Shown piece by piece: positions 1-45,316 of a stretch of DNA of 45,316 nt. Source of the stretch: an uncultured Ruminiclostridium sp. (lineage in GTDB: Bacteria; Bacillota; Clostridia; Oscillospirales; Ruminococcaceae); NCBI GenBank assembly GCA_905235805.1, contig CAJOMV010000095.1:1-45316 (forward strand). Direction: 5' to 3'. Position numbers and translations under genes: made by a program. The notes under the pieces were generated by a model. The model was not told the DNA's origin and did no database searches. It saw only the letters and a list, made by a program, of their open reading frames with translations. Each line of letters starts with the position of its first letter. Within the stretch, counting starts at the first letter, position 1.

Positions 1-69
1 GAAGCGCCGCAGTTTGACGATCTGACGATGCTGTGCCTGAGATATTACGGAACGGAGGGTGGAAAATGA
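1..69 (+). CDS. SpoIIE/RsbU-like PP2C phosphatase, C-terminal end only
   Basis: The first 22 codons of the window end in TGA at 67-69 and read EAPQFDDLTMLCLRYYG, followed by a short tail. The FDDLTMLCLRY segment is the usual last beta strand and metal-binding Asp region of SpoIIE/RsbU-type PP2C serine phosphatases. These enzymes dephosphorylate anti-sigma-factor antagonists. The stop codon overlaps the ATG of the next gene (ATGA at 66-69), so the two are translationally coupled. That gene is an anti-sigma-type ATPase, which supports the call. Everything upstream lies outside the window. Confidence 0.7.
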   Translation, partial: EAPQFDDLTMLCLRYYGTEGGK

Positions 70-473
70 AAGAACTTATCATAGATGCAGCTACAGAAAA
101 CCTCGATGAGGTAATGAGCTTCATTACGGAGCAGCTCGAAGCCGTGGACTGCCCTATGAAAACGCAGATGCAGATAGAGGTGGCAGTCGAGGAGCTTTTC
201 GTGAACATCGCGCATTATGCCTACGCGCCGGATACCGGTACTGCAAAAATACGCACTGAAATAACCGCCGATACCGCGGAGATAACCTTTATAGACAGCG
301 GCGTGCAGTACGATCCGCTGGCAAAGCCCGACCCCGATGTTACACTGTCTGCCGCGGAAAGGCAGATAGGCGGTCTTGGCATCTATATGGTGAAAAAGAG
401 CATGGACGATGTGCGGTATGAATATAAAGACGGACAGAATATTCTGACAATTACGAAAGGGATACAGCTATAA
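66..473 (+). CDS. RsbW/SpoIIAB-like anti-sigma-type ATP-binding protein
   Basis: This 135-residue protein has the GHKL (HATPase_c_2) fold of serine-protein-kinase anti-sigma factors. The N box is EELFVNIAHYAY around residues 42-53. The G1 box is DSGVQYDP, and the G2 region is GGLGIYMVKKSMD near residues 105-117. Such proteins bind a sigma factor or phosphorylate an antagonist, partnered by a PP2C phosphatase like the one encoded just upstream. I chose the start at 66 rather than an earlier in-frame codon because it forms an ATGA overlap with the phosphatase stop and follows a GGAGGGTGG ribosome binding region. The sigma factor controlled is not visible. Confidence 0.85.
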   Translation: MKELIIDAATENLDEVMSFITEQLEAVDCPMKTQMQIEVAVEELFVNIAHYAYAPDTGTAKIRTEITADTAEITFIDSGVQYDPLAKPDPDVTLSAAERQIGGLGIYMVKKSMDDVRYEYKDGQNILTITKGIQL

Positions 474-556
474 ATTTCATCAGCGGCATCGTTCCCAGCC
501 TATAAAGCTGCGGAATTACGCCACTGTTCTGACGAGCTGAAAATGGCACGTCGAGC

Positions 557-600
557 TTGATTATTATTATAATGTATGATATAATGGAAAAATCAGGAGG
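557..600 (+). promoter_or_regulatory. Promoter and ribosome binding site for the YciI gene
   Basis: A -35 box TTGATT at 557-562 is separated by 17 bp from a perfect -10 TATAAT at 580-585. An AGGAGG ribosome binding site at 595-600 precedes the ATG at 607. No palindromic operator is seen here, unlike the accessory genes further on. Confidence 0.65.
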
Positions 601-606
601 TGCATC

Positions 607-900
607 ATGCAATTTGTAATAAAAGCTTACGATGGCAAGGGTATGCTTGAAAAGAGAATGAAAGTACGTCCCCGTCATCTCGAAGGAATGAACAAACTCG
701 GGAAGCACATTATCTGCGCAGGCGGACTGCTTGATGATGAGGGGAAGATGAAGGGTTCCGTGCTTATTCTTGATTTTCCCGACCGGGCGGCGCTTGACGA
801 ATATCTCGCAAATGAACCCTATGTGACAGAGAAGGTCTGGGAGAAGATCGAAGTCGAGGTCATGAATGTTGTTCTTGTGAACGGTGAGAAGGTCAAGTAG
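607..900 (+). CDS. YciI family protein
   Basis: This small 97-residue cytoplasmic protein has the ferredoxin-like YciI fold. The diagnostic RPRHLEGM segment puts the family's conserved His at residue 24, and an LDF motif near residue 58 carries the conserved Asp. YciI proteins are proposed dehydratases or hydrolases, but the physiological reaction is rarely known. The start is secured by AGGAGG seven bases upstream. The gene has its own promoter and lies 45 bp before a nitroreductase, so the two are probably co-transcribed. Confidence 0.85.
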   Translation: MQFVIKAYDGKGMLEKRMKVRPRHLEGMNKLGKHIICAGGLLDDEGKMKGSVLILDFPDRAALDEYLANEPYVTEKVWEKIEVEVMNVVLVNGEKVK

Positions 901-945
901 ATCGTAGCATGGAATTTTTGTGATTTGAAAGGAGTTAACCGCTGT

Positions 946-1614
946 ATGACTGTTACAGAAGCTATAAAGGCGCGGCACAGTGTCCGCAGCTTCAGAAACC
1001 GGCCGATAGAACAGGCTGCTGTCGATCGTCTCAATGAGATCATATCCGAATGCAACAGCAAAAGCGGGCTGAATATCCAACTGATACCGGACGACCCGGA
1101 TTGCTTTGACACTTTTCTTGCGCATTACGGCAAATTCAGAAACGCCGTCAACTATATCGCGCTTGTGGGCAGCAAAGAGCTTGCCGATCTTGATGAAACA
1201 GCGGGATATTACGGCGAGAAGCTCGTCCTCGAGGCACAGATGCTCGGTCTCAACACCTGCTGGGTCGCGGGTACTTACGGGAAAGGCAAGTGCAAAGCGG
1301 AAAAGCGCGCGGGCGAGAAGATAGTCTGCGTTATAGCTGTCGGTTACGGCGAGACAGAGGGCGTCAAGCATAAGTCGAAGCCGCTGGAGAAGCTCTGCGC
1401 AGTGAAAAAAGATGATATGCCCGCGTGGTTCAAAAACGGAATGCTTGCGGCTACCCTCGCACCCACCGCAGTAAATCAGCAGAAATTCTATATAGATATT
1501 GACGGCGAGGAGGCTGTTATCACCGCCGGAAAAGGTCCTATGACGAGGATAGATCTGGGTATTGTAAGGTACAACTTTGAAGCGGCTTCGGGGCATAGGT
1601 GCAGGAAGGGCTGA
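946..1614 (+). CDS. Nitroreductase family protein
   Basis: The protein (222 residues) belongs to the FMN-dependent nitroreductase superfamily and most resembles the TM1586-like short forms. The N-terminal RHSVRSFRNRPI motif is the FMN phosphate-binding signature. A GLNTCWVAGTY segment in the middle and APTAVNQQKFY near the C-terminus match the usual cofactor and dimer contacts. It probably reduces quinone-like or nitro compounds with NAD(P)H in the cytoplasm. The ATG at 946 follows AAAGGAG at 928-934. A TTG at 925 is in frame but overlaps that ribosome binding site, so I rejected it. The last residues (GHRCRKG) do not look like family sequence, so the C-terminus may be altered. Confidence 0.85.
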   Translation: MTVTEAIKARHSVRSFRNRPIEQAAVDRLNEIISECNSKSGLNIQLIPDDPDCFDTFLAHYGKFRNAVNYIALVGSKELADLDETAGYYGEKLVLEAQMLGLNTCWVAGTYGKGKCKAEKRAGEKIVCVIAVGYGETEGVKHKSKPLEKLCAVKKDDMPAWFKNGMLAATLAPTAVNQQKFYIDIDGEEAVITAGKGPMTRIDLGIVRYNFEAASGHRCRKG

Positions 1615-1745
1615 CACGATATGATATGCTTGTATATATTACAGGTTTAAAGAGACAGATATATAGGGCAAATTCAGCCGGTTCATTGAGCTCGACAGGA
1701 ATGGCGTGACCGAAATTTACGGAACAGGGCTCACGCTTCGCTTTA

Positions 1746-3263
1746 ATGGTGATATCATTGGAAATATTGTGGTATATAATTGCCGCGCTCGGCGCGGGCA
1801 TCGGCACAGGGCTTGCGGGGCTTTCCGCCGCGACCGTAATGGTCCCGATACTTATAGTTCTGTGTCCGTCATTTGCCGGTGAGACAGGAGCGTATCAGGC
1901 GACTGCTATCGCGCTTGCGTCGGATATACTCGGCTCTGCCGTGACCGCGTACACTTACGGCAAAAACAAAAACATTGATCTCCGGCGCGGCTGGATAATG
2001 CTCGTATGTATCCTTACCATGTGTACGGTGGGGAGCTATGTCGCGTTCATCGCGGGAAATATGGTGCTCGGCAGCTTTACGCTGTTCCTGACATTTTTCA
2101 TCGGTATCCGTTTTCTGATAAAGCCTGACACGACCCGCAAGGAAACCTCCGCAAAAGGTGAGAAGCTGGACTGGAAGGGCGTTGCCGTTTCTCTGTTCTT
2201 CGGGCTCACTATCGGCTTCGGTACAGGCTTTGTCGGTACAGGCGGCGGTATGATGATGCTGGTGGTTTTCACGGCATTTCTCGGCATGGAGCTGAAAACA
2301 GCGGTTGGCACAAGCACATTTATCATGACGTTCACGGCGCTTATCGCTTCTGTCAGCCATATTCTGATACACCCCGCGATACTGCTTGAAAAATGGGACG
2401 TTATGCTGCTCTGCATTGCGGTGGCGACAGTTGCTTCACTTGTTTCGGCGCGCTTTGCCAACAAAGCCGACAACCGCACCGTAGGTCTTGTGACAGGCGC
2501 TGTACTGACACTTCTGGGCGGGTCTATGCTGCTGCTCAACTTTTTTCCGAACATAACAAGTACGCCGCTCGTAATTCAGATCGCAGGCTGTCTCGGCAGG
2601 CTGGTTCTGTACATTATTCCCTGTGTGCTGATATTACTGCCGGTACGTTTTCTTACAAAAGTACCGTCCTTTGTGTTTCGGAAGCTGCTGCATATCGTGG
2701 CGTTCACCTGCTTTACGGTGGTGATGATGCCGGCGGCGGGATCGTGGCAGGCAGCGGCGCTGACTTCCGTGATAATTGCGGTGGTCATCTATCCGCTTCT
2801 TGCCGCTTTTGAGGGGCGAAGCTGGTATGCGAAGCTGTTTGTCGAGAAATCCTCCGGCGAGATCAAAAAGAGTCTGCTTATGCTGTTCTTCATGTTTGCC
2901 GCGGTCATAGCCTTCGCGTGGGGACTTCTCGGAAAGTCGTATATAGCTGCCGCAGCTATACTTATGTGGGGAACGGGCGATGCCGCAGCCGCGTTAGTCG
3001 GTATACCCTTCGGCAGACATAAGGTGAATTTCCCTCCGATAAACGGCGGAAAATCATGGGAGGGCACTGCGGCTATGCTTCTTGTGAGCTTTCTTGCAGG
3101 CTGCGGGATGCTGTGTATCTGGGGAGGTTACCCGTACGGTATTATCCCGGCTGTACTTTTGGGAGCGGTGACAGGAGCCGCGACGGAATTGTTCTCGCCC
3201 TCGGAATGGGATACGGTGACGGTTCCGGTGGCAGTCCTGGCAGTGCTTTTGCTTTTGCTGTGA
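1746..3263 (+). CDS. TauE/SafE permease fused to a polyprenol-kinase-like domain
   Basis: This 505-residue polytopic membrane protein appears to join two families. Residues about 1-265 resemble TauE/SafE (TSUP) anion or sulfite exporters, with the paired GAGIGTGLAGLSAATVMVP and GLTIGFGTGFVGTGGGMMM repeats. Residues about 280-505 resemble dolichol/phytol kinases and related CTP-dependent enzymes, with an RKLLHI segment, GTGDAAAALVG, FGRHK and GGKSWEGT. The reading frame is continuous across the junction, so I see no sign of two separate genes. The start is uncertain because no good ribosome binding site precedes the ATG at 1746. The combined function is unknown: perhaps anion transport coupled to isoprenoid alcohol phosphorylation. 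Confidence 0.7.
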   Translation: MVISLEILWYIIAALGAGIGTGLAGLSAATVMVPILIVLCPSFAGETGAYQATAIALASDILGSAVTAYTYGKNKNIDLRRGWIMLVCILTMCTVGSYVAFIAGNMVLGSFTLFLTFFIGIRFLIKPDTTRKETSAKGEKLDWKGVAVSLFFGLTIGFGTGFVGTGGGMMMLVVFTAFLGMELKTAVGTSTFIMTFTALIASVSHILIHPAILLEKWDVMLLCIAVATVASLVSARFANKADNRTVGLVTGAVLTLLGGSMLLLNFFPNITSTPLVIQIAGCLGRLVLYIIPCVLILLPVRFLTKVPSFVFRKLLHIVAFTCFTVVMMPAAGSWQAAALTSVIIAVVIYPLLAAFEGRSWYAKLFVEKSSGEIKKSLLMLFFMFAAVIAFAWGLLGKSYIAAAAILMWGTGDAAAALVGIPFGRHKVNFPPINGGKSWEGTAAMLLVSFLAGCGMLCIWGGYPYGIIPAVLLGAVTGAATELFSPSEWDTVTVPVAVLAVLLLLL

Positions 3264-3266
3264 TGA

Positions 3267-3371
3267 GGTGAGAGCGATAAGAGATCCAGACTTACGTCCG
3301 ACAAAAATATTCGTGCGGATAAGGTGAAGGTCGGGCATATTCCGGCGCATATACTCCGCCTCGAAAAATAA
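3267..3371 (+). other. Intergenic 3264-3426 with a possible coding remnant
   Basis: After two consecutive in-frame stops, an open stretch runs from 3267 to a TAA at 3369-3371. It ends in a protein-like segment (ADKVKVGHIPAHILRLEK). It has no start codon or ribosome binding site and looks like the tail of a lost gene. I do not recognise the family. Nothing else is visible before the minus-strand hydrolase ends at 3427. Confidence 0.25.
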
Positions 3372-3426
3372 CCAGGAGTCAGAGTATAATATTCTTTCGG
3401 CTTGCTTTAGCTGACCGGTATAGATG

Positions 3427-4335
3427 TTATATCGAATTTATCGCGGCTATCCATTCATCACAGGCTTTTCTGCTCTCTGGGAACGCAGGATATGCCGAGA
3501 AGCAATGCATCATACCGGGTGTGTAGCTTATGTGAAGCTTTGCGCCCGCCGCATTATATGCAGCCTCGATATCCTGCCCCAGCGAAGCCAAAGTTTCGTC
3601 GGCGCTGTAGTAGATGTAGGTCTCCGGGGCATTCCGGTAATCGCCCAGCGCGGGGTGTATCATATACTCCGGCACCTCCTCGCCGTGTCTGCATATCTCC
3701 GGGAAGAATCTGACAAGCGGCATTGTCCCGCTGCCGTCCCTGCGGCTTTGCAGCTCCATGCGCTCCCACGAGTCATCATTGTGCGGGACCCCGCTCGGGG
3801 AATGCAGTATCGCGAGCCTCGGCATCGGAAGCTCACCGCCGCGCTTGTTTATCTCGGATATTAGCGCAAGACAGCAGGCACCGCCTGAGGAGTCTCCTGT
3901 TATCACTATACGCTCCGGGCTGTAGTCCTCAAGAATTCGCCGGTAGGCTTCGTACGCGGTCTCAACAGCCGCACTGACAGAAGCGTCGGTACATAGCGGG
4001 TACAACGGCATGAACACCTCGGAATTTGTTCTGTCCGCGATGCTGCGCACCATCATAAGATGCGGCTTCCAGGCGTTCATTGTTCCGCCCGCGCCGAATA
4101 TGAAAAGCACAGCCTTCTCCGGCTCGTCTGCGAACTTTTTTGAACGGACGATCAGGAGGTCTGTGTTTTTTTGTATCGTTTCTCTGCGATAGAACGCTTT
4201 TTTGTCTGACGGCATTGCGAAAGCGTTGCGTGAATTGTATTTCCGTGCTTTCGCAAGCAATTCCTCAGCGCTCTTCGGCGGTTTTCCGGTGAGCAGCTTC
4301 ATGACCGCCGCCGCCGCTTTTCCTGTTAAACTCAT
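3427..4335 (-). CDS. Alpha/beta hydrolase, HSL-type (subfamily A)
   Basis: This 302-residue protein is a hormone-sensitive-lipase-type esterase with a predicted cytoplasmic location. The nucleophile elbow is GDSSGG with Ser149. The acid is probably the Asp in YYSADETLA, and the base is the His in GMMHCFS. The canonical HGGG oxyanion motif is replaced by FGAGGT. It is a paralogue of the hydrolase at 6884-7798 and of the remnant at 26816. It would hydrolyse a small acyl ester, but the substrate is unknown. It is a single-gene unit with a shared-type palindromic operator about 110 bp upstream, which places it in the regulon. Confidence 0.85.
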   Translation of the reverse strand: MSLTGKAAAAVMKLLTGKPPKSAEELLAKARKYNSRNAFAMPSDKKAFYRRETIQKNTDLLIVRSKKFADEPEKAVLFIFGAGGTMNAWKPHLMMVRSIADRTNSEVFMPLYPLCTDASVSAAVETAYEAYRRILEDYSPERIVITGDSSGGACCLALISEINKRGGELPMPRLAILHSPSGVPHNDDSWERMELQSRRDGSGTMPLVRFFPEICRHGEEVPEYMIHPALGDYRNAPETYIYYSADETLASLGQDIEAAYNAAGAKLHISYTPGMMHCFSAYPAFPESRKACDEWIAAINSI

Positions 4336-4448
4336 TGTACATCACCTCACGTTCCGCTTATTCCCGGCTTATCTATTCTTGTTTGACGCGTAATACTTGT
4401 GCATATCCGAAATAGTTCCTTTCGTTTAACATTGTTTTCATACGCTGC

Positions 4449-4464
4449 GTTAGCTTTCGCTAAC
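4449..4464 (-). promoter_or_regulatory. Shared palindromic operator, site 1
   Basis: GTTAGCTTTCGCTAAC has perfect 6-bp arms around a 4-bp spacer. It lies upstream of the minus-strand hydrolase that starts at 4335. A possible minus-strand -10 (TATAAG) covers 4482-4487, but no convincing -35 is visible, so the promoter is weaker or less certain than at the other sites. The rest of 4336-4608 holds nothing I can identify. Confidence 0.7.
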
Positions 4465-4608
4465 TCATGCTTGTGAATGAGCTTATATTCTTTAATTACG
4501 GCATAAATAACAATATATATTTTATCTTGATTGCCTGTAAAAGTCAGTATGAACGATGATCTTAATATTTCCGAAGCCGGGACTGATTATTGCTATGCGG
4601 TTTTCGGG

Positions 4609-4950
4609 TTATTGCCAGCTTTTCCACACATCCGGCGCATATCCTATCGTTGCCTGTTTTCCGTTGCGGACGACAGGCTGTTTCAGTACTGTCTGATTTT
4701 CGAGGACTTTTTCGAGCCTTTGCTCGGGAACGAGATATTTTATCATCGCAAGCGCCTGCTGATCCTTGCAGTCCGGGTCGAGCATTGCGTCAAGACCGCC
4801 GACAGCCTGCATCACGGACTGAAGCTCGCCTTTGCTGAACCCCTTTTCTTTGAGGTCGATAGATTGAAACCTGATGCCGCGTTCCTTGAAAAAACGCTCA
4901 GCCTTGCGTGTGTCGGCACTTTTCTTGGTCCCGAATATCTGTATATTCAT
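4609..4950 (-). CDS. ArsC/Spx-family protein lacking the usual N-terminal Cys
   Basis: The 113-residue protein has the thioredoxin-like ArsC/Spx/YffB fold: an MNIQIFGTKKSADTRKAERF start and a C-terminal PVVRNGKQATIGY segment. Canonical members have Cys where this one reads KKSADTRKA, so arsenate reductase chemistry is unlikely. The only Cys lies in the central DPDCKDQQ segment. Its role may be redox-independent or regulatory, but this is not known. I chose the ATG at 4950 because AGGAG lies 5 bases upstream. It follows the deformylase gene by 11 bp in the same operon. Confidence 0.75.
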   Translation of the reverse strand: MNIQIFGTKKSADTRKAERFFKERGIRFQSIDLKEKGFSKGELQSVMQAVGGLDAMLDPDCKDQQALAMIKYLVPEQRLEKVLENQTVLKQPVVRNGKQATIGYAPDVWKSWQ

Positions 4951-4961
4951 AGCTGCTCCTT

Positions 4962-5375
4962 TCATATCAGAATACCGCTGCAGTGGTCGGTCTCATGCTG
5001 GATTATCTGCGCCGGTCTTCCTGTAAACGTCTTTATTCTTGTCTCAAATCTCTCGTTCTGCCAGCGCACCTTGATGCTCATGTAACGCTTTACGGGTCTG
5101 GGATCGCCGATGAGCGACAGGCAGCCCTCACTTGTGTTGTACGGCTTGCCGCATTTTATGATCTCGGGATTGAACATTGTCATATAGCTGCCGTCGTTGT
5201 CGAAAACGATGATGCGTTTCAGCACCCCGATCATATTCGCCGCCATTCCCACGCAGGTCTCTTTATTTGCGATCAGAGTATCGAGCAGGTCTTCCGCAGT
5301 CTGCAAGTCATCGGCAGTCGCAGGCTCGGATTTCATCGCAAGAAACATCGGGTCGTGCACAATTTCTTTTATCAT
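4962..5375 (-). CDS. def: Short peptide deformylase
   Basis: This 137-residue protein carries all three deformylase motifs: a GMAANMIG version of motif 1, EGCLSL with the metal-binding Cys, and QHETDH with the two metal-binding His residues and catalytic Glu. It would remove formyl groups from nascent N-terminal Met in the cytoplasm. It is shorter than Escherichia coli Def and resembles a short clostridial type. Motif 1 lacks the usual Gln. It may be an accessory copy. The start at 5375 has GAGGT 7 bases upstream; an earlier in-frame ATG at 5399 lacks one. Confidence 0.85.
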   Translation of the reverse strand: MIKEIVHDPMFLAMKSEPATADDLQTAEDLLDTLIANKETCVGMAANMIGVLKRIIVFDNDGSYMTMFNPEIIKCGKPYNTSEGCLSLIGDPRPVKRYMSIKVRWQNERFETRIKTFTGRPAQIIQHETDHCSGILI

Positions 5376-5437
5376 AGATCTGACCTCATTCCACATCACT
5401 TTAACTGCGTTTTAACATTCAGATGTATCATTTTCTT

Positions 5438-5466
5438 ATTATAACATATAAGCTGAGCAAATTCAA
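5438..5466 (-). promoter_or_regulatory. Promoter for the deformylase operon
   Basis: Read on the minus strand, TTGAAT (5461-5466) and TATAAT (5438-5443) are separated by 17 bp. The promoter faces the deformylase start at 5375. It has no GTTAGC palindrome, so this operon appears to lie outside the shared regulon. Confidence 0.6.
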
Positions 5467-5601
5467 CCGTTTTGCAAAAATATATAATAAATTTACAGAA
5501 GCACTTATGAACACCATATTATCTTACGATAGCGTACACTGCGTGTGTGCAGTACGCGTATAAAAGATATACGGTCATTTGAGTAAAATTTACATTAAAC
5601 A

Positions 5602-5647
5602 TTGACATTCAGAGTATTTTGTGATATTATAGTTAGTGCCCGCTAAC
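5602..5647 (+). promoter_or_regulatory. Promoter with shared operator, site 2
   Basis: TTGACA (5602-5607), a 17-bp spacer and TATTAT (5625-5630) are followed after one base by the palindrome GTTAGTGCCCGCTAAC (5632-5647). The operator would cover the transcription start, which fits repression. It drives the methyltransferase, membrane protein and hydrolase operon from 5732. The rest of the 5400-5731 gap holds only the divergent deformylase promoter and untranslated leader. Confidence 0.8.
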
Positions 5648-5731
5648 AGCACGCGGCGCGGAACCGAAACACAGACGGGACTGCTTTTTAAGCGGTACAG
5701 ACCCGCAGAAATAATGATATGGGAGGACATT

Positions 5732-6355
5732 ATGGGACTGTTCAAGGATTATGTGAACCAGACAAGAAAACCGGAGGGCAAGCTCGGGAAGATGATGCTG
5801 AACGGTATGAACTCCGGGCACGCAAAAATGGCGGACTGGGGATTGTCACATCTGAAAAATATCGCACCGGAAATGCTCGTCGATCTCGGCTGCGGGGGAG
5901 GACGAAACGTGGGGGAACTGCTGAAAAAATACCCTGCCGCAAAGGGGACCGCTATAGACTACTCCGAGCTTTCTGTGGCAAAGGCGAGTGAGTATAACAG
6001 TGAGCTGATCTCGGCAGGGAGACTTGTGGTAAAGCAGGGAGATGTTTCGTCTCTTGAGCTGCCCGATAGTACATACGATCTCGCTACCGCGTTTGAAACT
6101 ATCTACTTCTGGCCGGGGCTTGAAAAGTGCTTCGCGGAGGTCGCGAGAATTTTGAAGGACGGCGGATATTTTATGATAGTCAACGAATCCGACGGAACAG
6201 ATGCCGCAAGCCTGAAATTCGAGAAGATCATAGACGGAATGAAGTGCTATACTGTCGGACAGATCTCCGAAGCTCTGAAGGCCGCGGGATTTCGCGGGAT
6301 AAAGACCGATCATCATAACAGCAAACCTTGGATAACAGTTCTGGCGAAGAAGTAA
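5732..6355 (+). CDS. Class I SAM-dependent methyltransferase
   Basis: The 207-residue protein has the Rossmann methyltransferase fold. Motif I is LVDLGCGGGRNVGELL around residues 48-63. A GTAIDYS segment gives the acidic residue that binds the SAM ribose, and GDVSSLELPDSTYDLATA is motifs II-III. A C-terminal KPWITVLAKK ends the sheet. It probably methylates a small molecule in the cytoplasm. The ATG at 5732 follows GGGAGG (5721-5726); in-frame codons further upstream lie inside the operator and leader. It is the first gene of a three-gene operon with a small membrane protein and an HSL-type hydrolase. Confidence 0.85.
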   Translation: MGLFKDYVNQTRKPEGKLGKMMLNGMNSGHAKMADWGLSHLKNIAPEMLVDLGCGGGRNVGELLKKYPAAKGTAIDYSELSVAKASEYNSELISAGRLVVKQGDVSSLELPDSTYDLATAFETIYFWPGLEKCFAEVARILKDGGYFMIVNESDGTDAASLKFEKIIDGMKCYTVGQISEALKAAGFRGIKTDHHNSKPWITVLAKK

Positions 6356-6370
6356 ATGAGGTGAAATGAT

Positions 6371-6868
6371 ATGCTTCTGACGATATTTCTTGCCCTCATA
6401 TTTTGTATGGCGGTAACACTTCTGCTGATCTCGGCGGTCGTGTTCATTAAGGATAAGAGGCTGTTTTCTTCCGCCCCCAAGGAGGCGCTTGCTCTTGTGA
6501 TAGACAGGAAACAGGAGGAATTCTACGGAGCCCGTAAGATAGGCTGGACTTTGTTTATAATGAGTTTGATCACGATACTGGGGGTAGGTGTGGTCTCAAT
6601 ATGGGACGGTTTCAGGAGCGGCTTCACCTTCTGGCAGTTCTTCCTTAGATTTGTCCTGATATTTACAATATATAAGATATATGATATGACCTTCTTCGAT
6701 TATTTCCTGCTGTGCAGATTTCACTTCTTCCAGTACTTTACTCCTGAGGTCACACCGGTATATACGAACAGAAAGTACGGCTTCAACATAAAAAGTCAGC
6801 TGCTGAAGCTGCTGGTCATATTTCCCGCGGCGTCAGCGCTTGCCGCTTGGATATGCTCGCTGTTCTGA
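6371..6868 (+). CDS. Small multi-pass membrane protein, unknown function
   Basis: I do not recognise a named family. The 165-residue protein has about four hydrophobic segments: near residues 2-26, 58-78, 88-108 and 142-163. A conserved-looking middle reads FTIYKIYDMTFFDYFLLC. It resembles the 161-residue protein at 18088-18573 in size, layout and its central Asp-Phe/Trp-rich segment, which also sits under a shared operator. GAGGTG at 6359-6364 precedes the ATG. It lies between a methyltransferase and a hydrolase, 15 bp from each, in one operon. Confidence 0.65.
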   Translation: MLLTIFLALIFCMAVTLLLISAVVFIKDKRLFSSAPKEALALVIDRKQEEFYGARKIGWTLFIMSLITILGVGVVSIWDGFRSGFTFWQFFLRFVLIFTIYKIYDMTFFDYFLLCRFHFFQYFTPEVTPVYTNRKYGFNIKSQLLKLLVIFPAASALAAWICSLF

Positions 6869-6883
6869 GATAAGGATAAGTCT

Positions 6884-7798
6884 ATGACAGAGAAGAAAAC
6901 GCTCAAATACAGATTTCTGCTGAAGGCTGTCGGATTTCTGCCTGTACGCAGGATAATGGCAGGTCCGCCGGAGAAAACGCAGAAGCTTTTCAGAAAAGCG
7001 TACAAGGGCGAGAATATCCCCGAGCTGCACGACCCGGCGCTCGACATGACCTGTGAGAAAGTGAACGGCTCTTCGGTACTATATTTCCGTCATAAGAGCG
7101 GTTCGGAAAGGCTGGGTATTTACCTTGTCGGCGGCGGTATGCTGAAATATCCCAAACCGGGACAGGCGAAGGAAGTATTGCAGCTTGCGAAGAAAAGCGG
7201 CAGAGATATGATGCTCCCGTACTATCCGATAATCTTCACCGGGGCAGCGCTGCCCGATGTGTACGAGATGCTCTACGCGCTTTACAAGCAGGCGCTCGGA
7301 AAGTACAAGCCGGAAAACATCTGTATCATGGGCGGTTCGTCGGGCGGCAATCTGGCTATCGGAATGGCATCGTACATCAACGACAAAGGCGAGGGACTGC
7401 CATTGCCCGGAAGGATCTATGCAAGCTCACCCGGGACCCTGCTCATGACCGAAGAAGAAAAGGCGTTTGCGCATAAGCTGGAAAAGACCGATGTTGTTAT
7501 GAGCGTAAAGGCAACTGACAGCGTATGGGACGGTATGACCGGCGGCAGGGAAGTCCCCGCGTATATGAAGCACCTGCAGCTCGGGGATTACACGGGGCTA
7601 AAAGATGTGTATTTAAGCTTCGGCGGCGACGAGGTATTCCTCGCCGGCGCGCAGTGCATACAGAAACGGCTGGAGGAATACGGCGTTCATGTCACGCTGG
7701 AGGTCGGCGAGGGTCTGTACCACAGCTACGCCATGCTGCCTCTTGTGAAGGACGCTCGGGACGGGTATGAGCGTTTCATAAAATATATCTCGGAATGA
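6884..7798 (+). CDS. Alpha/beta hydrolase, HSL-type (subfamily A)
   Basis: This 304-residue esterase-like protein has the nucleophile elbow MGGSSGG with Ser142. The acid is probably the Asp in SFGGDEVF, and the base is the His in GLYHSYAM. The oxyanion region is YLVGGGM, close to the HGGG motif. It is a full-length paralogue of the protein at 3427-4335. It is the last gene of the operon that starts at 5732 and is followed by a strong hairpin terminator. Substrate unknown; a small ester or lactone is likely from the family. Confidence 0.85.
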   Translation: MTEKKTLKYRFLLKAVGFLPVRRIMAGPPEKTQKLFRKAYKGENIPELHDPALDMTCEKVNGSSVLYFRHKSGSERLGIYLVGGGMLKYPKPGQAKEVLQLAKKSGRDMMLPYYPIIFTGAALPDVYEMLYALYKQALGKYKPENICIMGGSSGGNLAIGMASYINDKGEGLPLPGRIYASSPGTLLMTEEEKAFAHKLEKTDVVMSVKATDSVWDGMTGGREVPAYMKHLQLGDYTGLKDVYLSFGGDEVFLAGAQCIQKRLEEYGVHVTLEVGEGLYHSYAMLPLVKDARDGYERFIKYISE

Positions 7799-7819
7799 AC
7801 ATTAAATATCCAACATAAC

Positions 7820-7849
7820 AACAAGTGCAGGAATAATCCTGCACTTGTT
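7820..7849. terminator. Bidirectional hairpin terminator
   Basis: A 12-bp perfect stem (AACAAGTGCAGG at 7820-7831 with its complement at 7838-7849) encloses the loop AATAAT. T-rich sequence follows on the plus strand and A-rich sequence flanks the other side. It sits between the convergent hydrolase and EcfA genes and can serve both. Confidence 0.8.
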
Positions 7850-7851
7850 CT

Positions 7852-9279
7852 TTATATTGAAACCGAACCGTTCTCAATATGGATTATATGGGTGCAGCAC
7901 CGCTCTATCAGCTCCATATCGTGAGTAACGATAAGCACAGTGCATTCACTCCCGAGTGAAGAGAGAAGCTGCGCGGTAAGCTCCATACTGTGGAAATCCA
8001 GCCCGCTTGTCGGCTCGTCGAATATCAGCAGCTTCTTTCCCGCGAGGAGCGCCGAGGCAATTGCGGTGCGCTGCTTCTGTCCCCCGGAAAGCGACATCGC
8101 GTGACGGTCCTTGTACTCCGCGATACCGAGCTTTCGGAGCATTTCAAGCGCTGTGTCCGTGTCCTCATTCCCCATACCGAGCATCACTTCTTCAAGCACA
8201 GACTCGGCAAAAAGCTGGTGGTTCACGTCCTGCATGACCATGTAGGAGATGCGCCGCATATCCCTCGGGCTGCAGGCTTTTCCGCCAGATGTCACGCTGC
8301 CCTTGAAGCCTTTCTGCAAGCCGCAGAGACATTTGACAAATGTGGATTTTCCGGCGCCGTTGTGACCGACCACAGCGCATACCGAGCCTGCGGGAATTTC
8401 GAGCTCCGGGATATCGAGAGCCGTATGCCTTCCGTAGCTGTATGTAAAATTTCGCAGCTCAATTGAGGCGGCATTTTCAAAGGGTTTTATAGCTGTCACG
8501 CCGGTATCGCTTTCGAGATAATTCCGCTTTTCCGCAACCGATCGCAAGCCCGCTGTGTTGAGTGAGACTGTCGGCTCCGCAAAGAATTCGGCACCCGTGA
8601 GATCCCGGGATACGCAGCCGTTCTCCATGAACAGCACACGGTCACATATCCCGTTCAGCCAGCCGAGACGGTGTTCCGCTATAACGATAGTTTTGCCCTG
8701 CTCCCTCCAGTGCCGTATTATGCGGCGCAGCTCGTCTATCGCGTCAAGGTCGAGGTTTGAGGTCGGCTCGTCAAGCACGATAAGCGGCGGCTGCATTGCC
8801 GAGACTCCCGCGCAGGCTATTTTTTGCTTTTCGCCGCCGGAAAGGTTGAAGATGCTCCTGTCGAGCAGCTTTTCTATCTTCATATCAGCGACTGTGCCGG
8901 AAATTCGCTCGCGTATCTCCTCCTCCGGCAGCCCCATATTCTCACAGCCGAACGCTATCTCGGCAGTGGTGTCCACACAGAAGAACTGGCTCCGGGGATT
9001 CTGGAAAACGCTGCCGACAGTCCCGGCAAGGTCTTCGATAGCGGTATCGGCAACGCTCCTGCCGAATACAGTGACATCGCCTGCAAGCTCACCCTCGTAA
9101 TAGTGTGGTATCAGCCCGTTCAGCAGCCGCGTTACCGTCGTTTTCCCGCAGCCGGAGCTGCCGCACAGCAGCACGCACTCTCCTTCGGAAATTGTAAGGT
9201 CAAGTCCGGTGAGCGCTCCCGCGTCACCGTTTTTGTAACGGAATGATACATTTTTCAGAACTGCCGCGGCTCCGCTCAC
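7852..9279 (-). CDS. ECF transporter double ATPase (fused EcfA domains)
   Basis: This 475-residue cytoplasmic protein holds two complete ABC ATPase domains in tandem. Domain 1 has Walker A GSSGCGKTT, signature LSGGEKQ and Walker B LIVLDEPTSNLD. Domain 2 has GHNGAGKST, LSGGQKQ and LLIFDEPTSGLD. Such fused pairs power energy-coupling-factor importers together with EcfT and a substrate-binding S component. The GTG start at 9279 forms a GTGA overlap with the EcfT stop, so I prefer it to upstream codons. It is the last gene of the operon that starts at 15103. Confidence 0.9.
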   Translation of the reverse strand: MSGAAAVLKNVSFRYKNGDAGALTGLDLTISEGECVLLCGSSGCGKTTVTRLLNGLIPHYYEGELAGDVTVFGRSVADTAIEDLAGTVGSVFQNPRSQFFCVDTTAEIAFGCENMGLPEEEIRERISGTVADMKIEKLLDRSIFNLSGGEKQKIACAGVSAMQPPLIVLDEPTSNLDLDAIDELRRIIRHWREQGKTIVIAEHRLGWLNGICDRVLFMENGCVSRDLTGAEFFAEPTVSLNTAGLRSVAEKRNYLESDTGVTAIKPFENAASIELRNFTYSYGRHTALDIPELEIPAGSVCAVVGHNGAGKSTFVKCLCGLQKGFKGSVTSGGKACSPRDMRRISYMVMQDVNHQLFAESVLEEVMLGMGNEDTDTALEMLRKLGIAEYKDRHAMSLSGGQKQRTAIASALLAGKKLLIFDEPTSGLDFHSMELTAQLLSSLGSECTVLIVTHDMELIERCCTHIIHIENGSVSI

Positions 9280-10019
9280 CGCACAACACCTGCCCTTCCG
9301 AGGATAAGCAGGACATACACCGACAATATCATCATCAGCACGATAATATCCTGCAAGCGAAAGCCTATCCTGCATATATTTGTCCTGCGAACCTTCGTGC
9401 CGAGACCGCGGGTGAGCGCAGCCGCGGACAACTCGCTGCCGATATTGACCGAGCATACCATGAGCGGTATCAGCCTGTATTCGAGCAGCTTTCCCGCGTT
9501 CCTGCCGCCGAGCCGTATATCCCGCATTTTCATTGCCATGTTTATTGCCGCGAACTCTTCAAGCACGGTTGGAAAGAAGCGGAACATCACCGACATCGGA
9601 ATGGTTATCTGCTGCGGTATGTGCATTCGGTGCATCGCCGAGATGAACTCGCTCACAGTCGTCGATGACAGCATATACGCACCCATTATCAGTCCCGGCA
9701 TAACGCGCACGAAGATGAGGCTGCATATACCGAGGACGCTGTGCGCCAAGCCTGTGAGCTGCGGCACAAGCAGCATATCCGAGAGCTTGACGAGAATGTA
9801 CAGAGCGCCGTAAACAGCGGATTTCCCGAACTGCTTCGCCGTCATCAGCAGCACTATCGGCATGAAGCTGAGCACGACCGTAGCAATTCGCACGGCGGTT
9901 ATATCGCTCCCGGCGCTTCCGAGAGCGAACACCACCAGCGTTATCATCACGGCAAGCTTTGTACGCGGGTCAAGCACAAGCCCGCGGTTTTCCACGTCGG
10001 CGGTAAACAGCTGTGCCAT
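9276..10019 (-). CDS. ecfT: ECF transporter transmembrane component EcfT
   Basis: The 247-residue membrane protein has about five to six hydrophobic helices and the C-terminal coupling region typical of EcfT. KMRDIRLGG and AALTRGLG stand in place of the classic Ala-Arg-Gly coupling motifs that touch the ATPases. It links the S component encoded at 14537 to the double ATPase. The ATG at 10019 follows a GGAGA site and lies one base after the preceding ABC gene stop. Its last 80 residues align well with the short protein at 44857-45105. Confidence 0.85.
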   Translation of the reverse strand: MAQLFTADVENRGLVLDPRTKLAVMITLVVFALGSAGSDITAVRIATVVLSFMPIVLLMTAKQFGKSAVYGALYILVKLSDMLLVPQLTGLAHSVLGICSLIFVRVMPGLIMGAYMLSSTTVSEFISAMHRMHIPQQITIPMSVMFRFFPTVLEEFAAINMAMKMRDIRLGGRNAGKLLEYRLIPLMVCSVNIGSELSAAALTRGLGTKVRRTNICRIGFRLQDIIVLMMILSVYVLLILGRAGVVR

Positions 10020-10020
10020 A

Positions 10021-11754
10021 TCACAGTCTCCACGACGCGGCTTCACGCCTGCCGGCAACGAATGTACGGTAGATACCGTCTTGCCGCATAAGCTCGTCAT
10101 GGGTGCCTTGCTGCGCGATCCTTCCGCTGTCGATGACGAGAATACTGTCCGCCGTGCGCACGGTTTTAAGCCTGTGGGCGATCATTATGACTGTCTTTTC
10201 TTTCGTGAGCGCTTCGATCGCGTTCATAAGCTCTGCCTCATTTTCGGGGTCAACGTTCGCGGTGGCTTCATCGAGCACGATTATCGGTGAGTCCTTCATT
10301 ATTGCGCGGGCAATGGAAATGCGCTGCTTCTCGCCGCCGGAGAGTGAAGCCCCGCCCTCGCCGATCACCGTATCGTAGCCGTCGGGGAGCTGCATTATGA
10401 AGTCGTGGCAGCAGGCTTTTTTCGCCGCTTCGATGACCTTTTCCATAGGTGCTTCAGGCTGACCGAAACGGATATTGTTTGCAATGGTGTCCTGAAACAG
10501 ATACACCCGCTGGAAAACGAAGCTGAAATTACGCATAAGCGCGTCCATGCTGTATTCCCGCACGTCGCGTCCGCCGAGCTTCACTGCGCCCTCATCAACG
10601 TCCCAGAACCGGGAGAGCAGGGAAGTGAGCGTTGTCTTTCCTCCGCCGGAGGGTCCGACTATCGCAGTGGTCGTGCGCTCGGGAATAGTAAGGGAAATGC
10701 CGTCGATTATCTTCTTTTCCGCGTAAGCAAAGCCGATGCTTTCGCCGGTAATGTCGTAATTCTCCGGGACGATATCCTCGCCGGTTATGTCCATCTGCGG
10801 AGTTTCGAATATTTCCTGCGCCTGCCGCACGCTGACATCAACGGTGCGCAGAAGCGCGGAATATTTGCCGGCGCTGTCGAGCTGCGCGTAGATCAGATAC
10901 GAGCTGATTATCATTATGATGCAGGTGAGCAGATCCATACTGCCGCCGATGTACAGCAGTACGGACGTCAGCAGTATCACAGTCCCCACAGCCTTCAGCC
11001 AAAAGCTCTGCAATGTCATGTACGGTATCAGCTTCAGCTCCATTGCGGAGTTCGCGTGCTCGTTCTCGTCTATCGCGGTGTTCAGCTCCTTGCTGCGCTG
11101 TCCAGTGATCTTGAATGCTTTGACCTCGGGAATGCCCTGAATGTACTCTATGACCTTCGCTATAAGCGCGGAGTCCTTCTCCTGCTTGCGCTTTGCCATG
11201 TCCGCCGAGGCTTTCATCATACCGCTGTTTATCGCGAAAAACACGATAAGCCCCGCGCAGAGTATCAGTCCTATGCGCCAGTCGTATACCAGCAGCACCG
11301 CGGTTATGACCGCAGTGGAGAGCAGTCCCGAGCATACCAGCATAACGACGCGCGTTGCCACATTTTCGAGATTCTGCATAGTGTTTGTCGTCACGGACAT
11401 GATGTGTCCGAGGCTGTTGTCGTTGTAGTAGCCCATGGGCAGGTAACGCAGATGCTCCGCGAGCTTCATACGCTTCTCGGCGCAGGTGCCGTAGCCTCCC
11501 TCGGTCTGGAGCATAGTAGCCTTGCTTTTTACGATACCGGAGCCGATGACGCTGACAGCCATAATTCCGAGACAGATAAAGCAGGTCTGCGCGGTGACAT
11601 TGTTTTCAAGCAGCGCAGACACCATGCAGGCAATCGCCGGGATTTTGAGCGCTTCAAACATCGCCTGGAACAGGCTGAAGACGATAGAAGAGCAGAACTT
11701 TTTCCTGTCGGTGGGACTGCAGAAACCAAAGAAGTTTTTCAGTATCTTAAACAT
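10021..11754 (-). CDS. ABC exporter-fold half-transporter (second of pair)
   Basis: The 577-residue protein has an N-terminal six-helix ABC membrane domain and a C-terminal ATPase. The ATPase carries Walker A GPSGGGKTT, Q-loop VFQRVYLFQD, signature LSGGEKQ, Walker B IIVLDEATANVD and H-loop IAHR. With the preceding gene it should form a heterodimer. Tandem half-transporters next to an AraC regulator resemble the YbtP/YbtQ-type siderophore importers, but the direction and cargo cannot be read from sequence. The ATG at 11754 lies inside the end of the upstream gene, whose stop is at 11747. The closest in-window relative is the protein at 43105. Confidence 0.9.
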   Translation of the reverse strand: MFKILKNFFGFCSPTDRKKFCSSIVFSLFQAMFEALKIPAIACMVSALLENNVTAQTCFICLGIMAVSVIGSGIVKSKATMLQTEGGYGTCAEKRMKLAEHLRYLPMGYYNDNSLGHIMSVTTNTMQNLENVATRVVMLVCSGLLSTAVITAVLLVYDWRIGLILCAGLIVFFAINSGMMKASADMAKRKQEKDSALIAKVIEYIQGIPEVKAFKITGQRSKELNTAIDENEHANSAMELKLIPYMTLQSFWLKAVGTVILLTSVLLYIGGSMDLLTCIIMIISSYLIYAQLDSAGKYSALLRTVDVSVRQAQEIFETPQMDITGEDIVPENYDITGESIGFAYAEKKIIDGISLTIPERTTTAIVGPSGGGKTTLTSLLSRFWDVDEGAVKLGGRDVREYSMDALMRNFSFVFQRVYLFQDTIANNIRFGQPEAPMEKVIEAAKKACCHDFIMQLPDGYDTVIGEGGASLSGGEKQRISIARAIMKDSPIIVLDEATANVDPENEAELMNAIEALTKEKTVIMIAHRLKTVRTADSILVIDSGRIAQQGTHDELMRQDGIYRTFVAGRREAASWRL

Positions 11755-13567
11755 CGTCGTCACCGTCCTTCGCCGAGATATGCGCAGCCCACATCGAGCT
11801 GTACAAGCCGCCTTTTTTCAGAAGCTCGTTATGCGTTCCGCTTTCCTCGATGCTGCCGTCATTTATGACGTAGATGCAGTCGGCGTTCTTGACTGTGGAA
11901 AGGCGGTGCGCGATTACTATAAGTGTTTTTGAAATCCGCTTTATTTGCACCGCATCCGTGCGGTGCTTCTGAGCGGATTCTTTACGGCTTCCTGCCGTGC
12001 CGTACACAAGCTTAGCCACACTTCTCTGAATGAGCGCTTCATTCTCCGGGTCTGTATAGGCTGTGGCTTCGTCGAGTATCACGATATCCGCGTTTTTGAG
12101 CATTGCGCGGGCGATCGCGATACGCTGGCGCTCACCGCCTGAGAGATGCCCGCCGGAGGAGCCTACCACCGTGTCGTAGCCGTTCTCCAGCCCCATGATA
12201 AAGTCGTGACAGCCGCACTGTTTCGCGGCTTCCTCGACCTCCGCATCGGTGGCGGACTGTTTGCCGAGACGTATATTCTCGCGTATGGTCAGGTCGAACA
12301 AGTAGTTGTCCTGCGAGACGTAGGCTATCCTGTCATTGTAGTCGTCAAGCGGTATATCTTTGATATTAACGCCGCCGAGGGAAATGCTCCCGCCGCTCAC
12401 GTCCCAAAGGCTTGCGATAAGGCGGGCTATGGTGGATTTTCCGCTGCCGGAGGGACCTACAAGCGCAATGAGATCGCCGCTGCATATCGTCATCGAGACT
12501 CCGTGCAGAATTTCCTTATCGTCGTAAGCAAAATGCACATCGTCAAGCACGATATCTCCGCCCTTTATCTGAGCTGTAAGCTTCTCGGGCCGCACCATTT
12601 CCGGCGCGTCGAGAATGCTCCTGACTTCGGTAACTATCGTGTCCATCTGCGCGATATCGTCGGAATATGACATCACCCCGATAAGCGGTTCTATAAGCCC
12701 GACCGTAAGTATTATAACAGTTATGAAGTCCGCGGGAGTTATGCTGCCGTGTATCGCCATTGCTCCGCCTATGGGCAGCACCGATATCATAGTAGCGGGC
12801 ATAATGCACATTGCGAAGGTCATATACACATTGCAGGAGCGCATCCAGTCAACGAAGCTTGCCGCGGATTCCTTTGCAGCAGCCGCGAATTTCTCGTAGC
12901 TGCTCTGTGCCTTTCCGAACACCTTGATGACCTCGATGCCGCGTATATATTCGGCAGTCACGGCGTTGAGCTCCTTCGTGGCTTTCACGGTCCTGCCGTA
13001 TTTTTCCTCGTACCCGAACATCATCAGCGCGTAGCACACAAGCCCTATCGGCACGGTGATAAGCGCCGCGAGTCCAAGCTTCCAGCTTATCACGAACACA
13101 TATATCAGCACTATCACTGGCGCGCCTATGCCTGTTGTGAATTCCGGGAGTATGTGCGCAAGCGTTGTCTCTATGCTGTCGATACGCTCGACTATGGTGC
13201 TTTTGAGGGAGCCGGAGGGCTGGTTCATCACGTTGCCGAGGGGCATTTTCGCAAGCTTGTCGAGGGCGGTTTTGCGTATCACCGCAAGAGTGTGGAAGGT
13301 CGCAAGATGTGAGTTCGCGGTAGAAAGCGCGTGAAACAGCGAATGCCCCAGCCACAGTGCGAGGATCATCACACAGTTCACGATGTACGCGCCGGTGTCT
13401 GTGTTCCCGTCAAGCAGCATTTTCACTGTTTCCGCAACAAAATAATACGGCACGATGCCGCATATCATACTGATTGCCGCAAGTATCACACTTGCGGTGA
13501 ATTTTCCTTTTCGCTCCCCCGACTGCTCAAGCAGCCAGCCGAAGGAATTGTTTTTGTCCTTTCCCAT
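11747..13567 (-). CDS. ABC exporter-fold half-transporter (first of pair) with an in-frame insertion
   Basis: The 606-residue protein has six predicted membrane helices, then an ATPase with GPSGSGKST, LSGGERQ, VILDEATAYTD and the H-loop IAHR. Between Walker B and the H-loop about 25 residues (starting YGTAGSRKESAQ and ending QIKRIS) replace the usual two or so residues. The paralogue at 41367 reads IIRGKTVLVIAHR across this point. The extra DNA forms hairpins (see the repeat entry). The frame is kept and all catalytic motifs remain, so the gene may still work. The ATG at 13567 follows AAGGTG and overlaps the end of the AraC gene region closely. Confidence 0.9.
   Translation of the reverse strand: MGKDKNNSFGWLLEQSGERKGKFTASVILAAISMICGIVPYYFVAETVKMLLDGNTDTGAYIVNCVMILALWLGHSLFHALSTANSHLATFHTLAVIRKTALDKLAKMPLGNVMNQPSGSLKSTIVERIDSIETTLAHILPEFTTGIGAPVIVLIYVFVISWKLGLAALITVPIGLVCYALMMFGYEEKYGRTVKATKELNAVTAEYIRGIEVIKVFGKAQSSYEKFAAAAKESAASFVDWMRSCNVYMTFAMCIMPATMISVLPIGGAMAIHGSITPADFITVIILTVGLIEPLIGVMSYSDDIAQMDTIVTEVRSILDAPEMVRPEKLTAQIKGGDIVLDDVHFAYDDKEILHGVSMTICSGDLIALVGPSGSGKSTIARLIASLWDVSGGSISLGGVNIKDIPLDDYNDRIAYVSQDNYLFDLTIRENIRLGKQSATDAEVEEAAKQCGCHDFIMGLENGYDTVVGSSGGHLSGGERQRIAIARAMLKNADIVILDEATAYTDPENEALIQRSVAKLVYGTAGSRKESAQKHRTDAVQIKRISKTLIVIAHRLSTVKNADCIYVINDGSIEESGTHNELLKKGGLYSSMWAAHISAKDGDDDV
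11930..12004. repeat. Palindromic hairpin insertion inside an ABC gene
   Basis: About 75 bases absent from paralogous genes contain nested inverted repeats. The outer arms are GAAATCCGCT (11931-11940) and AGCGGATTC (11972-11980). The inner arms are GCACCGCA (11947-11954) and TGCGGTGC (11959-11966). A second small hairpin follows (ACGGC 11984-11988 with GCCGT 11994-11998). The length is a multiple of three and has no stop in the gene frame. It looks like a small mobile palindromic element of the REP/RPE style. I found no second copy in this window. Confidence 0.6.
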
Positions 13568-13568
13568 T

Positions 13569-14540
13569 TTATCTTTCACCTTTTCTGTATTCCTGCGGCG
13601 ACACACCCATTACGTCACGGAACGCCGCCGAGAATTTTGACGCGTTGTCGTAGCCGAGCTTCTGCGCGATCTCCGCAATGTTGATATCCGGCTCAGACAT
13701 CAGCATAGACGCAGCCGCGTTCATGCGGTAATTCCGTATATACTGATAGATCGGGCTGCCGTAGACTGCCTTGAATATCTTGCGTAGTGACGCGGACGGT
13801 ATCTCAAACCTGCGCGAAAGCTCATCTGTCGTGTAATTCCTGCCGAGGTCGGACGTCATCAGCGTGTGTATCTCCTTTATCTTATCGGTCTGCTGTGCCG
13901 GGAAATACTGTCGTTCCTCCGCAAATTCCGACGGGTCTAGCGCCGATAACTGCAGCAGCAGCTCCGTAATTTTCAGCTTGAAGTAATCCTGTCTTATGCT
14001 TTTCGGAGTGCGGTAGAGCTGCGTGAATATCATGTTCAGCGGCTCGTTCGCGCGGAGCAGGAATTCCTTGCTGTCGGGACAGAATTTCTGTGAGAGCGCA
14101 TCGAGATCCACCTGCACGGAGGGCAATTCCCGTTTTAGCGAGACCTGCGCGTCGCCTCTGACAAAGCCGATTGTCAGACCGTGATAGTGCGACAGCGGGA
14201 GGTGGACATTCCCCTCATGGTGAACGCGGCGATCTATCCGCAGGTCGCCGGCTTCCATGTAGTACCGCCCGCCGACGGAGTTTTCATGCTCTATGCGTCC
14301 CTCGCGGCAGTGGTCAATGCACAGCACGGTCTCGGCGTTCTGATATTCCGAAACGCAGCTTTTCAGGTGAAAGTCGTTGTACATCAGGTATATCCCGTCA
14401 AAGACCCGATACATCATCATGAACCCCTCGCCGGACGCGTCCTCGAGCCGCAGCACGCGGCAGTCCGCCTCGGCAGCGACCTCACGGACGTTCGAGCCGA
14501 AGCCCGCATCATCGAGCCGCTCGAAAAGGTCGGTGTTCAT
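13569..14540 (-). CDS. AraC family transcriptional regulator
   Basis: This 323-residue protein has an N-terminal ligand-sensing region and a C-terminal AraC double helix-turn-helix from about residue 225. The second helix-turn-helix contains the hallmark IAQKLGYDNASKFSAAF and ends in GVSPQEYRKG. It probably activates the ECF/ABC operon in which it sits in response to the imported compound, as AraC-type regulators such as YbtA do in siderophore systems. The ATG at 14540 overlaps the S-component stop (ATGA). It is second in the operon, so its own level depends on the operon promoter and its shared operator. Confidence 0.9.
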   Translation of the reverse strand: MNTDLFERLDDAGFGSNVREVAAEADCRVLRLEDASGEGFMMMYRVFDGIYLMYNDFHLKSCVSEYQNAETVLCIDHCREGRIEHENSVGGRYYMEAGDLRIDRRVHHEGNVHLPLSHYHGLTIGFVRGDAQVSLKRELPSVQVDLDALSQKFCPDSKEFLLRANEPLNMIFTQLYRTPKSIRQDYFKLKITELLLQLSALDPSEFAEERQYFPAQQTDKIKEIHTLMTSDLGRNYTTDELSRRFEIPSASLRKIFKAVYGSPIYQYIRNYRMNAAASMLMSEPDINIAEIAQKLGYDNASKFSAAFRDVMGVSPQEYRKGER

Positions 14541-15103
14541 ACGATGCCCGCCTTCTCAAAGTGCTTTTTCATCAGCGCCTTTCCGAGCAGTCCGCCGATA
14601 ATACCGCATACAAACGCGACCGCAAACATCACGGGACACATCCATACCGGCATCAGCGAATTCACGGTGTCTATGTACTCCTGCCCGTAGTCCTGACGGG
14701 CTGCCCAGTATTCCTCCGCCGCAAAGAACAGCGGCAGGTAGTTTCCCGCTATCCACAGGCTGAATATCCCGCTGGTGATAACGGCTTTCGCGGCGCTCTG
14801 ATACTTGCCGCTCCTGTACACAAGCTCCGCCAGCAGTCCGCTTACCACCGATACAACAAGCGGCGGCCAGCTCATTCCCGTCAGCAGCATGAGCAGTCCC
14901 ATGATAACGCTCATGATCCATATCATGCCGAATTTTTTGACTCTCGTTAAGAACAGCATGAACGGTATGCCGCCGAGTATCGGGACGATGACCGCCAGCA
15001 GCGGCAGAAATATCGGTATCATACCGAGCATTGCCACTGTAAAGACGATAACAAAATATATCGCCGAGAAAATTCCGATGTTTATAAGATCCTTGCCTTT
15101 CAT
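14537..15103 (-). CDS. ECF transporter S component, MptD/Trep_Strep-like
   Basis: The 188-residue membrane protein has five to six hydrophobic segments. Its MKGKDLINIGIFSAIYFVI start and the motif IPIFLPLLAVIVPILGGIPFM (split over residues near 30-50) match the Trep_Strep/MptD-type S-component family from memory. It would bind the substrate and hand it to EcfT and the double ATPase. The ATG at 15103 has GGAGG 5 bases upstream; a GTG at 15115 overlaps that site. It is the first gene of the six-gene operon. The substrate of this family is not established. Confidence 0.8.
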   Translation of the reverse strand: MKGKDLINIGIFSAIYFVIVFTVAMLGMIPIFLPLLAVIVPILGGIPFMLFLTRVKKFGMIWIMSVIMGLLMLLTGMSWPPLVVSVVSGLLAELVYRSGKYQSAAKAVITSGIFSLWIAGNYLPLFFAAEEYWAARQDYGQEYIDTVNSLMPVWMCPVMFAVAFVCGIIGGLLGKALMKKHFEKAGIV

Positions 15104-15115
15104 AAATACCTCCAC

Positions 15116-15180
15116 AGGTTAGGCGAAGCTAACCTAACTCGTTAAATTTGACCCGATAATTCGGGGCGAGTGACATTATA
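15116..15180 (-). promoter_or_regulatory. Shared operator, site 3, and leader of the ECF/ABC operon
   Basis: The palindrome GTTAGGCGAAGCTAAC (15118-15133) extends to a near 20-bp dyad and almost touches the S-component ribosome binding site. A minus-strand TATAAT lies at 15175-15180, about 41 bp upstream, without a clear -35. A separate CCCGA-TAAT-TCGGG hairpin at 15152-15165 lies between them. The operator would act as a roadblock within the leader or at an unseen promoter. Confidence 0.6.
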
Positions 15181-15243
15181 TCACATTTTGTCGTGCTTTT
15201 TCTACTCCGAAATGACAGAACTGCTCCGATCTGATAATATTTT

Positions 15244-15960
15244 TCATTTGACTGTTTCTTTCTCCGGTTTATTTCGCGCAAAGCAAACAGTGACGAACAT
15301 CAGTCCGACACCGAGAGATGCGCCGAGACCCGCTAACAGCTTGAATACACCGTTTCCTGTAACTGCGGAAAGCAGGCTGCCGATAAGATGAAAGATGATG
15401 TACGCTCCTATCGTGTTCATGATGCACATTACCTTTGGGACTGCAATTATCCCCTTGAATACGAAATAGATGAACGCTGCGGACAGCATTAATTCCGTGA
15501 CTGTCACCCAGACGTTTGTGACCGCAAAGGAAAGAAGGAACGATGTCTTATAGACCTCATCTGTCTGTTCGGGAGTGATACCGCATTCAAGCGCGTTCTT
15601 CACCGACATCATCAGCACCGCGCACACCGAATGCGCGGCAAAGAATGTCAGACTTCCTATGACCGCCCCGGCGTCGTAGCACACCAGCATTTTCGACTTT
15701 CGCCCGTCAAGGCTGTCAGCTATATGCGAGCGCATTGCGCAAAGCCCGAGCCACATCAGCGGCGAGGCGACCGCTCCCGTCAGCAGCACGAAATAAAGCT
15801 GCCACATCGGCTGGTTTTGTATCGAGGGCTTTATCATGTACAGAAATGTCTCGCCGCTGTCCTCAAAGTTCCGCAGCAGCACATCCCCGACCGCAAACAG
15901 TACCATTCCTATTGCGCCCCAAAGAAGGCATGACCTGCGGTGTTTCATATTTATATACAT
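15244..15960 (-). CDS. DUF6796-like membrane protein
   Basis: This 238-residue protein has about seven hydrophobic segments. It shares with four or five others in the window a start like GAIGMVLFAVGDVLL, where a Gly-Asp sits near the end of the first helix, and a Pro-Lys/Arg-Trp or PKV segment before the last helices. I associate the group with DUF6796; no function is known. The ATG at 15960 has AGGAG 7 bases upstream. It forms a single-gene unit under a promoter with the shared operator. Confidence 0.65.
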   Translation of the reverse strand: MYINMKHRRSCLLWGAIGMVLFAVGDVLLRNFEDSGETFLYMIKPSIQNQPMWQLYFVLLTGAVASPLMWLGLCAMRSHIADSLDGRKSKMLVCYDAGAVIGSLTFFAAHSVCAVLMMSVKNALECGITPEQTDEVYKTSFLLSFAVTNVWVTVTELMLSAAFIYFVFKGIIAVPKVMCIMNTIGAYIIFHLIGSLLSAVTGNGVFKLLAGLGASLGVGLMFVTVCFARNKPEKETVK

Positions 15961-15981
15961 TACAATTCTCCTGTTCGTCCG

Positions 15982-16026
15982 GTTAGTTTGCGCTAACATT
16001 ATAGCACATTTTTCTTCCAGATGCAA
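15982..16026 (-). promoter_or_regulatory. Promoter with shared operator, site 4
   Basis: On the minus strand, TTGCAT (16021-16026), a 17-bp spacer and a perfect TATAAT (15998-16003) abut the palindrome at 15982-15997. Read in the direction of transcription the operator is GTTAGCGCAAACTAAC, identical to site 7 upstream of the surface protein gene. It controls the DUF6796-like gene at 15244. Confidence 0.8.
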
Positions 16027-16053
16027 TATTTTCGGAAAATTTTATTGCTGTGG

Positions 16054-16082
16054 TTGATTTATGTTTTTGAATGTGTTATAAT
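16054..16082 (+). promoter_or_regulatory. Promoter for the DMT transporter gene
   Basis: TTGATT (16054-16059) and TATAAT (16077-16082) are 17 bp apart and face the gene at 16112. No GTTAGC palindrome is present, so this gene is probably not in the shared regulon although it lies within the array. Confidence 0.6.
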
Positions 16083-16111
16083 ATCGGCATAAAGCTGATC
16101 TGTTATAAAGA

Positions 16112-17170
16112 ATGAAGGAACATAATGTGAAAGACAAAAATATTTCGGCAATAATCTACGCTCTTGCGGCAGCAGTATTCTACGCGCTCAACGTTCCGTG
16201 CTCGAAGCTGCTGCTCGGGCACATACCGCCGACATTCATGGCGGGACTTCTGTATCTCGGCGCAGGTATCGGAGTAGGTGTGATGTACCTGTTCCGTCAT
16301 AAAAAAGAAAAGCCGGAGGAACGGCTGAACAGGAAAGACCTTCCGTACACTGTAGGAATGGTGCTGCTCGACATTATCGCTCCGATACTTCTGATGATCG
16401 GCATTAACATCGGCACTTCCGCGAACGCGTCACTGCTCGGAAACTTCGAGATAGTGGCGACAACAGTTATCGCGCTGCTGATATTCAGGGAAAATGTGAG
16501 CGGGAAGCTGTGGGCTGCCGTTGTACTCATAACCTTGTCGAGCATGATACTTTCGTTCGGCGGCAGCGACAGCTTCTCGTTCTCGGCAGGCTCGCTGTTC
16601 GTGCTGGGAGCGACGGTGTGCTGGGGACTTGAGAACAACTGCACGCGCAGCATTTCCGAAAAGAGCACTTATCAGATCGTGACGATCAAAGGCTTCTGCT
16701 CGGGTGCAGGCTCGGTTATTTTCGCGCTGATACTCGGTGAGAAGCTGCCGGAAATGGTGTATGTGCCGCCCGCATTGCTGCTTGGATTTGTGGCGTATGG
16801 GCTGAGCATTTTCACCTACATCAGAGCGCAAAAAACGCTCGGTGCCGCAAAAACAAGCGCTTACTACGCAGCCGCTCCGTTTATCGGAGCATTCCTGTCA
16901 TTCGTATTGCTGCGTGAGGAGCTTACCGCGGCTTATATTGCGGCACTTGTCGTGATGACTGCCGGAACTGCGCTTGTTGTGGCGGACACGCTTGCAAAGC
17001 ACCACTCGCACGAGCATACTCACACCTTTACGCATACGCACGACGGTTCGACACACACGCATACCGTCACCCACAGCCACGAGCATACTCACTATATCAC
17101 CGATGACAAGCATGGTCACAGGCACAGTACGGAGGAGCTTGAAAGACTGCTGACCGGACAGCATAGTTAG
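16112..17170 (+). CDS. EamA/DMT-family transporter with His-rich C-terminal tail
   Basis: The 352-residue protein has ten predicted membrane helices in two EamA repeats, typical of drug/metabolite exporters. After the last helix, residues about 295-342 form a His-rich tail with 16 His residues and two SHEHTH repeats. Such tails bind Zn, Ni, Co or Cu in other transporters, so metal sensing or export is plausible but unproven. The start may be the ATG at 16112 or the in-frame GTG at 16127, which is better spaced from GAAGGA. It has its own promoter and terminator. Confidence 0.85.
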   Translation: MKEHNVKDKNISAIIYALAAAVFYALNVPCSKLLLGHIPPTFMAGLLYLGAGIGVGVMYLFRHKKEKPEERLNRKDLPYTVGMVLLDIIAPILLMIGINIGTSANASLLGNFEIVATTVIALLIFRENVSGKLWAAVVLITLSSMILSFGGSDSFSFSAGSLFVLGATVCWGLENNCTRSISEKSTYQIVTIKGFCSGAGSVIFALILGEKLPEMVYVPPALLLGFVAYGLSIFTYIRAQKTLGAAKTSAYYAAAPFIGAFLSFVLLREELTAAYIAALVVMTAGTALVVADTLAKHHSHEHTHTFTHTHDGSTHTHTVTHSHEHTHYITDDKHGHRHSTEELERLLTGQHS

Positions 17171-17206
17171 CGGAAACAACGACAGGACGGCACAGAGAAG
17201 GTTTCC

Positions 17207-17243
17207 AAAAGCCCGATCGATCTTATATCGATCGGGCTTTTTT
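17207..17243 (+). terminator. Rho-independent terminator after the DMT transporter
   Basis: The arms GCCCGATCGAT (17211-17221) and ATCGATCGGGC (17227-17237) form an 11-bp perfect stem around a 5-base loop. A run of six T follows. It closes the DMT transporter unit before the next promoter. Confidence 0.9.
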
Positions 17244-17253
17244 GATCACGATA

Positions 17254-17307
17254 TTGACAATGCGGGGAAGATGTGATATTATATAATAAAGGTTAGTCAA
17301 CGCTAAC
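17254..17307 (+). promoter_or_regulatory. Promoter with shared operator, site 5
   Basis: TTGACA (17254-17259), 17 bp and TATTAT (17277-17282) precede the palindrome GTTAGTCAACGCTAAC (17292-17307). A second possible -10, TATAAT, lies at 17282-17287. It drives the hydrolase that starts at 17335. Confidence 0.8.
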
Positions 17308-17334
17308 AAATAAATATGAAGGGCAGTCATAAAA

Positions 17335-18105
17335 TTGACTATACACGAATTCGGAAATGTAAACAAAAAGACAGTCGTACTTATTCACCCGTCGCTTGTG
17401 ATGTGGGATTATTTTGAGTATGTCGTTCCGCTGCTCGAAAAGAAATATCACCTTGTAATTCCGGCACTCCCGGGATATGACCCCGATGTAAAGAGTGATT
17501 ACACTTCTGTGGAGCAGATAGCTCATGATATGGAAGACTGGATCATCGCAAACAATGGCGGTGAGGCGGACTGCGTTTACGGCTGCTCAATGGGCGGCTC
17601 GATCGTTGTGAGAATGCTTGCGGACGATCGGATAAAAATACGCTGCGCAGTTATCGACGGCGGCATAACACCCTATCAGCTGCCTCGCATAATTACACGA
17701 TTTATAGCGGTCCGGGATTTTCTGATGATATATCTCGGAAGGCTCGGCGGAGCAAGGCTGCTTGAAAAGGCGTTCTCAGCTGACGAATATTCGGAGGACG
17801 ATCTTGCGTACATAGAAAAAGTTCTGCGAATGATAAGCCCCAAAACGATATGGCGGACATTCGATTCCTGCAACAACTACGCCATGCCGGAGCAGTCGGA
17901 GACGAGCTGCAAGCGAATAGAATACTGGCTCGCGGACGCGGAGATACGGGCGAGGAGGCTTGATATCCGCTATATCCGCAAGGCCTTCCCGCAGACGGTA
18001 TTCCGCAAGGTGAATGATCTCGGGCACGGAGGGCTTGCTGTGCTGCGGCCGGAAGCGTTCGCAAAAGGAATAGATAGTCTGACTTTTTCAAAATATCATA
18101 ACTAA
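17335..18105 (+). CDS. Alpha/beta hydrolase (subfamily B)
   Basis: This 256-residue protein has a classical alpha/beta hydrolase fold. The nucleophile elbow is YGCSMGG with Ser85, the oxyanion region follows LIHPS, and the base is probably the His in NDLGHGG. The acid residue is not obvious. It is a paralogue of the protein at 22986-23747, with similar length and the same E-K-K-Y-H and GHG segments. A TTG start at 17335 is required: the nearby ATG at 17316 is out of frame, and GAAGGG (17319-17324) precedes the TTG. The 3' end overlaps the convergent gene by 18 bases. Confidence 0.8.
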   Translation: MTIHEFGNVNKKTVVLIHPSLVMWDYFEYVVPLLEKKYHLVIPALPGYDPDVKSDYTSVEQIAHDMEDWIIANNGGEADCVYGCSMGGSIVVRMLADDRIKIRCAVIDGGITPYQLPRIITRFIAVRDFLMIYLGRLGGARLLEKAFSADEYSEDDLAYIEKVLRMISPKTIWRTFDSCNNYAMPEQSETSCKRIEYWLADAEIRARRLDIRYIRKAFPQTVFRKVNDLGHGGLAVLRPEAFAKGIDSLTFSKYHN

Positions 18106-18573
18106 TAACCCTGTTAAAACGCATACCGGCAGTCCCAATAACATTCCGATGCATGACTGCCTGATATGAAACAAATAATCCTTATACTCCTTCATATCCT
18201 CGGACCCTTTTATCTTCACCTTTTCGGAGTGGCAAAACCAGATACAATCAATAACAATAGCGTCGAACCAGTCGATCACCGACCATATTATGTATGAATC
18301 AATAAAGCCCTTCAAAAATGTATCGGCTCCGTTGAATTTATATACCACAAAAGCAAACAGCGGTATAAATACTATCATTGCTATCGATTTTTTAATAAGT
18401 TCCTTACTGCTGAATCTCTTTTCGGTTTTCGGTATAAGACCTAATTCTATGCATCTTTCTTTGATCGCGGGCGGATAATCTCCTATGGAGCCGACAGGAT
18501 CTTTCAGAGTAAGGGGAACAACGATCGCAGTGAACAGTATAATGCCAATTAAACATTCTATCAATAAAACCAT
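18088..18573 (-). CDS. Small multi-pass membrane protein, unknown function
   Basis: I do not recognise a characterised family. The 161-residue protein has four hydrophobic segments near residues 1-22, 62-82, 92-112 and 142-161. A distinctive WSVIDWFDAIVIDCIWFC segment lies in the third, and IKGSEDMKEYKDY follows. It resembles the protein at 6371-6868 in layout. The ATG at 18573 has AAGGAAG upstream; earlier in-frame codons run through the promoter. It is a one-gene unit under a shared operator. Confidence 0.65.
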   Translation of the reverse strand: MVLLIECLIGIILFTAIVVPLTLKDPVGSIGDYPPAIKERCIELGLIPKTEKRFSSKELIKKSIAMIVFIPLFAFVVYKFNGADTFLKGFIDSYIIWSVIDWFDAIVIDCIWFCHSEKVKIKGSEDMKEYKDYLFHIRQSCIGMLLGLPVCVLTGLLVMIF

Positions 18574-18600
18574 AATATACTTCCTTTCATACAGAGTACG

Positions 18601-18654
18601 GTTTGCGTTTGCTAACCCTTCCCTTATTATAGCACTGTAAAAGTCATAAGTCAA
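18601..18654 (-). promoter_or_regulatory. Promoter with shared operator, site 6 (one weak arm)
   Basis: On the minus strand, TTGACT (18649-18654), 17 bp and TATAAT (18626-18631) precede the palindrome at 18601-18616. It reads GTTTGCGTTTGCTAAC on the plus strand, so one arm has a mismatch. The region lies between divergent genes. A weak plus-strand promoter (TTGCGT at 18603 and TATTAT at 18625) would overlap the operator, so the site may also affect the plus-strand operon at 18686. Confidence 0.7.
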
Positions 18655-18685
18655 TACATATTTTATTAAAGAAAGCAGGTGCGGA

Positions 18686-19366
18686 ATGACGGAAAAAGTA
18701 TCGGAAGCAAAAGGGACATCCCGCCGCCTGATGACGGGAGTGATAACCGGACTTTTTATGATGCTGGTATCATATCTTATGGACGGCTGTGAACTTATGG
18801 AGGCAGGGGAGGCATACACATCGAGACCTCTGTGGGTCTATGTTTTATGCCTTTTTATTGCAATGGTAGGGGTTCCCGCGATGTGTTACGCGTTCACGGG
18901 CTGGCACAGGATACTTTTAGATGTAAACGCAAAGACATGGGTGAAATATCTGTTTATCGCAAGCGCGGCAAGCTATGCGATATCCTCTCTGTACATCATC
19001 GGATTTGACTGCCTGCCGCCGATAATCGTACAGAACGCTGCGGAGCTCGGAACAGACACAGAGACTGCGATCCGGCTTGCCGGAAAGGTTCAGATGAACC
19101 TTATGCCGCCGGTCATAGTGTTCTTTCTTATCGAGGACATCGGCATCTCGATAGTGTTGTGGCAGCTTTTGTTTTTCGGAAAGCTGTGTCTGCCGAAAAT
19201 AATACTTGTATGCTGTCCTGCCGTTACTCTGGCGGTCGATATCGCGCTGAAAGCAATACCGGACGGCATCGTACGGGACATTTCGGTAACGTTCGAATCC
19301 TTCGGCTGGCTGCTGTTTATGCTGGCAGGATATATTCACATAAATAAGAAAACGAAAAATACATAA
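18686..19366 (+). CDS. DUF6796-like membrane protein
   Basis: The 226-residue protein has about six hydrophobic segments and a charged C-terminus (NKKTKNT). Its layout matches the DUF6796-like group: a first helix ending LMDGCELME, a long extracytoplasmic-type loop, then a Met-Pro-Pro helix. It is the most divergent copy, and I recognise no function. AGGTG at 18675-18679 precedes the ATG. It heads a six-gene run on the plus strand with a hydrolase, another DUF6796-like gene, an ATC-hydrolase-like gene, a glycosyltransferase and a second hydrolase. Confidence 0.6.
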   Translation: MTEKVSEAKGTSRRLMTGVITGLFMMLVSYLMDGCELMEAGEAYTSRPLWVYVLCLFIAMVGVPAMCYAFTGWHRILLDVNAKTWVKYLFIASAASYAISSLYIIGFDCLPPIIVQNAAELGTDTETAIRLAGKVQMNLMPPVIVFFLIEDIGISIVLWQLLFFGKLCLPKIILVCCPAVTLAVDIALKAIPDGIVRDISVTFESFGWLLFMLAGYIHINKKTKNT

Positions 19367-19379
19367 AGAAGGGGTAAAA

Positions 19380-20240
19380 ATGTCATTTTCGGAAGAGCTT
19401 GAACAGTTCAGAAACACACACCCATACTCGGAGACGGAGATAGACGGTGTTCGCGTTTCCTATCTGCTTTGCGGAAACGAGAACAGCCGCATTACATTGG
19501 TATATCTTGTCGGCGGTACGGGATTTTCGGTAGTATGGTTCAATCACATAAAGCAAACGGAACAGGAATATCGTGTTCTGACATTCGATTATCCCTATGG
19601 TGTCGAAAATCTTGAGGAACTTGCGGATCTTGTGATTAAGCTTACCGACAAGCTGCAAATAGCGCATCCGGTATTTATCGGCGCGTCTCTCGGCGGCATT
19701 CTCGCGCAGGTCATCGCGCGGAAATACTCCGATAGAATGACGGGAGTGTGCCTGTACTCAACTACCTGCCTTTCCGAAAAGAGCATAGCGGGACTGAAAA
19801 AGCATTACAAGTCTTACGGGCTGCTGATGAAATTGATGAAGACTGTCCCGTACTCCTGGATAAGAAAAATGCTCATATCCGTAAGCAAAAAACAGGTAGG
19901 GCTGACGAACGAGCCGGAGCAGGACAAGATATATATGGAGGACTTCTTTGCGTGGGTATATCGGAACTACACGAAGGAATTTGACATTCACATGACCACG
20001 CTGATGACCGATACCGCGAAATTAAAGCCGATGACGAAGGAAGATTACGCGCGGTATGATAAAAAGACGCTGCTCGTGCTTCCGCTGGGTGATGAAGCGT
20101 TCCCGCAGGAAGCACAGCAGGAGCTCATGGAAATGCTTCCGAACGCACATACGGTCAGAGTCACCGGAGGACATACCACAACGCTGTACAAAGTCGGGGA
20201 ATATGTTGCTGTGACCAAAGAATTTCTCGAAAAACTATGA
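19380..20240 (+). CDS. Alpha/beta hydrolase (subfamily C)
   Basis: The 286-residue protein has a complete likely triad: Ser103 in GASLGG, the Asp in LPLGDEAFP and the His in TGGHTTTL. The oxyanion-side segment is LVGGTGF. It is a paralogue of 33878-34738, with the same length and the same MSF/MLFQEEL start. The stop overlaps the next gene by ATGA, so it is coupled to a DUF6796-like membrane protein. The two subfamily C copies are both next to DUF6796-like genes. Confidence 0.85.
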   Translation: MSFSEELEQFRNTHPYSETEIDGVRVSYLLCGNENSRITLVYLVGGTGFSVVWFNHIKQTEQEYRVLTFDYPYGVENLEELADLVIKLTDKLQIAHPVFIGASLGGILAQVIARKYSDRMTGVCLYSTTCLSEKSIAGLKKHYKSYGLLMKLMKTVPYSWIRKMLISVSKKQVGLTNEPEQDKIYMEDFFAWVYRNYTKEFDIHMTTLMTDTAKLKPMTKEDYARYDKKTLLVLPLGDEAFPQEAQQELMEMLPNAHTVRVTGGHTTTLYKVGEYVAVTKEFLEKL

Positions 20241-20995
20241 ATAAAAATATGGTAAGCAGACGAGGAGTGAACACATTGGATATGAAGCTTTATCGCAGGA
20301 ATTGCCTGCTTGGCGCGATAGGCGCAGCGCTTATGGCAGTCGGTGATCTTTGCCTGAGTATTATTCCCGCGGGAAGTGAGGACAACGGATTGTTTATCCG
20401 TGAAGCATATCTCAGCGGAGAATATCAGCTCTGGCGACCCGCAATGCTGCTTGTTACCGGGCTTATCGGTATGTTCTTCTACACCTTCGGTATCAGGGCA
20501 CTGCACGATCAGATACTTCCGGAATGCAGGATCTCGAGAGCGACAGTAAAATACTGCGGTCTAGGATTTGTGGTGTCGGGTGCCGCGTTTCATTTCCTGA
20601 TAGGTTCACTGTCCTACTGGACTGCGTATTTGTCGCCGGTTGTCGGAAGGGAACAGACGATAAAGATCGTCACGGATTATTACGACCGTTTCGTACCAAC
20701 TATGCTTATAGTATATATTCCTATAGTTGCGCTTATGCTGACGAGTCTCATCGCGCTTCTTCGCAATAAGACGATAATGCCGCGCTGGTCTGCCGTGTTT
20801 CACATAATAACATGGCAGATAATTCTGGCGGGGATCCCGGATATCAGACAGATAATGGGCGCTCAGCCGGCAACGATAGACTATATGATGAGTCAATCCT
20901 CGGGGAATGTATCCGTGCTTATCTGGCTTATGGTATGCTTTTTCACCGCAAAAAAGCGGGAGAATTTATTGAATCATGATACGGATATTATTTGA
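20237..20995 (+). CDS. DUF6796-like membrane protein
   Basis: This 252-residue protein is a clear member of the window's DUF6796-like group. It has an LLGAIGAALMAVGDLCLS first helix, an extracytoplasmic loop, a WRPAML second helix, GSLSYWTAY in the middle and MPRWSAVFH before the last helices. About seven helices are predicted. The ATG at 20237 overlaps the previous stop. A better-spaced start is the TTG at 20276 after AGGAG (20263-20267), which gives a protein beginning MDMKLYRRN. Confidence 0.7.
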   Translation: MNKNMVSRRGVNTLDMKLYRRNCLLGAIGAALMAVGDLCLSIIPAGSEDNGLFIREAYLSGEYQLWRPAMLLVTGLIGMFFYTFGIRALHDQILPECRISRATVKYCGLGFVVSGAAFHFLIGSLSYWTAYLSPVVGREQTIKIVTDYYDRFVPTMLIVYIPIVALMLTSLIALLRNKTIMPRWSAVFHIITWQIILAGIPDIRQIMGAQPATIDYMMSQSSGNVSVLIWLMVCFFTAKKRENLLNHDTDII

Positions 20996-21012
20996 AGGAG
21001 AGTAAAGTACAA

Positions 21013-21669
21013 ATGGAAAAACTGGTTGAACAGGCTATACAAAGATACCTGAAAAAACACTTCCCGGAAGAGGCAAAGCGTATCACAGCCCGCGCAAGGG
21101 AGCTTCGTCCGGCTCTTGAAGCGAAAGCGCCGGACATCGGCGGCAAAGAAAATATACTTGCGAACAATGTGGCAATGTTCATTCTGTTCATATCGTACTA
21201 CGAGGCTTCCGACCACAGACTGGGCGGTGAAGCGATAGATGAGATAATAGCCGATATGTACAGCCGCCTCAAGTTTCTCGGAGTATTTATGAACTCAAAC
21301 CACACACGAATGTTCGGTGTGCTGAAGAAAAAGCTGTACAAGGATTACCGCGGTTACGCGGAGCTTGTGAAGAAAAAGCAGGCGCAGGGGGAGTGGCTCG
21401 ATACATGGGGAATGATCGTCGACCCGGACAATGATCCCGAATCCTTCAGCTTTACGCTCGTGGGCTGCCCGCTCGTCAGATATGCGCAGAAGTACGGATA
21501 TATGGAGCTTATGCCGCACATGTGCGCAATGGATCACGCTTATGCGAAGATAATGCACGCAAAGCTGATACGGACACACACTGTCGCGACAGGTTCGGAT
21601 TCGTGCGATTACAGGTATGTCCCCGACAAAACCGAGACTGCAAGGAATTATACAGGAAAAACCATCTGA
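21013..21669 (+). CDS. L-2-amino-thiazoline-4-carboxylate hydrolase-like protein
   Basis: The 218-residue soluble protein fits the ATC hydrolase family named after the Pseudomonas L-cysteine-forming enzyme. The recognisable parts are the long helical N-terminus, the Gly-Cys-Pro segment (LVGCPLV) and the terminal Cys-Asp motif in GSDSCDYRYV. Most family members have no proven substrate. A second copy lies at 29215-29847. The ATG at 21013 follows AAGGAGAG; an in-frame TTG at 20992 overlaps the upstream stop. It probably belongs to the same operon as the neighbours. Confidence 0.75.
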   Translation: MEKLVEQAIQRYLKKHFPEEAKRITARARELRPALEAKAPDIGGKENILANNVAMFILFISYYEASDHRLGGEAIDEIIADMYSRLKFLGVFMNSNHTRMFGVLKKKLYKDYRGYAELVKKKQAQGEWLDTWGMIVDPDNDPESFSFTLVGCPLVRYAQKYGYMELMPHMCAMDHAYAKIMHAKLIRTHTVATGSDSCDYRYVPDKTETARNYTGKTI

Positions 21670-21742
21670 CAAAACAGCACTATACATGGGTATCACAACT
21701 TCCGATATATGATGTCAGCAAAAATGAACCAAGGAGAGAGAA

Positions 21743-22999
21743 ATGAAAATAACAGCACTTGCAATAGGCTCACGCGGCGATGTACAGCCGTTCGTGGAGC
21801 TTGGAAAAGAAATGGTAAAGCGCGGGCACAGCTTTAAGGTCGCCGCATTTCCGCGCTTCAGAGAATATGTTGAGAGCAGCGGACTGGAGTTTGCGCCTGT
21901 GAACGGAGACGGCGATATGATGATGCGCGTGCTGCTGTCGGAATGCAAGGACGGGCTTGCGTACCTTGACGGAATGAAGACGCTCTACCGCAAAAATCCC
22001 GAGATGATGCAGCAGGCGTATGAAGCCTGCAAGGGTGCGGACATCGCGCTGTATATCCTGCTCGGCGGCTTCGTGCGGCACGCCTGCGAGGTGCTGAAAA
22101 TTCCGTGTGCGCGGGTGTTTTTTTACCCCTTCGACAAGACGAATATGTTCAGTGTGCAGATGCCGGAAATGAAGCGTAACACGCCGCTCGTGGGATTCAC
22201 ATACACCGAAAATGAGCTCGGAATGAACATGGTCACGAAGTCGCTGCTTAACGGCTGGCGTACGGAGCACGGGCTGAAAAAGTGGGGACTGTTCAGCGAT
22301 TATCGGAAACTGTACGGCGAGAAGGTATTGACACTTTACGCGTACAGCGAGCACCTCGTTCCACGCGAGCCGAAGTGGGGCGGGCATATCCATGTCACAG
22401 GCTTCTGGCAGGGCGAAGAAACCACTGATTATCAGCCCGATGAGAAGCTTCAGAAATTCCTCGCAACGGGCGAAAAACCGATATACATAGGCTTCGGCAG
22501 TATTGTGTTCGCGGGAATGGAGAAGGTCCAGCGAGCAATTTACGAGGCTGTGAAAGAAACCGGGATACGCGTGATAATGCAGTCGGGCTGGATGAAGTGG
22601 CAGACTGACGACGACGAGAATATCTGCTATGTGGATTTCGTTCCTCACGGATGGCTGTTCCGGCAGGTCAAGGGGGTCGTACATCACGGAGGCGCGGGAA
22701 CTTCTGCCGCGGGACTTCGCGCGGGCTGTCCGACCTTCGTGCTGTCATTCGGAGGTGACCAGTATTTCTGGGGACTGCAAATTGCCGAACGCGGCTTGGG
22801 TCCTAAGCCTGTGAATATACATTCCGGCAAGTGGACAAAGGACGAGATAAAGCATGGACTTGTCGAACTCAAAAATGGCATATACAGCGATAACGCAAAG
22901 ATGTTCGGAGAAATGCTGCGTGCCGAAAACGGCTGCAAAAACGCCGCCGATGCGCTTGAAAACTATTGCGGTAAGAGGATAAAAAATGAAGTACTTTGA
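21743..22999 (+). CDS. GT1-family glycosyltransferase (sterol/macrolide UGT-like)
   Basis: The 418-residue cytoplasmic enzyme has two Rossmann domains of the GT-B fold. The N-terminal ALAIGSRGDVQPFVELGKE motif is typical of sterol glucosyltransferases and antibiotic or rhamnolipid glycosyltransferases. The C-terminal donor motif includes VHHGGAGTSAAGLRAGCP and a GGDQYFWG segment. It would transfer a sugar from an NDP-sugar to a hydrophobic acceptor. AAGGAGAG precedes the ATG. The gene overlaps the next hydrolase by 14 bases. Confidence 0.9.
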   Translation: MKITALAIGSRGDVQPFVELGKEMVKRGHSFKVAAFPRFREYVESSGLEFAPVNGDGDMMMRVLLSECKDGLAYLDGMKTLYRKNPEMMQQAYEACKGADIALYILLGGFVRHACEVLKIPCARVFFYPFDKTNMFSVQMPEMKRNTPLVGFTYTENELGMNMVTKSLLNGWRTEHGLKKWGLFSDYRKLYGEKVLTLYAYSEHLVPREPKWGGHIHVTGFWQGEETTDYQPDEKLQKFLATGEKPIYIGFGSIVFAGMEKVQRAIYEAVKETGIRVIMQSGWMKWQTDDDENICYVDFVPHGWLFRQVKGVVHHGGAGTSAAGLRAGCPTFVLSFGGDQYFWGLQIAERGLGPKPVNIHSGKWTKDEIKHGLVELKNGIYSDNAKMFGEMLRAENGCKNAADALENYCGKRIKNEVL

Positions 23000-23747
23000 A
23001 TTCGGGATCGAAAACAAGACCACACTTCTGCTCCTGCACGGTGTTGATACGACATGGCAGCTCAGTTTCAGCAGGCTTATCAGAGTAGCGGAGCGTAAAT
23101 ACCATATTATCGCGGTAGCCGAGGACGGCTTCAATACCGACGAGCCGGAGGTGAACGCGGTCAGCGTTATTGCCGAAGCGAGAAAGATCACAGAATATCT
23201 TGTGGAAAAGTTCGGCGGAAAGATAGACATTATCCTCGGCGAGTCTCTTGGCGGTATGATAATGACGGAGATACTTCTCGACCCGCGCATTAAAGTGCAT
23301 ACCGCGATTGCCGACGGTTTCACGATACTTGAATACCCGAATTTCAGGCATGACCTTCCGAAGCGGATAGTCGCGGGTGCTTTAACAGGAGTCGAGCTGT
23401 TCGCTTTCAGACACATGGGGCTGTTCAATAAGATCCTCGGCGAAGACATCGACTCGATGATCTACAAGAAAACCTCAAAGGAAACGCTCTACAATCTTGA
23501 GTATTCGATGATGCCGTACAGGTATAAATATGAAGCCTTCAATCTGGCTGATTCATATATCTGGCACGGAGCAAAGGAGCCTGGCTTCGATCAGGTCCGC
23601 AAAAAGATAGACCGGTCGAAATACCGCTTCAAGCACAAAGTCTTTCTCAACAGAGGACATGGTTCGCTGCTGCTCGAACCGGAAAGACTGCTGAAGGAGA
23701 TAGAGCTTGCCTATAAGGGTTACGACCGGAATTATAAGGCAAAATAA
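22986..23747 (+). CDS. Alpha/beta hydrolase (subfamily B)
   Basis: The 253-residue hydrolase has the elbow LGESLGG with Ser87, the oxyanion-side LLLHGVD and the base His in NRGHGSL. The acid is not clear. It is a paralogue of 17335-18105. It starts inside the end of the glycosyltransferase gene, which suggests coupled translation and a shared pathway: glycosylation, then hydrolysis or acyl removal. It is the last gene of the run before the strong operator-controlled promoter at 23780. Confidence 0.85.
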   Translation: MKYFEFGIENKTTLLLLHGVDTTWQLSFSRLIRVAERKYHIIAVAEDGFNTDEPEVNAVSVIAEARKITEYLVEKFGGKIDIILGESLGGMIMTEILLDPRIKVHTAIADGFTILEYPNFRHDLPKRIVAGALTGVELFAFRHMGLFNKILGEDIDSMIYKKTSKETLYNLEYSMMPYRYKYEAFNLADSYIWHGAKEPGFDQVRKKIDRSKYRFKHKVFLNRGHGSLLLEPERLLKEIELAYKGYDRNYKAK

Positions 23748-23779
23748 ACTACGAAAAAAGATATTTTTATAATTTTCTC

Positions 23780-23859
23780 TTGACAAAATTATAACATAGT
23801 GTTATAATAGAATAAGTTAGCGCAAACTAACTTTATTGATGGGTTAGCGCAATCTAACC
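23780..23859 (+). promoter_or_regulatory. Consensus promoter with tandem shared operators, sites 7 and 8
   Basis: A perfect TTGACA (23780-23785)-17 bp-TATAAT (23803-23808) promoter is followed by two palindromes: GTTAGCGCAAACTAAC (23816-23831) and GTTAGCGCAATCTAAC (23843-23858). Their centres are 27 bp apart. This is the only tandem pair in the window and the strongest promoter, so the surface redox genes may be the most tightly controlled target. Confidence 0.85.
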
Positions 23860-23891
23860 TGCAAGCTTACAAAAGAAGGAGAATTCAGAAG

Positions 23892-25364
23892 ATGAAAACA
23901 GCAAAAAAGGTATTCGGTGTCGGTATCTCTGTATGCACAGCGGTCTCTTGCATGAGCTTCGCTGCGGGAGCCGCCGATGAGTATGTGTACGGAACTATGG
24001 ATATCCCGTATGACCTGTTCTACGCGGGAGAACTCGACGGAGCGGCAAACAGCTACACGGTTGACGCGGTATCCTCCGCGACAGACGCAAAGTGGTCAAA
24101 GAACGGCGAGGGTGAGCTTTTTGAGGGAACATACCACTCGGAAGCAAACTCGGACGGCTCGGGCAAGATCCTCGGTGTAACATACCCCGTCGCAATAACA
24201 CAGGCGGACCTTGACGCGCTCGGAGCGGACAACTTCAATTTCACAAAGCTCGATTCCGCCCCCGCTGCATACAAGACAGTCACCGTTGACGGAACGACCG
24301 CATCATTCTCCGCGATAAATGACGGCTCACCGGAAACAAAAACAGGCGACGTAAGCATCGACGCGAACTCTGTATGGGGTGACTATCAGCTGTCCGTAGA
24401 CAAATTCCCGGAGGATTTCGGCGCTGTTTACGGCGCGTTCATCACGACAACGGATAACTATGTGTATGTGATGCGTCATGAGCAGAATATCTGGAGACAG
24501 GGCGCTATCGCATGGTCGGTAGGCTTCAGGACAGAGGAACCCCACGGAAATAAGCTCGACTATGATATTTATGCAGACTCGCAGGGCAAGACTATCGACA
24601 AGCTCACATACATCACCAAGGACGGCTATGTAACATACGATGTTGATGTCTATATCCCCAAGAAGTTTGTATACACAGCCGAGATCGCGAACGCGGCAGT
24701 AACCGCTGGCAGCACAGAGATAAACCTCACAGGCTTCCCTGAAGACTACGATGCGCAGTATGATATCCGCGGACTTGATTTTACCGTTGACGGAAGCACT
24801 GTCACATTCAATAACGCTGCGGCAGGCGGATACAGCGGAACTATCTCCGATAAGAGCGGCGTTTATCAGGATATCCCCGTAAGCTTCGAGCTTACTACCG
24901 ACGCAATGCCTGCGCAGTACGATGCGGCATCGAAGTCTCTGGTCGCTGCTGACGGTGCTTCGGCAGATGAGCTTGCAGACTTTATAAAGAACATCTCAAC
25001 AGTGTCCGTTGACGGCACTGACTATGCAGCTTCCGGCAAACATGGTCTTAAGATCGTAGCCGACGACGGCTCGATAGACCTCGCCGCGGAGAGCAGGGGA
25101 GGCAAGGCGTTCTCCGATGACAAGACCGAGTTTGAGGTAGCTGTCAAGGCAGCCGGCTATACACAGGAACTGAAGTTCACACTCTCCACAGCGGAAGCTG
25201 TGCTTGAAGAGGCTGCGGAAAATTCTTCCTCGGATACAGCTGCCGCGGTTGAAACAGTCACCGCTGCGACCGAAAGCACGAACCCGAAGACCGGTGTCAC
25301 AACAGCGTTTGCGGCACTTGCACTCTCCGGCGCGGCTTTAACGCTGTCAAAGAAGAGAAAGTAA
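23892..25364 (+). CDS. Secreted Tp47-domain-like surface protein with NPKTG anchor
   Basis: The 490-residue protein has a signal peptide (residues about 1-27, ending AAGAADE). From memory, repeated beta domains of the penicillin-binding Tp47 type follow, then a C-terminal sorting signal: NPKTG, a hydrophobic stretch and KKRK. NPKTG-type signals occur on sortase-B-like substrates in heme uptake systems. Near residue 58 a VDAVSSAT motif resembles the DxxSGAT site that ApbE flavinylates. Its partner 70 bp downstream carries a true FMN-binding domain. A surface redox or ligand-binding role is inferred; penicillin binding is not. Confidence 0.75.
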   Translation: MKTAKKVFGVGISVCTAVSCMSFAAGAADEYVYGTMDIPYDLFYAGELDGAANSYTVDAVSSATDAKWSKNGEGELFEGTYHSEANSDGSGKILGVTYPVAITQADLDALGADNFNFTKLDSAPAAYKTVTVDGTTASFSAINDGSPETKTGDVSIDANSVWGDYQLSVDKFPEDFGAVYGAFITTTDNYVYVMRHEQNIWRQGAIAWSVGFRTEEPHGNKLDYDIYADSQGKTIDKLTYITKDGYVTYDVDVYIPKKFVYTAEIANAAVTAGSTEINLTGFPEDYDAQYDIRGLDFTVDGSTVTFNNAAAGGYSGTISDKSGVYQDIPVSFELTTDAMPAQYDAASKSLVAADGASADELADFIKNISTVSVDGTDYAASGKHGLKIVADDGSIDLAAESRGGKAFSDDKTEFEVAVKAAGYTQELKFTLSTAEAVLEEAAENSSSDTAAAVETVTAATESTNPKTGVTTAFAALALSGAALTLSKKRK

Positions 25365-25384
25365 AACAGAGATACTATAACAAA

Positions 25385-25420
25385 CGCCTGTCCGTACTTA
25401 AAGCCGGGCAGGCGATTTTT
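25385..25420 (+). terminator. Terminator or attenuator between the surface redox genes
   Basis: CGCCTGTCC (25385-25393) pairs with GGGCAGGCG (25406-25414), with one G-U pair, around a 12-base loop. ATTTTT follows. It sits between the surface protein and the membrane reductase genes, so it probably lowers expression of the second gene rather than ending the unit fully. Confidence 0.7.
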
Positions 25421-25436
25421 CTGAAAGAGGTAAACA

Positions 25437-26786
25437 ATGCTGTTTCTTATCGCGCTTGTCATTGCTGTTTCGTTTTCGCTTTTATGTGCTCCTGTATTAC
25501 GAAAAAAGCCGCTGCCGTTCTACATTGCGGCTGCGGTGCTTTCCGCCGCGGTGGTGATACTGGCGCAATACCGTATCGAAAATGAGCTTGTGCAAAAATA
25601 TATCCTTGCCCTCTTTTCAAAAGGAGCGGTCGCTACCGCGTTCTGGTGCGTCGTGATGTTCGCGGGAGCTCTGCCGCAGAAAAGCGCGCTTCGCAAGCGT
25701 CTTATACCCTCACGCGGAGAGCTGTCCATATTCTCCGCGCTGCTCACGCTGTCACACATTGTCACTTACGCAGTCATTTATATCAAGCGTCTGCTGAACC
25801 CGGACTTTGACCCGCAGACCGATTTTATCGTCACCTGCGCAGTCGTGATATTGCTTATGTGCATTATGATACCGCTGACGATAATGTCCTTCAAAAAAGT
25901 GCGGAGCAGAATGAAGCCGAAAACATGGAAAAACATACAGCGCGCAGCGTATCTTTTCTTTGCGCTGATATATGTCCATGTGCTTGTGCTTTATGTGCCC
26001 CGTGCTATACGCGGGACTGACGGGTATCTGCTCACCGTAATGACGTATACCGCAGTATGGACTCTATATCTTGTGATGAGACTTCGCAAATACTTTACCG
26101 AGCGCAGAAAGAGCAGTAACACAGCTGCCGTCAATACATTTTCCATTCTCGGTTTTACTGTCCCCGTTATTGCTGTGTTCTTCATATCGGGCGGTATTCC
26201 GAAGCAGGGGGATATACCTGTCGAAGCTCCCGCCACAGCCGCTGTAACGAGCGCGACGGGGGTGACATCATCTTCCGTGACCACAGTCTTACAGACGACG
26301 ACCACAGGGACGACAAACGCAGAGACAACGAACGTAACAACAACCGGAACTACAGCGACAACAGCCTCTGCGACAGATACAGAGGAACAACCGCAGACTG
26401 TGGCAGAAACGACCGCTGTACAAACATCTGAAGCCACAACCACAATACCGGAAACGACCACAACAACGGAAACGACAATGACAACTGCCGAGGAGACCGA
26501 ACCGCCTGCTCCGCGGATCTATAACGACGGCACATTCACCGGAAAAGCATACGGTTACGACGGGTACATCTATGTCACAATAACGGTCGAAAACGATATG
26601 ATAACCTCGGTTTCCTCCACCTGCGAGGAAGAGGATATTTCATACTGGCTGTCATGCCGTGAGAAGGTCATATCGCAGATAATAGATTTACAGCAGACAG
26701 AAGTCGATGCCGTTTCCGGTGCTACATACAGCTCAAACGCGATAATGAAGGCTGTCGCGGCGGCTATGGAAGCCGCGGAGAAATGA
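25437..26786 (+). CDS. Ferric-reductase-like membrane protein with FMN-binding domain
   Basis: The 449-residue protein has six to seven N-terminal helices of the ferric-reductase/MsrQ-like type. His residues in LLTLSHIVTYAV and FALIYVHVLVLY could bind heme b. A long extracytoplasmic Thr-rich linker (about residues 265-360) leads to a C-terminal FMN-binding domain with VDAVSGATYSS. There the Thr of SGAT is the expected ApbE flavinylation site. The predicted path is electron transfer from the membrane heme to an external FMN. AAAGAGG precedes the ATG. It pairs with the surface protein upstream. Confidence 0.8.
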   Translation: MLFLIALVIAVSFSLLCAPVLRKKPLPFYIAAAVLSAAVVILAQYRIENELVQKYILALFSKGAVATAFWCVVMFAGALPQKSALRKRLIPSRGELSIFSALLTLSHIVTYAVIYIKRLLNPDFDPQTDFIVTCAVVILLMCIMIPLTIMSFKKVRSRMKPKTWKNIQRAAYLFFALIYVHVLVLYVPRAIRGTDGYLLTVMTYTAVWTLYLVMRLRKYFTERRKSSNTAAVNTFSILGFTVPVIAVFFISGGIPKQGDIPVEAPATAAVTSATGVTSSSVTTVLQTTTTGTTNAETTNVTTTGTTATTASATDTEEQPQTVAETTAVQTSEATTTIPETTTTTETTMTTAEETEPPAPRIYNDGTFTGKAYGYDGYIYVTITVENDMITSVSSTCEEEDISYWLSCREKVISQIIDLQQTEVDAVSGATYSSNAIMKAVAAAMEAAEK

Positions 26787-26815
26787 CTGAAAAGTGACAG
26801 TCGGAAGGAGCAGCT

Positions 26816-27104
26816 ATGTCATTAAAATACGAAATAGTGAAGCGGGCGGTCAAAGCCGTCGGCTTGAAAAACAGGGGAAAAATGACTGCCGATGAGATAA
26901 TCGCGTTCAAGAAGAAACAGAACGCAAAGATCGGTATACCGAATATCAGGGACAAGGAAATAACTGTATCGCAGGTATCTGACGCCTGTCAAACCCGTCA
27001 CTTCAAAGATGTTCCGTATCGAACGCGAAAACGCAGCCGCCTGTGACGGAAGCAGGAGCAGAGCGTTTGCCGATACTCTGAGTTTTCTGGAGAAGCAATG
27101 GTAA
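26816..27104 (+). pseudogene. Remnant of a subfamily A alpha/beta hydrolase
   Basis: The first ~54 codons, after an AAGGAG site, read MSLKYEIVKRAVKAV and then MTADEIIAFKKKQN. This resembles the N-terminus of the hydrolase at 3427. The frame then loses similarity and stops at 27046. A second frame continues with TSKMFRIERENAAACDG and ends FLEKQW at 27102-27104. No catalytic Ser elbow remains. An internal deletion plus a frameshift is the simplest reading. The family assignment rests on the N-terminus only. Confidence 0.5.
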
Positions 27105-27133
27105 AGCCCGAAAATGCAAAAGGAGAATTTCTT

Positions 27134-27796
27134 ATGAGCGATAAAATAACAAGTTCATACAAAGCGTCAAAGGATATCTACGACGATGTGCTCACGCAGA
27201 GCAGCCTGTTCGGAAGGCTGTACATAAAGCTGTTCTGGCAGGGTGCAGATGACAACAGGATAGCCGCGGAGCTGCTTCGTTACATTTCGGACAGGTTTTC
27301 GGGCAGGCTGCTCGATGTTCCGGTCGGTACGGGAGTGTTCACCTGCGCGAAATACAAGCGAATGAAAAACGCCGACATCACCTGCCTCGATTACTCGGTT
27401 GATATGCTCGAACAGGCAAAGGCGAGGTTCGCGGAAAACGGCATAGAAAATGTCACATTCATGCAGGGCGATGTGGGAGCGCTGCCGTTTGAGGACAGCA
27501 CCTTTGACACGGTACTCAGCATGAACGGTTTTCATGCGTTTCCCGACAAGAACGGGGCTTTCTCCGAAATGACGCGGGTGCTGAAGCCGGGAGGGAAGCT
27601 GGTCGCCTGCTTCTACATAAAAGGGCGCTCGGCAGTCACCGACGCGCTCGTAAAAAATGTGCTTGCACGGAAGGGCTGGTTCACGCCGCCGTTCGACACA
27701 TCGGGTGTGCTGATGAAGCGGCTTGAACGTGCATACGAAATCACAAACTGGCATATCAGGGGCTCTATGGTCTATTTCAGAGCCGTAAAGAAATAG
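27134..27796 (+). CDS. Class I SAM-dependent methyltransferase
   Basis: This 220-residue protein has the UbiE/Coq5-like methyltransferase fold. Motif I is LLDVPVGTGVF, where the usual Gly-x-Gly start is changed to Pro-Val-Gly. The acidic loop is CLDYSVDML. Motif II is GDVGALPFEDSTFDTVLS, and a post-motif LKPGGKLVACF follows. The N-terminal DIYDDVLTQSSLFGRLY segment is common in small-molecule methyltransferases. The ATG at 27134 has AGGAG upstream; the earlier 27098 codon does not. It is followed after 6 bp by the SRPBCC gene. Confidence 0.85.
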   Translation: MSDKITSSYKASKDIYDDVLTQSSLFGRLYIKLFWQGADDNRIAAELLRYISDRFSGRLLDVPVGTGVFTCAKYKRMKNADITCLDYSVDMLEQAKARFAENGIENVTFMQGDVGALPFEDSTFDTVLSMNGFHAFPDKNGAFSEMTRVLKPGGKLVACFYIKGRSAVTDALVKNVLARKGWFTPPFDTSGVLMKRLERAYEITNWHIRGSMVYFRAVKK

Positions 27797-27802
27797 AAGA
27801 AA

Positions 27803-28276
27803 ATGAAAACAAAAACAGTTCACCGTACATCGGTATTTCCTGCAAACATTGATGAAGTGTTTAAAAGGCTGCAAAAGCTTGAAACATTGCAGTACGTCGC
27901 TGCCCCTTATGCCGCATTCACTCCTGCGTACGGAACAAAAGAGCTTATATGGACGGCAGGAGCTTCATATTCGTTCAGGTTCGGACTGTTCGGGATAATC
28001 CCATACGGAACACACCGCATCAATGTAATCAGATTCGATAAGGACCGAATTTACACTCACGAAGGAAACGAGCATGTTCCCGTATGGAATCATGAAATAA
28101 TACTGAGGGATCTGGGAACAGAATGTGAGTACACCGATAATGTGGAGATCGGTGCAGGTTGGAAAACAATTTTCATATATCTTTGGGCATGGTTTTTCTA
28201 TCGTCATCGTCAGAAGAAATGGATAAGAATGCTGAAAAAAGAAAAGGGAGAATTATCAGATGACCGAAAGAATTGA
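27803..28276 (+). CDS. SRPBCC-fold protein (polyketide cyclase-like)
   Basis: The 157-residue protein has the helix-grip fold pattern of SRPBCC/polyketide-cyclase-like proteins: an N-terminal beta strand (TVHRTSVFPANIDEVFKRL), a central run of beta strands with Asn/His-rich turns, and a long C-terminal helix with a WAWFFYRHRQKKW segment. Such proteins bind hydrophobic ligands in an internal cavity. It overlaps the next hydrolase gene by 17 bases. With the methyltransferase, it suggests modification of a hydrophobic molecule. The exact family is uncertain. Confidence 0.65.
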   Translation: MKTKTVHRTSVFPANIDEVFKRLQKLETLQYVAAPYAAFTPAYGTKELIWTAGASYSFRFGLFGIIPYGTHRINVIRFDKDRIYTHEGNEHVPVWNHEIILRDLGTECEYTDNVEIGAGWKTIFIYLWAWFFYRHRQKKWIRMLKKEKGELSDDRKN

Positions 28277-29156
28277 TTTCAATGTAGAAAAGGACGGCTT
28301 TTCCGCGCATTTCTATCCCGGCAGCAAAAAGCCCGGTAAGGCGATAATCTACACCGGCGGCGCGGGCTGTCCCGAAAAGGTATGCGTGAACGCGGGGCAG
28401 TTCCTTGTCCGCGAGGGTTACTCGGTGATGATACTCGGGTTTTATCTGTGGGAAGGGCTGCCGACATATCTGCACCGTATTCCCGTCGATTATGCCGAAA
28501 AGGCTGCAAAATGGCTGAATGAGCAGGGCTATTCCGAGATCTGCATAATGGGAACTTCCACAGGCGCGGGGTACATTCTTCTCTGCGCGTCGATCATTCC
28601 TGCGATAACGAAGGTGATCGCGGTCGTTCCCTTCGACCATGTAATGGAATCGATGAAAGACGTGATAAAACATACCGGAACGAGCGTTTATGAGTATCAC
28701 GGCGAGGATATGCCGTACTCGACTTACCCGCTTGCGGACAAGGGGGGCTTGCGCGGTGCGCTGAAGGAGGTGCGGAAAATGCCGGGCTACGGGCTGAAGC
28801 ACTTTATGCGTGCAGCCTATGATACCGCGGTTTTAAATCCCGAGTCGCGGATAAAGGTGGAGAACATCAACGGCGATATACTGTTCCTGACCCCCGACTG
28901 GGACGACACATGGCCGTCGGAAACCGCTGTAAAGCGAATGAAAAAGGTGCTTGAGGAAAACGAATTTCCGCACAGGGTAAGGTGGATAGAATACCCCGGC
29001 GCGAGCCACGCTCTCGGCTCGTGGGAGGATATGCCGCTGTCATTTAAATTTGCGCTTCGGTTCGCCTGTGCGCGCGACAGATCAAACCCTAAAGCGTGCA
29101 GGGAAGCGCGTAAAAAAAGCACACAGGATATTCTCGATGAGCTTGAAAAATGGTGA
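28260..29156 (+). CDS. Alpha/beta hydrolase, BAAT-C/dienelactone-type (subfamily D)
   Basis: The 298-residue protein has the elbow MGTSTGAG with Ser100, the acid region LTPDWDDTWPS and the base His in PGASHALG. The layout resembles the acyl-CoA thioesterase/bile-acid-acyltransferase C-terminal fold (BAAT-C), which can act on acyl-CoA or glycine and taurine conjugates, but the substrate is not shown. It is a paralogue of 32135-33007. The start codon lies within the SRPBCC gene end, so both are translated together. Confidence 0.8.
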   Translation: MTERIDFNVEKDGFSAHFYPGSKKPGKAIIYTGGAGCPEKVCVNAGQFLVREGYSVMILGFYLWEGLPTYLHRIPVDYAEKAAKWLNEQGYSEICIMGTSTGAGYILLCASIIPAITKVIAVVPFDHVMESMKDVIKHTGTSVYEYHGEDMPYSTYPLADKGGLRGALKEVRKMPGYGLKHFMRAAYDTAVLNPESRIKVENINGDILFLTPDWDDTWPSETAVKRMKKVLEENEFPHRVRWIEYPGASHALGSWEDMPLSFKFALRFACARDRSNPKACREARKKSTQDILDELEKW

Positions 29157-29214
29157 AGGAATAAATCGTGTGCTGCAAAACATTTTACATTATCTGAATT
29201 GAGAAAGGATATAT

Positions 29215-29847
29215 ATGAAAAGATATGAACCGCAGTCACTGGTGAAGATAAGCCGTTATAGGAACTATTTCCCGACATTGCCGAATGATATGCGGCAGGA
29301 CATATACAAAAGAATGAAGGAGCTTATCGGGGAAGAGGAGCAATACTGCGACAAGGGCAATTACAAGCACATGGCGCAGATATTCACTTCTGTTGCAATG
29401 TACGAGGTGCTTCAGAAACACGGGAAAACCGAGGAAGAAGCTTACAGGATCGTATCGGAGGAGATGTGGAAAATGCTCACTCCGAAAAGCTATAAGAAAA
29501 TGGCAAAGCTGCCGTTTTTTATTCCGATGATGAAGAAGATACTTCCGTTCGGATTCAGACACGGTTCGGGTATCGGCTGGCGATACGAATGGCATCTCGA
29601 CGACCCGAAGGACAGATTTCACTTTGAGTGCAGAGAATGTGTTTACCGCCATATATTTGAAAAGCGCGACCTTATGAAGCTCGGCGCAATGTTCTGCCAT
29701 TCCGATATAATAAATTTCGGTCAGCTTCCATATACGGATTTCAAGCGTACGAAAACGCTTTGTCAGGGCGGCGACTGCTGTGATTTCGATTTTATCAGAC
29801 ATGACACCGACGCGGGCGACGGCTGGGAAAGAAGCAAGAGCATATAG
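29215..29847 (+). CDS. L-2-amino-thiazoline-4-carboxylate hydrolase-like protein
   Basis: The 210-residue protein is a second ATC-hydrolase-family member. It has a long helical N-terminal half, a GWRYEWHLDD segment and the C-terminal Cys-rich end GGDCCDFDFIRHD, which carries the conserved Cys-Asp. It is clearly homologous in layout to 21013-21669 but not a recent duplicate. Both copies sit next to a DUF6796-like gene. GAAAGGA lies upstream of the ATG. Confidence 0.75.
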   Translation: MKRYEPQSLVKISRYRNYFPTLPNDMRQDIYKRMKELIGEEEQYCDKGNYKHMAQIFTSVAMYEVLQKHGKTEEEAYRIVSEEMWKMLTPKSYKKMAKLPFFIPMMKKILPFGFRHGSGIGWRYEWHLDDPKDRFHFECRECVYRHIFEKRDLMKLGAMFCHSDIINFGQLPYTDFKRTKTLCQGGDCCDFDFIRHDTDAGDGWERSKSI

Positions 29848-29864
29848 AAATATGGGGTGATAAA

Positions 29865-30542
29865 ATGCAGCTTACAAGTCAGAAAATGAAGATCTACGCG
29901 ATGCTCGGCATGATCGGCGGAGTGCTTTTCATGGTCGGCGACTGCCTGATATACTGCTATGAGGGGCTCGGCACGTCGGGCGTGCAGCCGCTGTGGGCGC
30001 AGATGCCGGAATGGCGCTTTGTTATTTCGGCGATACTCGGATTTATCGGCATGGCGCTGATGCTGCCTGCGGGAGTAAGCGTTTACCGTATGACAGCCGA
30101 CCGCTGCGGTAAGCCTTGCAGGATATTTGCGACGCTGTATCTTATCGGTGTGGCATCGACGGGTTATCTGCATTTCTCGCTGGGCTCCCTCATGCCGCTG
30201 ACGTACATATCCGTGCTGTCGGAAGGCGGAACGACGGAGCTTGCGGCAGACGCCGCACAGCGCTGGTCGGAATTTGTTATGCTGCCGAATATTGTTCTGA
30301 TAGGCTTTCTTTGTGCGGGTTATGTGCTCCATTTCTATGTAACTGTTTCCGGGAAATCGACACTGCCGAGGTGGTTCTGCCTTGTGGGACCTGTGGGAGC
30401 ATTTGCGCTCGGTATGCTTTGGAAGGTCATCTTTTCGGGAACTGCCGCAGAGGGCGCATACGGCGCCTGCGAAAGTCTCGGCGAGGGTTTGATATTTTTG
30501 ACAGCCTATTTCTATCACAAGAAGGGAGCTTCCGAAAAATGA
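29865..30542 (+). CDS. DUF6796-like membrane protein
   Basis: This 225-residue protein has the group's signature start MLGMIGGVLFMVGDCLIYC, an EWRFVISAILGFIGMALML second segment, GYLHFSLGSLM in the middle and LPRWFCLVGPVGAF near the end. Seven helices are predicted. A GGGGTG site precedes the ATG. It overlaps the next membrane gene by ATGA. No function is known for the family. Confidence 0.7.
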   Translation: MQLTSQKMKIYAMLGMIGGVLFMVGDCLIYCYEGLGTSGVQPLWAQMPEWRFVISAILGFIGMALMLPAGVSVYRMTADRCGKPCRIFATLYLIGVASTGYLHFSLGSLMPLTYISVLSEGGTTELAADAAQRWSEFVMLPNIVLIGFLCAGYVLHFYVTVSGKSTLPRWFCLVGPVGAFALGMLWKVIFSGTAAEGAYGACESLGEGLIFLTAYFYHKKGASEK

Positions 30543-31192
30543 ACATCTATGTTATTATCGGGATCATCGGCGTGATTTGCGGAATACTCTGTGCAAGAGC
30601 GGACGTTCCTCTCGCGTGGTCGGGACGCAAGGGCGACAAAGCCGACTCGCGGAGTCTCGGAAGGATCGCGCCGTGGTGGACGGAGGTGAGTGAGAGCTGG
30701 TTTGATAAGTCATTTTGGCTTTCCTGTGTCGGACAACCGGGGACATACCTCACAATGTGGTTTCTTGCGGAGCTTATCGGACAGAACAATACCGGACTTG
30801 CGCTCGCGTTGAAAATAAACACATTTATCGGTGCGTACACCGGACTTTACTTCCACGGAGCTATCGTGACAAAGTACATCGTCTATCGCAGGCTTGCCGG
30901 AAAAATATCTGATGATGACGCGCAGACGGTAATTGACGCAATGGACAAATACCCGAAGATCCCGTCACTCATAAGCGCGATAAGTTTAATTGCCGCAACG
31001 ACCGTGATCGTTGCGGCGGCTATACTTACAGGCGCATTGAATGTGCCGACGGCTATGATCCTGCTTAATCCGGTCACCGCAACACTAATACTTGTGCCTT
31101 TGCAAAAAATCGGGTTAAAGCTCGGCGGATCACTCGGCTTCGGTTTCACGTTGTTTGCGATAGTTCTTATAGTCGCGGGAGCAGGCGTGTGA
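30539..31192 (+). CDS. Membrane protein, possible DUF6796-related, unknown function
   Basis: The ATG at 30539 overlaps the previous gene's stop (ATGA) and gives a 217-residue protein with five to six hydrophobic segments. It starts MNIYVIIGIIGVICGILCARAD and contains a long hydrophilic stretch (WWTEVSESWFDKSFWLSC). It may be a distant member of the same group, since WLSC and MWFLAEL sit where the others have a WRP segment, but I am not sure. It ends one base before the convergent aldo/keto reductase. Confidence 0.55.
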   Translation: MNIYVIIGIIGVICGILCARADVPLAWSGRKGDKADSRSLGRIAPWWTEVSESWFDKSFWLSCVGQPGTYLTMWFLAELIGQNNTGLALALKINTFIGAYTGLYFHGAIVTKYIVYRRLAGKISDDDAQTVIDAMDKYPKIPSLISAISLIAATTVIVAAAILTGALNVPTAMILLNPVTATLILVPLQKIGLKLGGSLGFGFTLFAIVLIVAGAGV

Positions 31193-31193
31193 C

Positions 31194-32120
31194 TTATTTC
31201 TTCACCGCGAACCTGAACATATCCGCGCCGAGTATCCGTACATTCACCTTGTCCGCGACAGCTTCAAGGAACCGCATTTCCCTCGGCGAGAGCGTTGTAT
31301 TGACAGCCTCATAAAGCTGCTCGACCTGATACGGCTTGCGGCAGCCACATATAGGCACAATGCCCTTGTTTGCGCAGAATGCCTCCGCGACCTGCGGTAT
31401 TGTGATATTGTGCCGCTTACCGACACGGTCCATAGCTGCGTACAGCGGGCGCAGCTTTTTCTTTTTGCCGCTGAAAATGAGCTTCATCAGCGAGCCTTTC
31501 GTTTTGACCCGCGGGTCGGTGAGCATACCCTCCTCGAGGACTGCCCAAGCCCAGAATGAGATACCGTTTTCCCTGCACCACGCAACTACGCCGTTTTGCT
31601 CCCATTCGCGGCTGATAAGGCTGTAATGGTTCTGCACACCGTAGAGCGGTATCTTCGCATAGTCGAGTATGGATTTCGCCTTCCTGCATTCGGCGAGGTT
31701 GAAATTCGATATACCGATATGGCGGATCCTGCCCTCATTGTAAAGAGCAATGATCTCTGCGAGATTTTTCTCGATATCCGTTGGCAGGTGCAGCCAGTAA
31801 ATGTCCAAATATTCCCGTCTGAACTCTGCCAAATCGCGCTCCAGCGACTTTCGCACCTGTCCGGGAACGTACTTTTTTCCGGGCGTGAACTTCGCCGATA
31901 TGTAAATATCTTCCGTACCGAATCCACCTATCATTTTCTGCGCCTTGCCAAGCCCGTAATCCTGCGCAAGATCGAAGATGAGCAGGTTTTTTTCTTTTGC
32001 GGTGTCCATTGCTTTTCTGATCGTATCGTCATCGACGCTGCTGCCGCGAAGAAGCTTTCCGTACGCGGCGCTGCCCCACGAGTTTGCTCCTATGACTGCT
32101 TTTGGTGAGCTTATGTCCAT
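31194..32120 (-). CDS. Aldo/keto reductase family protein
   Basis: The 308-residue cytoplasmic enzyme has the (beta/alpha)8 aldo/keto reductase fold. The tetrad residues are present: Asp and Tyr in DLAQDYGLG, Lys in ISAKF and His in IYWLHLP. NADPH-dependent reduction of a carbonyl is expected. A cofactor-side GIVPICGCRKPYQVEQL segment also fits. The ATG at 32120 follows AGGAGG. It lies 14 bp downstream of a subfamily D hydrolase and shares its operator-controlled promoter. Confidence 0.9.
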   Translation of the reverse strand: MDISSPKAVIGANSWGSAAYGKLLRGSSVDDDTIRKAMDTAKEKNLLIFDLAQDYGLGKAQKMIGGFGTEDIYISAKFTPGKKYVPGQVRKSLERDLAEFRREYLDIYWLHLPTDIEKNLAEIIALYNEGRIRHIGISNFNLAECRKAKSILDYAKIPLYGVQNHYSLISREWEQNGVVAWCRENGISFWAWAVLEEGMLTDPRVKTKGSLMKLIFSGKKKKLRPLYAAMDRVGKRHNITIPQVAEAFCANKGIVPICGCRKPYQVEQLYEAVNTTLSPREMRFLEAVADKVNVRILGADMFRFAVKK

Positions 32121-32134
32121 TTCTGTTATCCTCC

Positions 32135-33007
32135 TTAAAGCTGCTGTACGCCCCATTTGTCAAGCGTTTGCAGTATTGCTTCAAGCGCGTCCTCCCGCGC
32201 TTTCTGACACTCCGCAGGGTGTTTTTTCTCCTGAGGAAGCAGGTCATTATTTATCGGGAAATAACCGAGATTGTGGCTGCCGTTCTCGAAATTAATGTGC
32301 CTGTATGAATGTGAAGATCCCATTCGCTGCAATCGTGAGATCAGAAGCTCGGCATCACGCTTCGCGGGAACGGATTCATCATTTGTTGAAGTCAGGAAAA
32401 GTATGTCACCGTTGATCCTTTCGACGGGAATTTCATTTTCCTCTGTTCCTTTCCGTTCCCATTCATCAAAGAAATACAACAGCCGGATATTATGTTCCTT
32501 CATGCAGCGTTTAAAGAATGCTCCAAAAACGCCCTTGTTCGGAACATAAGGAAAGTCCTTCCCGTCGAGTGAGACCATAGCCTTGCACGGTGACAGATCC
32601 TTCCCGCCGTTACCCTGCATTATGTGACCGAATGACGATGCAGCGATCACGAGGGAAATGTCAGGTACTGTGCTTGCGGCAAGCAGCGCCATTCCCGCGC
32701 CTTTGGAGTTGCCGTAAATGCCGAAGCGCCGAAATGTGCCGTTTTCGTACCGCTTCATAGTATCGCGGGCAGTGCGGAATTGTTCCAGCGGTATAGCGCG
32801 CATGGTCTTCGGCTGTCCATCGCCGCCGTAATATGACATCGCGAGAGCCGAGTACCCCTTGCCCGCGAACATCTCCGCGTATTTCGACGGCAGTTCCAGT
32901 CCCTTCAAGCCCTGTATCACAATCAGCAGTCTGTCGTCATCGTTCCCGGCATCATAGAGCACTGCCTCAAAGCCGTCTTTTGTATATTCGTATTGCTGAG
33001 TTTTCAT
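32135..33007 (-). CDS. Alpha/beta hydrolase, BAAT-C/dienelactone-type (subfamily D)
   Basis: This 290-residue protein has the elbow YGNSKGAG with Ser101, a probable acid in LTSTNDESVP and the base His in ENGSHNLG. It is a clear paralogue of 28260-29156: both share the YSVMIL/YSALAM strand, the GDILFLT strand and the His loop. I chose the ATG at 33007, because upstream in-frame codons run through the operator. It leads a two-gene unit with the aldo/keto reductase. Confidence 0.8.
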   Translation of the reverse strand: MKTQQYEYTKDGFEAVLYDAGNDDDRLLIVIQGLKGLELPSKYAEMFAGKGYSALAMSYYGGDGQPKTMRAIPLEQFRTARDTMKRYENGTFRRFGIYGNSKGAGMALLAASTVPDISLVIAASSFGHIMQGNGGKDLSPCKAMVSLDGKDFPYVPNKGVFGAFFKRCMKEHNIRLLYFFDEWERKGTEENEIPVERINGDILFLTSTNDESVPAKRDAELLISRLQRMGSSHSYRHINFENGSHNLGYFPINNDLLPQEKKHPAECQKAREDALEAILQTLDKWGVQQL

Positions 33008-33025
33008 GGCTTCAACCCGCCTTCT

Positions 33026-33076
33026 GTTAGCTATAGCTAACTCTTTTATAATATCACATAATACCCTGAATGTCAA
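33026..33076 (-). promoter_or_regulatory. Promoter with shared operator, site 9 (perfect palindrome)
   Basis: On the minus strand, TTGACA (33071-33076), 17 bp and TATTAT (33048-33053) precede GTTAGCTATAGCTAAC (33026-33041). This operator is a perfect 16-bp palindrome including its spacer. It controls the hydrolase and aldo/keto reductase pair and is back-to-back with the divergent promoter of site 10. Confidence 0.85.
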
Positions 33077-33110
33077 TATCTTTTCTGCACAACCGGAGCG
33101 CATTTTGCTG

Positions 33111-33161
33111 TTGACATATCTATGAAAATGTGGTATTATAATAAAGTTAGCGGACGCTAAT
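33111..33161 (+). promoter_or_regulatory. Promoter with shared operator, site 10
   Basis: TTGACA (33111-33116), 17 bp and TATTAT (33134-33139) precede GTTAGCGGACGCTAAT (33146-33161), which has one mismatch in the last base. It drives the DUF6796-like and hydrolase pair from 33186. Confidence 0.8.
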
Positions 33162-33185
33162 CGGCGCAGGACGGAGGATAAAAAT

Positions 33186-33875
33186 ATGGAAAAGATAAAA
33201 AAATCAGAGAACTATTTAAAACTCGGAATATTCGGAGCCGTACTTACTTTGATAGGTGATATGCTGATAGGCTGTGTGCAGTTTCCCGAGGGCGCGGGTC
33301 TGCTTGAAGGCTATCTCGGCGCAGCACTCGCTTTGCCGGTATGGAGACCTGTTCTCGGCGGTCTGATAGGCTGTCTCGGGATATGTCTCGAAGTTCCGGC
33401 GATGCTGACTGTTTATCCGCTGTTTAAAAACAAAATGCCGAAAAGTGCAGTTTTTTATAAAATTTCCGCATACGGCTATCTCGCGCTTGGAGGCGGTGCA
33501 GTCCATTTGCCCTGCGGTGTGTTTATGTGGATATATCACACCGTCAATGACAGCGCGGGACAGGAAATTGCGTACAAAATAGCGGTGGAATATTTGCTGT
33601 ATTTCCTGCTTCCTGTGACTGTCGTGTTTTTCGTTTTCTTCTTTGGCGCTAATAATATCCAGTTTATCGCGTTTGTCAAGGGATATACGCCGTTCCCGAA
33701 ATGGTACTGCATCTTCAATCTTCTGATCTTTATGTGGGTATTCAATTCCGTCAGACTTATCGGCAACTACGCGGTAACAAACGGCATCGGTACATCTAAC
33801 AAAAGTCTCGGCGCTATAGTTATGTTTGCTGCACTGTTGATTGGGTTCCGAAAATATGTGTCTGAAGGTGAATAA
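33186..33875 (+). CDS. DUF6796-like membrane protein
   Basis: The 229-residue protein has the group's start (LGIFGAVLTLIGDMLIGC), a PVWRPVLGGLIGCLGICLE second region, PCGVFMWIYHTV in the middle and FPKWYCIFNLL before the last helices. About seven helices are predicted. It is the first gene after a shared operator and lies 2 bp before a subfamily C hydrolase. This repeats the DUF6796-hydrolase pairing seen at 18686-20240. Confidence 0.7.
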   Translation: MEKIKKSENYLKLGIFGAVLTLIGDMLIGCVQFPEGAGLLEGYLGAALALPVWRPVLGGLIGCLGICLEVPAMLTVYPLFKNKMPKSAVFYKISAYGYLALGGGAVHLPCGVFMWIYHTVNDSAGQEIAYKIAVEYLLYFLLPVTVVFFVFFFGANNIQFIAFVKGYTPFPKWYCIFNLLIFMWVFNSVRLIGNYAVTNGIGTSNKSLGAIVMFAALLIGFRKYVSEGE

Positions 33876-33877
33876 AA

Positions 33878-34738
33878 GTGTTGTTTCAGGAAGAATTGAG
33901 GGAGTTTAACAGAACGCATCAATACCGTGTCTTTGAGACACAAAACGGAACGTTCAGATATATCATATCGGGGGATAAGGAGGCTCCGCCCATAATACTG
34001 TTTAACGGGCTTGAGATACAGGAAACATGGATAAGGTATGTTAAAGGTCTTGAAAAGTCATATCGGATCTTGCTGGTCGAATATCCGCTCTATGTAAAGA
34101 CGACAGATGAGCTTCTGACAGAAATACACGCCCTTGCTCAGAGGCTCGGCATTGTCAGCCCGACTGTAATGGGCTACAGCGACGGCGGGCTTCATGCGCA
34201 GTTCTGGCTTCGGAAATATCCCGATGACATTTCCGCATTGATACTGATATCTACCCTTACACTGGATTCACAATACTGTGAAGATATAGTCACCAAAGAG
34301 CTGCCGCATAAGCGGCGTTACAGGACATTGTTCAGGTGCATTCCTTCCGCGCTTATGAAAAAAGCACTTGTGTCGAAAGCGGCTTCATATTTCAACGGTG
34401 AGACAGAACAGGAACAGCGTGACGGCATCAGTTACCTTGAAACTATGGCACTTGTTCCGGATTACAAGAGAAAGTTCATTCACTCAGTGGAACTGCTTTG
34501 GGACGGGGCTGCGCAGGATAAATTCACCACACGGGAGTTTGGACCTGTAAAGGGTCATATTCTTCTGCTTCAGCCGTCAAAGGATATTTTCACATCGGAG
34601 GATCAGAAAAAGCTTGCCGATCTGCTCCCAGACGCAATGGTCAGAACTATAAGGGGCGGGCATTTGTCGGTCATCATGTGCGCGGAGGAATATATCAATG
34701 AGATAAGGAAATTTTTGCCGATCAGCCGTATTCAGTAA
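33878..34738 (+). CDS. Alpha/beta hydrolase (subfamily C)
   Basis: The 286-residue protein has Ser101 in GYSDGG, a probable acid in PSKDIFTSEDQ and the base His in GGHLSVI. It equals the paralogue at 19380-20240 in length. The GTG start at 33878 follows GAAGGTG, which overlaps the end of the preceding gene. It is the last gene of the two-gene unit and is followed by a strong hairpin. Confidence 0.8.
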   Translation: MLFQEELREFNRTHQYRVFETQNGTFRYIISGDKEAPPIILFNGLEIQETWIRYVKGLEKSYRILLVEYPLYVKTTDELLTEIHALAQRLGIVSPTVMGYSDGGLHAQFWLRKYPDDISALILISTLTLDSQYCEDIVTKELPHKRRYRTLFRCIPSALMKKALVSKAASYFNGETEQEQRDGISYLETMALVPDYKRKFIHSVELLWDGAAQDKFTTREFGPVKGHILLLQPSKDIFTSEDQKKLADLLPDAMVRTIRGGHLSVIMCAEEYINEIRKFLPISRIQ

Positions 34739-34741
34739 CAA

Positions 34742-34785
34742 AACAAGGCTCTGGACCGCACAACAATGCGGAACAGAGCCTTGTT
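34742..34785. terminator. Bidirectional hairpin terminator
   Basis: A 12-bp stem (AACAAGGCTCTG at 34742-34753 with its complement at 34774-34785) carries an inner CCGCA/TGCGG stem at its tip. It separates the convergent hydrolase and HAD genes and marks the right edge of the shared-operator array. Confidence 0.85.
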
Positions 34786-34791
34786 GGTTAT

Positions 34792-35406
34792 TCAGTATAT
34801 CTCCATAAGTCCAGCCAAACAGTCAATGATATGATCGGGCTTGCCTTTGGTTTCATCAAGCTGCTGATAAACCGAAAAACCCTGCCTTATCCATACGGTC
34901 ATCATTCCAAGCTCCATTGCGGGATAAATATCGTTATCGAGCCTGTCGCCGATCATCACCGAGCTTTCGGGGGAGCACCCTGCCATTTCCATAGCTTTGG
35001 TAAAAATAGCTTTGTCTGGCTTTGCGACACCAAGCTCCGCAGACGCGGCGATTACACCGATATATTTCATCAGACCCCACTTTTGCAGCCTTTCTTCCGT
35101 GCCGGGAGATTGATTTGCGATAACTCCGATATTATATCCCTTGCTTCGGAGATATTCAAGTACCCTGTCGGCTTCGGGATAAGGGTATTCGTCCTCTTTA
35201 TGCCAAGGCGTTCCGGTAAGCCCGAAGTATTCGATAGCTTCAAGGTCGCCGCGCAGATTCTGCATAGCAAAATATCGGCGCTTTTCATTGAACTGCTCAA
35301 GTGTAATATCTGTTCCGGCAATAGCGTCGTTTATCCTGTGCTCATAAGCTTTGGTCTCGTCAATAAGTGTAGAGCCTACATCAAAAAACAACCATTCGGG
35401 TGTCAT
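34792..35406 (-). CDS. HAD-superfamily hydrolase
   Basis: The 204-residue cytoplasmic protein has the HAD motifs: FFDVGSTLID for motif I (the second Asp position of DxD is replaced by Gly), VIANQS for motif II, a Lys in VAKPDKAIF and GDRLDNDI for motif III-IV. Phosphatase activity on a small substrate is likely, although the DVGST version of motif I suggests a non-typical member. The ATG at 35406 is better spaced from GGAGG than the adjacent ATG at 35409. It is separate from the shared-operator genes. Confidence 0.8.
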   Translation of the reverse strand: MTPEWLFFDVGSTLIDETKAYEHRINDAIAGTDITLEQFNEKRRYFAMQNLRGDLEAIEYFGLTGTPWHKEDEYPYPEADRVLEYLRSKGYNIGVIANQSPGTEERLQKWGLMKYIGVIAASAELGVAKPDKAIFTKAMEMAGCSPESSVMIGDRLDNDIYPAMELGMMTVWIRQGFSVYQQLDETKGKPDHIIDCLAGLMEIY

Positions 35407-35438
35407 CATATCCTCCGATCAATTAAACGGCTGTACTG

Positions 35439-36245
35439 TCAATTCCCCGAGCTTTTATAGAAGCGTATGCTGAATCGCCAGAAGCAGTATGCCGCAAGAT
35501 ACATCAGAATACCGATGACCGGCGTTAGATACATATATATTTCGGGGTATTCAGCCATATCGCTTTTCCGCAGCAGGAACTGCGCCGGAAAGTAATTCAC
35601 GAACGCAAAGGGCATAACATAGATCATAATTATCTGAATGAACCTGTTGAAAATGCTTATCGGATAGCCGGCAAATCTGCGCATATTCCAGTATAGAAGC
35701 TCTTTCAGGCTGTCTGTAAGCAGCAGATAGATATTCAGCGCGGCAAGAAGCAGGAAAACCGCCCCTTGTATCAGCACTCCGCCCGCTATGGTCAGTATGT
35801 AGTATATTGCGTTGAAAACGTTCCACTGTATGCCTACTTTTCCCGCAGAGATCAGAAAAAGAACTATTCCGAGTCCCCCGTGACCGATAGCCGCGAACCA
35901 GTCGGAATTTACAAATATTATCTGAAACAGAAGTCCCCTCGGGCGCAGTATAAACCTGTCAAAGCTGCCGTCCCGAACCGTGCTTCCGAAATCACGGAGT
36001 CCCGTGAAGAAGATTATCATTATTCCGTAGGTGAGGAAAAGCAGACTGAACAAAAACAGCATTTCGTAAATATCCCAGCCGCCCAGTGTGTCGAATTTCA
36101 GCAGAGTGAACCATATCACGATTATTCCCGTGGCTTCGCGAAGGAATACCGCAAGTGATCTGAGTACGGCATCGACGCGGTACTGGAACCACGCCTTTGC
36201 AGTTGTTTTCGTATAGACTGCCATTAAATGCAATGTGTCTTTCAT
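35439..36245 (-). CDS. ABC-2 type exporter permease (COG3694-like)
   Basis: The 268-residue membrane protein has six helices and an N-terminal LHLMAVYTKTTAKAWFQYR segment. It matches one permease of the COG4586-COG4587-COG3694 export triad. It follows its partner permease by one base, with GGGAGG just upstream of the ATG at 36245. A codon at 36299 would lengthen the frame without a ribosome binding site. Together with its partner and the ATPase it probably exports a drug, peptide or lipid. Confidence 0.85.
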   Translation of the reverse strand: MKDTLHLMAVYTKTTAKAWFQYRVDAVLRSLAVFLREATGIIVIWFTLLKFDTLGGWDIYEMLFLFSLLFLTYGIMIIFFTGLRDFGSTVRDGSFDRFILRPRGLLFQIIFVNSDWFAAIGHGGLGIVLFLISAGKVGIQWNVFNAIYYILTIAGGVLIQGAVFLLLAALNIYLLLTDSLKELLYWNMRRFAGYPISIFNRFIQIIMIYVMPFAFVNYFPAQFLLRKSDMAEYPEIYMYLTPVIGILMYLAAYCFWRFSIRFYKSSGN

Positions 36246-36246
36246 T

Positions 36247-37035
36247 TCAGCCTCCCTGAACAATAAGCTTGCGCTGTCCCTTTCGCCACAGCATATCACC
36301 GATCAGGTATATTAGTACCGTCCATACAAGCTGTATAGCGCATTTTGCTGCGACCTCACCGTAGGAAAGCTGCCCGAGATATATCTGTACAGGCGTGAAG
36401 TAGATTGACGCGAAGGGTGTGAAATTCAGCACTCCCTGCATCCACTCCGGCATGAACCACAGCGGTATCATAGAACCGGAAAGCACATTTATGAACACAT
36501 TCTTGATAGTGATAAGGCTCCAGATATTTATCAGCCAGAACGAGGTCATCTGCACGGCAAAGCTGATGGTCCACAAAACTCCGTAGCCGAGTACAGCGCT
36601 CACGAGAAACAGCAGAAAGCACGGAGCATCTGCGGGAGCGTTCACTCCCGTAGTGAGCAGGGCTATTATCAGCACCGGAATGAACTTGAATATAAGATTG
36701 AACACCGAGTTCCCGACATTCTCGGCTATCATTCGTCCCTTGAAGCTTATCGGGCGCAGCAGTTCAGTTGAAATGCTGCCGTCCCATATCTTGCTCGGCA
36801 GGAAATAGTCGTCCGGCGAGAATATCGCTCCGAGACCCAGCGACAGCACAAAATTCGTCGTGACCATTGACATAGTTATCCCGTCAACCTGTTCCGCGCC
36901 GCCGTACAGCGCACGGTATATCTCATAGAAAATAAAGAATTGCAGGACAGTCGAAAGTATGCTCATAAGGTGGTCGAAGCGGTAAGCGCTCCTGCCGAGG
37001 AATACCTTTATTGCATAAGCCATATACGCTGTCAC
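36247..37035 (-). CDS. ABC-2 type exporter permease (COG4587-like)
   Basis: The 262-residue membrane protein has six predicted helices and the arginine-rich RSAYRFDHL early segment found in COG4587 permeases. The GTG start at 37035 forms a GTGA overlap with the ATPase stop and has GGAGGG upstream. An in-frame ATG at 37023 would remove four residues. Its neighbours make a standard export triad. Confidence 0.85.
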   Translation of the reverse strand: MTAYMAYAIKVFLGRSAYRFDHLMSILSTVLQFFIFYEIYRALYGGAEQVDGITMSMVTTNFVLSLGLGAIFSPDDYFLPSKIWDGSISTELLRPISFKGRMIAENVGNSVFNLIFKFIPVLIIALLTTGVNAPADAPCFLLFLVSAVLGYGVLWTISFAVQMTSFWLINIWSLITIKNVFINVLSGSMIPLWFMPEWMQGVLNFTPFASIYFTPVQIYLGQLSYGEVAAKCAIQLVWTVLIYLIGDMLWRKGQRKLIVQGG

Positions 37036-38015
37036 GCCGTTCCCTCCCCGCTGTATATTTTACGGATAATGCTCTCGATATCCGGCTCTGATATGTTTAT
37101 ATCGCGCACGCTGTAATTTTGCAGCAGCAGGGACATCAGATCGTTGATATGTACTTCCTTTCCGAAAGTGAAGCGCTTGTGCCGAGGGTCTATATTCTCG
37201 GTCTCCACGCCGGCGATAGGTTCTGTTTCGGTATCTGTCATAAACTCGACCTCGAGACTGCGGGAGGAGCCGTAACGCTCGCGGATATCGGACAAGGCAC
37301 CGTCATAGACCTTGCTGCCCTTGTCGATGATAATGACGCGCTTGCAGGTCTTTTCGATATCCTGCATATCGTGAGTGGTGAAGATCATCGTCACATTATC
37401 CTGCGCGTTCAGCTCGCGGATAAAGCCTCGTATCGCTTCCTTCCCGACAACATCGACACCGATTGTTGGCTCGTCGAAAAACACTATCTCCGGTGAATGG
37501 AGCAGCGCCGCCGCGATATCCGAGCGCATACGCTGCCCCAGCGAGAGCTGACGGACAGGCTGATTGATAAATCCGCTCATATCCAGCATTTCCGTATATC
37601 TGCCGAGGTTTTTCTTATACACATCATCGGGTATGCGGTATATCGCTTTCAGCAGCTCGAAGCTGTCTGTCACGGGCAGGTCCCATTGAAGCTGTGACTT
37701 CTGTCCGAAAACCACGCCTATCCTGCCAACATAGCTTTTGCGCTGCTTATACGGGATAACTCCCGAACAGATTATCTCGCCGCTGTCGGGAAAGAGGATA
37801 CCCGACAGCATTTTGATAGTTGTGGATTTTCCCGCGCCGTTGGGTCCGATAAACCCCACCATTTCCCCTTGCCCGATAGAAAAGCTGATATCCTTCACGG
37901 CTTCGCGCTTTTCGTATTTCGGCGCGACAAGGTTAGCGAGCATACCGGGAATGCCGCTCCTGCGCTTGCTGACCTTGAAGGTCTTGCTTATGTTTTTTAC
38001 TTCGATAAAACTCAT
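37032..38015 (-). CDS. ABC exporter ATPase (COG4586-like)
   Basis: The 327-residue cytoplasmic ATPase has Walker A GPNGAGKST, signature LSLGQRMR, Walker B VFFDEPTIGVD and a C-terminal extension of about 100 residues typical of COG4586 proteins. It powers the two permeases encoded immediately downstream. LSLGQ instead of LSGGQ is normal for this class. It overlaps the preceding ATPase gene by ATGA. Confidence 0.9.
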   Translation of the reverse strand: MSFIEVKNISKTFKVSKRRSGIPGMLANLVAPKYEKREAVKDISFSIGQGEMVGFIGPNGAGKSTTIKMLSGILFPDSGEIICSGVIPYKQRKSYVGRIGVVFGQKSQLQWDLPVTDSFELLKAIYRIPDDVYKKNLGRYTEMLDMSGFINQPVRQLSLGQRMRSDIAAALLHSPEIVFFDEPTIGVDVVGKEAIRGFIRELNAQDNVTMIFTTHDMQDIEKTCKRVIIIDKGSKVYDGALSDIRERYGSSRSLEVEFMTDTETEPIAGVETENIDPRHKRFTFGKEVHINDLMSLLLQNYSVRDINISEPDIESIIRKIYSGEGTA

Positions 38016-38902
38016 TTTTCTCCCCTGATTTGCATTATCAATTCTTCGAGATCGGGCTTGTGTATGCCTATCTCCGTGATCTCCGTCTGCTTCAGTATCA
38101 ACGCTGTAATTTCCGCCGCTGTTATGTGATTTGAATCATACTCAAGCTTCAGCGTATTTCCTTCCAGTGAATACTTCCTTAAAGGAAGGTCGTCAAGGTC
38201 GGGAACTCTGCCGATGAAATGTACAGCCATAGTATTTATCGGCAGATATCTGCTTCGCAGGTTATCAAGGCTTCCGTAAAAGACAAGCTTCCCGCCGTAA
38301 AGTATCGCAAGCCTTGTGCATATCCTTGATACACTTGCCATATCGTGAGATGTGAGAAGCACCGTCATTCCGCCGTCCGCGCCTTGTTTCAGAGTATCAC
38401 AGAGCGCGGATTTCCCGTTTTCATCAAGCCCGACATTCGGCTCATCAAGCAGAAGCAGCTTCGGCTTATACAGCAGTGCCGCGCCGAGCTCCGCCCGCAT
38501 CTTCTGACCGAGAGAAAGGTCTTTTACTCTGCTTTCGGACAGCTCCGCGAACCCGAGCTTTTCCGACAGTACGGAATACCTCCGTCTGAAATACTCTCCG
38601 GTCAAATTGTATATCGCCGCTATTGTCTCAAAGCCTTGCAGCACTGTATCTTCCTTGTTCAGCAGCGGCGTTCCCACAATAAATGTGCTTATATCCGAAG
38701 CATATTTCCTGCGGTATTTTACGGGATCCTTGCCGAGTGTCCATACCTGTCCGCTGCCGGGAGCGAGCAGTCCGCAGGCAAGCTTTATCAGCGTGGTCTT
38801 TCCCGCACCCGAGGCTCCGATGACTCCGACGATCTCGTCCTTCGGGATATTCAGCGTGATATCGTTAAGCGTATATTTGCTGACATTTTCAAAATTTATC
38901 AT
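38012..38902 (-). CDS. Second ABC exporter ATPase
   Basis: The 296-residue ATPase has Walker A GASGAGKTT, signature LSLGQKMR and Walker B LLLLDEPNVGLD. It is a close relative of the ATPase at 37032 but has a shorter C-terminal extension. The ATG at 38902 follows GGAGG; in-frame codons further up overlap the region next to the kinase gene. Two ATPases with two permeases may form a heterodimeric exporter, or this may be a redundant copy. Confidence 0.85.
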   Translation of the reverse strand: MINFENVSKYTLNDITLNIPKDEIVGVIGASGAGKTTLIKLACGLLAPGSGQVWTLGKDPVKYRRKYASDISTFIVGTPLLNKEDTVLQGFETIAAIYNLTGEYFRRRYSVLSEKLGFAELSESRVKDLSLGQKMRAELGAALLYKPKLLLLDEPNVGLDENGKSALCDTLKQGADGGMTVLLTSHDMASVSRICTRLAILYGGKLVFYGSLDNLRSRYLPINTMAVHFIGRVPDLDDLPLRKYSLEGNTLKLEYDSNHITAAEITALILKQTEITEIGIHKPDLEELIMQIRGEK

Positions 38903-38968
38903 AATGCCTCCGAGAATAATTATATCCCCTGCAATAATAATTTGCAAGGGATTCGGGATAAACGACAT

Positions 38969-39688
38969 TCACACAGGGATAAACGACGAGGCGCAGAAAA
39001 ATCCGTCTTCTTCGTAAAAGTCGCACATACCGCCGTACTTTCCACATATTGACCTTATCTGCGGCACTCCCATACCGTGCGTGGCTTTATCGGATTTCGA
39101 GCTTGCAAGCTCTGGATTGTCCGTCAGAACAGACCGTCCTATCTTATTTTTCACGAGGATAGTTTCATAATCGCGTCTGCGGGCTATTTGTACAACGATT
39201 TCGGGGGACGTTTCCTTTTCGCTTGCTTCAACAGCGTTATCGAGCATATTTGACAGCATCGCCGAAAAGTCTATGCTCTCCATTTTTGCGAAAGACAGGT
39301 TTTCGATCTCCGCCTTTACAGCAATTTCTTTACCGCGCGCCAGATTCAGCTTTTCATTCAGGATATGGTTCATCAGCGAATTTCCTGTTTCGATATAGCT
39401 GTGTACGGAGTTCAGCTTGTCGAGTATCTCCGATGTGTACGCCTTCGCTGCCGCGGTATCATTGCCGTTCAGATAAGACGCGATAACCATAAGATGATTG
39501 CGCATATCGTGTTTTATGCTCCGGATACTTTCGTGGAGTCTGCGCACTTCCTCGTCCTGACGGGAAATGTTCTCAGCTGCTGCTTTCAGCTCGGACAATT
39601 CATATTCTGCGGCGGCTCTCTCGCTCAACACACGGTCATACTTTTCGAGAAGCGCGTCATATTCCGTTTGCAGTTTCTTTCCATTCAT
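38969..39688 (-). CDS. GHKL sensor kinase without membrane segments
   Basis: The 239-residue protein has an N-terminal coiled-coil-like region, the phospho-acceptor SIKHDMRNHLMV near residue 69, an N box LDNAVEASEKE and a G box GMGVPQIRSICGKYGG. This is the AgrC/VirS-type histidine kinase core. Usual members carry a multi-helix membrane sensor before this core; here it is absent. It may sense a cytoplasmic signal or work through a partner protein. The ATG overlaps the response regulator stop. Confidence 0.8.
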   Translation of the reverse strand: MNGKKLQTEYDALLEKYDRVLSERAAAEYELSELKAAAENISRQDEEVRRLHESIRSIKHDMRNHLMVIASYLNGNDTAAAKAYTSEILDKLNSVHSYIETGNSLMNHILNEKLNLARGKEIAVKAEIENLSFAKMESIDFSAMLSNMLDNAVEASEKETSPEIVVQIARRRDYETILVKNKIGRSVLTDNPELASSKSDKATHGMGVPQIRSICGKYGGMCDFYEEDGFFCASSFIPV

Positions 39689-40374
39689 TTCAGCATATAC
39701 CTCATAAGTTGTTTCCGCGCAGTATCAGAATAGCTGCGTCCTATCGGCAGGCGGGTATTATCATAAAGCACACATTCATCGGAATTTATGATCTTCACTG
39801 CCGATTGATTGACGAGAAAACCCTTATGTATACGCACAAAGCCGTTTCCCGCAAGTGTGTTTTCAAGCGAGGTCAGTGTCTCCCTGAAACGATATTCCTC
39901 CGCCGCGAACAGCTTTATGTAATTCCCGTCCGACTCGAAATATCGTATATCATCGAGCTTCAGCTTCACATCTCCTTCCGATGAATGAAAGCAGAAGTGT
40001 GTTTCCTTGCCGCTTATCTCATTTATCGCGTCACCAAGCATTTTGGGGAGTTCCCGCGCCAGATGTGATTTACGGACAAACCCGAACGGGTGGAATTGCA
40101 GACTGTCATACACAAGCTCGTCGTGACTTGTAACAAATATCAGCAAAGGCTTAGCGGTCACATCCGACAAAGCGTGTGCAATTTTAAGCCCGTTCAGTTC
40201 GGGCATATCAATATCAAGCAGCAGAATTTCACAAGACCTTTCTTTCATTGCCGAAATGAGGTCGCGTCCGTTTTGAAATGATGAAATGCTGCTGTCGTTT
40301 ATTACTTCGGAGGTAAGCGCGGCAATGTCAGAAAGCATTTTCTTTTCATCGTCACATATCATTATTATTGTCAT
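39685..40374 (-). CDS. LytTR-type response regulator
   Basis: The 229-residue protein has an N-terminal receiver domain, with acidic DDE near residue 8 and phospho-acceptor Asp in LLLDIDMP. The C-terminal LytTR DNA-binding domain contains FESDGNYIKL and VRIHKGFLVN. It resembles AgrA/VirR. It probably regulates the neighbouring ABC exporter genes with the soluble kinase. Its own promoter at 40393-40421 is clear. AAGGTG precedes the ATG. Confidence 0.9.
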   Translation of the reverse strand: MTIIMICDDEKKMLSDIAALTSEVINDSSISSFQNGRDLISAMKERSCEILLLDIDMPELNGLKIAHALSDVTAKPLLIFVTSHDELVYDSLQFHPFGFVRKSHLARELPKMLGDAINEISGKETHFCFHSSEGDVKLKLDDIRYFESDGNYIKLFAAEEYRFRETLTSLENTLAGNGFVRIHKGFLVNQSAVKIINSDECVLYDNTRLPIGRSYSDTARKQLMRYMLK

Positions 40375-40392
40375 ATTATCACCTTGACCATA

Positions 40393-40421
40393 ATTATATC
40401 ACAATTTGCATTAATTATCAA
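40393..40421 (-). promoter_or_regulatory. Promoter for the LytTR two-component operon
   Basis: On the minus strand, TTGATA (40416-40421) and TATAAT (40393-40398) are 17 bp apart. The promoter faces the response regulator ATG at 40374. I did not see a clear LytTR direct repeat in front of it. Confidence 0.6.
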
Positions 40422-40424
40422 TAA

Positions 40425-40568
40425 GAAAATACAAGATACCGAAGTTCTGCCAAAGATCCGCCTCTAAAACCAATCGATAAAGAAGGCGGCACCCTCTCTT
40501 ACCGTCTCACGAACTGGTCATACAAGGTCTTGCTTGGAATGATCGTGTACGCACTGCGACGTCAGTAA
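40425..40568 (+). other. Possible coding remnant in the 40375-40716 gap
   Basis: A stretch open from 40425 to TAA at 40566-40568 contains a protein-like segment (DKEGGTLSYRLTNWSYKVLL, then MIVYALRRQ) without a start or ribosome binding site. It may be the tail of a lost gene or mobile element. I do not recognise the family. The rest of the gap holds the two divergent promoters. Confidence 0.25.
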
Positions 40569-40636
40569 CTGAACGCTTTCACTTGATATGATACACAGCG
40601 GGATAGAACGGTTCTGAAATAATTTCAAAAAGACTA

Positions 40637-40693
40637 TTGACAAAACGAAAGATATATGATATAATGCCTACTGATAATTAGATTATCGGTAGG
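40637..40693 (+). promoter_or_regulatory. TetR gene promoter with its own palindrome
   Basis: TTGACA (40637-40642), 17 bp and TATAAT (40660-40665) are followed by a long palindrome at 40667-40693. The arms CCTACTGATAAT and ATTATCGGTAGG are complementary except for one position, around a TAG spacer. It is likely the autoregulatory operator of the TetR protein. It is unrelated to the GTTAGC-type operators. Confidence 0.85.
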
Positions 40694-40716
40694 TCGTTTA
40701 TTTTTGGAGGCATATC

Positions 40717-41367
40717 ATGTCAACACCCGACAAAAGCATTGACCCGCGACTGCTCGCCAGCGCGGAAACAGAATTTCTGAAGCAGGGTTTTTTAAAAGCC
40801 GAGCTGAAAACCATATGTGAAAACGCTGACATCACAACAGGCGCGGTCTATAAGCGCTACAAGGGCAAGGAAGACCTGTTCTGCGCGGTGGTCGATGATA
40901 TAGCCGGAGCGCTGAATGATTTTGTGAATAAGCGCTCGACTATTGATTTTGCGTCTCTGAGTGACGATGAGGTATATAACTCGTGGATAATGACATACGA
41001 GTATATGATACCGATATTCAGATTGATCTGCGACGAACGCAGCAAGTTCATACTGCTCATAGATAGGGCTGCAGGAACAAGATATGAGAATTTCAGTCAC
41101 GAGTTTGTTACGAAAATGAGCTATGCTTACGAGAGATTCTATGAGGAAGCGAGAAAGCGCGGACTTGCGGAAGCCGAGGTCACGAGAGAGGAATTTCACG
41201 TTCTGATTTCTTCATTCTGGACCTGCATTTGTGAACCCGTCATTCACGATATGCCTTGGAAGCAGATAGAGGAGCACTGCAGAATAGTCTGTCGCTTCTT
41301 CAACTGGAAAAAGGTGATCATGCTGAAAAAACCTGATAAAAAATCAAGAAAGGCGATGAAAAAATAA
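40717..41367 (+). CDS. TetR family transcriptional regulator
   Basis: The 216-residue protein has an N-terminal helix-turn-helix (TEFLKQGFLKAELKTICENA, then ITTGAVYKRYKGKEDLF) and a ligand-binding helical C-terminus. It probably represses its own promoter and the downstream ECF/ABC module, relieved by the substrate. The stop overlaps the next gene start (TAATG at 41365-41369). It takes the place occupied by the S component and AraC regulator in the first module. Confidence 0.9.
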   Translation: MSTPDKSIDPRLLASAETEFLKQGFLKAELKTICENADITTGAVYKRYKGKEDLFCAVVDDIAGALNDFVNKRSTIDFASLSDDEVYNSWIMTYEYMIPIFRLICDERSKFILLIDRAAGTRYENFSHEFVTKMSYAYERFYEEARKRGLAEAEVTREEFHVLISSFWTCICEPVIHDMPWKQIEEHCRIVCRFFNWKKVIMLKKPDKKSRKAMKK

Positions 41368-43117
41368 TGTTTGATAAAGTCAAACCGTATATGGGCAGCT
41401 ACATAAAGTACACCTACGCGGCGCTTGCGGCTATGTTTGCGGGGCTGATAGCGTCGGCAGTGCCGTTTTTTATGGTGTACCGCATCATAAAGCCGCTTAT
41501 AGACGGCGAAACGCTGTCCGCGGAATTTCTGATACTGCATATCGTTATTATTTTTGCATGTGAGTTAGCCTATGCTATCTTGTATGTGTGGGGATTGAAA
41601 TTCTCCCACATATCAGCGTACAACACACTGAAAAATATCCGCATTTCCCTGCAGCAGAAGTTGGAGCGTCAGCCCCTCGGCACGATACAGGACATGGGTA
41701 ACGGCAAGATCAAGAAGCTGTTCACCGACGATATCGAGCAGATCGAGCTGCTGTTGGCGCACGCTATCCCGGAGGGCATTTCCAACTTGTCAATGACGCT
41801 CATCTCGATTATATGTATGTTTTTCGCGGACTGGAAGCTGGCGCTGCTGTCGCTGTGCTCGCTGCCACTGGGACTTCTCGCTATGGGAATGATGTTCAAT
41901 GCGGGTATGACACGAATGAACGCGTACTATGCAGCCTCCGCGAAGATGAACGCGACGATCATCGAGTATGTCAACGGTATGGAGGTCGTGAAGGTATTCG
42001 GGCGGGACGGAGAATCCTACCGGCGATACGAAAAGGATATAAAGGATTACCGCGATTTCACCCTTGCGTGATACAAGGTCTGCTGGTCGTGGATGGCTCT
42101 GTACAGCGCGATACTGCCCTGCGTGGCACTGGTTATGCTGCCTGTGGGAACGCTGTTTGTCATAAACGGCACATCGACGATTGCAGATCTGGTGCTGGTA
42201 TTCTGTCTGTCGCTGTCGATAGGTACGCCGCTTCTGAAGGCGCTTGCGTTTGCGGGAAAAATACCGCAGCTCGGCTATAAAATAGACGAGGTGGAAAAGG
42301 CTATGGACAATGAGCCTTTAAAGTCTGCTGGTAATCCATTTATCGGTAATTCACATATCGTTTCTTTTGAAGATGTGCGGTTTGCCTATAAAGAGCAGGA
42401 GGTCCTGCACGGCGTTTCGCTCGAGCTCAAGGAGGGAACACTCACCGCACTTGTTGGCGAATCCGGCAGCGGAAAATCCACACTCGCGAAACTGCTGGTG
42501 CATTACTACGACTTAAACGGCGGCAGGATAACCCTAGGCGGACAGGACATCACCGATATGAGTATCGAGACGCTGAACGACAACATCTCCTACGTCTCAC
42601 AGGAGCAGTTCCTGTTCAACACCACGCTGTATGAGAACATATTGATCGGCGACCCGACAGCTTCCCGCGAGCAGGTGTTAGCTGCAGCTAATAAAGCGCA
42701 GTGTACGGAGTTCCTTGAACGCTTACCGGACGGAATAGACACTATGGCGGGTGACGGCGGCAAGCAGCTTTCCGGTGGTGAGAGACAGCGCATCTCACTT
42801 GCGAGGGCGATACTGAAAAACGCCCCGGTAATAGTTCTCGATGAAGCGACAGCCTTCATAGACCCCGAGAATGAGGAGAAGATGAACGCGGCTATCGCGG
42901 AAATAATCAGAGGAAAGACCGTGCTTGTCATAGCGCACCGCCTGCAGACCATAGTGAATGCAGACAGGATATGCGTGTGAAGGACGGTAACATCATTACC
43001 GTGGACACACACGAAAATCTGCTGCAAAGCTGCGAGGAATACCGCAAACTATGGAACAGCAGTGAGGCACGGGTGAACTGGACGATCGGAAATGAGGTGA
43101 CGGCATGGTCGGAATGA
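41367..43117 (+). pseudogene. ABC exporter-fold half-transporter broken by a stop and a frameshift
   Basis: The frame from 41367 encodes an ABC membrane domain but hits TGA at 42069-42071 in FTLA-stop-YKVCW. The same frame resumes without a start and continues to 42980 with Walker A GESGSGKST, LSGGERQ and VLDEATAFID. At 42975-42979 one base is missing (GTGTG where GTGGTG is expected). The tail VKDGNIITVDTHENL then continues in another frame to 43117. The paralogue at 11747 has Trp at the stop position. Two independent lesions make loss of function likely, unless they are sequencing errors. Confidence 0.8.
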
Positions 43118-44841
43118 TAAAGCGGATCCTTACAGTCGCGGGAAAATGCAGGGGCAGGATCTACGGCTCGATGTTTCTTTCATTCCTGAAAGGAATACTG
43201 ATGAAGGTGCCTATCGTGCTTACATATTTTATCGTCACGACCTGCCTTGACGGCACGATCACGGAAATGACAGCGTTGTACGGTGCGATTGCGCTTGTGG
43301 TAAGCGTTGCTGCACAGGCGGTGCTGCAGTATCTCGCCGACAGGCTCCAGAGCGTCGCGGGGTATATGATATTCGCGGATATGCGAATGAAGCTGGGCGA
43401 ACATCTGCGCCGTCTGCCCATGGGATATTTCACGGAAGGAAATATCGGAAAGATAAGCTCGGTGCTTTCGACGGATATGGTGTTCATCGAGGAAAACTGC
43501 ATGATGACGCTTGCGGATATGATGAATTATCTGTTCTCGCAGGCTTTAATGATAGTGTTCATGTTCTTCTTCGACTGGCGGCTCGGTATCGCGTCCCTCA
43601 TCATAACCGGCATTATGGTACTGCTCGGAAGGGGCATGATGAAAAGCGACCTCGTACATTCGGACGAAAAGCAGGAGGCGGCCGAGGTGCAGACCCAGGC
43701 TGTGCTGGATTTCACGGAAGGTATCGGCATTATAAAGACCTACAATCTGCTCGGCGAAAAATCAAAGGAGCTTACTGACAGCTTTGAGACGAACTGCCGC
43801 ATAAATCTTGATTTCGAGTTTTCGCATCACCCCTATAAGCGCGGTGTGTTCCTGATCTACGGCATAGGCACGGCGATAATGCTCGCGGTCTCGGCGGCGC
43901 TGTATATGAACGGGCTTATGAAGCTGAATTTCTTTCTGGGAATGCTGCTCTGCCTGTTTGATCTGTTTGTTCCGGTGAAGTCCTTCTACGATCAGGAAGC
44001 GCGGCTTACCGTCATGAGCGCATGCATGGACAGGATAGAAGCCCTGTTTGCGGAAAAGGAGCTTGACGACAGCGGTACACAGTCGCTTTCCGAAAACGGC
44101 ACGCCTGAGATAGAATATCGGAACGTCACATTTGCGTATGACAGGAAGGACGTGCTGCACGACGTATCGTTCAGGGCGGATAAAGGCACGATGACCGCGC
44201 TTGTGGGGCCCTCGGGCGGCGGTAAATCCACGATAGCAAGCCTGCTGACAAGGTTCTGGGATATACAGTCGGGAGAGATACTGCTCCGGGGCACCGACAT
44301 CAGAAAAATGCCGCTTTCCGCGCTTATGGACAACATCAGTATGGTGTTTCAGAGAGTATATCTGTTTCAGGACACGGTATACAACAACATAGCGCTGGGC
44401 AGACCGGACGCTTCCCGCGAAGAGGTGGTGGAAGCCGCAAAAAAGGCGCGCTGCTACGACTTTATCATGGAGCTTCCCGACGGGTTTGACACAGTGATCG
44501 GAGAAGGCGGCGCGTCGCTGTCCGGCGGTCAGGCGCAGAGACTTTCTATCGCGAGGTGCATACTGAAAAACTCCCCGATAGTTATTCTCGATGAAGCTAC
44601 CGCGAGCGTTGACGCGGATAACGAGAGCTATATCCAGCAGGCTATCTCCGAGCTCTGCAAGGGAAAAACGCTTCTCGTCATTGCCCACAGGCTGAACACC
44701 ATTGTCGGCGCGGACAACATCATGGTCATAAAGGACGGACGGATAGCCGAATCCGGTGATCACGAGACCCTTATGAAAAAGCAGGGCATTTATAATTCAA
44801 TGGTAACTAAACGTGCAGTCAGCACGGGTTGGAAAAACTGA
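43105..44841 (+). CDS. ABC exporter-fold half-transporter (second of pair)
   Basis: The 578-residue protein has six membrane helices and an intact ATPase: GPSGGGKST, VFQRVYLFQD, LSGGQAQ and VILDEATASVD. It is the counterpart of 10021-11754. Its heterodimer partner (41367) is broken, so it might work as a homodimer, pair with another half-transporter or be in decay. The ATG at 43105 follows GAGGTG and lies within the end of the broken gene. Confidence 0.9.
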   Translation: MVGMIKRILTVAGKCRGRIYGSMFLSFLKGILMKVPIVLTYFIVTTCLDGTITEMTALYGAIALVVSVAAQAVLQYLADRLQSVAGYMIFADMRMKLGEHLRRLPMGYFTEGNIGKISSVLSTDMVFIEENCMMTLADMMNYLFSQALMIVFMFFFDWRLGIASLIITGIMVLLGRGMMKSDLVHSDEKQEAAEVQTQAVLDFTEGIGIIKTYNLLGEKSKELTDSFETNCRINLDFEFSHHPYKRGVFLIYGIGTAIMLAVSAALYMNGLMKLNFFLGMLLCLFDLFVPVKSFYDQEARLTVMSACMDRIEALFAEKELDDSGTQSLSENGTPEIEYRNVTFAYDRKDVLHDVSFRADKGTMTALVGPSGGGKSTIASLLTRFWDIQSGEILLRGTDIRKMPLSALMDNISMVFQRVYLFQDTVYNNIALGRPDASREEVVEAAKKARCYDFIMELPDGFDTVIGEGGASLSGGQAQRLSIARCILKNSPIVILDEATASVDADNESYIQQAISELCKGKTLLVIAHRLNTIVGADNIMVIKDGRIAESGDHETLMKKQGIYNSMVTKRAVSTGWKN

Positions 44842-44856
44842 AAAAGGAGTTTTACT

Positions 44857-45105
44857 ATGAAAGAGAAATTTGAGATCAAAGAGCTTATCAATGTGAAAAA
44901 TCCGCTCATCTATATCGAATATGTGCTTGTGCCGATAATGATGTCAACGGTGCGTATTGCAGATGAGCTGTCCGCAGCTTCACTGACAAAAGGACTGAGC
45001 GCGGGCGGTAAGCGCACCCACATCTGCGAGGTAAGAATAAATGCCGCCGACTGGCTGATGATCGTCGGTTCGTTTGCTATGATAATATTTTTCTTCATAT
45101 TTTAA
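44857..45105 (+). pseudogene. Truncated EcfT, C-terminal third only
   Basis: The 82-residue product aligns with the last ~80 residues of the EcfT at 9276: YVLVPIMMSTVRIADELSAA against YRLIPLMVCSVNIGSELSAA, then LTKGL against LTRGL. The upstream membrane helices are missing. It still has AAGGAG and an ATG, so it may be translated. It retains one coupling-helix motif but cannot alone form a transmembrane EcfT. I treat it as a remnant; a shortened functional form cannot be excluded. Confidence 0.7.
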
Positions 45106-45114
45106 GGTACGACA

Positions 45115-45316
45115 ATGATAGAATTACATAATGTGGATTTTTCATATACGACGGTCGGCGCGGACGGTGAAACGATACACAAAAACGGTGTCAGCGGACT
45201 TGAAATGACGATACGGGACGGGGAGTTCATCGTGCTGACAGGCGGCTCGGGCTGCGGGAAAACAACGATAACGCGCCTTATCAACGGGCTTATCCCGCAC
45301 TACTATAACGGCGAAC
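45115..45316 (+). CDS. ECF transporter ATPase EcfA, N-terminal part (cut by window end)
   Basis: The frame begins MIELHNVDFSYTTVGADG and contains Walker A GGSGCGKTT followed by RLINGLIPHYYNGE, close to the first domain of the double ATPase at 7852 (LLNGLIPHYYEGE). It belongs to the second ECF/ABC module. The rest, including whether a second ATPase domain follows, lies beyond 45316. Confidence 0.85.
   Translation, partial: MIELHNVDFSYTTVGADGETIHKNGVSGLEMTIRDGEFIVLTGGSGCGKTTITRLINGLIPHYYNGE

Follow-up and report, generated by a model that had tools for sequence, protein, structure and literature searches.

The window analysed here, a stretch of 45,316 nucleotides, raises one question: which regulator reads the 16-bp palindrome GTTAGC-N4-GCTAAC that recurs along it? 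A first-pass annotation had listed ten copies, and all ten are present where it placed them, two of them exact (4449 and 33026) and the other eight with one mismatch each (Table 1). At ≤1 mismatch the window holds 12 matches against 0.05 expected, and none of 100 shuffles reached 12; the two further matches, at 41564 and 42677, both fall within ABC-transporter ORFs. At ≤3 mismatches the count equals chance (16 matches versus 15.6 expected), and thus the signal is confined to close matches. The arms were far more constant than the central N4 and the flanks when we compared 24 sites of the genome, namely 21 of its 24 sites at ≤1 mismatch plus three with two mismatches (41564, 42677 and the C50 site were excluded). 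The fuller form (R)GTTAGC-N4-GCTAAC(Y) is very probably that of the operator, as part of the explanation that we favour.

The earlier proposal, that a dimeric helix-turn-helix repressor reads one common operator, is supported; the sites lie mostly over the transcription start. Six of the ten (5632, 17292, 18601, 23816, 33026 and 33146) begin 1-9 bp 3' of the -10 element of a TTGACA/TATAAT-like promoter with ≤1 mismatch in 12 and a 17-bp spacer, close to the seven such promoters first reported, and 23843 is a second site behind the 23816 promoter. On inspection, no promoter was seen at 4449 and 15118, the only two sites said to lack a clear -35; 15982, with a perfect -10, has a poor -35 as well. 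Whether all sites are intergenic, as had been claimed, depends on the start codons, as the longest mechanical ORFs take in 15982, 18601 and 33026 at their 5' ends. Promoters run through these three sites, and translation therefore probably begins downstream of the sites.

Table 1. Operator sites of the window and the genes beside or behind them.
Feature	Position	Strand	Promoter and site	Genes
Site 1	4449-4464	.	exact; no clear promoter	alpha/beta-hydrolase gene 3427-4335 (-) on one side, small ORF 4531 (+) on the other
Site 2	5632-5647	+	-35 5602-5607; -10 5625-5630, 1 bp upstream	5636-7798 (+): methyltransferase, 165-aa protein, alpha/beta hydrolase
Site 3	15118-15133	-		immediately 5' of the ECF S-component gene's ribosome-binding site (judged by eye)
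Gene run behind site 3	7852-15115	-		Trep_Strep ECF S component, AraC regulator, two ABC half-transporters, CbiQ T component, duplicated ECF ATPase
Site 4	15982-15997	-	-10 15998-16003, abutting the site; -35 weak	15244 (-): DUF6796 membrane protein
Site 5	17292-17307	+	-35 17254-17259; -10 17277-17282	17335-18105: alpha/beta hydrolase
Site 6	18601-18616	-	-10 18626-18631; -35 18649-18654	18088 (-): small membrane protein, no family match over cut-off
Site 7	23816-23831	+	-35 23780-23785; -10 23803-23808; both perfect	first of a pair 27 bp apart, leading the surface-protein/ferric-reductase genes
Site 8	23843-23858	+		second of the pair with 23816
Surface/redox pair	23892-26786	+		surface protein, then membrane ferric-reductase-like/FMN-binding protein
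Site 9	33026-33041	-	exact; -10 33048-33053; -35 33071-33076	33103-31194 (-): BAAT-like hydrolase, aldo/keto reductase
Site 10	33146-33161	+	-35 33111-33116; -10 33134-33139	33186-33875: DUF6796; 33878-34738: alpha/beta hydrolase

The two ABC half-transporters behind site 3 are presumably of the IrtAB/YbtPQ kind, and portions of this ECF/ABC cassette also stand behind sites in four loci of relatives (L161, L162, L164 and L134). The surface protein carries a Shr-like_HID domain (PF07550) and, by eye, a C-terminal NPKTG-like anchor. For DUF6796, a predicted model (pLDDT 72, from five sequences) had no PDB match at E ≤0.001, and the papers searched do not mention the family; for DUF3793, which we met elsewhere in the genome, a single paper was found, with a fungal subject by its title.

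A regulon of about 30 kb, as first proposed, is too narrow. Twelve of the 24 genomic sites at ≤1 mismatch lie on contigs other than that of the window, and its placement across the genome is non-random, the reversed control pattern occurring once. Some of the sites outside the window adjoin FTR1/FtrD-like and DUF3793 genes, two of them being at an FTR1 iron permease. Several sites of the genome front genes without a known iron link (GH9/short AraC, LCM methyltransferase, EAL, PPDK_N), and the 1.5 kb to each side of the best FeoB match hold no site at ≤2 mismatches. The host is probably a rumen bacterium and a relative of rumen Oscillospiraceae.

None of the regulators in the window is an obvious owner of the site, as had been noted before, and our candidate lies outside it. 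The sole DtxR-family gene found in the genome (C84:12568-12942, minus strand) encodes a protein of 125 aa, P0001, which matches both the winged helix-turn-helix domain PF01325 (5.5e-9) and the metal-binding/dimerisation domain PF02742 (4.2e-17) over their curated cut-offs. The primary metal site of DtxR (Met10, Cys102, Glu105, His106) is kept as Met9, Cys100, Glu103 and His104. The ancillary metal site of DtxR consists of His79, Glu83 and His98; P0001 has the first His, with Thr and Ser at the Glu83 and His98 positions. As the protein ends at 125 aa, the C-terminal SH3-like domain is absent, and for this reason we do not class it as IdeR proper. In the account given in PMC10317159, MntR is defined by Asp or Asn in place of Met10 and Glu in place of Cys102; P0001 has Met and Cys. 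Sulphur ligands are said in the same paper to increase Fe2+ selectivity relative to MntR. P0001 is probably the owner of the operator and would bind the site directly, although the 300 bp upstream of its own gene hold no site.

Next to which genes does the box stand in other bacteria? Exact sites numbered 82 among 118 genomes of the class (the host and G048 contributing 19) versus 6 for the control, and they occurred in 30 of the 118 genomes (control pattern, 6). We hand-chose 20 class-level loci from 17 genomes at exact sites before their genes were seen. In 13 of them, a gene for FeoA, FeoB, DtxR or an ECF S component starts ≤350 bp downstream of the site, and any marker gene did so in 15 (FeoB 9, DtxR 3, FeoA 2, ECF S component 2, IrtA-like ABC 2, DUF3793 2), including two weak cases (L163, DUF3793 alone; L161, an ABC match alone) and one FeoB at the limit of 350 bp (L168); five had no marker gene downstream. 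A first set of 20 loci of relatives, from 13 genomes with seven loci from G048 and likewise chosen from listed site places before the genes were seen, gave FeoB in 7 and DUF3793 in 4. The FeoB query of both surveys came from L097, a locus of this first set.

Within the genus of the host, few of the site-flanking proteins are products of known iron genes. The survey covered six genomes with 83 sites, 18 loci of which were given, and the 36 proteins scanned (31 of the 50 listed plus five from the host genome) included one FeoA, one FeoB and one ZIP transporter, together with five ABC, three DUF6796 and two DUF3793 proteins and several metabolic enzymes. Another scan took 70 hand-picked proteins near sites at 28 loci; its DtxR count is biased because some loci were fetched for their DtxR gene.

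Conservation upstream of orthologues, a prediction of the first-pass annotation, held for the surface/redox pair and in part for DUF6796. Surface-protein matches are rare (two of 60 genomes, the host being one), so the pair was tested at four named loci: three have close sites upstream and the fourth, L137, a two-mismatch site, and in L134 and L135 a pair of sites stands at the same place ahead of the genes. For DUF6796, a close site lies within 1.5 kb at only 4 of 10 loci from relatives. Of 33 neighbouring sites less than 400 bp apart, 18 are spaced 25-36 bp, in loci partly picked for having several sites.

The number of sites follows the presence of the repressor gene. In 49 genomes with a DtxR orthologue (the host included) the median was 4, versus 0 in 11 genomes without one (p=1.7e-4; reversed control p=0.90); 36 of these 60 genomes belong to one genus, the motif was drawn from one of the 60, and the p values are too small because the relatives are phylogenetically non-independent. 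Two genomes in which no DtxR-family hit was found do have sites: G052 (97% complete) has four, one adjoining a FeoB match, and G003 has eight, with a control count of 5. Upstream of the DtxR genes themselves, a close site lies within 300 bp of the protein match at 7 of 59 loci (drawn from 64 matches, five weak ones being left out) and is absent from the other 52; the density is nevertheless 13 sites in 17.8 kb of DtxR-upstream sequence versus 15 in 446 kb across these loci. Three further DtxR genes with a site were found at class level.

Our model, to which we give a probability of roughly 0.87, is that the palindrome is the operator, or iron box, of a short DtxR-family repressor, here P0001, which represses iron acquisition in an Fe2+-dependent manner. 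We infer three things: that the protein binds the site, that Fe2+ is its co-repressor and that binding results in repression. One dimer of the Fe2+-loaded repressor would occupy each site; because the sites mostly sit just 3' of the -10 element, the bound dimer would cover the transcription start and block RNA polymerase. When iron falls, the repressor would leave and the iron-acquisition genes would be switched on. Paired sites 25-36 bp apart would probably hold two dimers. Use of the site very probably spans the host genome and related bacteria, switching iron-uptake genes off when iron is plentiful.

The same protein and site might instead respond to manganese, as in MntR, or to another divalent metal. 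Short DtxR proteins without SH3 have an MntR-like length, MntR is among the matches of P0001 (1.4e-10), ZIP transporters stand near sites in relatives (two of the 70 proteins and one of the 36) and Met10 is replaced by Asn or Asp in 36 of 59 aligned DtxR proteins. However, the targets include FeoA/FeoB, FTR1 and ECF components, P0001 itself has the Fe2+-type Met and Cys, and the Cys is kept in 57 of the 59, so we consider this improbable. Ownership by another regulator, such as the AraC protein at 13569-14540 or the TetR protein at 40717, is less probable still. The AraC gene does lie within a site-led run, and several loci, including ones in G085 and G130, combine a site with a nearby AraC match, but sites also front feoAB and DtxR genes at loci without any AraC match (such as L156, L157, L159 and L165), AraC proteins usually bind asymmetric direct repeats, and the TetR gene has no close site upstream. 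A reading of the palindromes as a dispersed repeat or as chance hits, which the 3-mismatch count and the two matches within coding ORFs might suggest, has a negligible probability against the excess in the window, the promoter geometry, an N4 and flanks that vary much more than the arms, unlike a copied repeat, and the exact sites and marker genes across the class.

What would an iron box of this kind mean for the Clostridia? Most low-GC Gram-positives are described in PMC10317159 as using Fur for iron, with DtxR proteins limited to manganese, and PMC7576875, speaking generally, credits DtxR proteins with iron control in many Gram-positives. The occurrence of single-dimer half-sites in other species is named in PMC10317159 as a point left to investigate, and in the literature searched, with subscription literature and regulon databases outside its scope, we found no report of the box in Clostridia. 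A DtxR-type iron system with mainly single-dimer sites appears here in a relative of rumen Oscillospiraceae. We tentatively suggest, at somewhat less than even odds, that much of the Clostridia may control iron homeostasis without Fur, by a short SH3-less DtxR protein on a GCTAA box of the single-dimer type, in which the C-to-G change of the box accompanies a change to Arg of the recognition-helix residue Gln43 of DtxR, and that the regulon holds undescribed iron-limitation modules, chiefly the window's DUF6796 membrane proteins beside alpha/beta hydrolases and methyltransferases, and DUF3793. The box provides a sharp signature by which iron-controlled genes can be sought in uncultured gut bacteria, and it gives families such as these two a function that can be tested, iron limitation.

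Among known systems, Fur resembles the proposed repressor in its role as iron master repressor. Fur binds a different site, and no Fur-family gene (PF01475) was matched in this genome, which is 80.7% complete, although 13 of 14 control genomes were positive. MntR is alike in size and two-domain architecture and differs from P0001 in lacking the Fe-type Met/Cys ligands, while the targets here are iron-uptake genes. EqbA of the Streptococcus equi equibactin locus is, as presented in PMC3672683, a short DtxR-family protein that lacks SH3, has the Cys ligand and regulates a siderophore locus with importer and fused ABC genes, and a 36-bp palindrome is reported there at the eqbB promoter. In contrast, our 16-bp site recurs genome-wide, and no NRPS domain was found in the 48 window ORFs scanned.

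A close likeness is that to the IdeR/DtxR iron box, given in PMC8464063 as 19 bp with four CCTAA repeats and a single-dimer half-site TTAGGNNNNCCTAA. The first-pass annotation knew no named regulator with our site; its spacing, TTAG-N6-CTAA, is nevertheless that of one IdeR dimer's half-site, with one base per repeat changed. This core is exact in nine of the ten sites (18601 excepted), with 10 window matches versus 0.54 expected. The CCTAA half-site itself does not serve as the general form (1 window match at ≤1 mismatch versus 0.81 expected), nor does the overlapping double site, whose sole match is the extension of site 3 to a classical 19-bp DtxR box (15119-15137, 3 mismatches, 0.01 expected).

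The changed base is the inner one of the repeat, here mostly G (GCTAA for CCTAA), the outer C being conserved, and we hypothesize a specificity code in which Arg at the DtxR Gln43 position may go with this G. As an indirect test, 23 genomes with Arg there had a median of 6 sites and 25 without it 3 (p=5e-4, too small for the same reason; control p=0.53), in 48 of the 49 genomes with a hit, as leaving out six distant paralogue loci dropped G043. The seven DtxR loci with a close upstream site have Arg in six cases and Ile in one (L070); Ile is found as well in L069, which has two 2-mismatch sites upstream, and the Gln43 contact is reported as dispensable in PMC8464063, which is why we keep the code as a hypothesis. 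The candidate here differs from IdeR and DtxR in its missing SH3 domain, and nine of the ten window sites would take a single dimer, some in spaced pairs, whereas the overlapping double site is that of IdeR/DtxR. The two boxes share dyad symmetry, a place over the transcription start and iron-uptake targets.

All ten copies of the palindrome GTTAGC-N4-GCTAAC that the first-pass annotation had listed between 4449 and 33161 were found at their positions. Allowing at most one mismatch (hereafter close sites), the window holds 12 matches versus 0.05 expected, a number reached in none of 100 shuffles. These are the same ten plus 41564-41579 and 42677-42692, which fall within ORFs for ABC transporters that follow a TetR gene and are either chance matches or internal sites. 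The bare core TTAG-N6-CTAA gave 10 exact window matches versus 0.54 expected; with three mismatches allowed, the window count equals chance level. Across the whole genome there are 24 close sites versus one for the reversed pattern, our control, and 34 versus 16 if any inner base is allowed. The palindrome is a real, genome-wide operator. The earlier proposal of a regulon of about 30 kb was not borne out: of the 24 sites, 12 lie on other contigs and 12 in the window, which makes up 1.9% of the sequence. The set therefore spans the genome, with its highest density in the window.

Outside the window, an FTR1 iron permease and an FtrD-like protein are encoded near three sites (one with two mismatches), a DUF3793 gene near a site pair and a P-type ATPase near a two-mismatch site. 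Alpha/beta hydrolases, ABC and MatE transporters were also found near sites, as were genes without an evident iron role (PPDK_N, GH9 with a short AraC, an LCM methyltransferase and an EAL protein). No site was found at feoB of this genome.

At six of the ten sites (5632, 17292, 18601, 23816, 33026 and 33146), a promoter with at most one mismatch in 12 and a 17-bp spacer has its -10 element 1-9 bp upstream of the palindrome. Behind the 23816 promoter stand two paired sites, 23843 being the second. At 15982 a perfect -10 directly adjoins the site and the -35 is weak; no promoter of this kind was found at 4449 and 15118. Promoters with up to three mismatches occur at 7/10 sites, compared with a mean of 1.1 and a maximum of 6 in mononucleotide shuffles (n=300). 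A protein bound on the promoter-linked sites would cover the transcription start; according to a review, the iron repressor IdeR sits over the start and/or the -10 at repressed genes, the same placement as here (PMC10317159). Neighbouring sites are 25-36 bp apart in 18 of the 33 neighbour pairs under 400 bp, and such pairs recur at L036, L039, L043, L054, L098, L099, L101, L156 and other loci, a spacing that suggests two dimers acting together.

Among 20 loci of relatives chosen by their sites (13 genomes, with seven loci from G048), FeoB was present in seven and DUF3793 in four. Pfam matches in 70 proteins from 28 loci, hand-picked around sites and including some loci fetched for their DtxR gene, comprised FeoB_N (10), FeoA (9), DUF3793 (4), ZIP (2) and FecCD (1). 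Same-genus relatives give a thinner iron-gene picture: 31 flanking proteins from six such genomes, scanned together with five from this one (36 in all), gave FeoA 1, FeoB 1, ZIP 1, DUF3793 2, DUF6796 3, ABC 5 and various enzymes. A class-level survey of 118 genomes found 82 exact sites in 30 genomes versus six for the control, 19 of the 82 coming from this genome and G048. At 15 of 20 class-level loci taken at exact sites (17 genomes), a marker gene (FeoB, FeoA, DtxR, ECF S component, IrtA-like ABC or DUF3793) starts within 350 bp downstream; five have none. Thirteen of the 15 count by FeoA, FeoB, DtxR or an ECF S component, the weaker-marker loci being L163 (DUF3793 alone) and L161 (ABC match alone); at L168, FeoB stands at the 350-bp limit. 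DUF3793 repeatedly adjoins a site, often a site pair, across bacterial families (L024:8860-9429, L092, L099, L108, L163, L164), and is possibly an iron-limitation protein.

The window ECF/AraC/IrtAB run recurs in parts behind sites of relatives: ECF S and T components in G085 (L162) and G143 (L164), an S component at L134, and in G130 (L161) AraC and two IrtA-like ABC genes followed by a DtxR gene. G143 carries a second iron island much like the window (L164-L165, G143:C36:22000-61900), with 13 close sites spread across some 33 kb and genes for ECF, IrtA-like, DUF3793, FeoAB, DUF6796 and two DtxR proteins. In the window, a ferric-reductase-like FMN-binding membrane protein follows the surface protein, and sites precede this pair in 4/4 named relatives (two Ruminiclostridium, one Oscillospiraceae and one Ruminococcus assembly), at L137 only with two mismatches; Ruminiclostridium and Ruminococcus are both genera of the class Clostridia.

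The window DUF6796 proteins are divergent, four being 18-23% identical to the 33186-33875 copy, and several of their genes adjoin alpha/beta hydrolases. Homologues turn up in the G143 island and in the vicinity of some sites of relatives; a close site lies within 1.5 kb in 4/10 DUF6796 loci of relatives. No PDB structure matched the AlphaFold model (E up to 0.001), and the literature searched gave no mention of the family.

Genes of the window discussed here
Feature	Position	Remark
DUF6796 membrane protein	15244-16026	
DUF6796 membrane protein	18686-19366	
DUF6796 membrane protein	20237-20995	
DUF6796 membrane protein	29865-30542	
DUF6796 membrane protein	33186-33875	
ATC-hydrolase-family (PF14196) protein	20992-21669	inside window gene run
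ATC-hydrolase-family (PF14196) protein	29215-29847	inside window gene run
Surface protein	23892-25364	Shr-like_HID domain, C-terminal NPKTG-like anchor

The operator, in a variant form, very probably belongs to a DtxR-family iron repressor. One gene of this family was detected in the genome, encoding the 125-aa P0001 and adjoining a RelA/SpoT gene; no Fur-family gene was detected in this 80.7% complete genome. P0001 matches both Pfam domains of the family, and its best match among solved structures is DtxR (5.6e-11; MntR, 1.4e-10). It keeps the primary-site ligands of the iron type and lacks the SH3 domain and, of the three ancillary-site residues, two; we therefore call it a short and probably iron-sensing repressor of the DtxR family, not IdeR. 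We infer its binding, its metal and the direction of control.

Orthologues are present in 49 of 60 genomes (this one and 59 relatives), with a median of four sites versus zero in the 11 genomes without one (p=1.7e-4); the reversed pattern showed no such difference (p=0.90). A profile search of these 11 genomes found no DtxR-family gene. Two genomes are exceptions, each with the DtxR match absent: G052 has four sites, and G003 has eight but also five control matches. Of 64 DtxR-family matches, five weak ones were left out; at 7/59 loci examined, a close site precedes the match by no more than 300 bp, this genome's own DtxR gene not being among them. Such upstream stretches total 17.8 kb and hold 13 sites, compared with 15 sites over 446 kb in the same loci, a pattern that points to autoregulation of DtxR-family genes.

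The 19-bp IdeR box consists of four CCTAA repeats, with dimers taking repeats 1+3 and 2+4; a single dimer binds a half-site, for which the 14-bp consensus TTAGGNNNNCCTAA has been proposed (PMC8464063). Our palindrome shares the spacing of this half-site, and site 15118, when extended, matches a 19-bp DtxR box at all but three positions (0.01 expected). In the 24 own-genome sites, symmetrised, 44/48 half-sites have G as the outer base and 32/48 have C as the inner one, counts that are partly constant by construction as the sites were motif-chosen. On the other strand this inner C reads as G, where the IdeR repeat has C. In DtxR, the repeat's first base is contacted by Gln43 (PMC8464063, PMC10317159), and P0001 has Arg at this position. 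This Arg is a candidate explanation for the G in the box; the Gln43 contact is reported to be dispensable for recognition (PMC8464063). The nearest analogue we saw described is EqbA, which also lacks SH3 and lies in a siderophore locus, but its palindrome is a different one, of 36 bp (PMC3672683).
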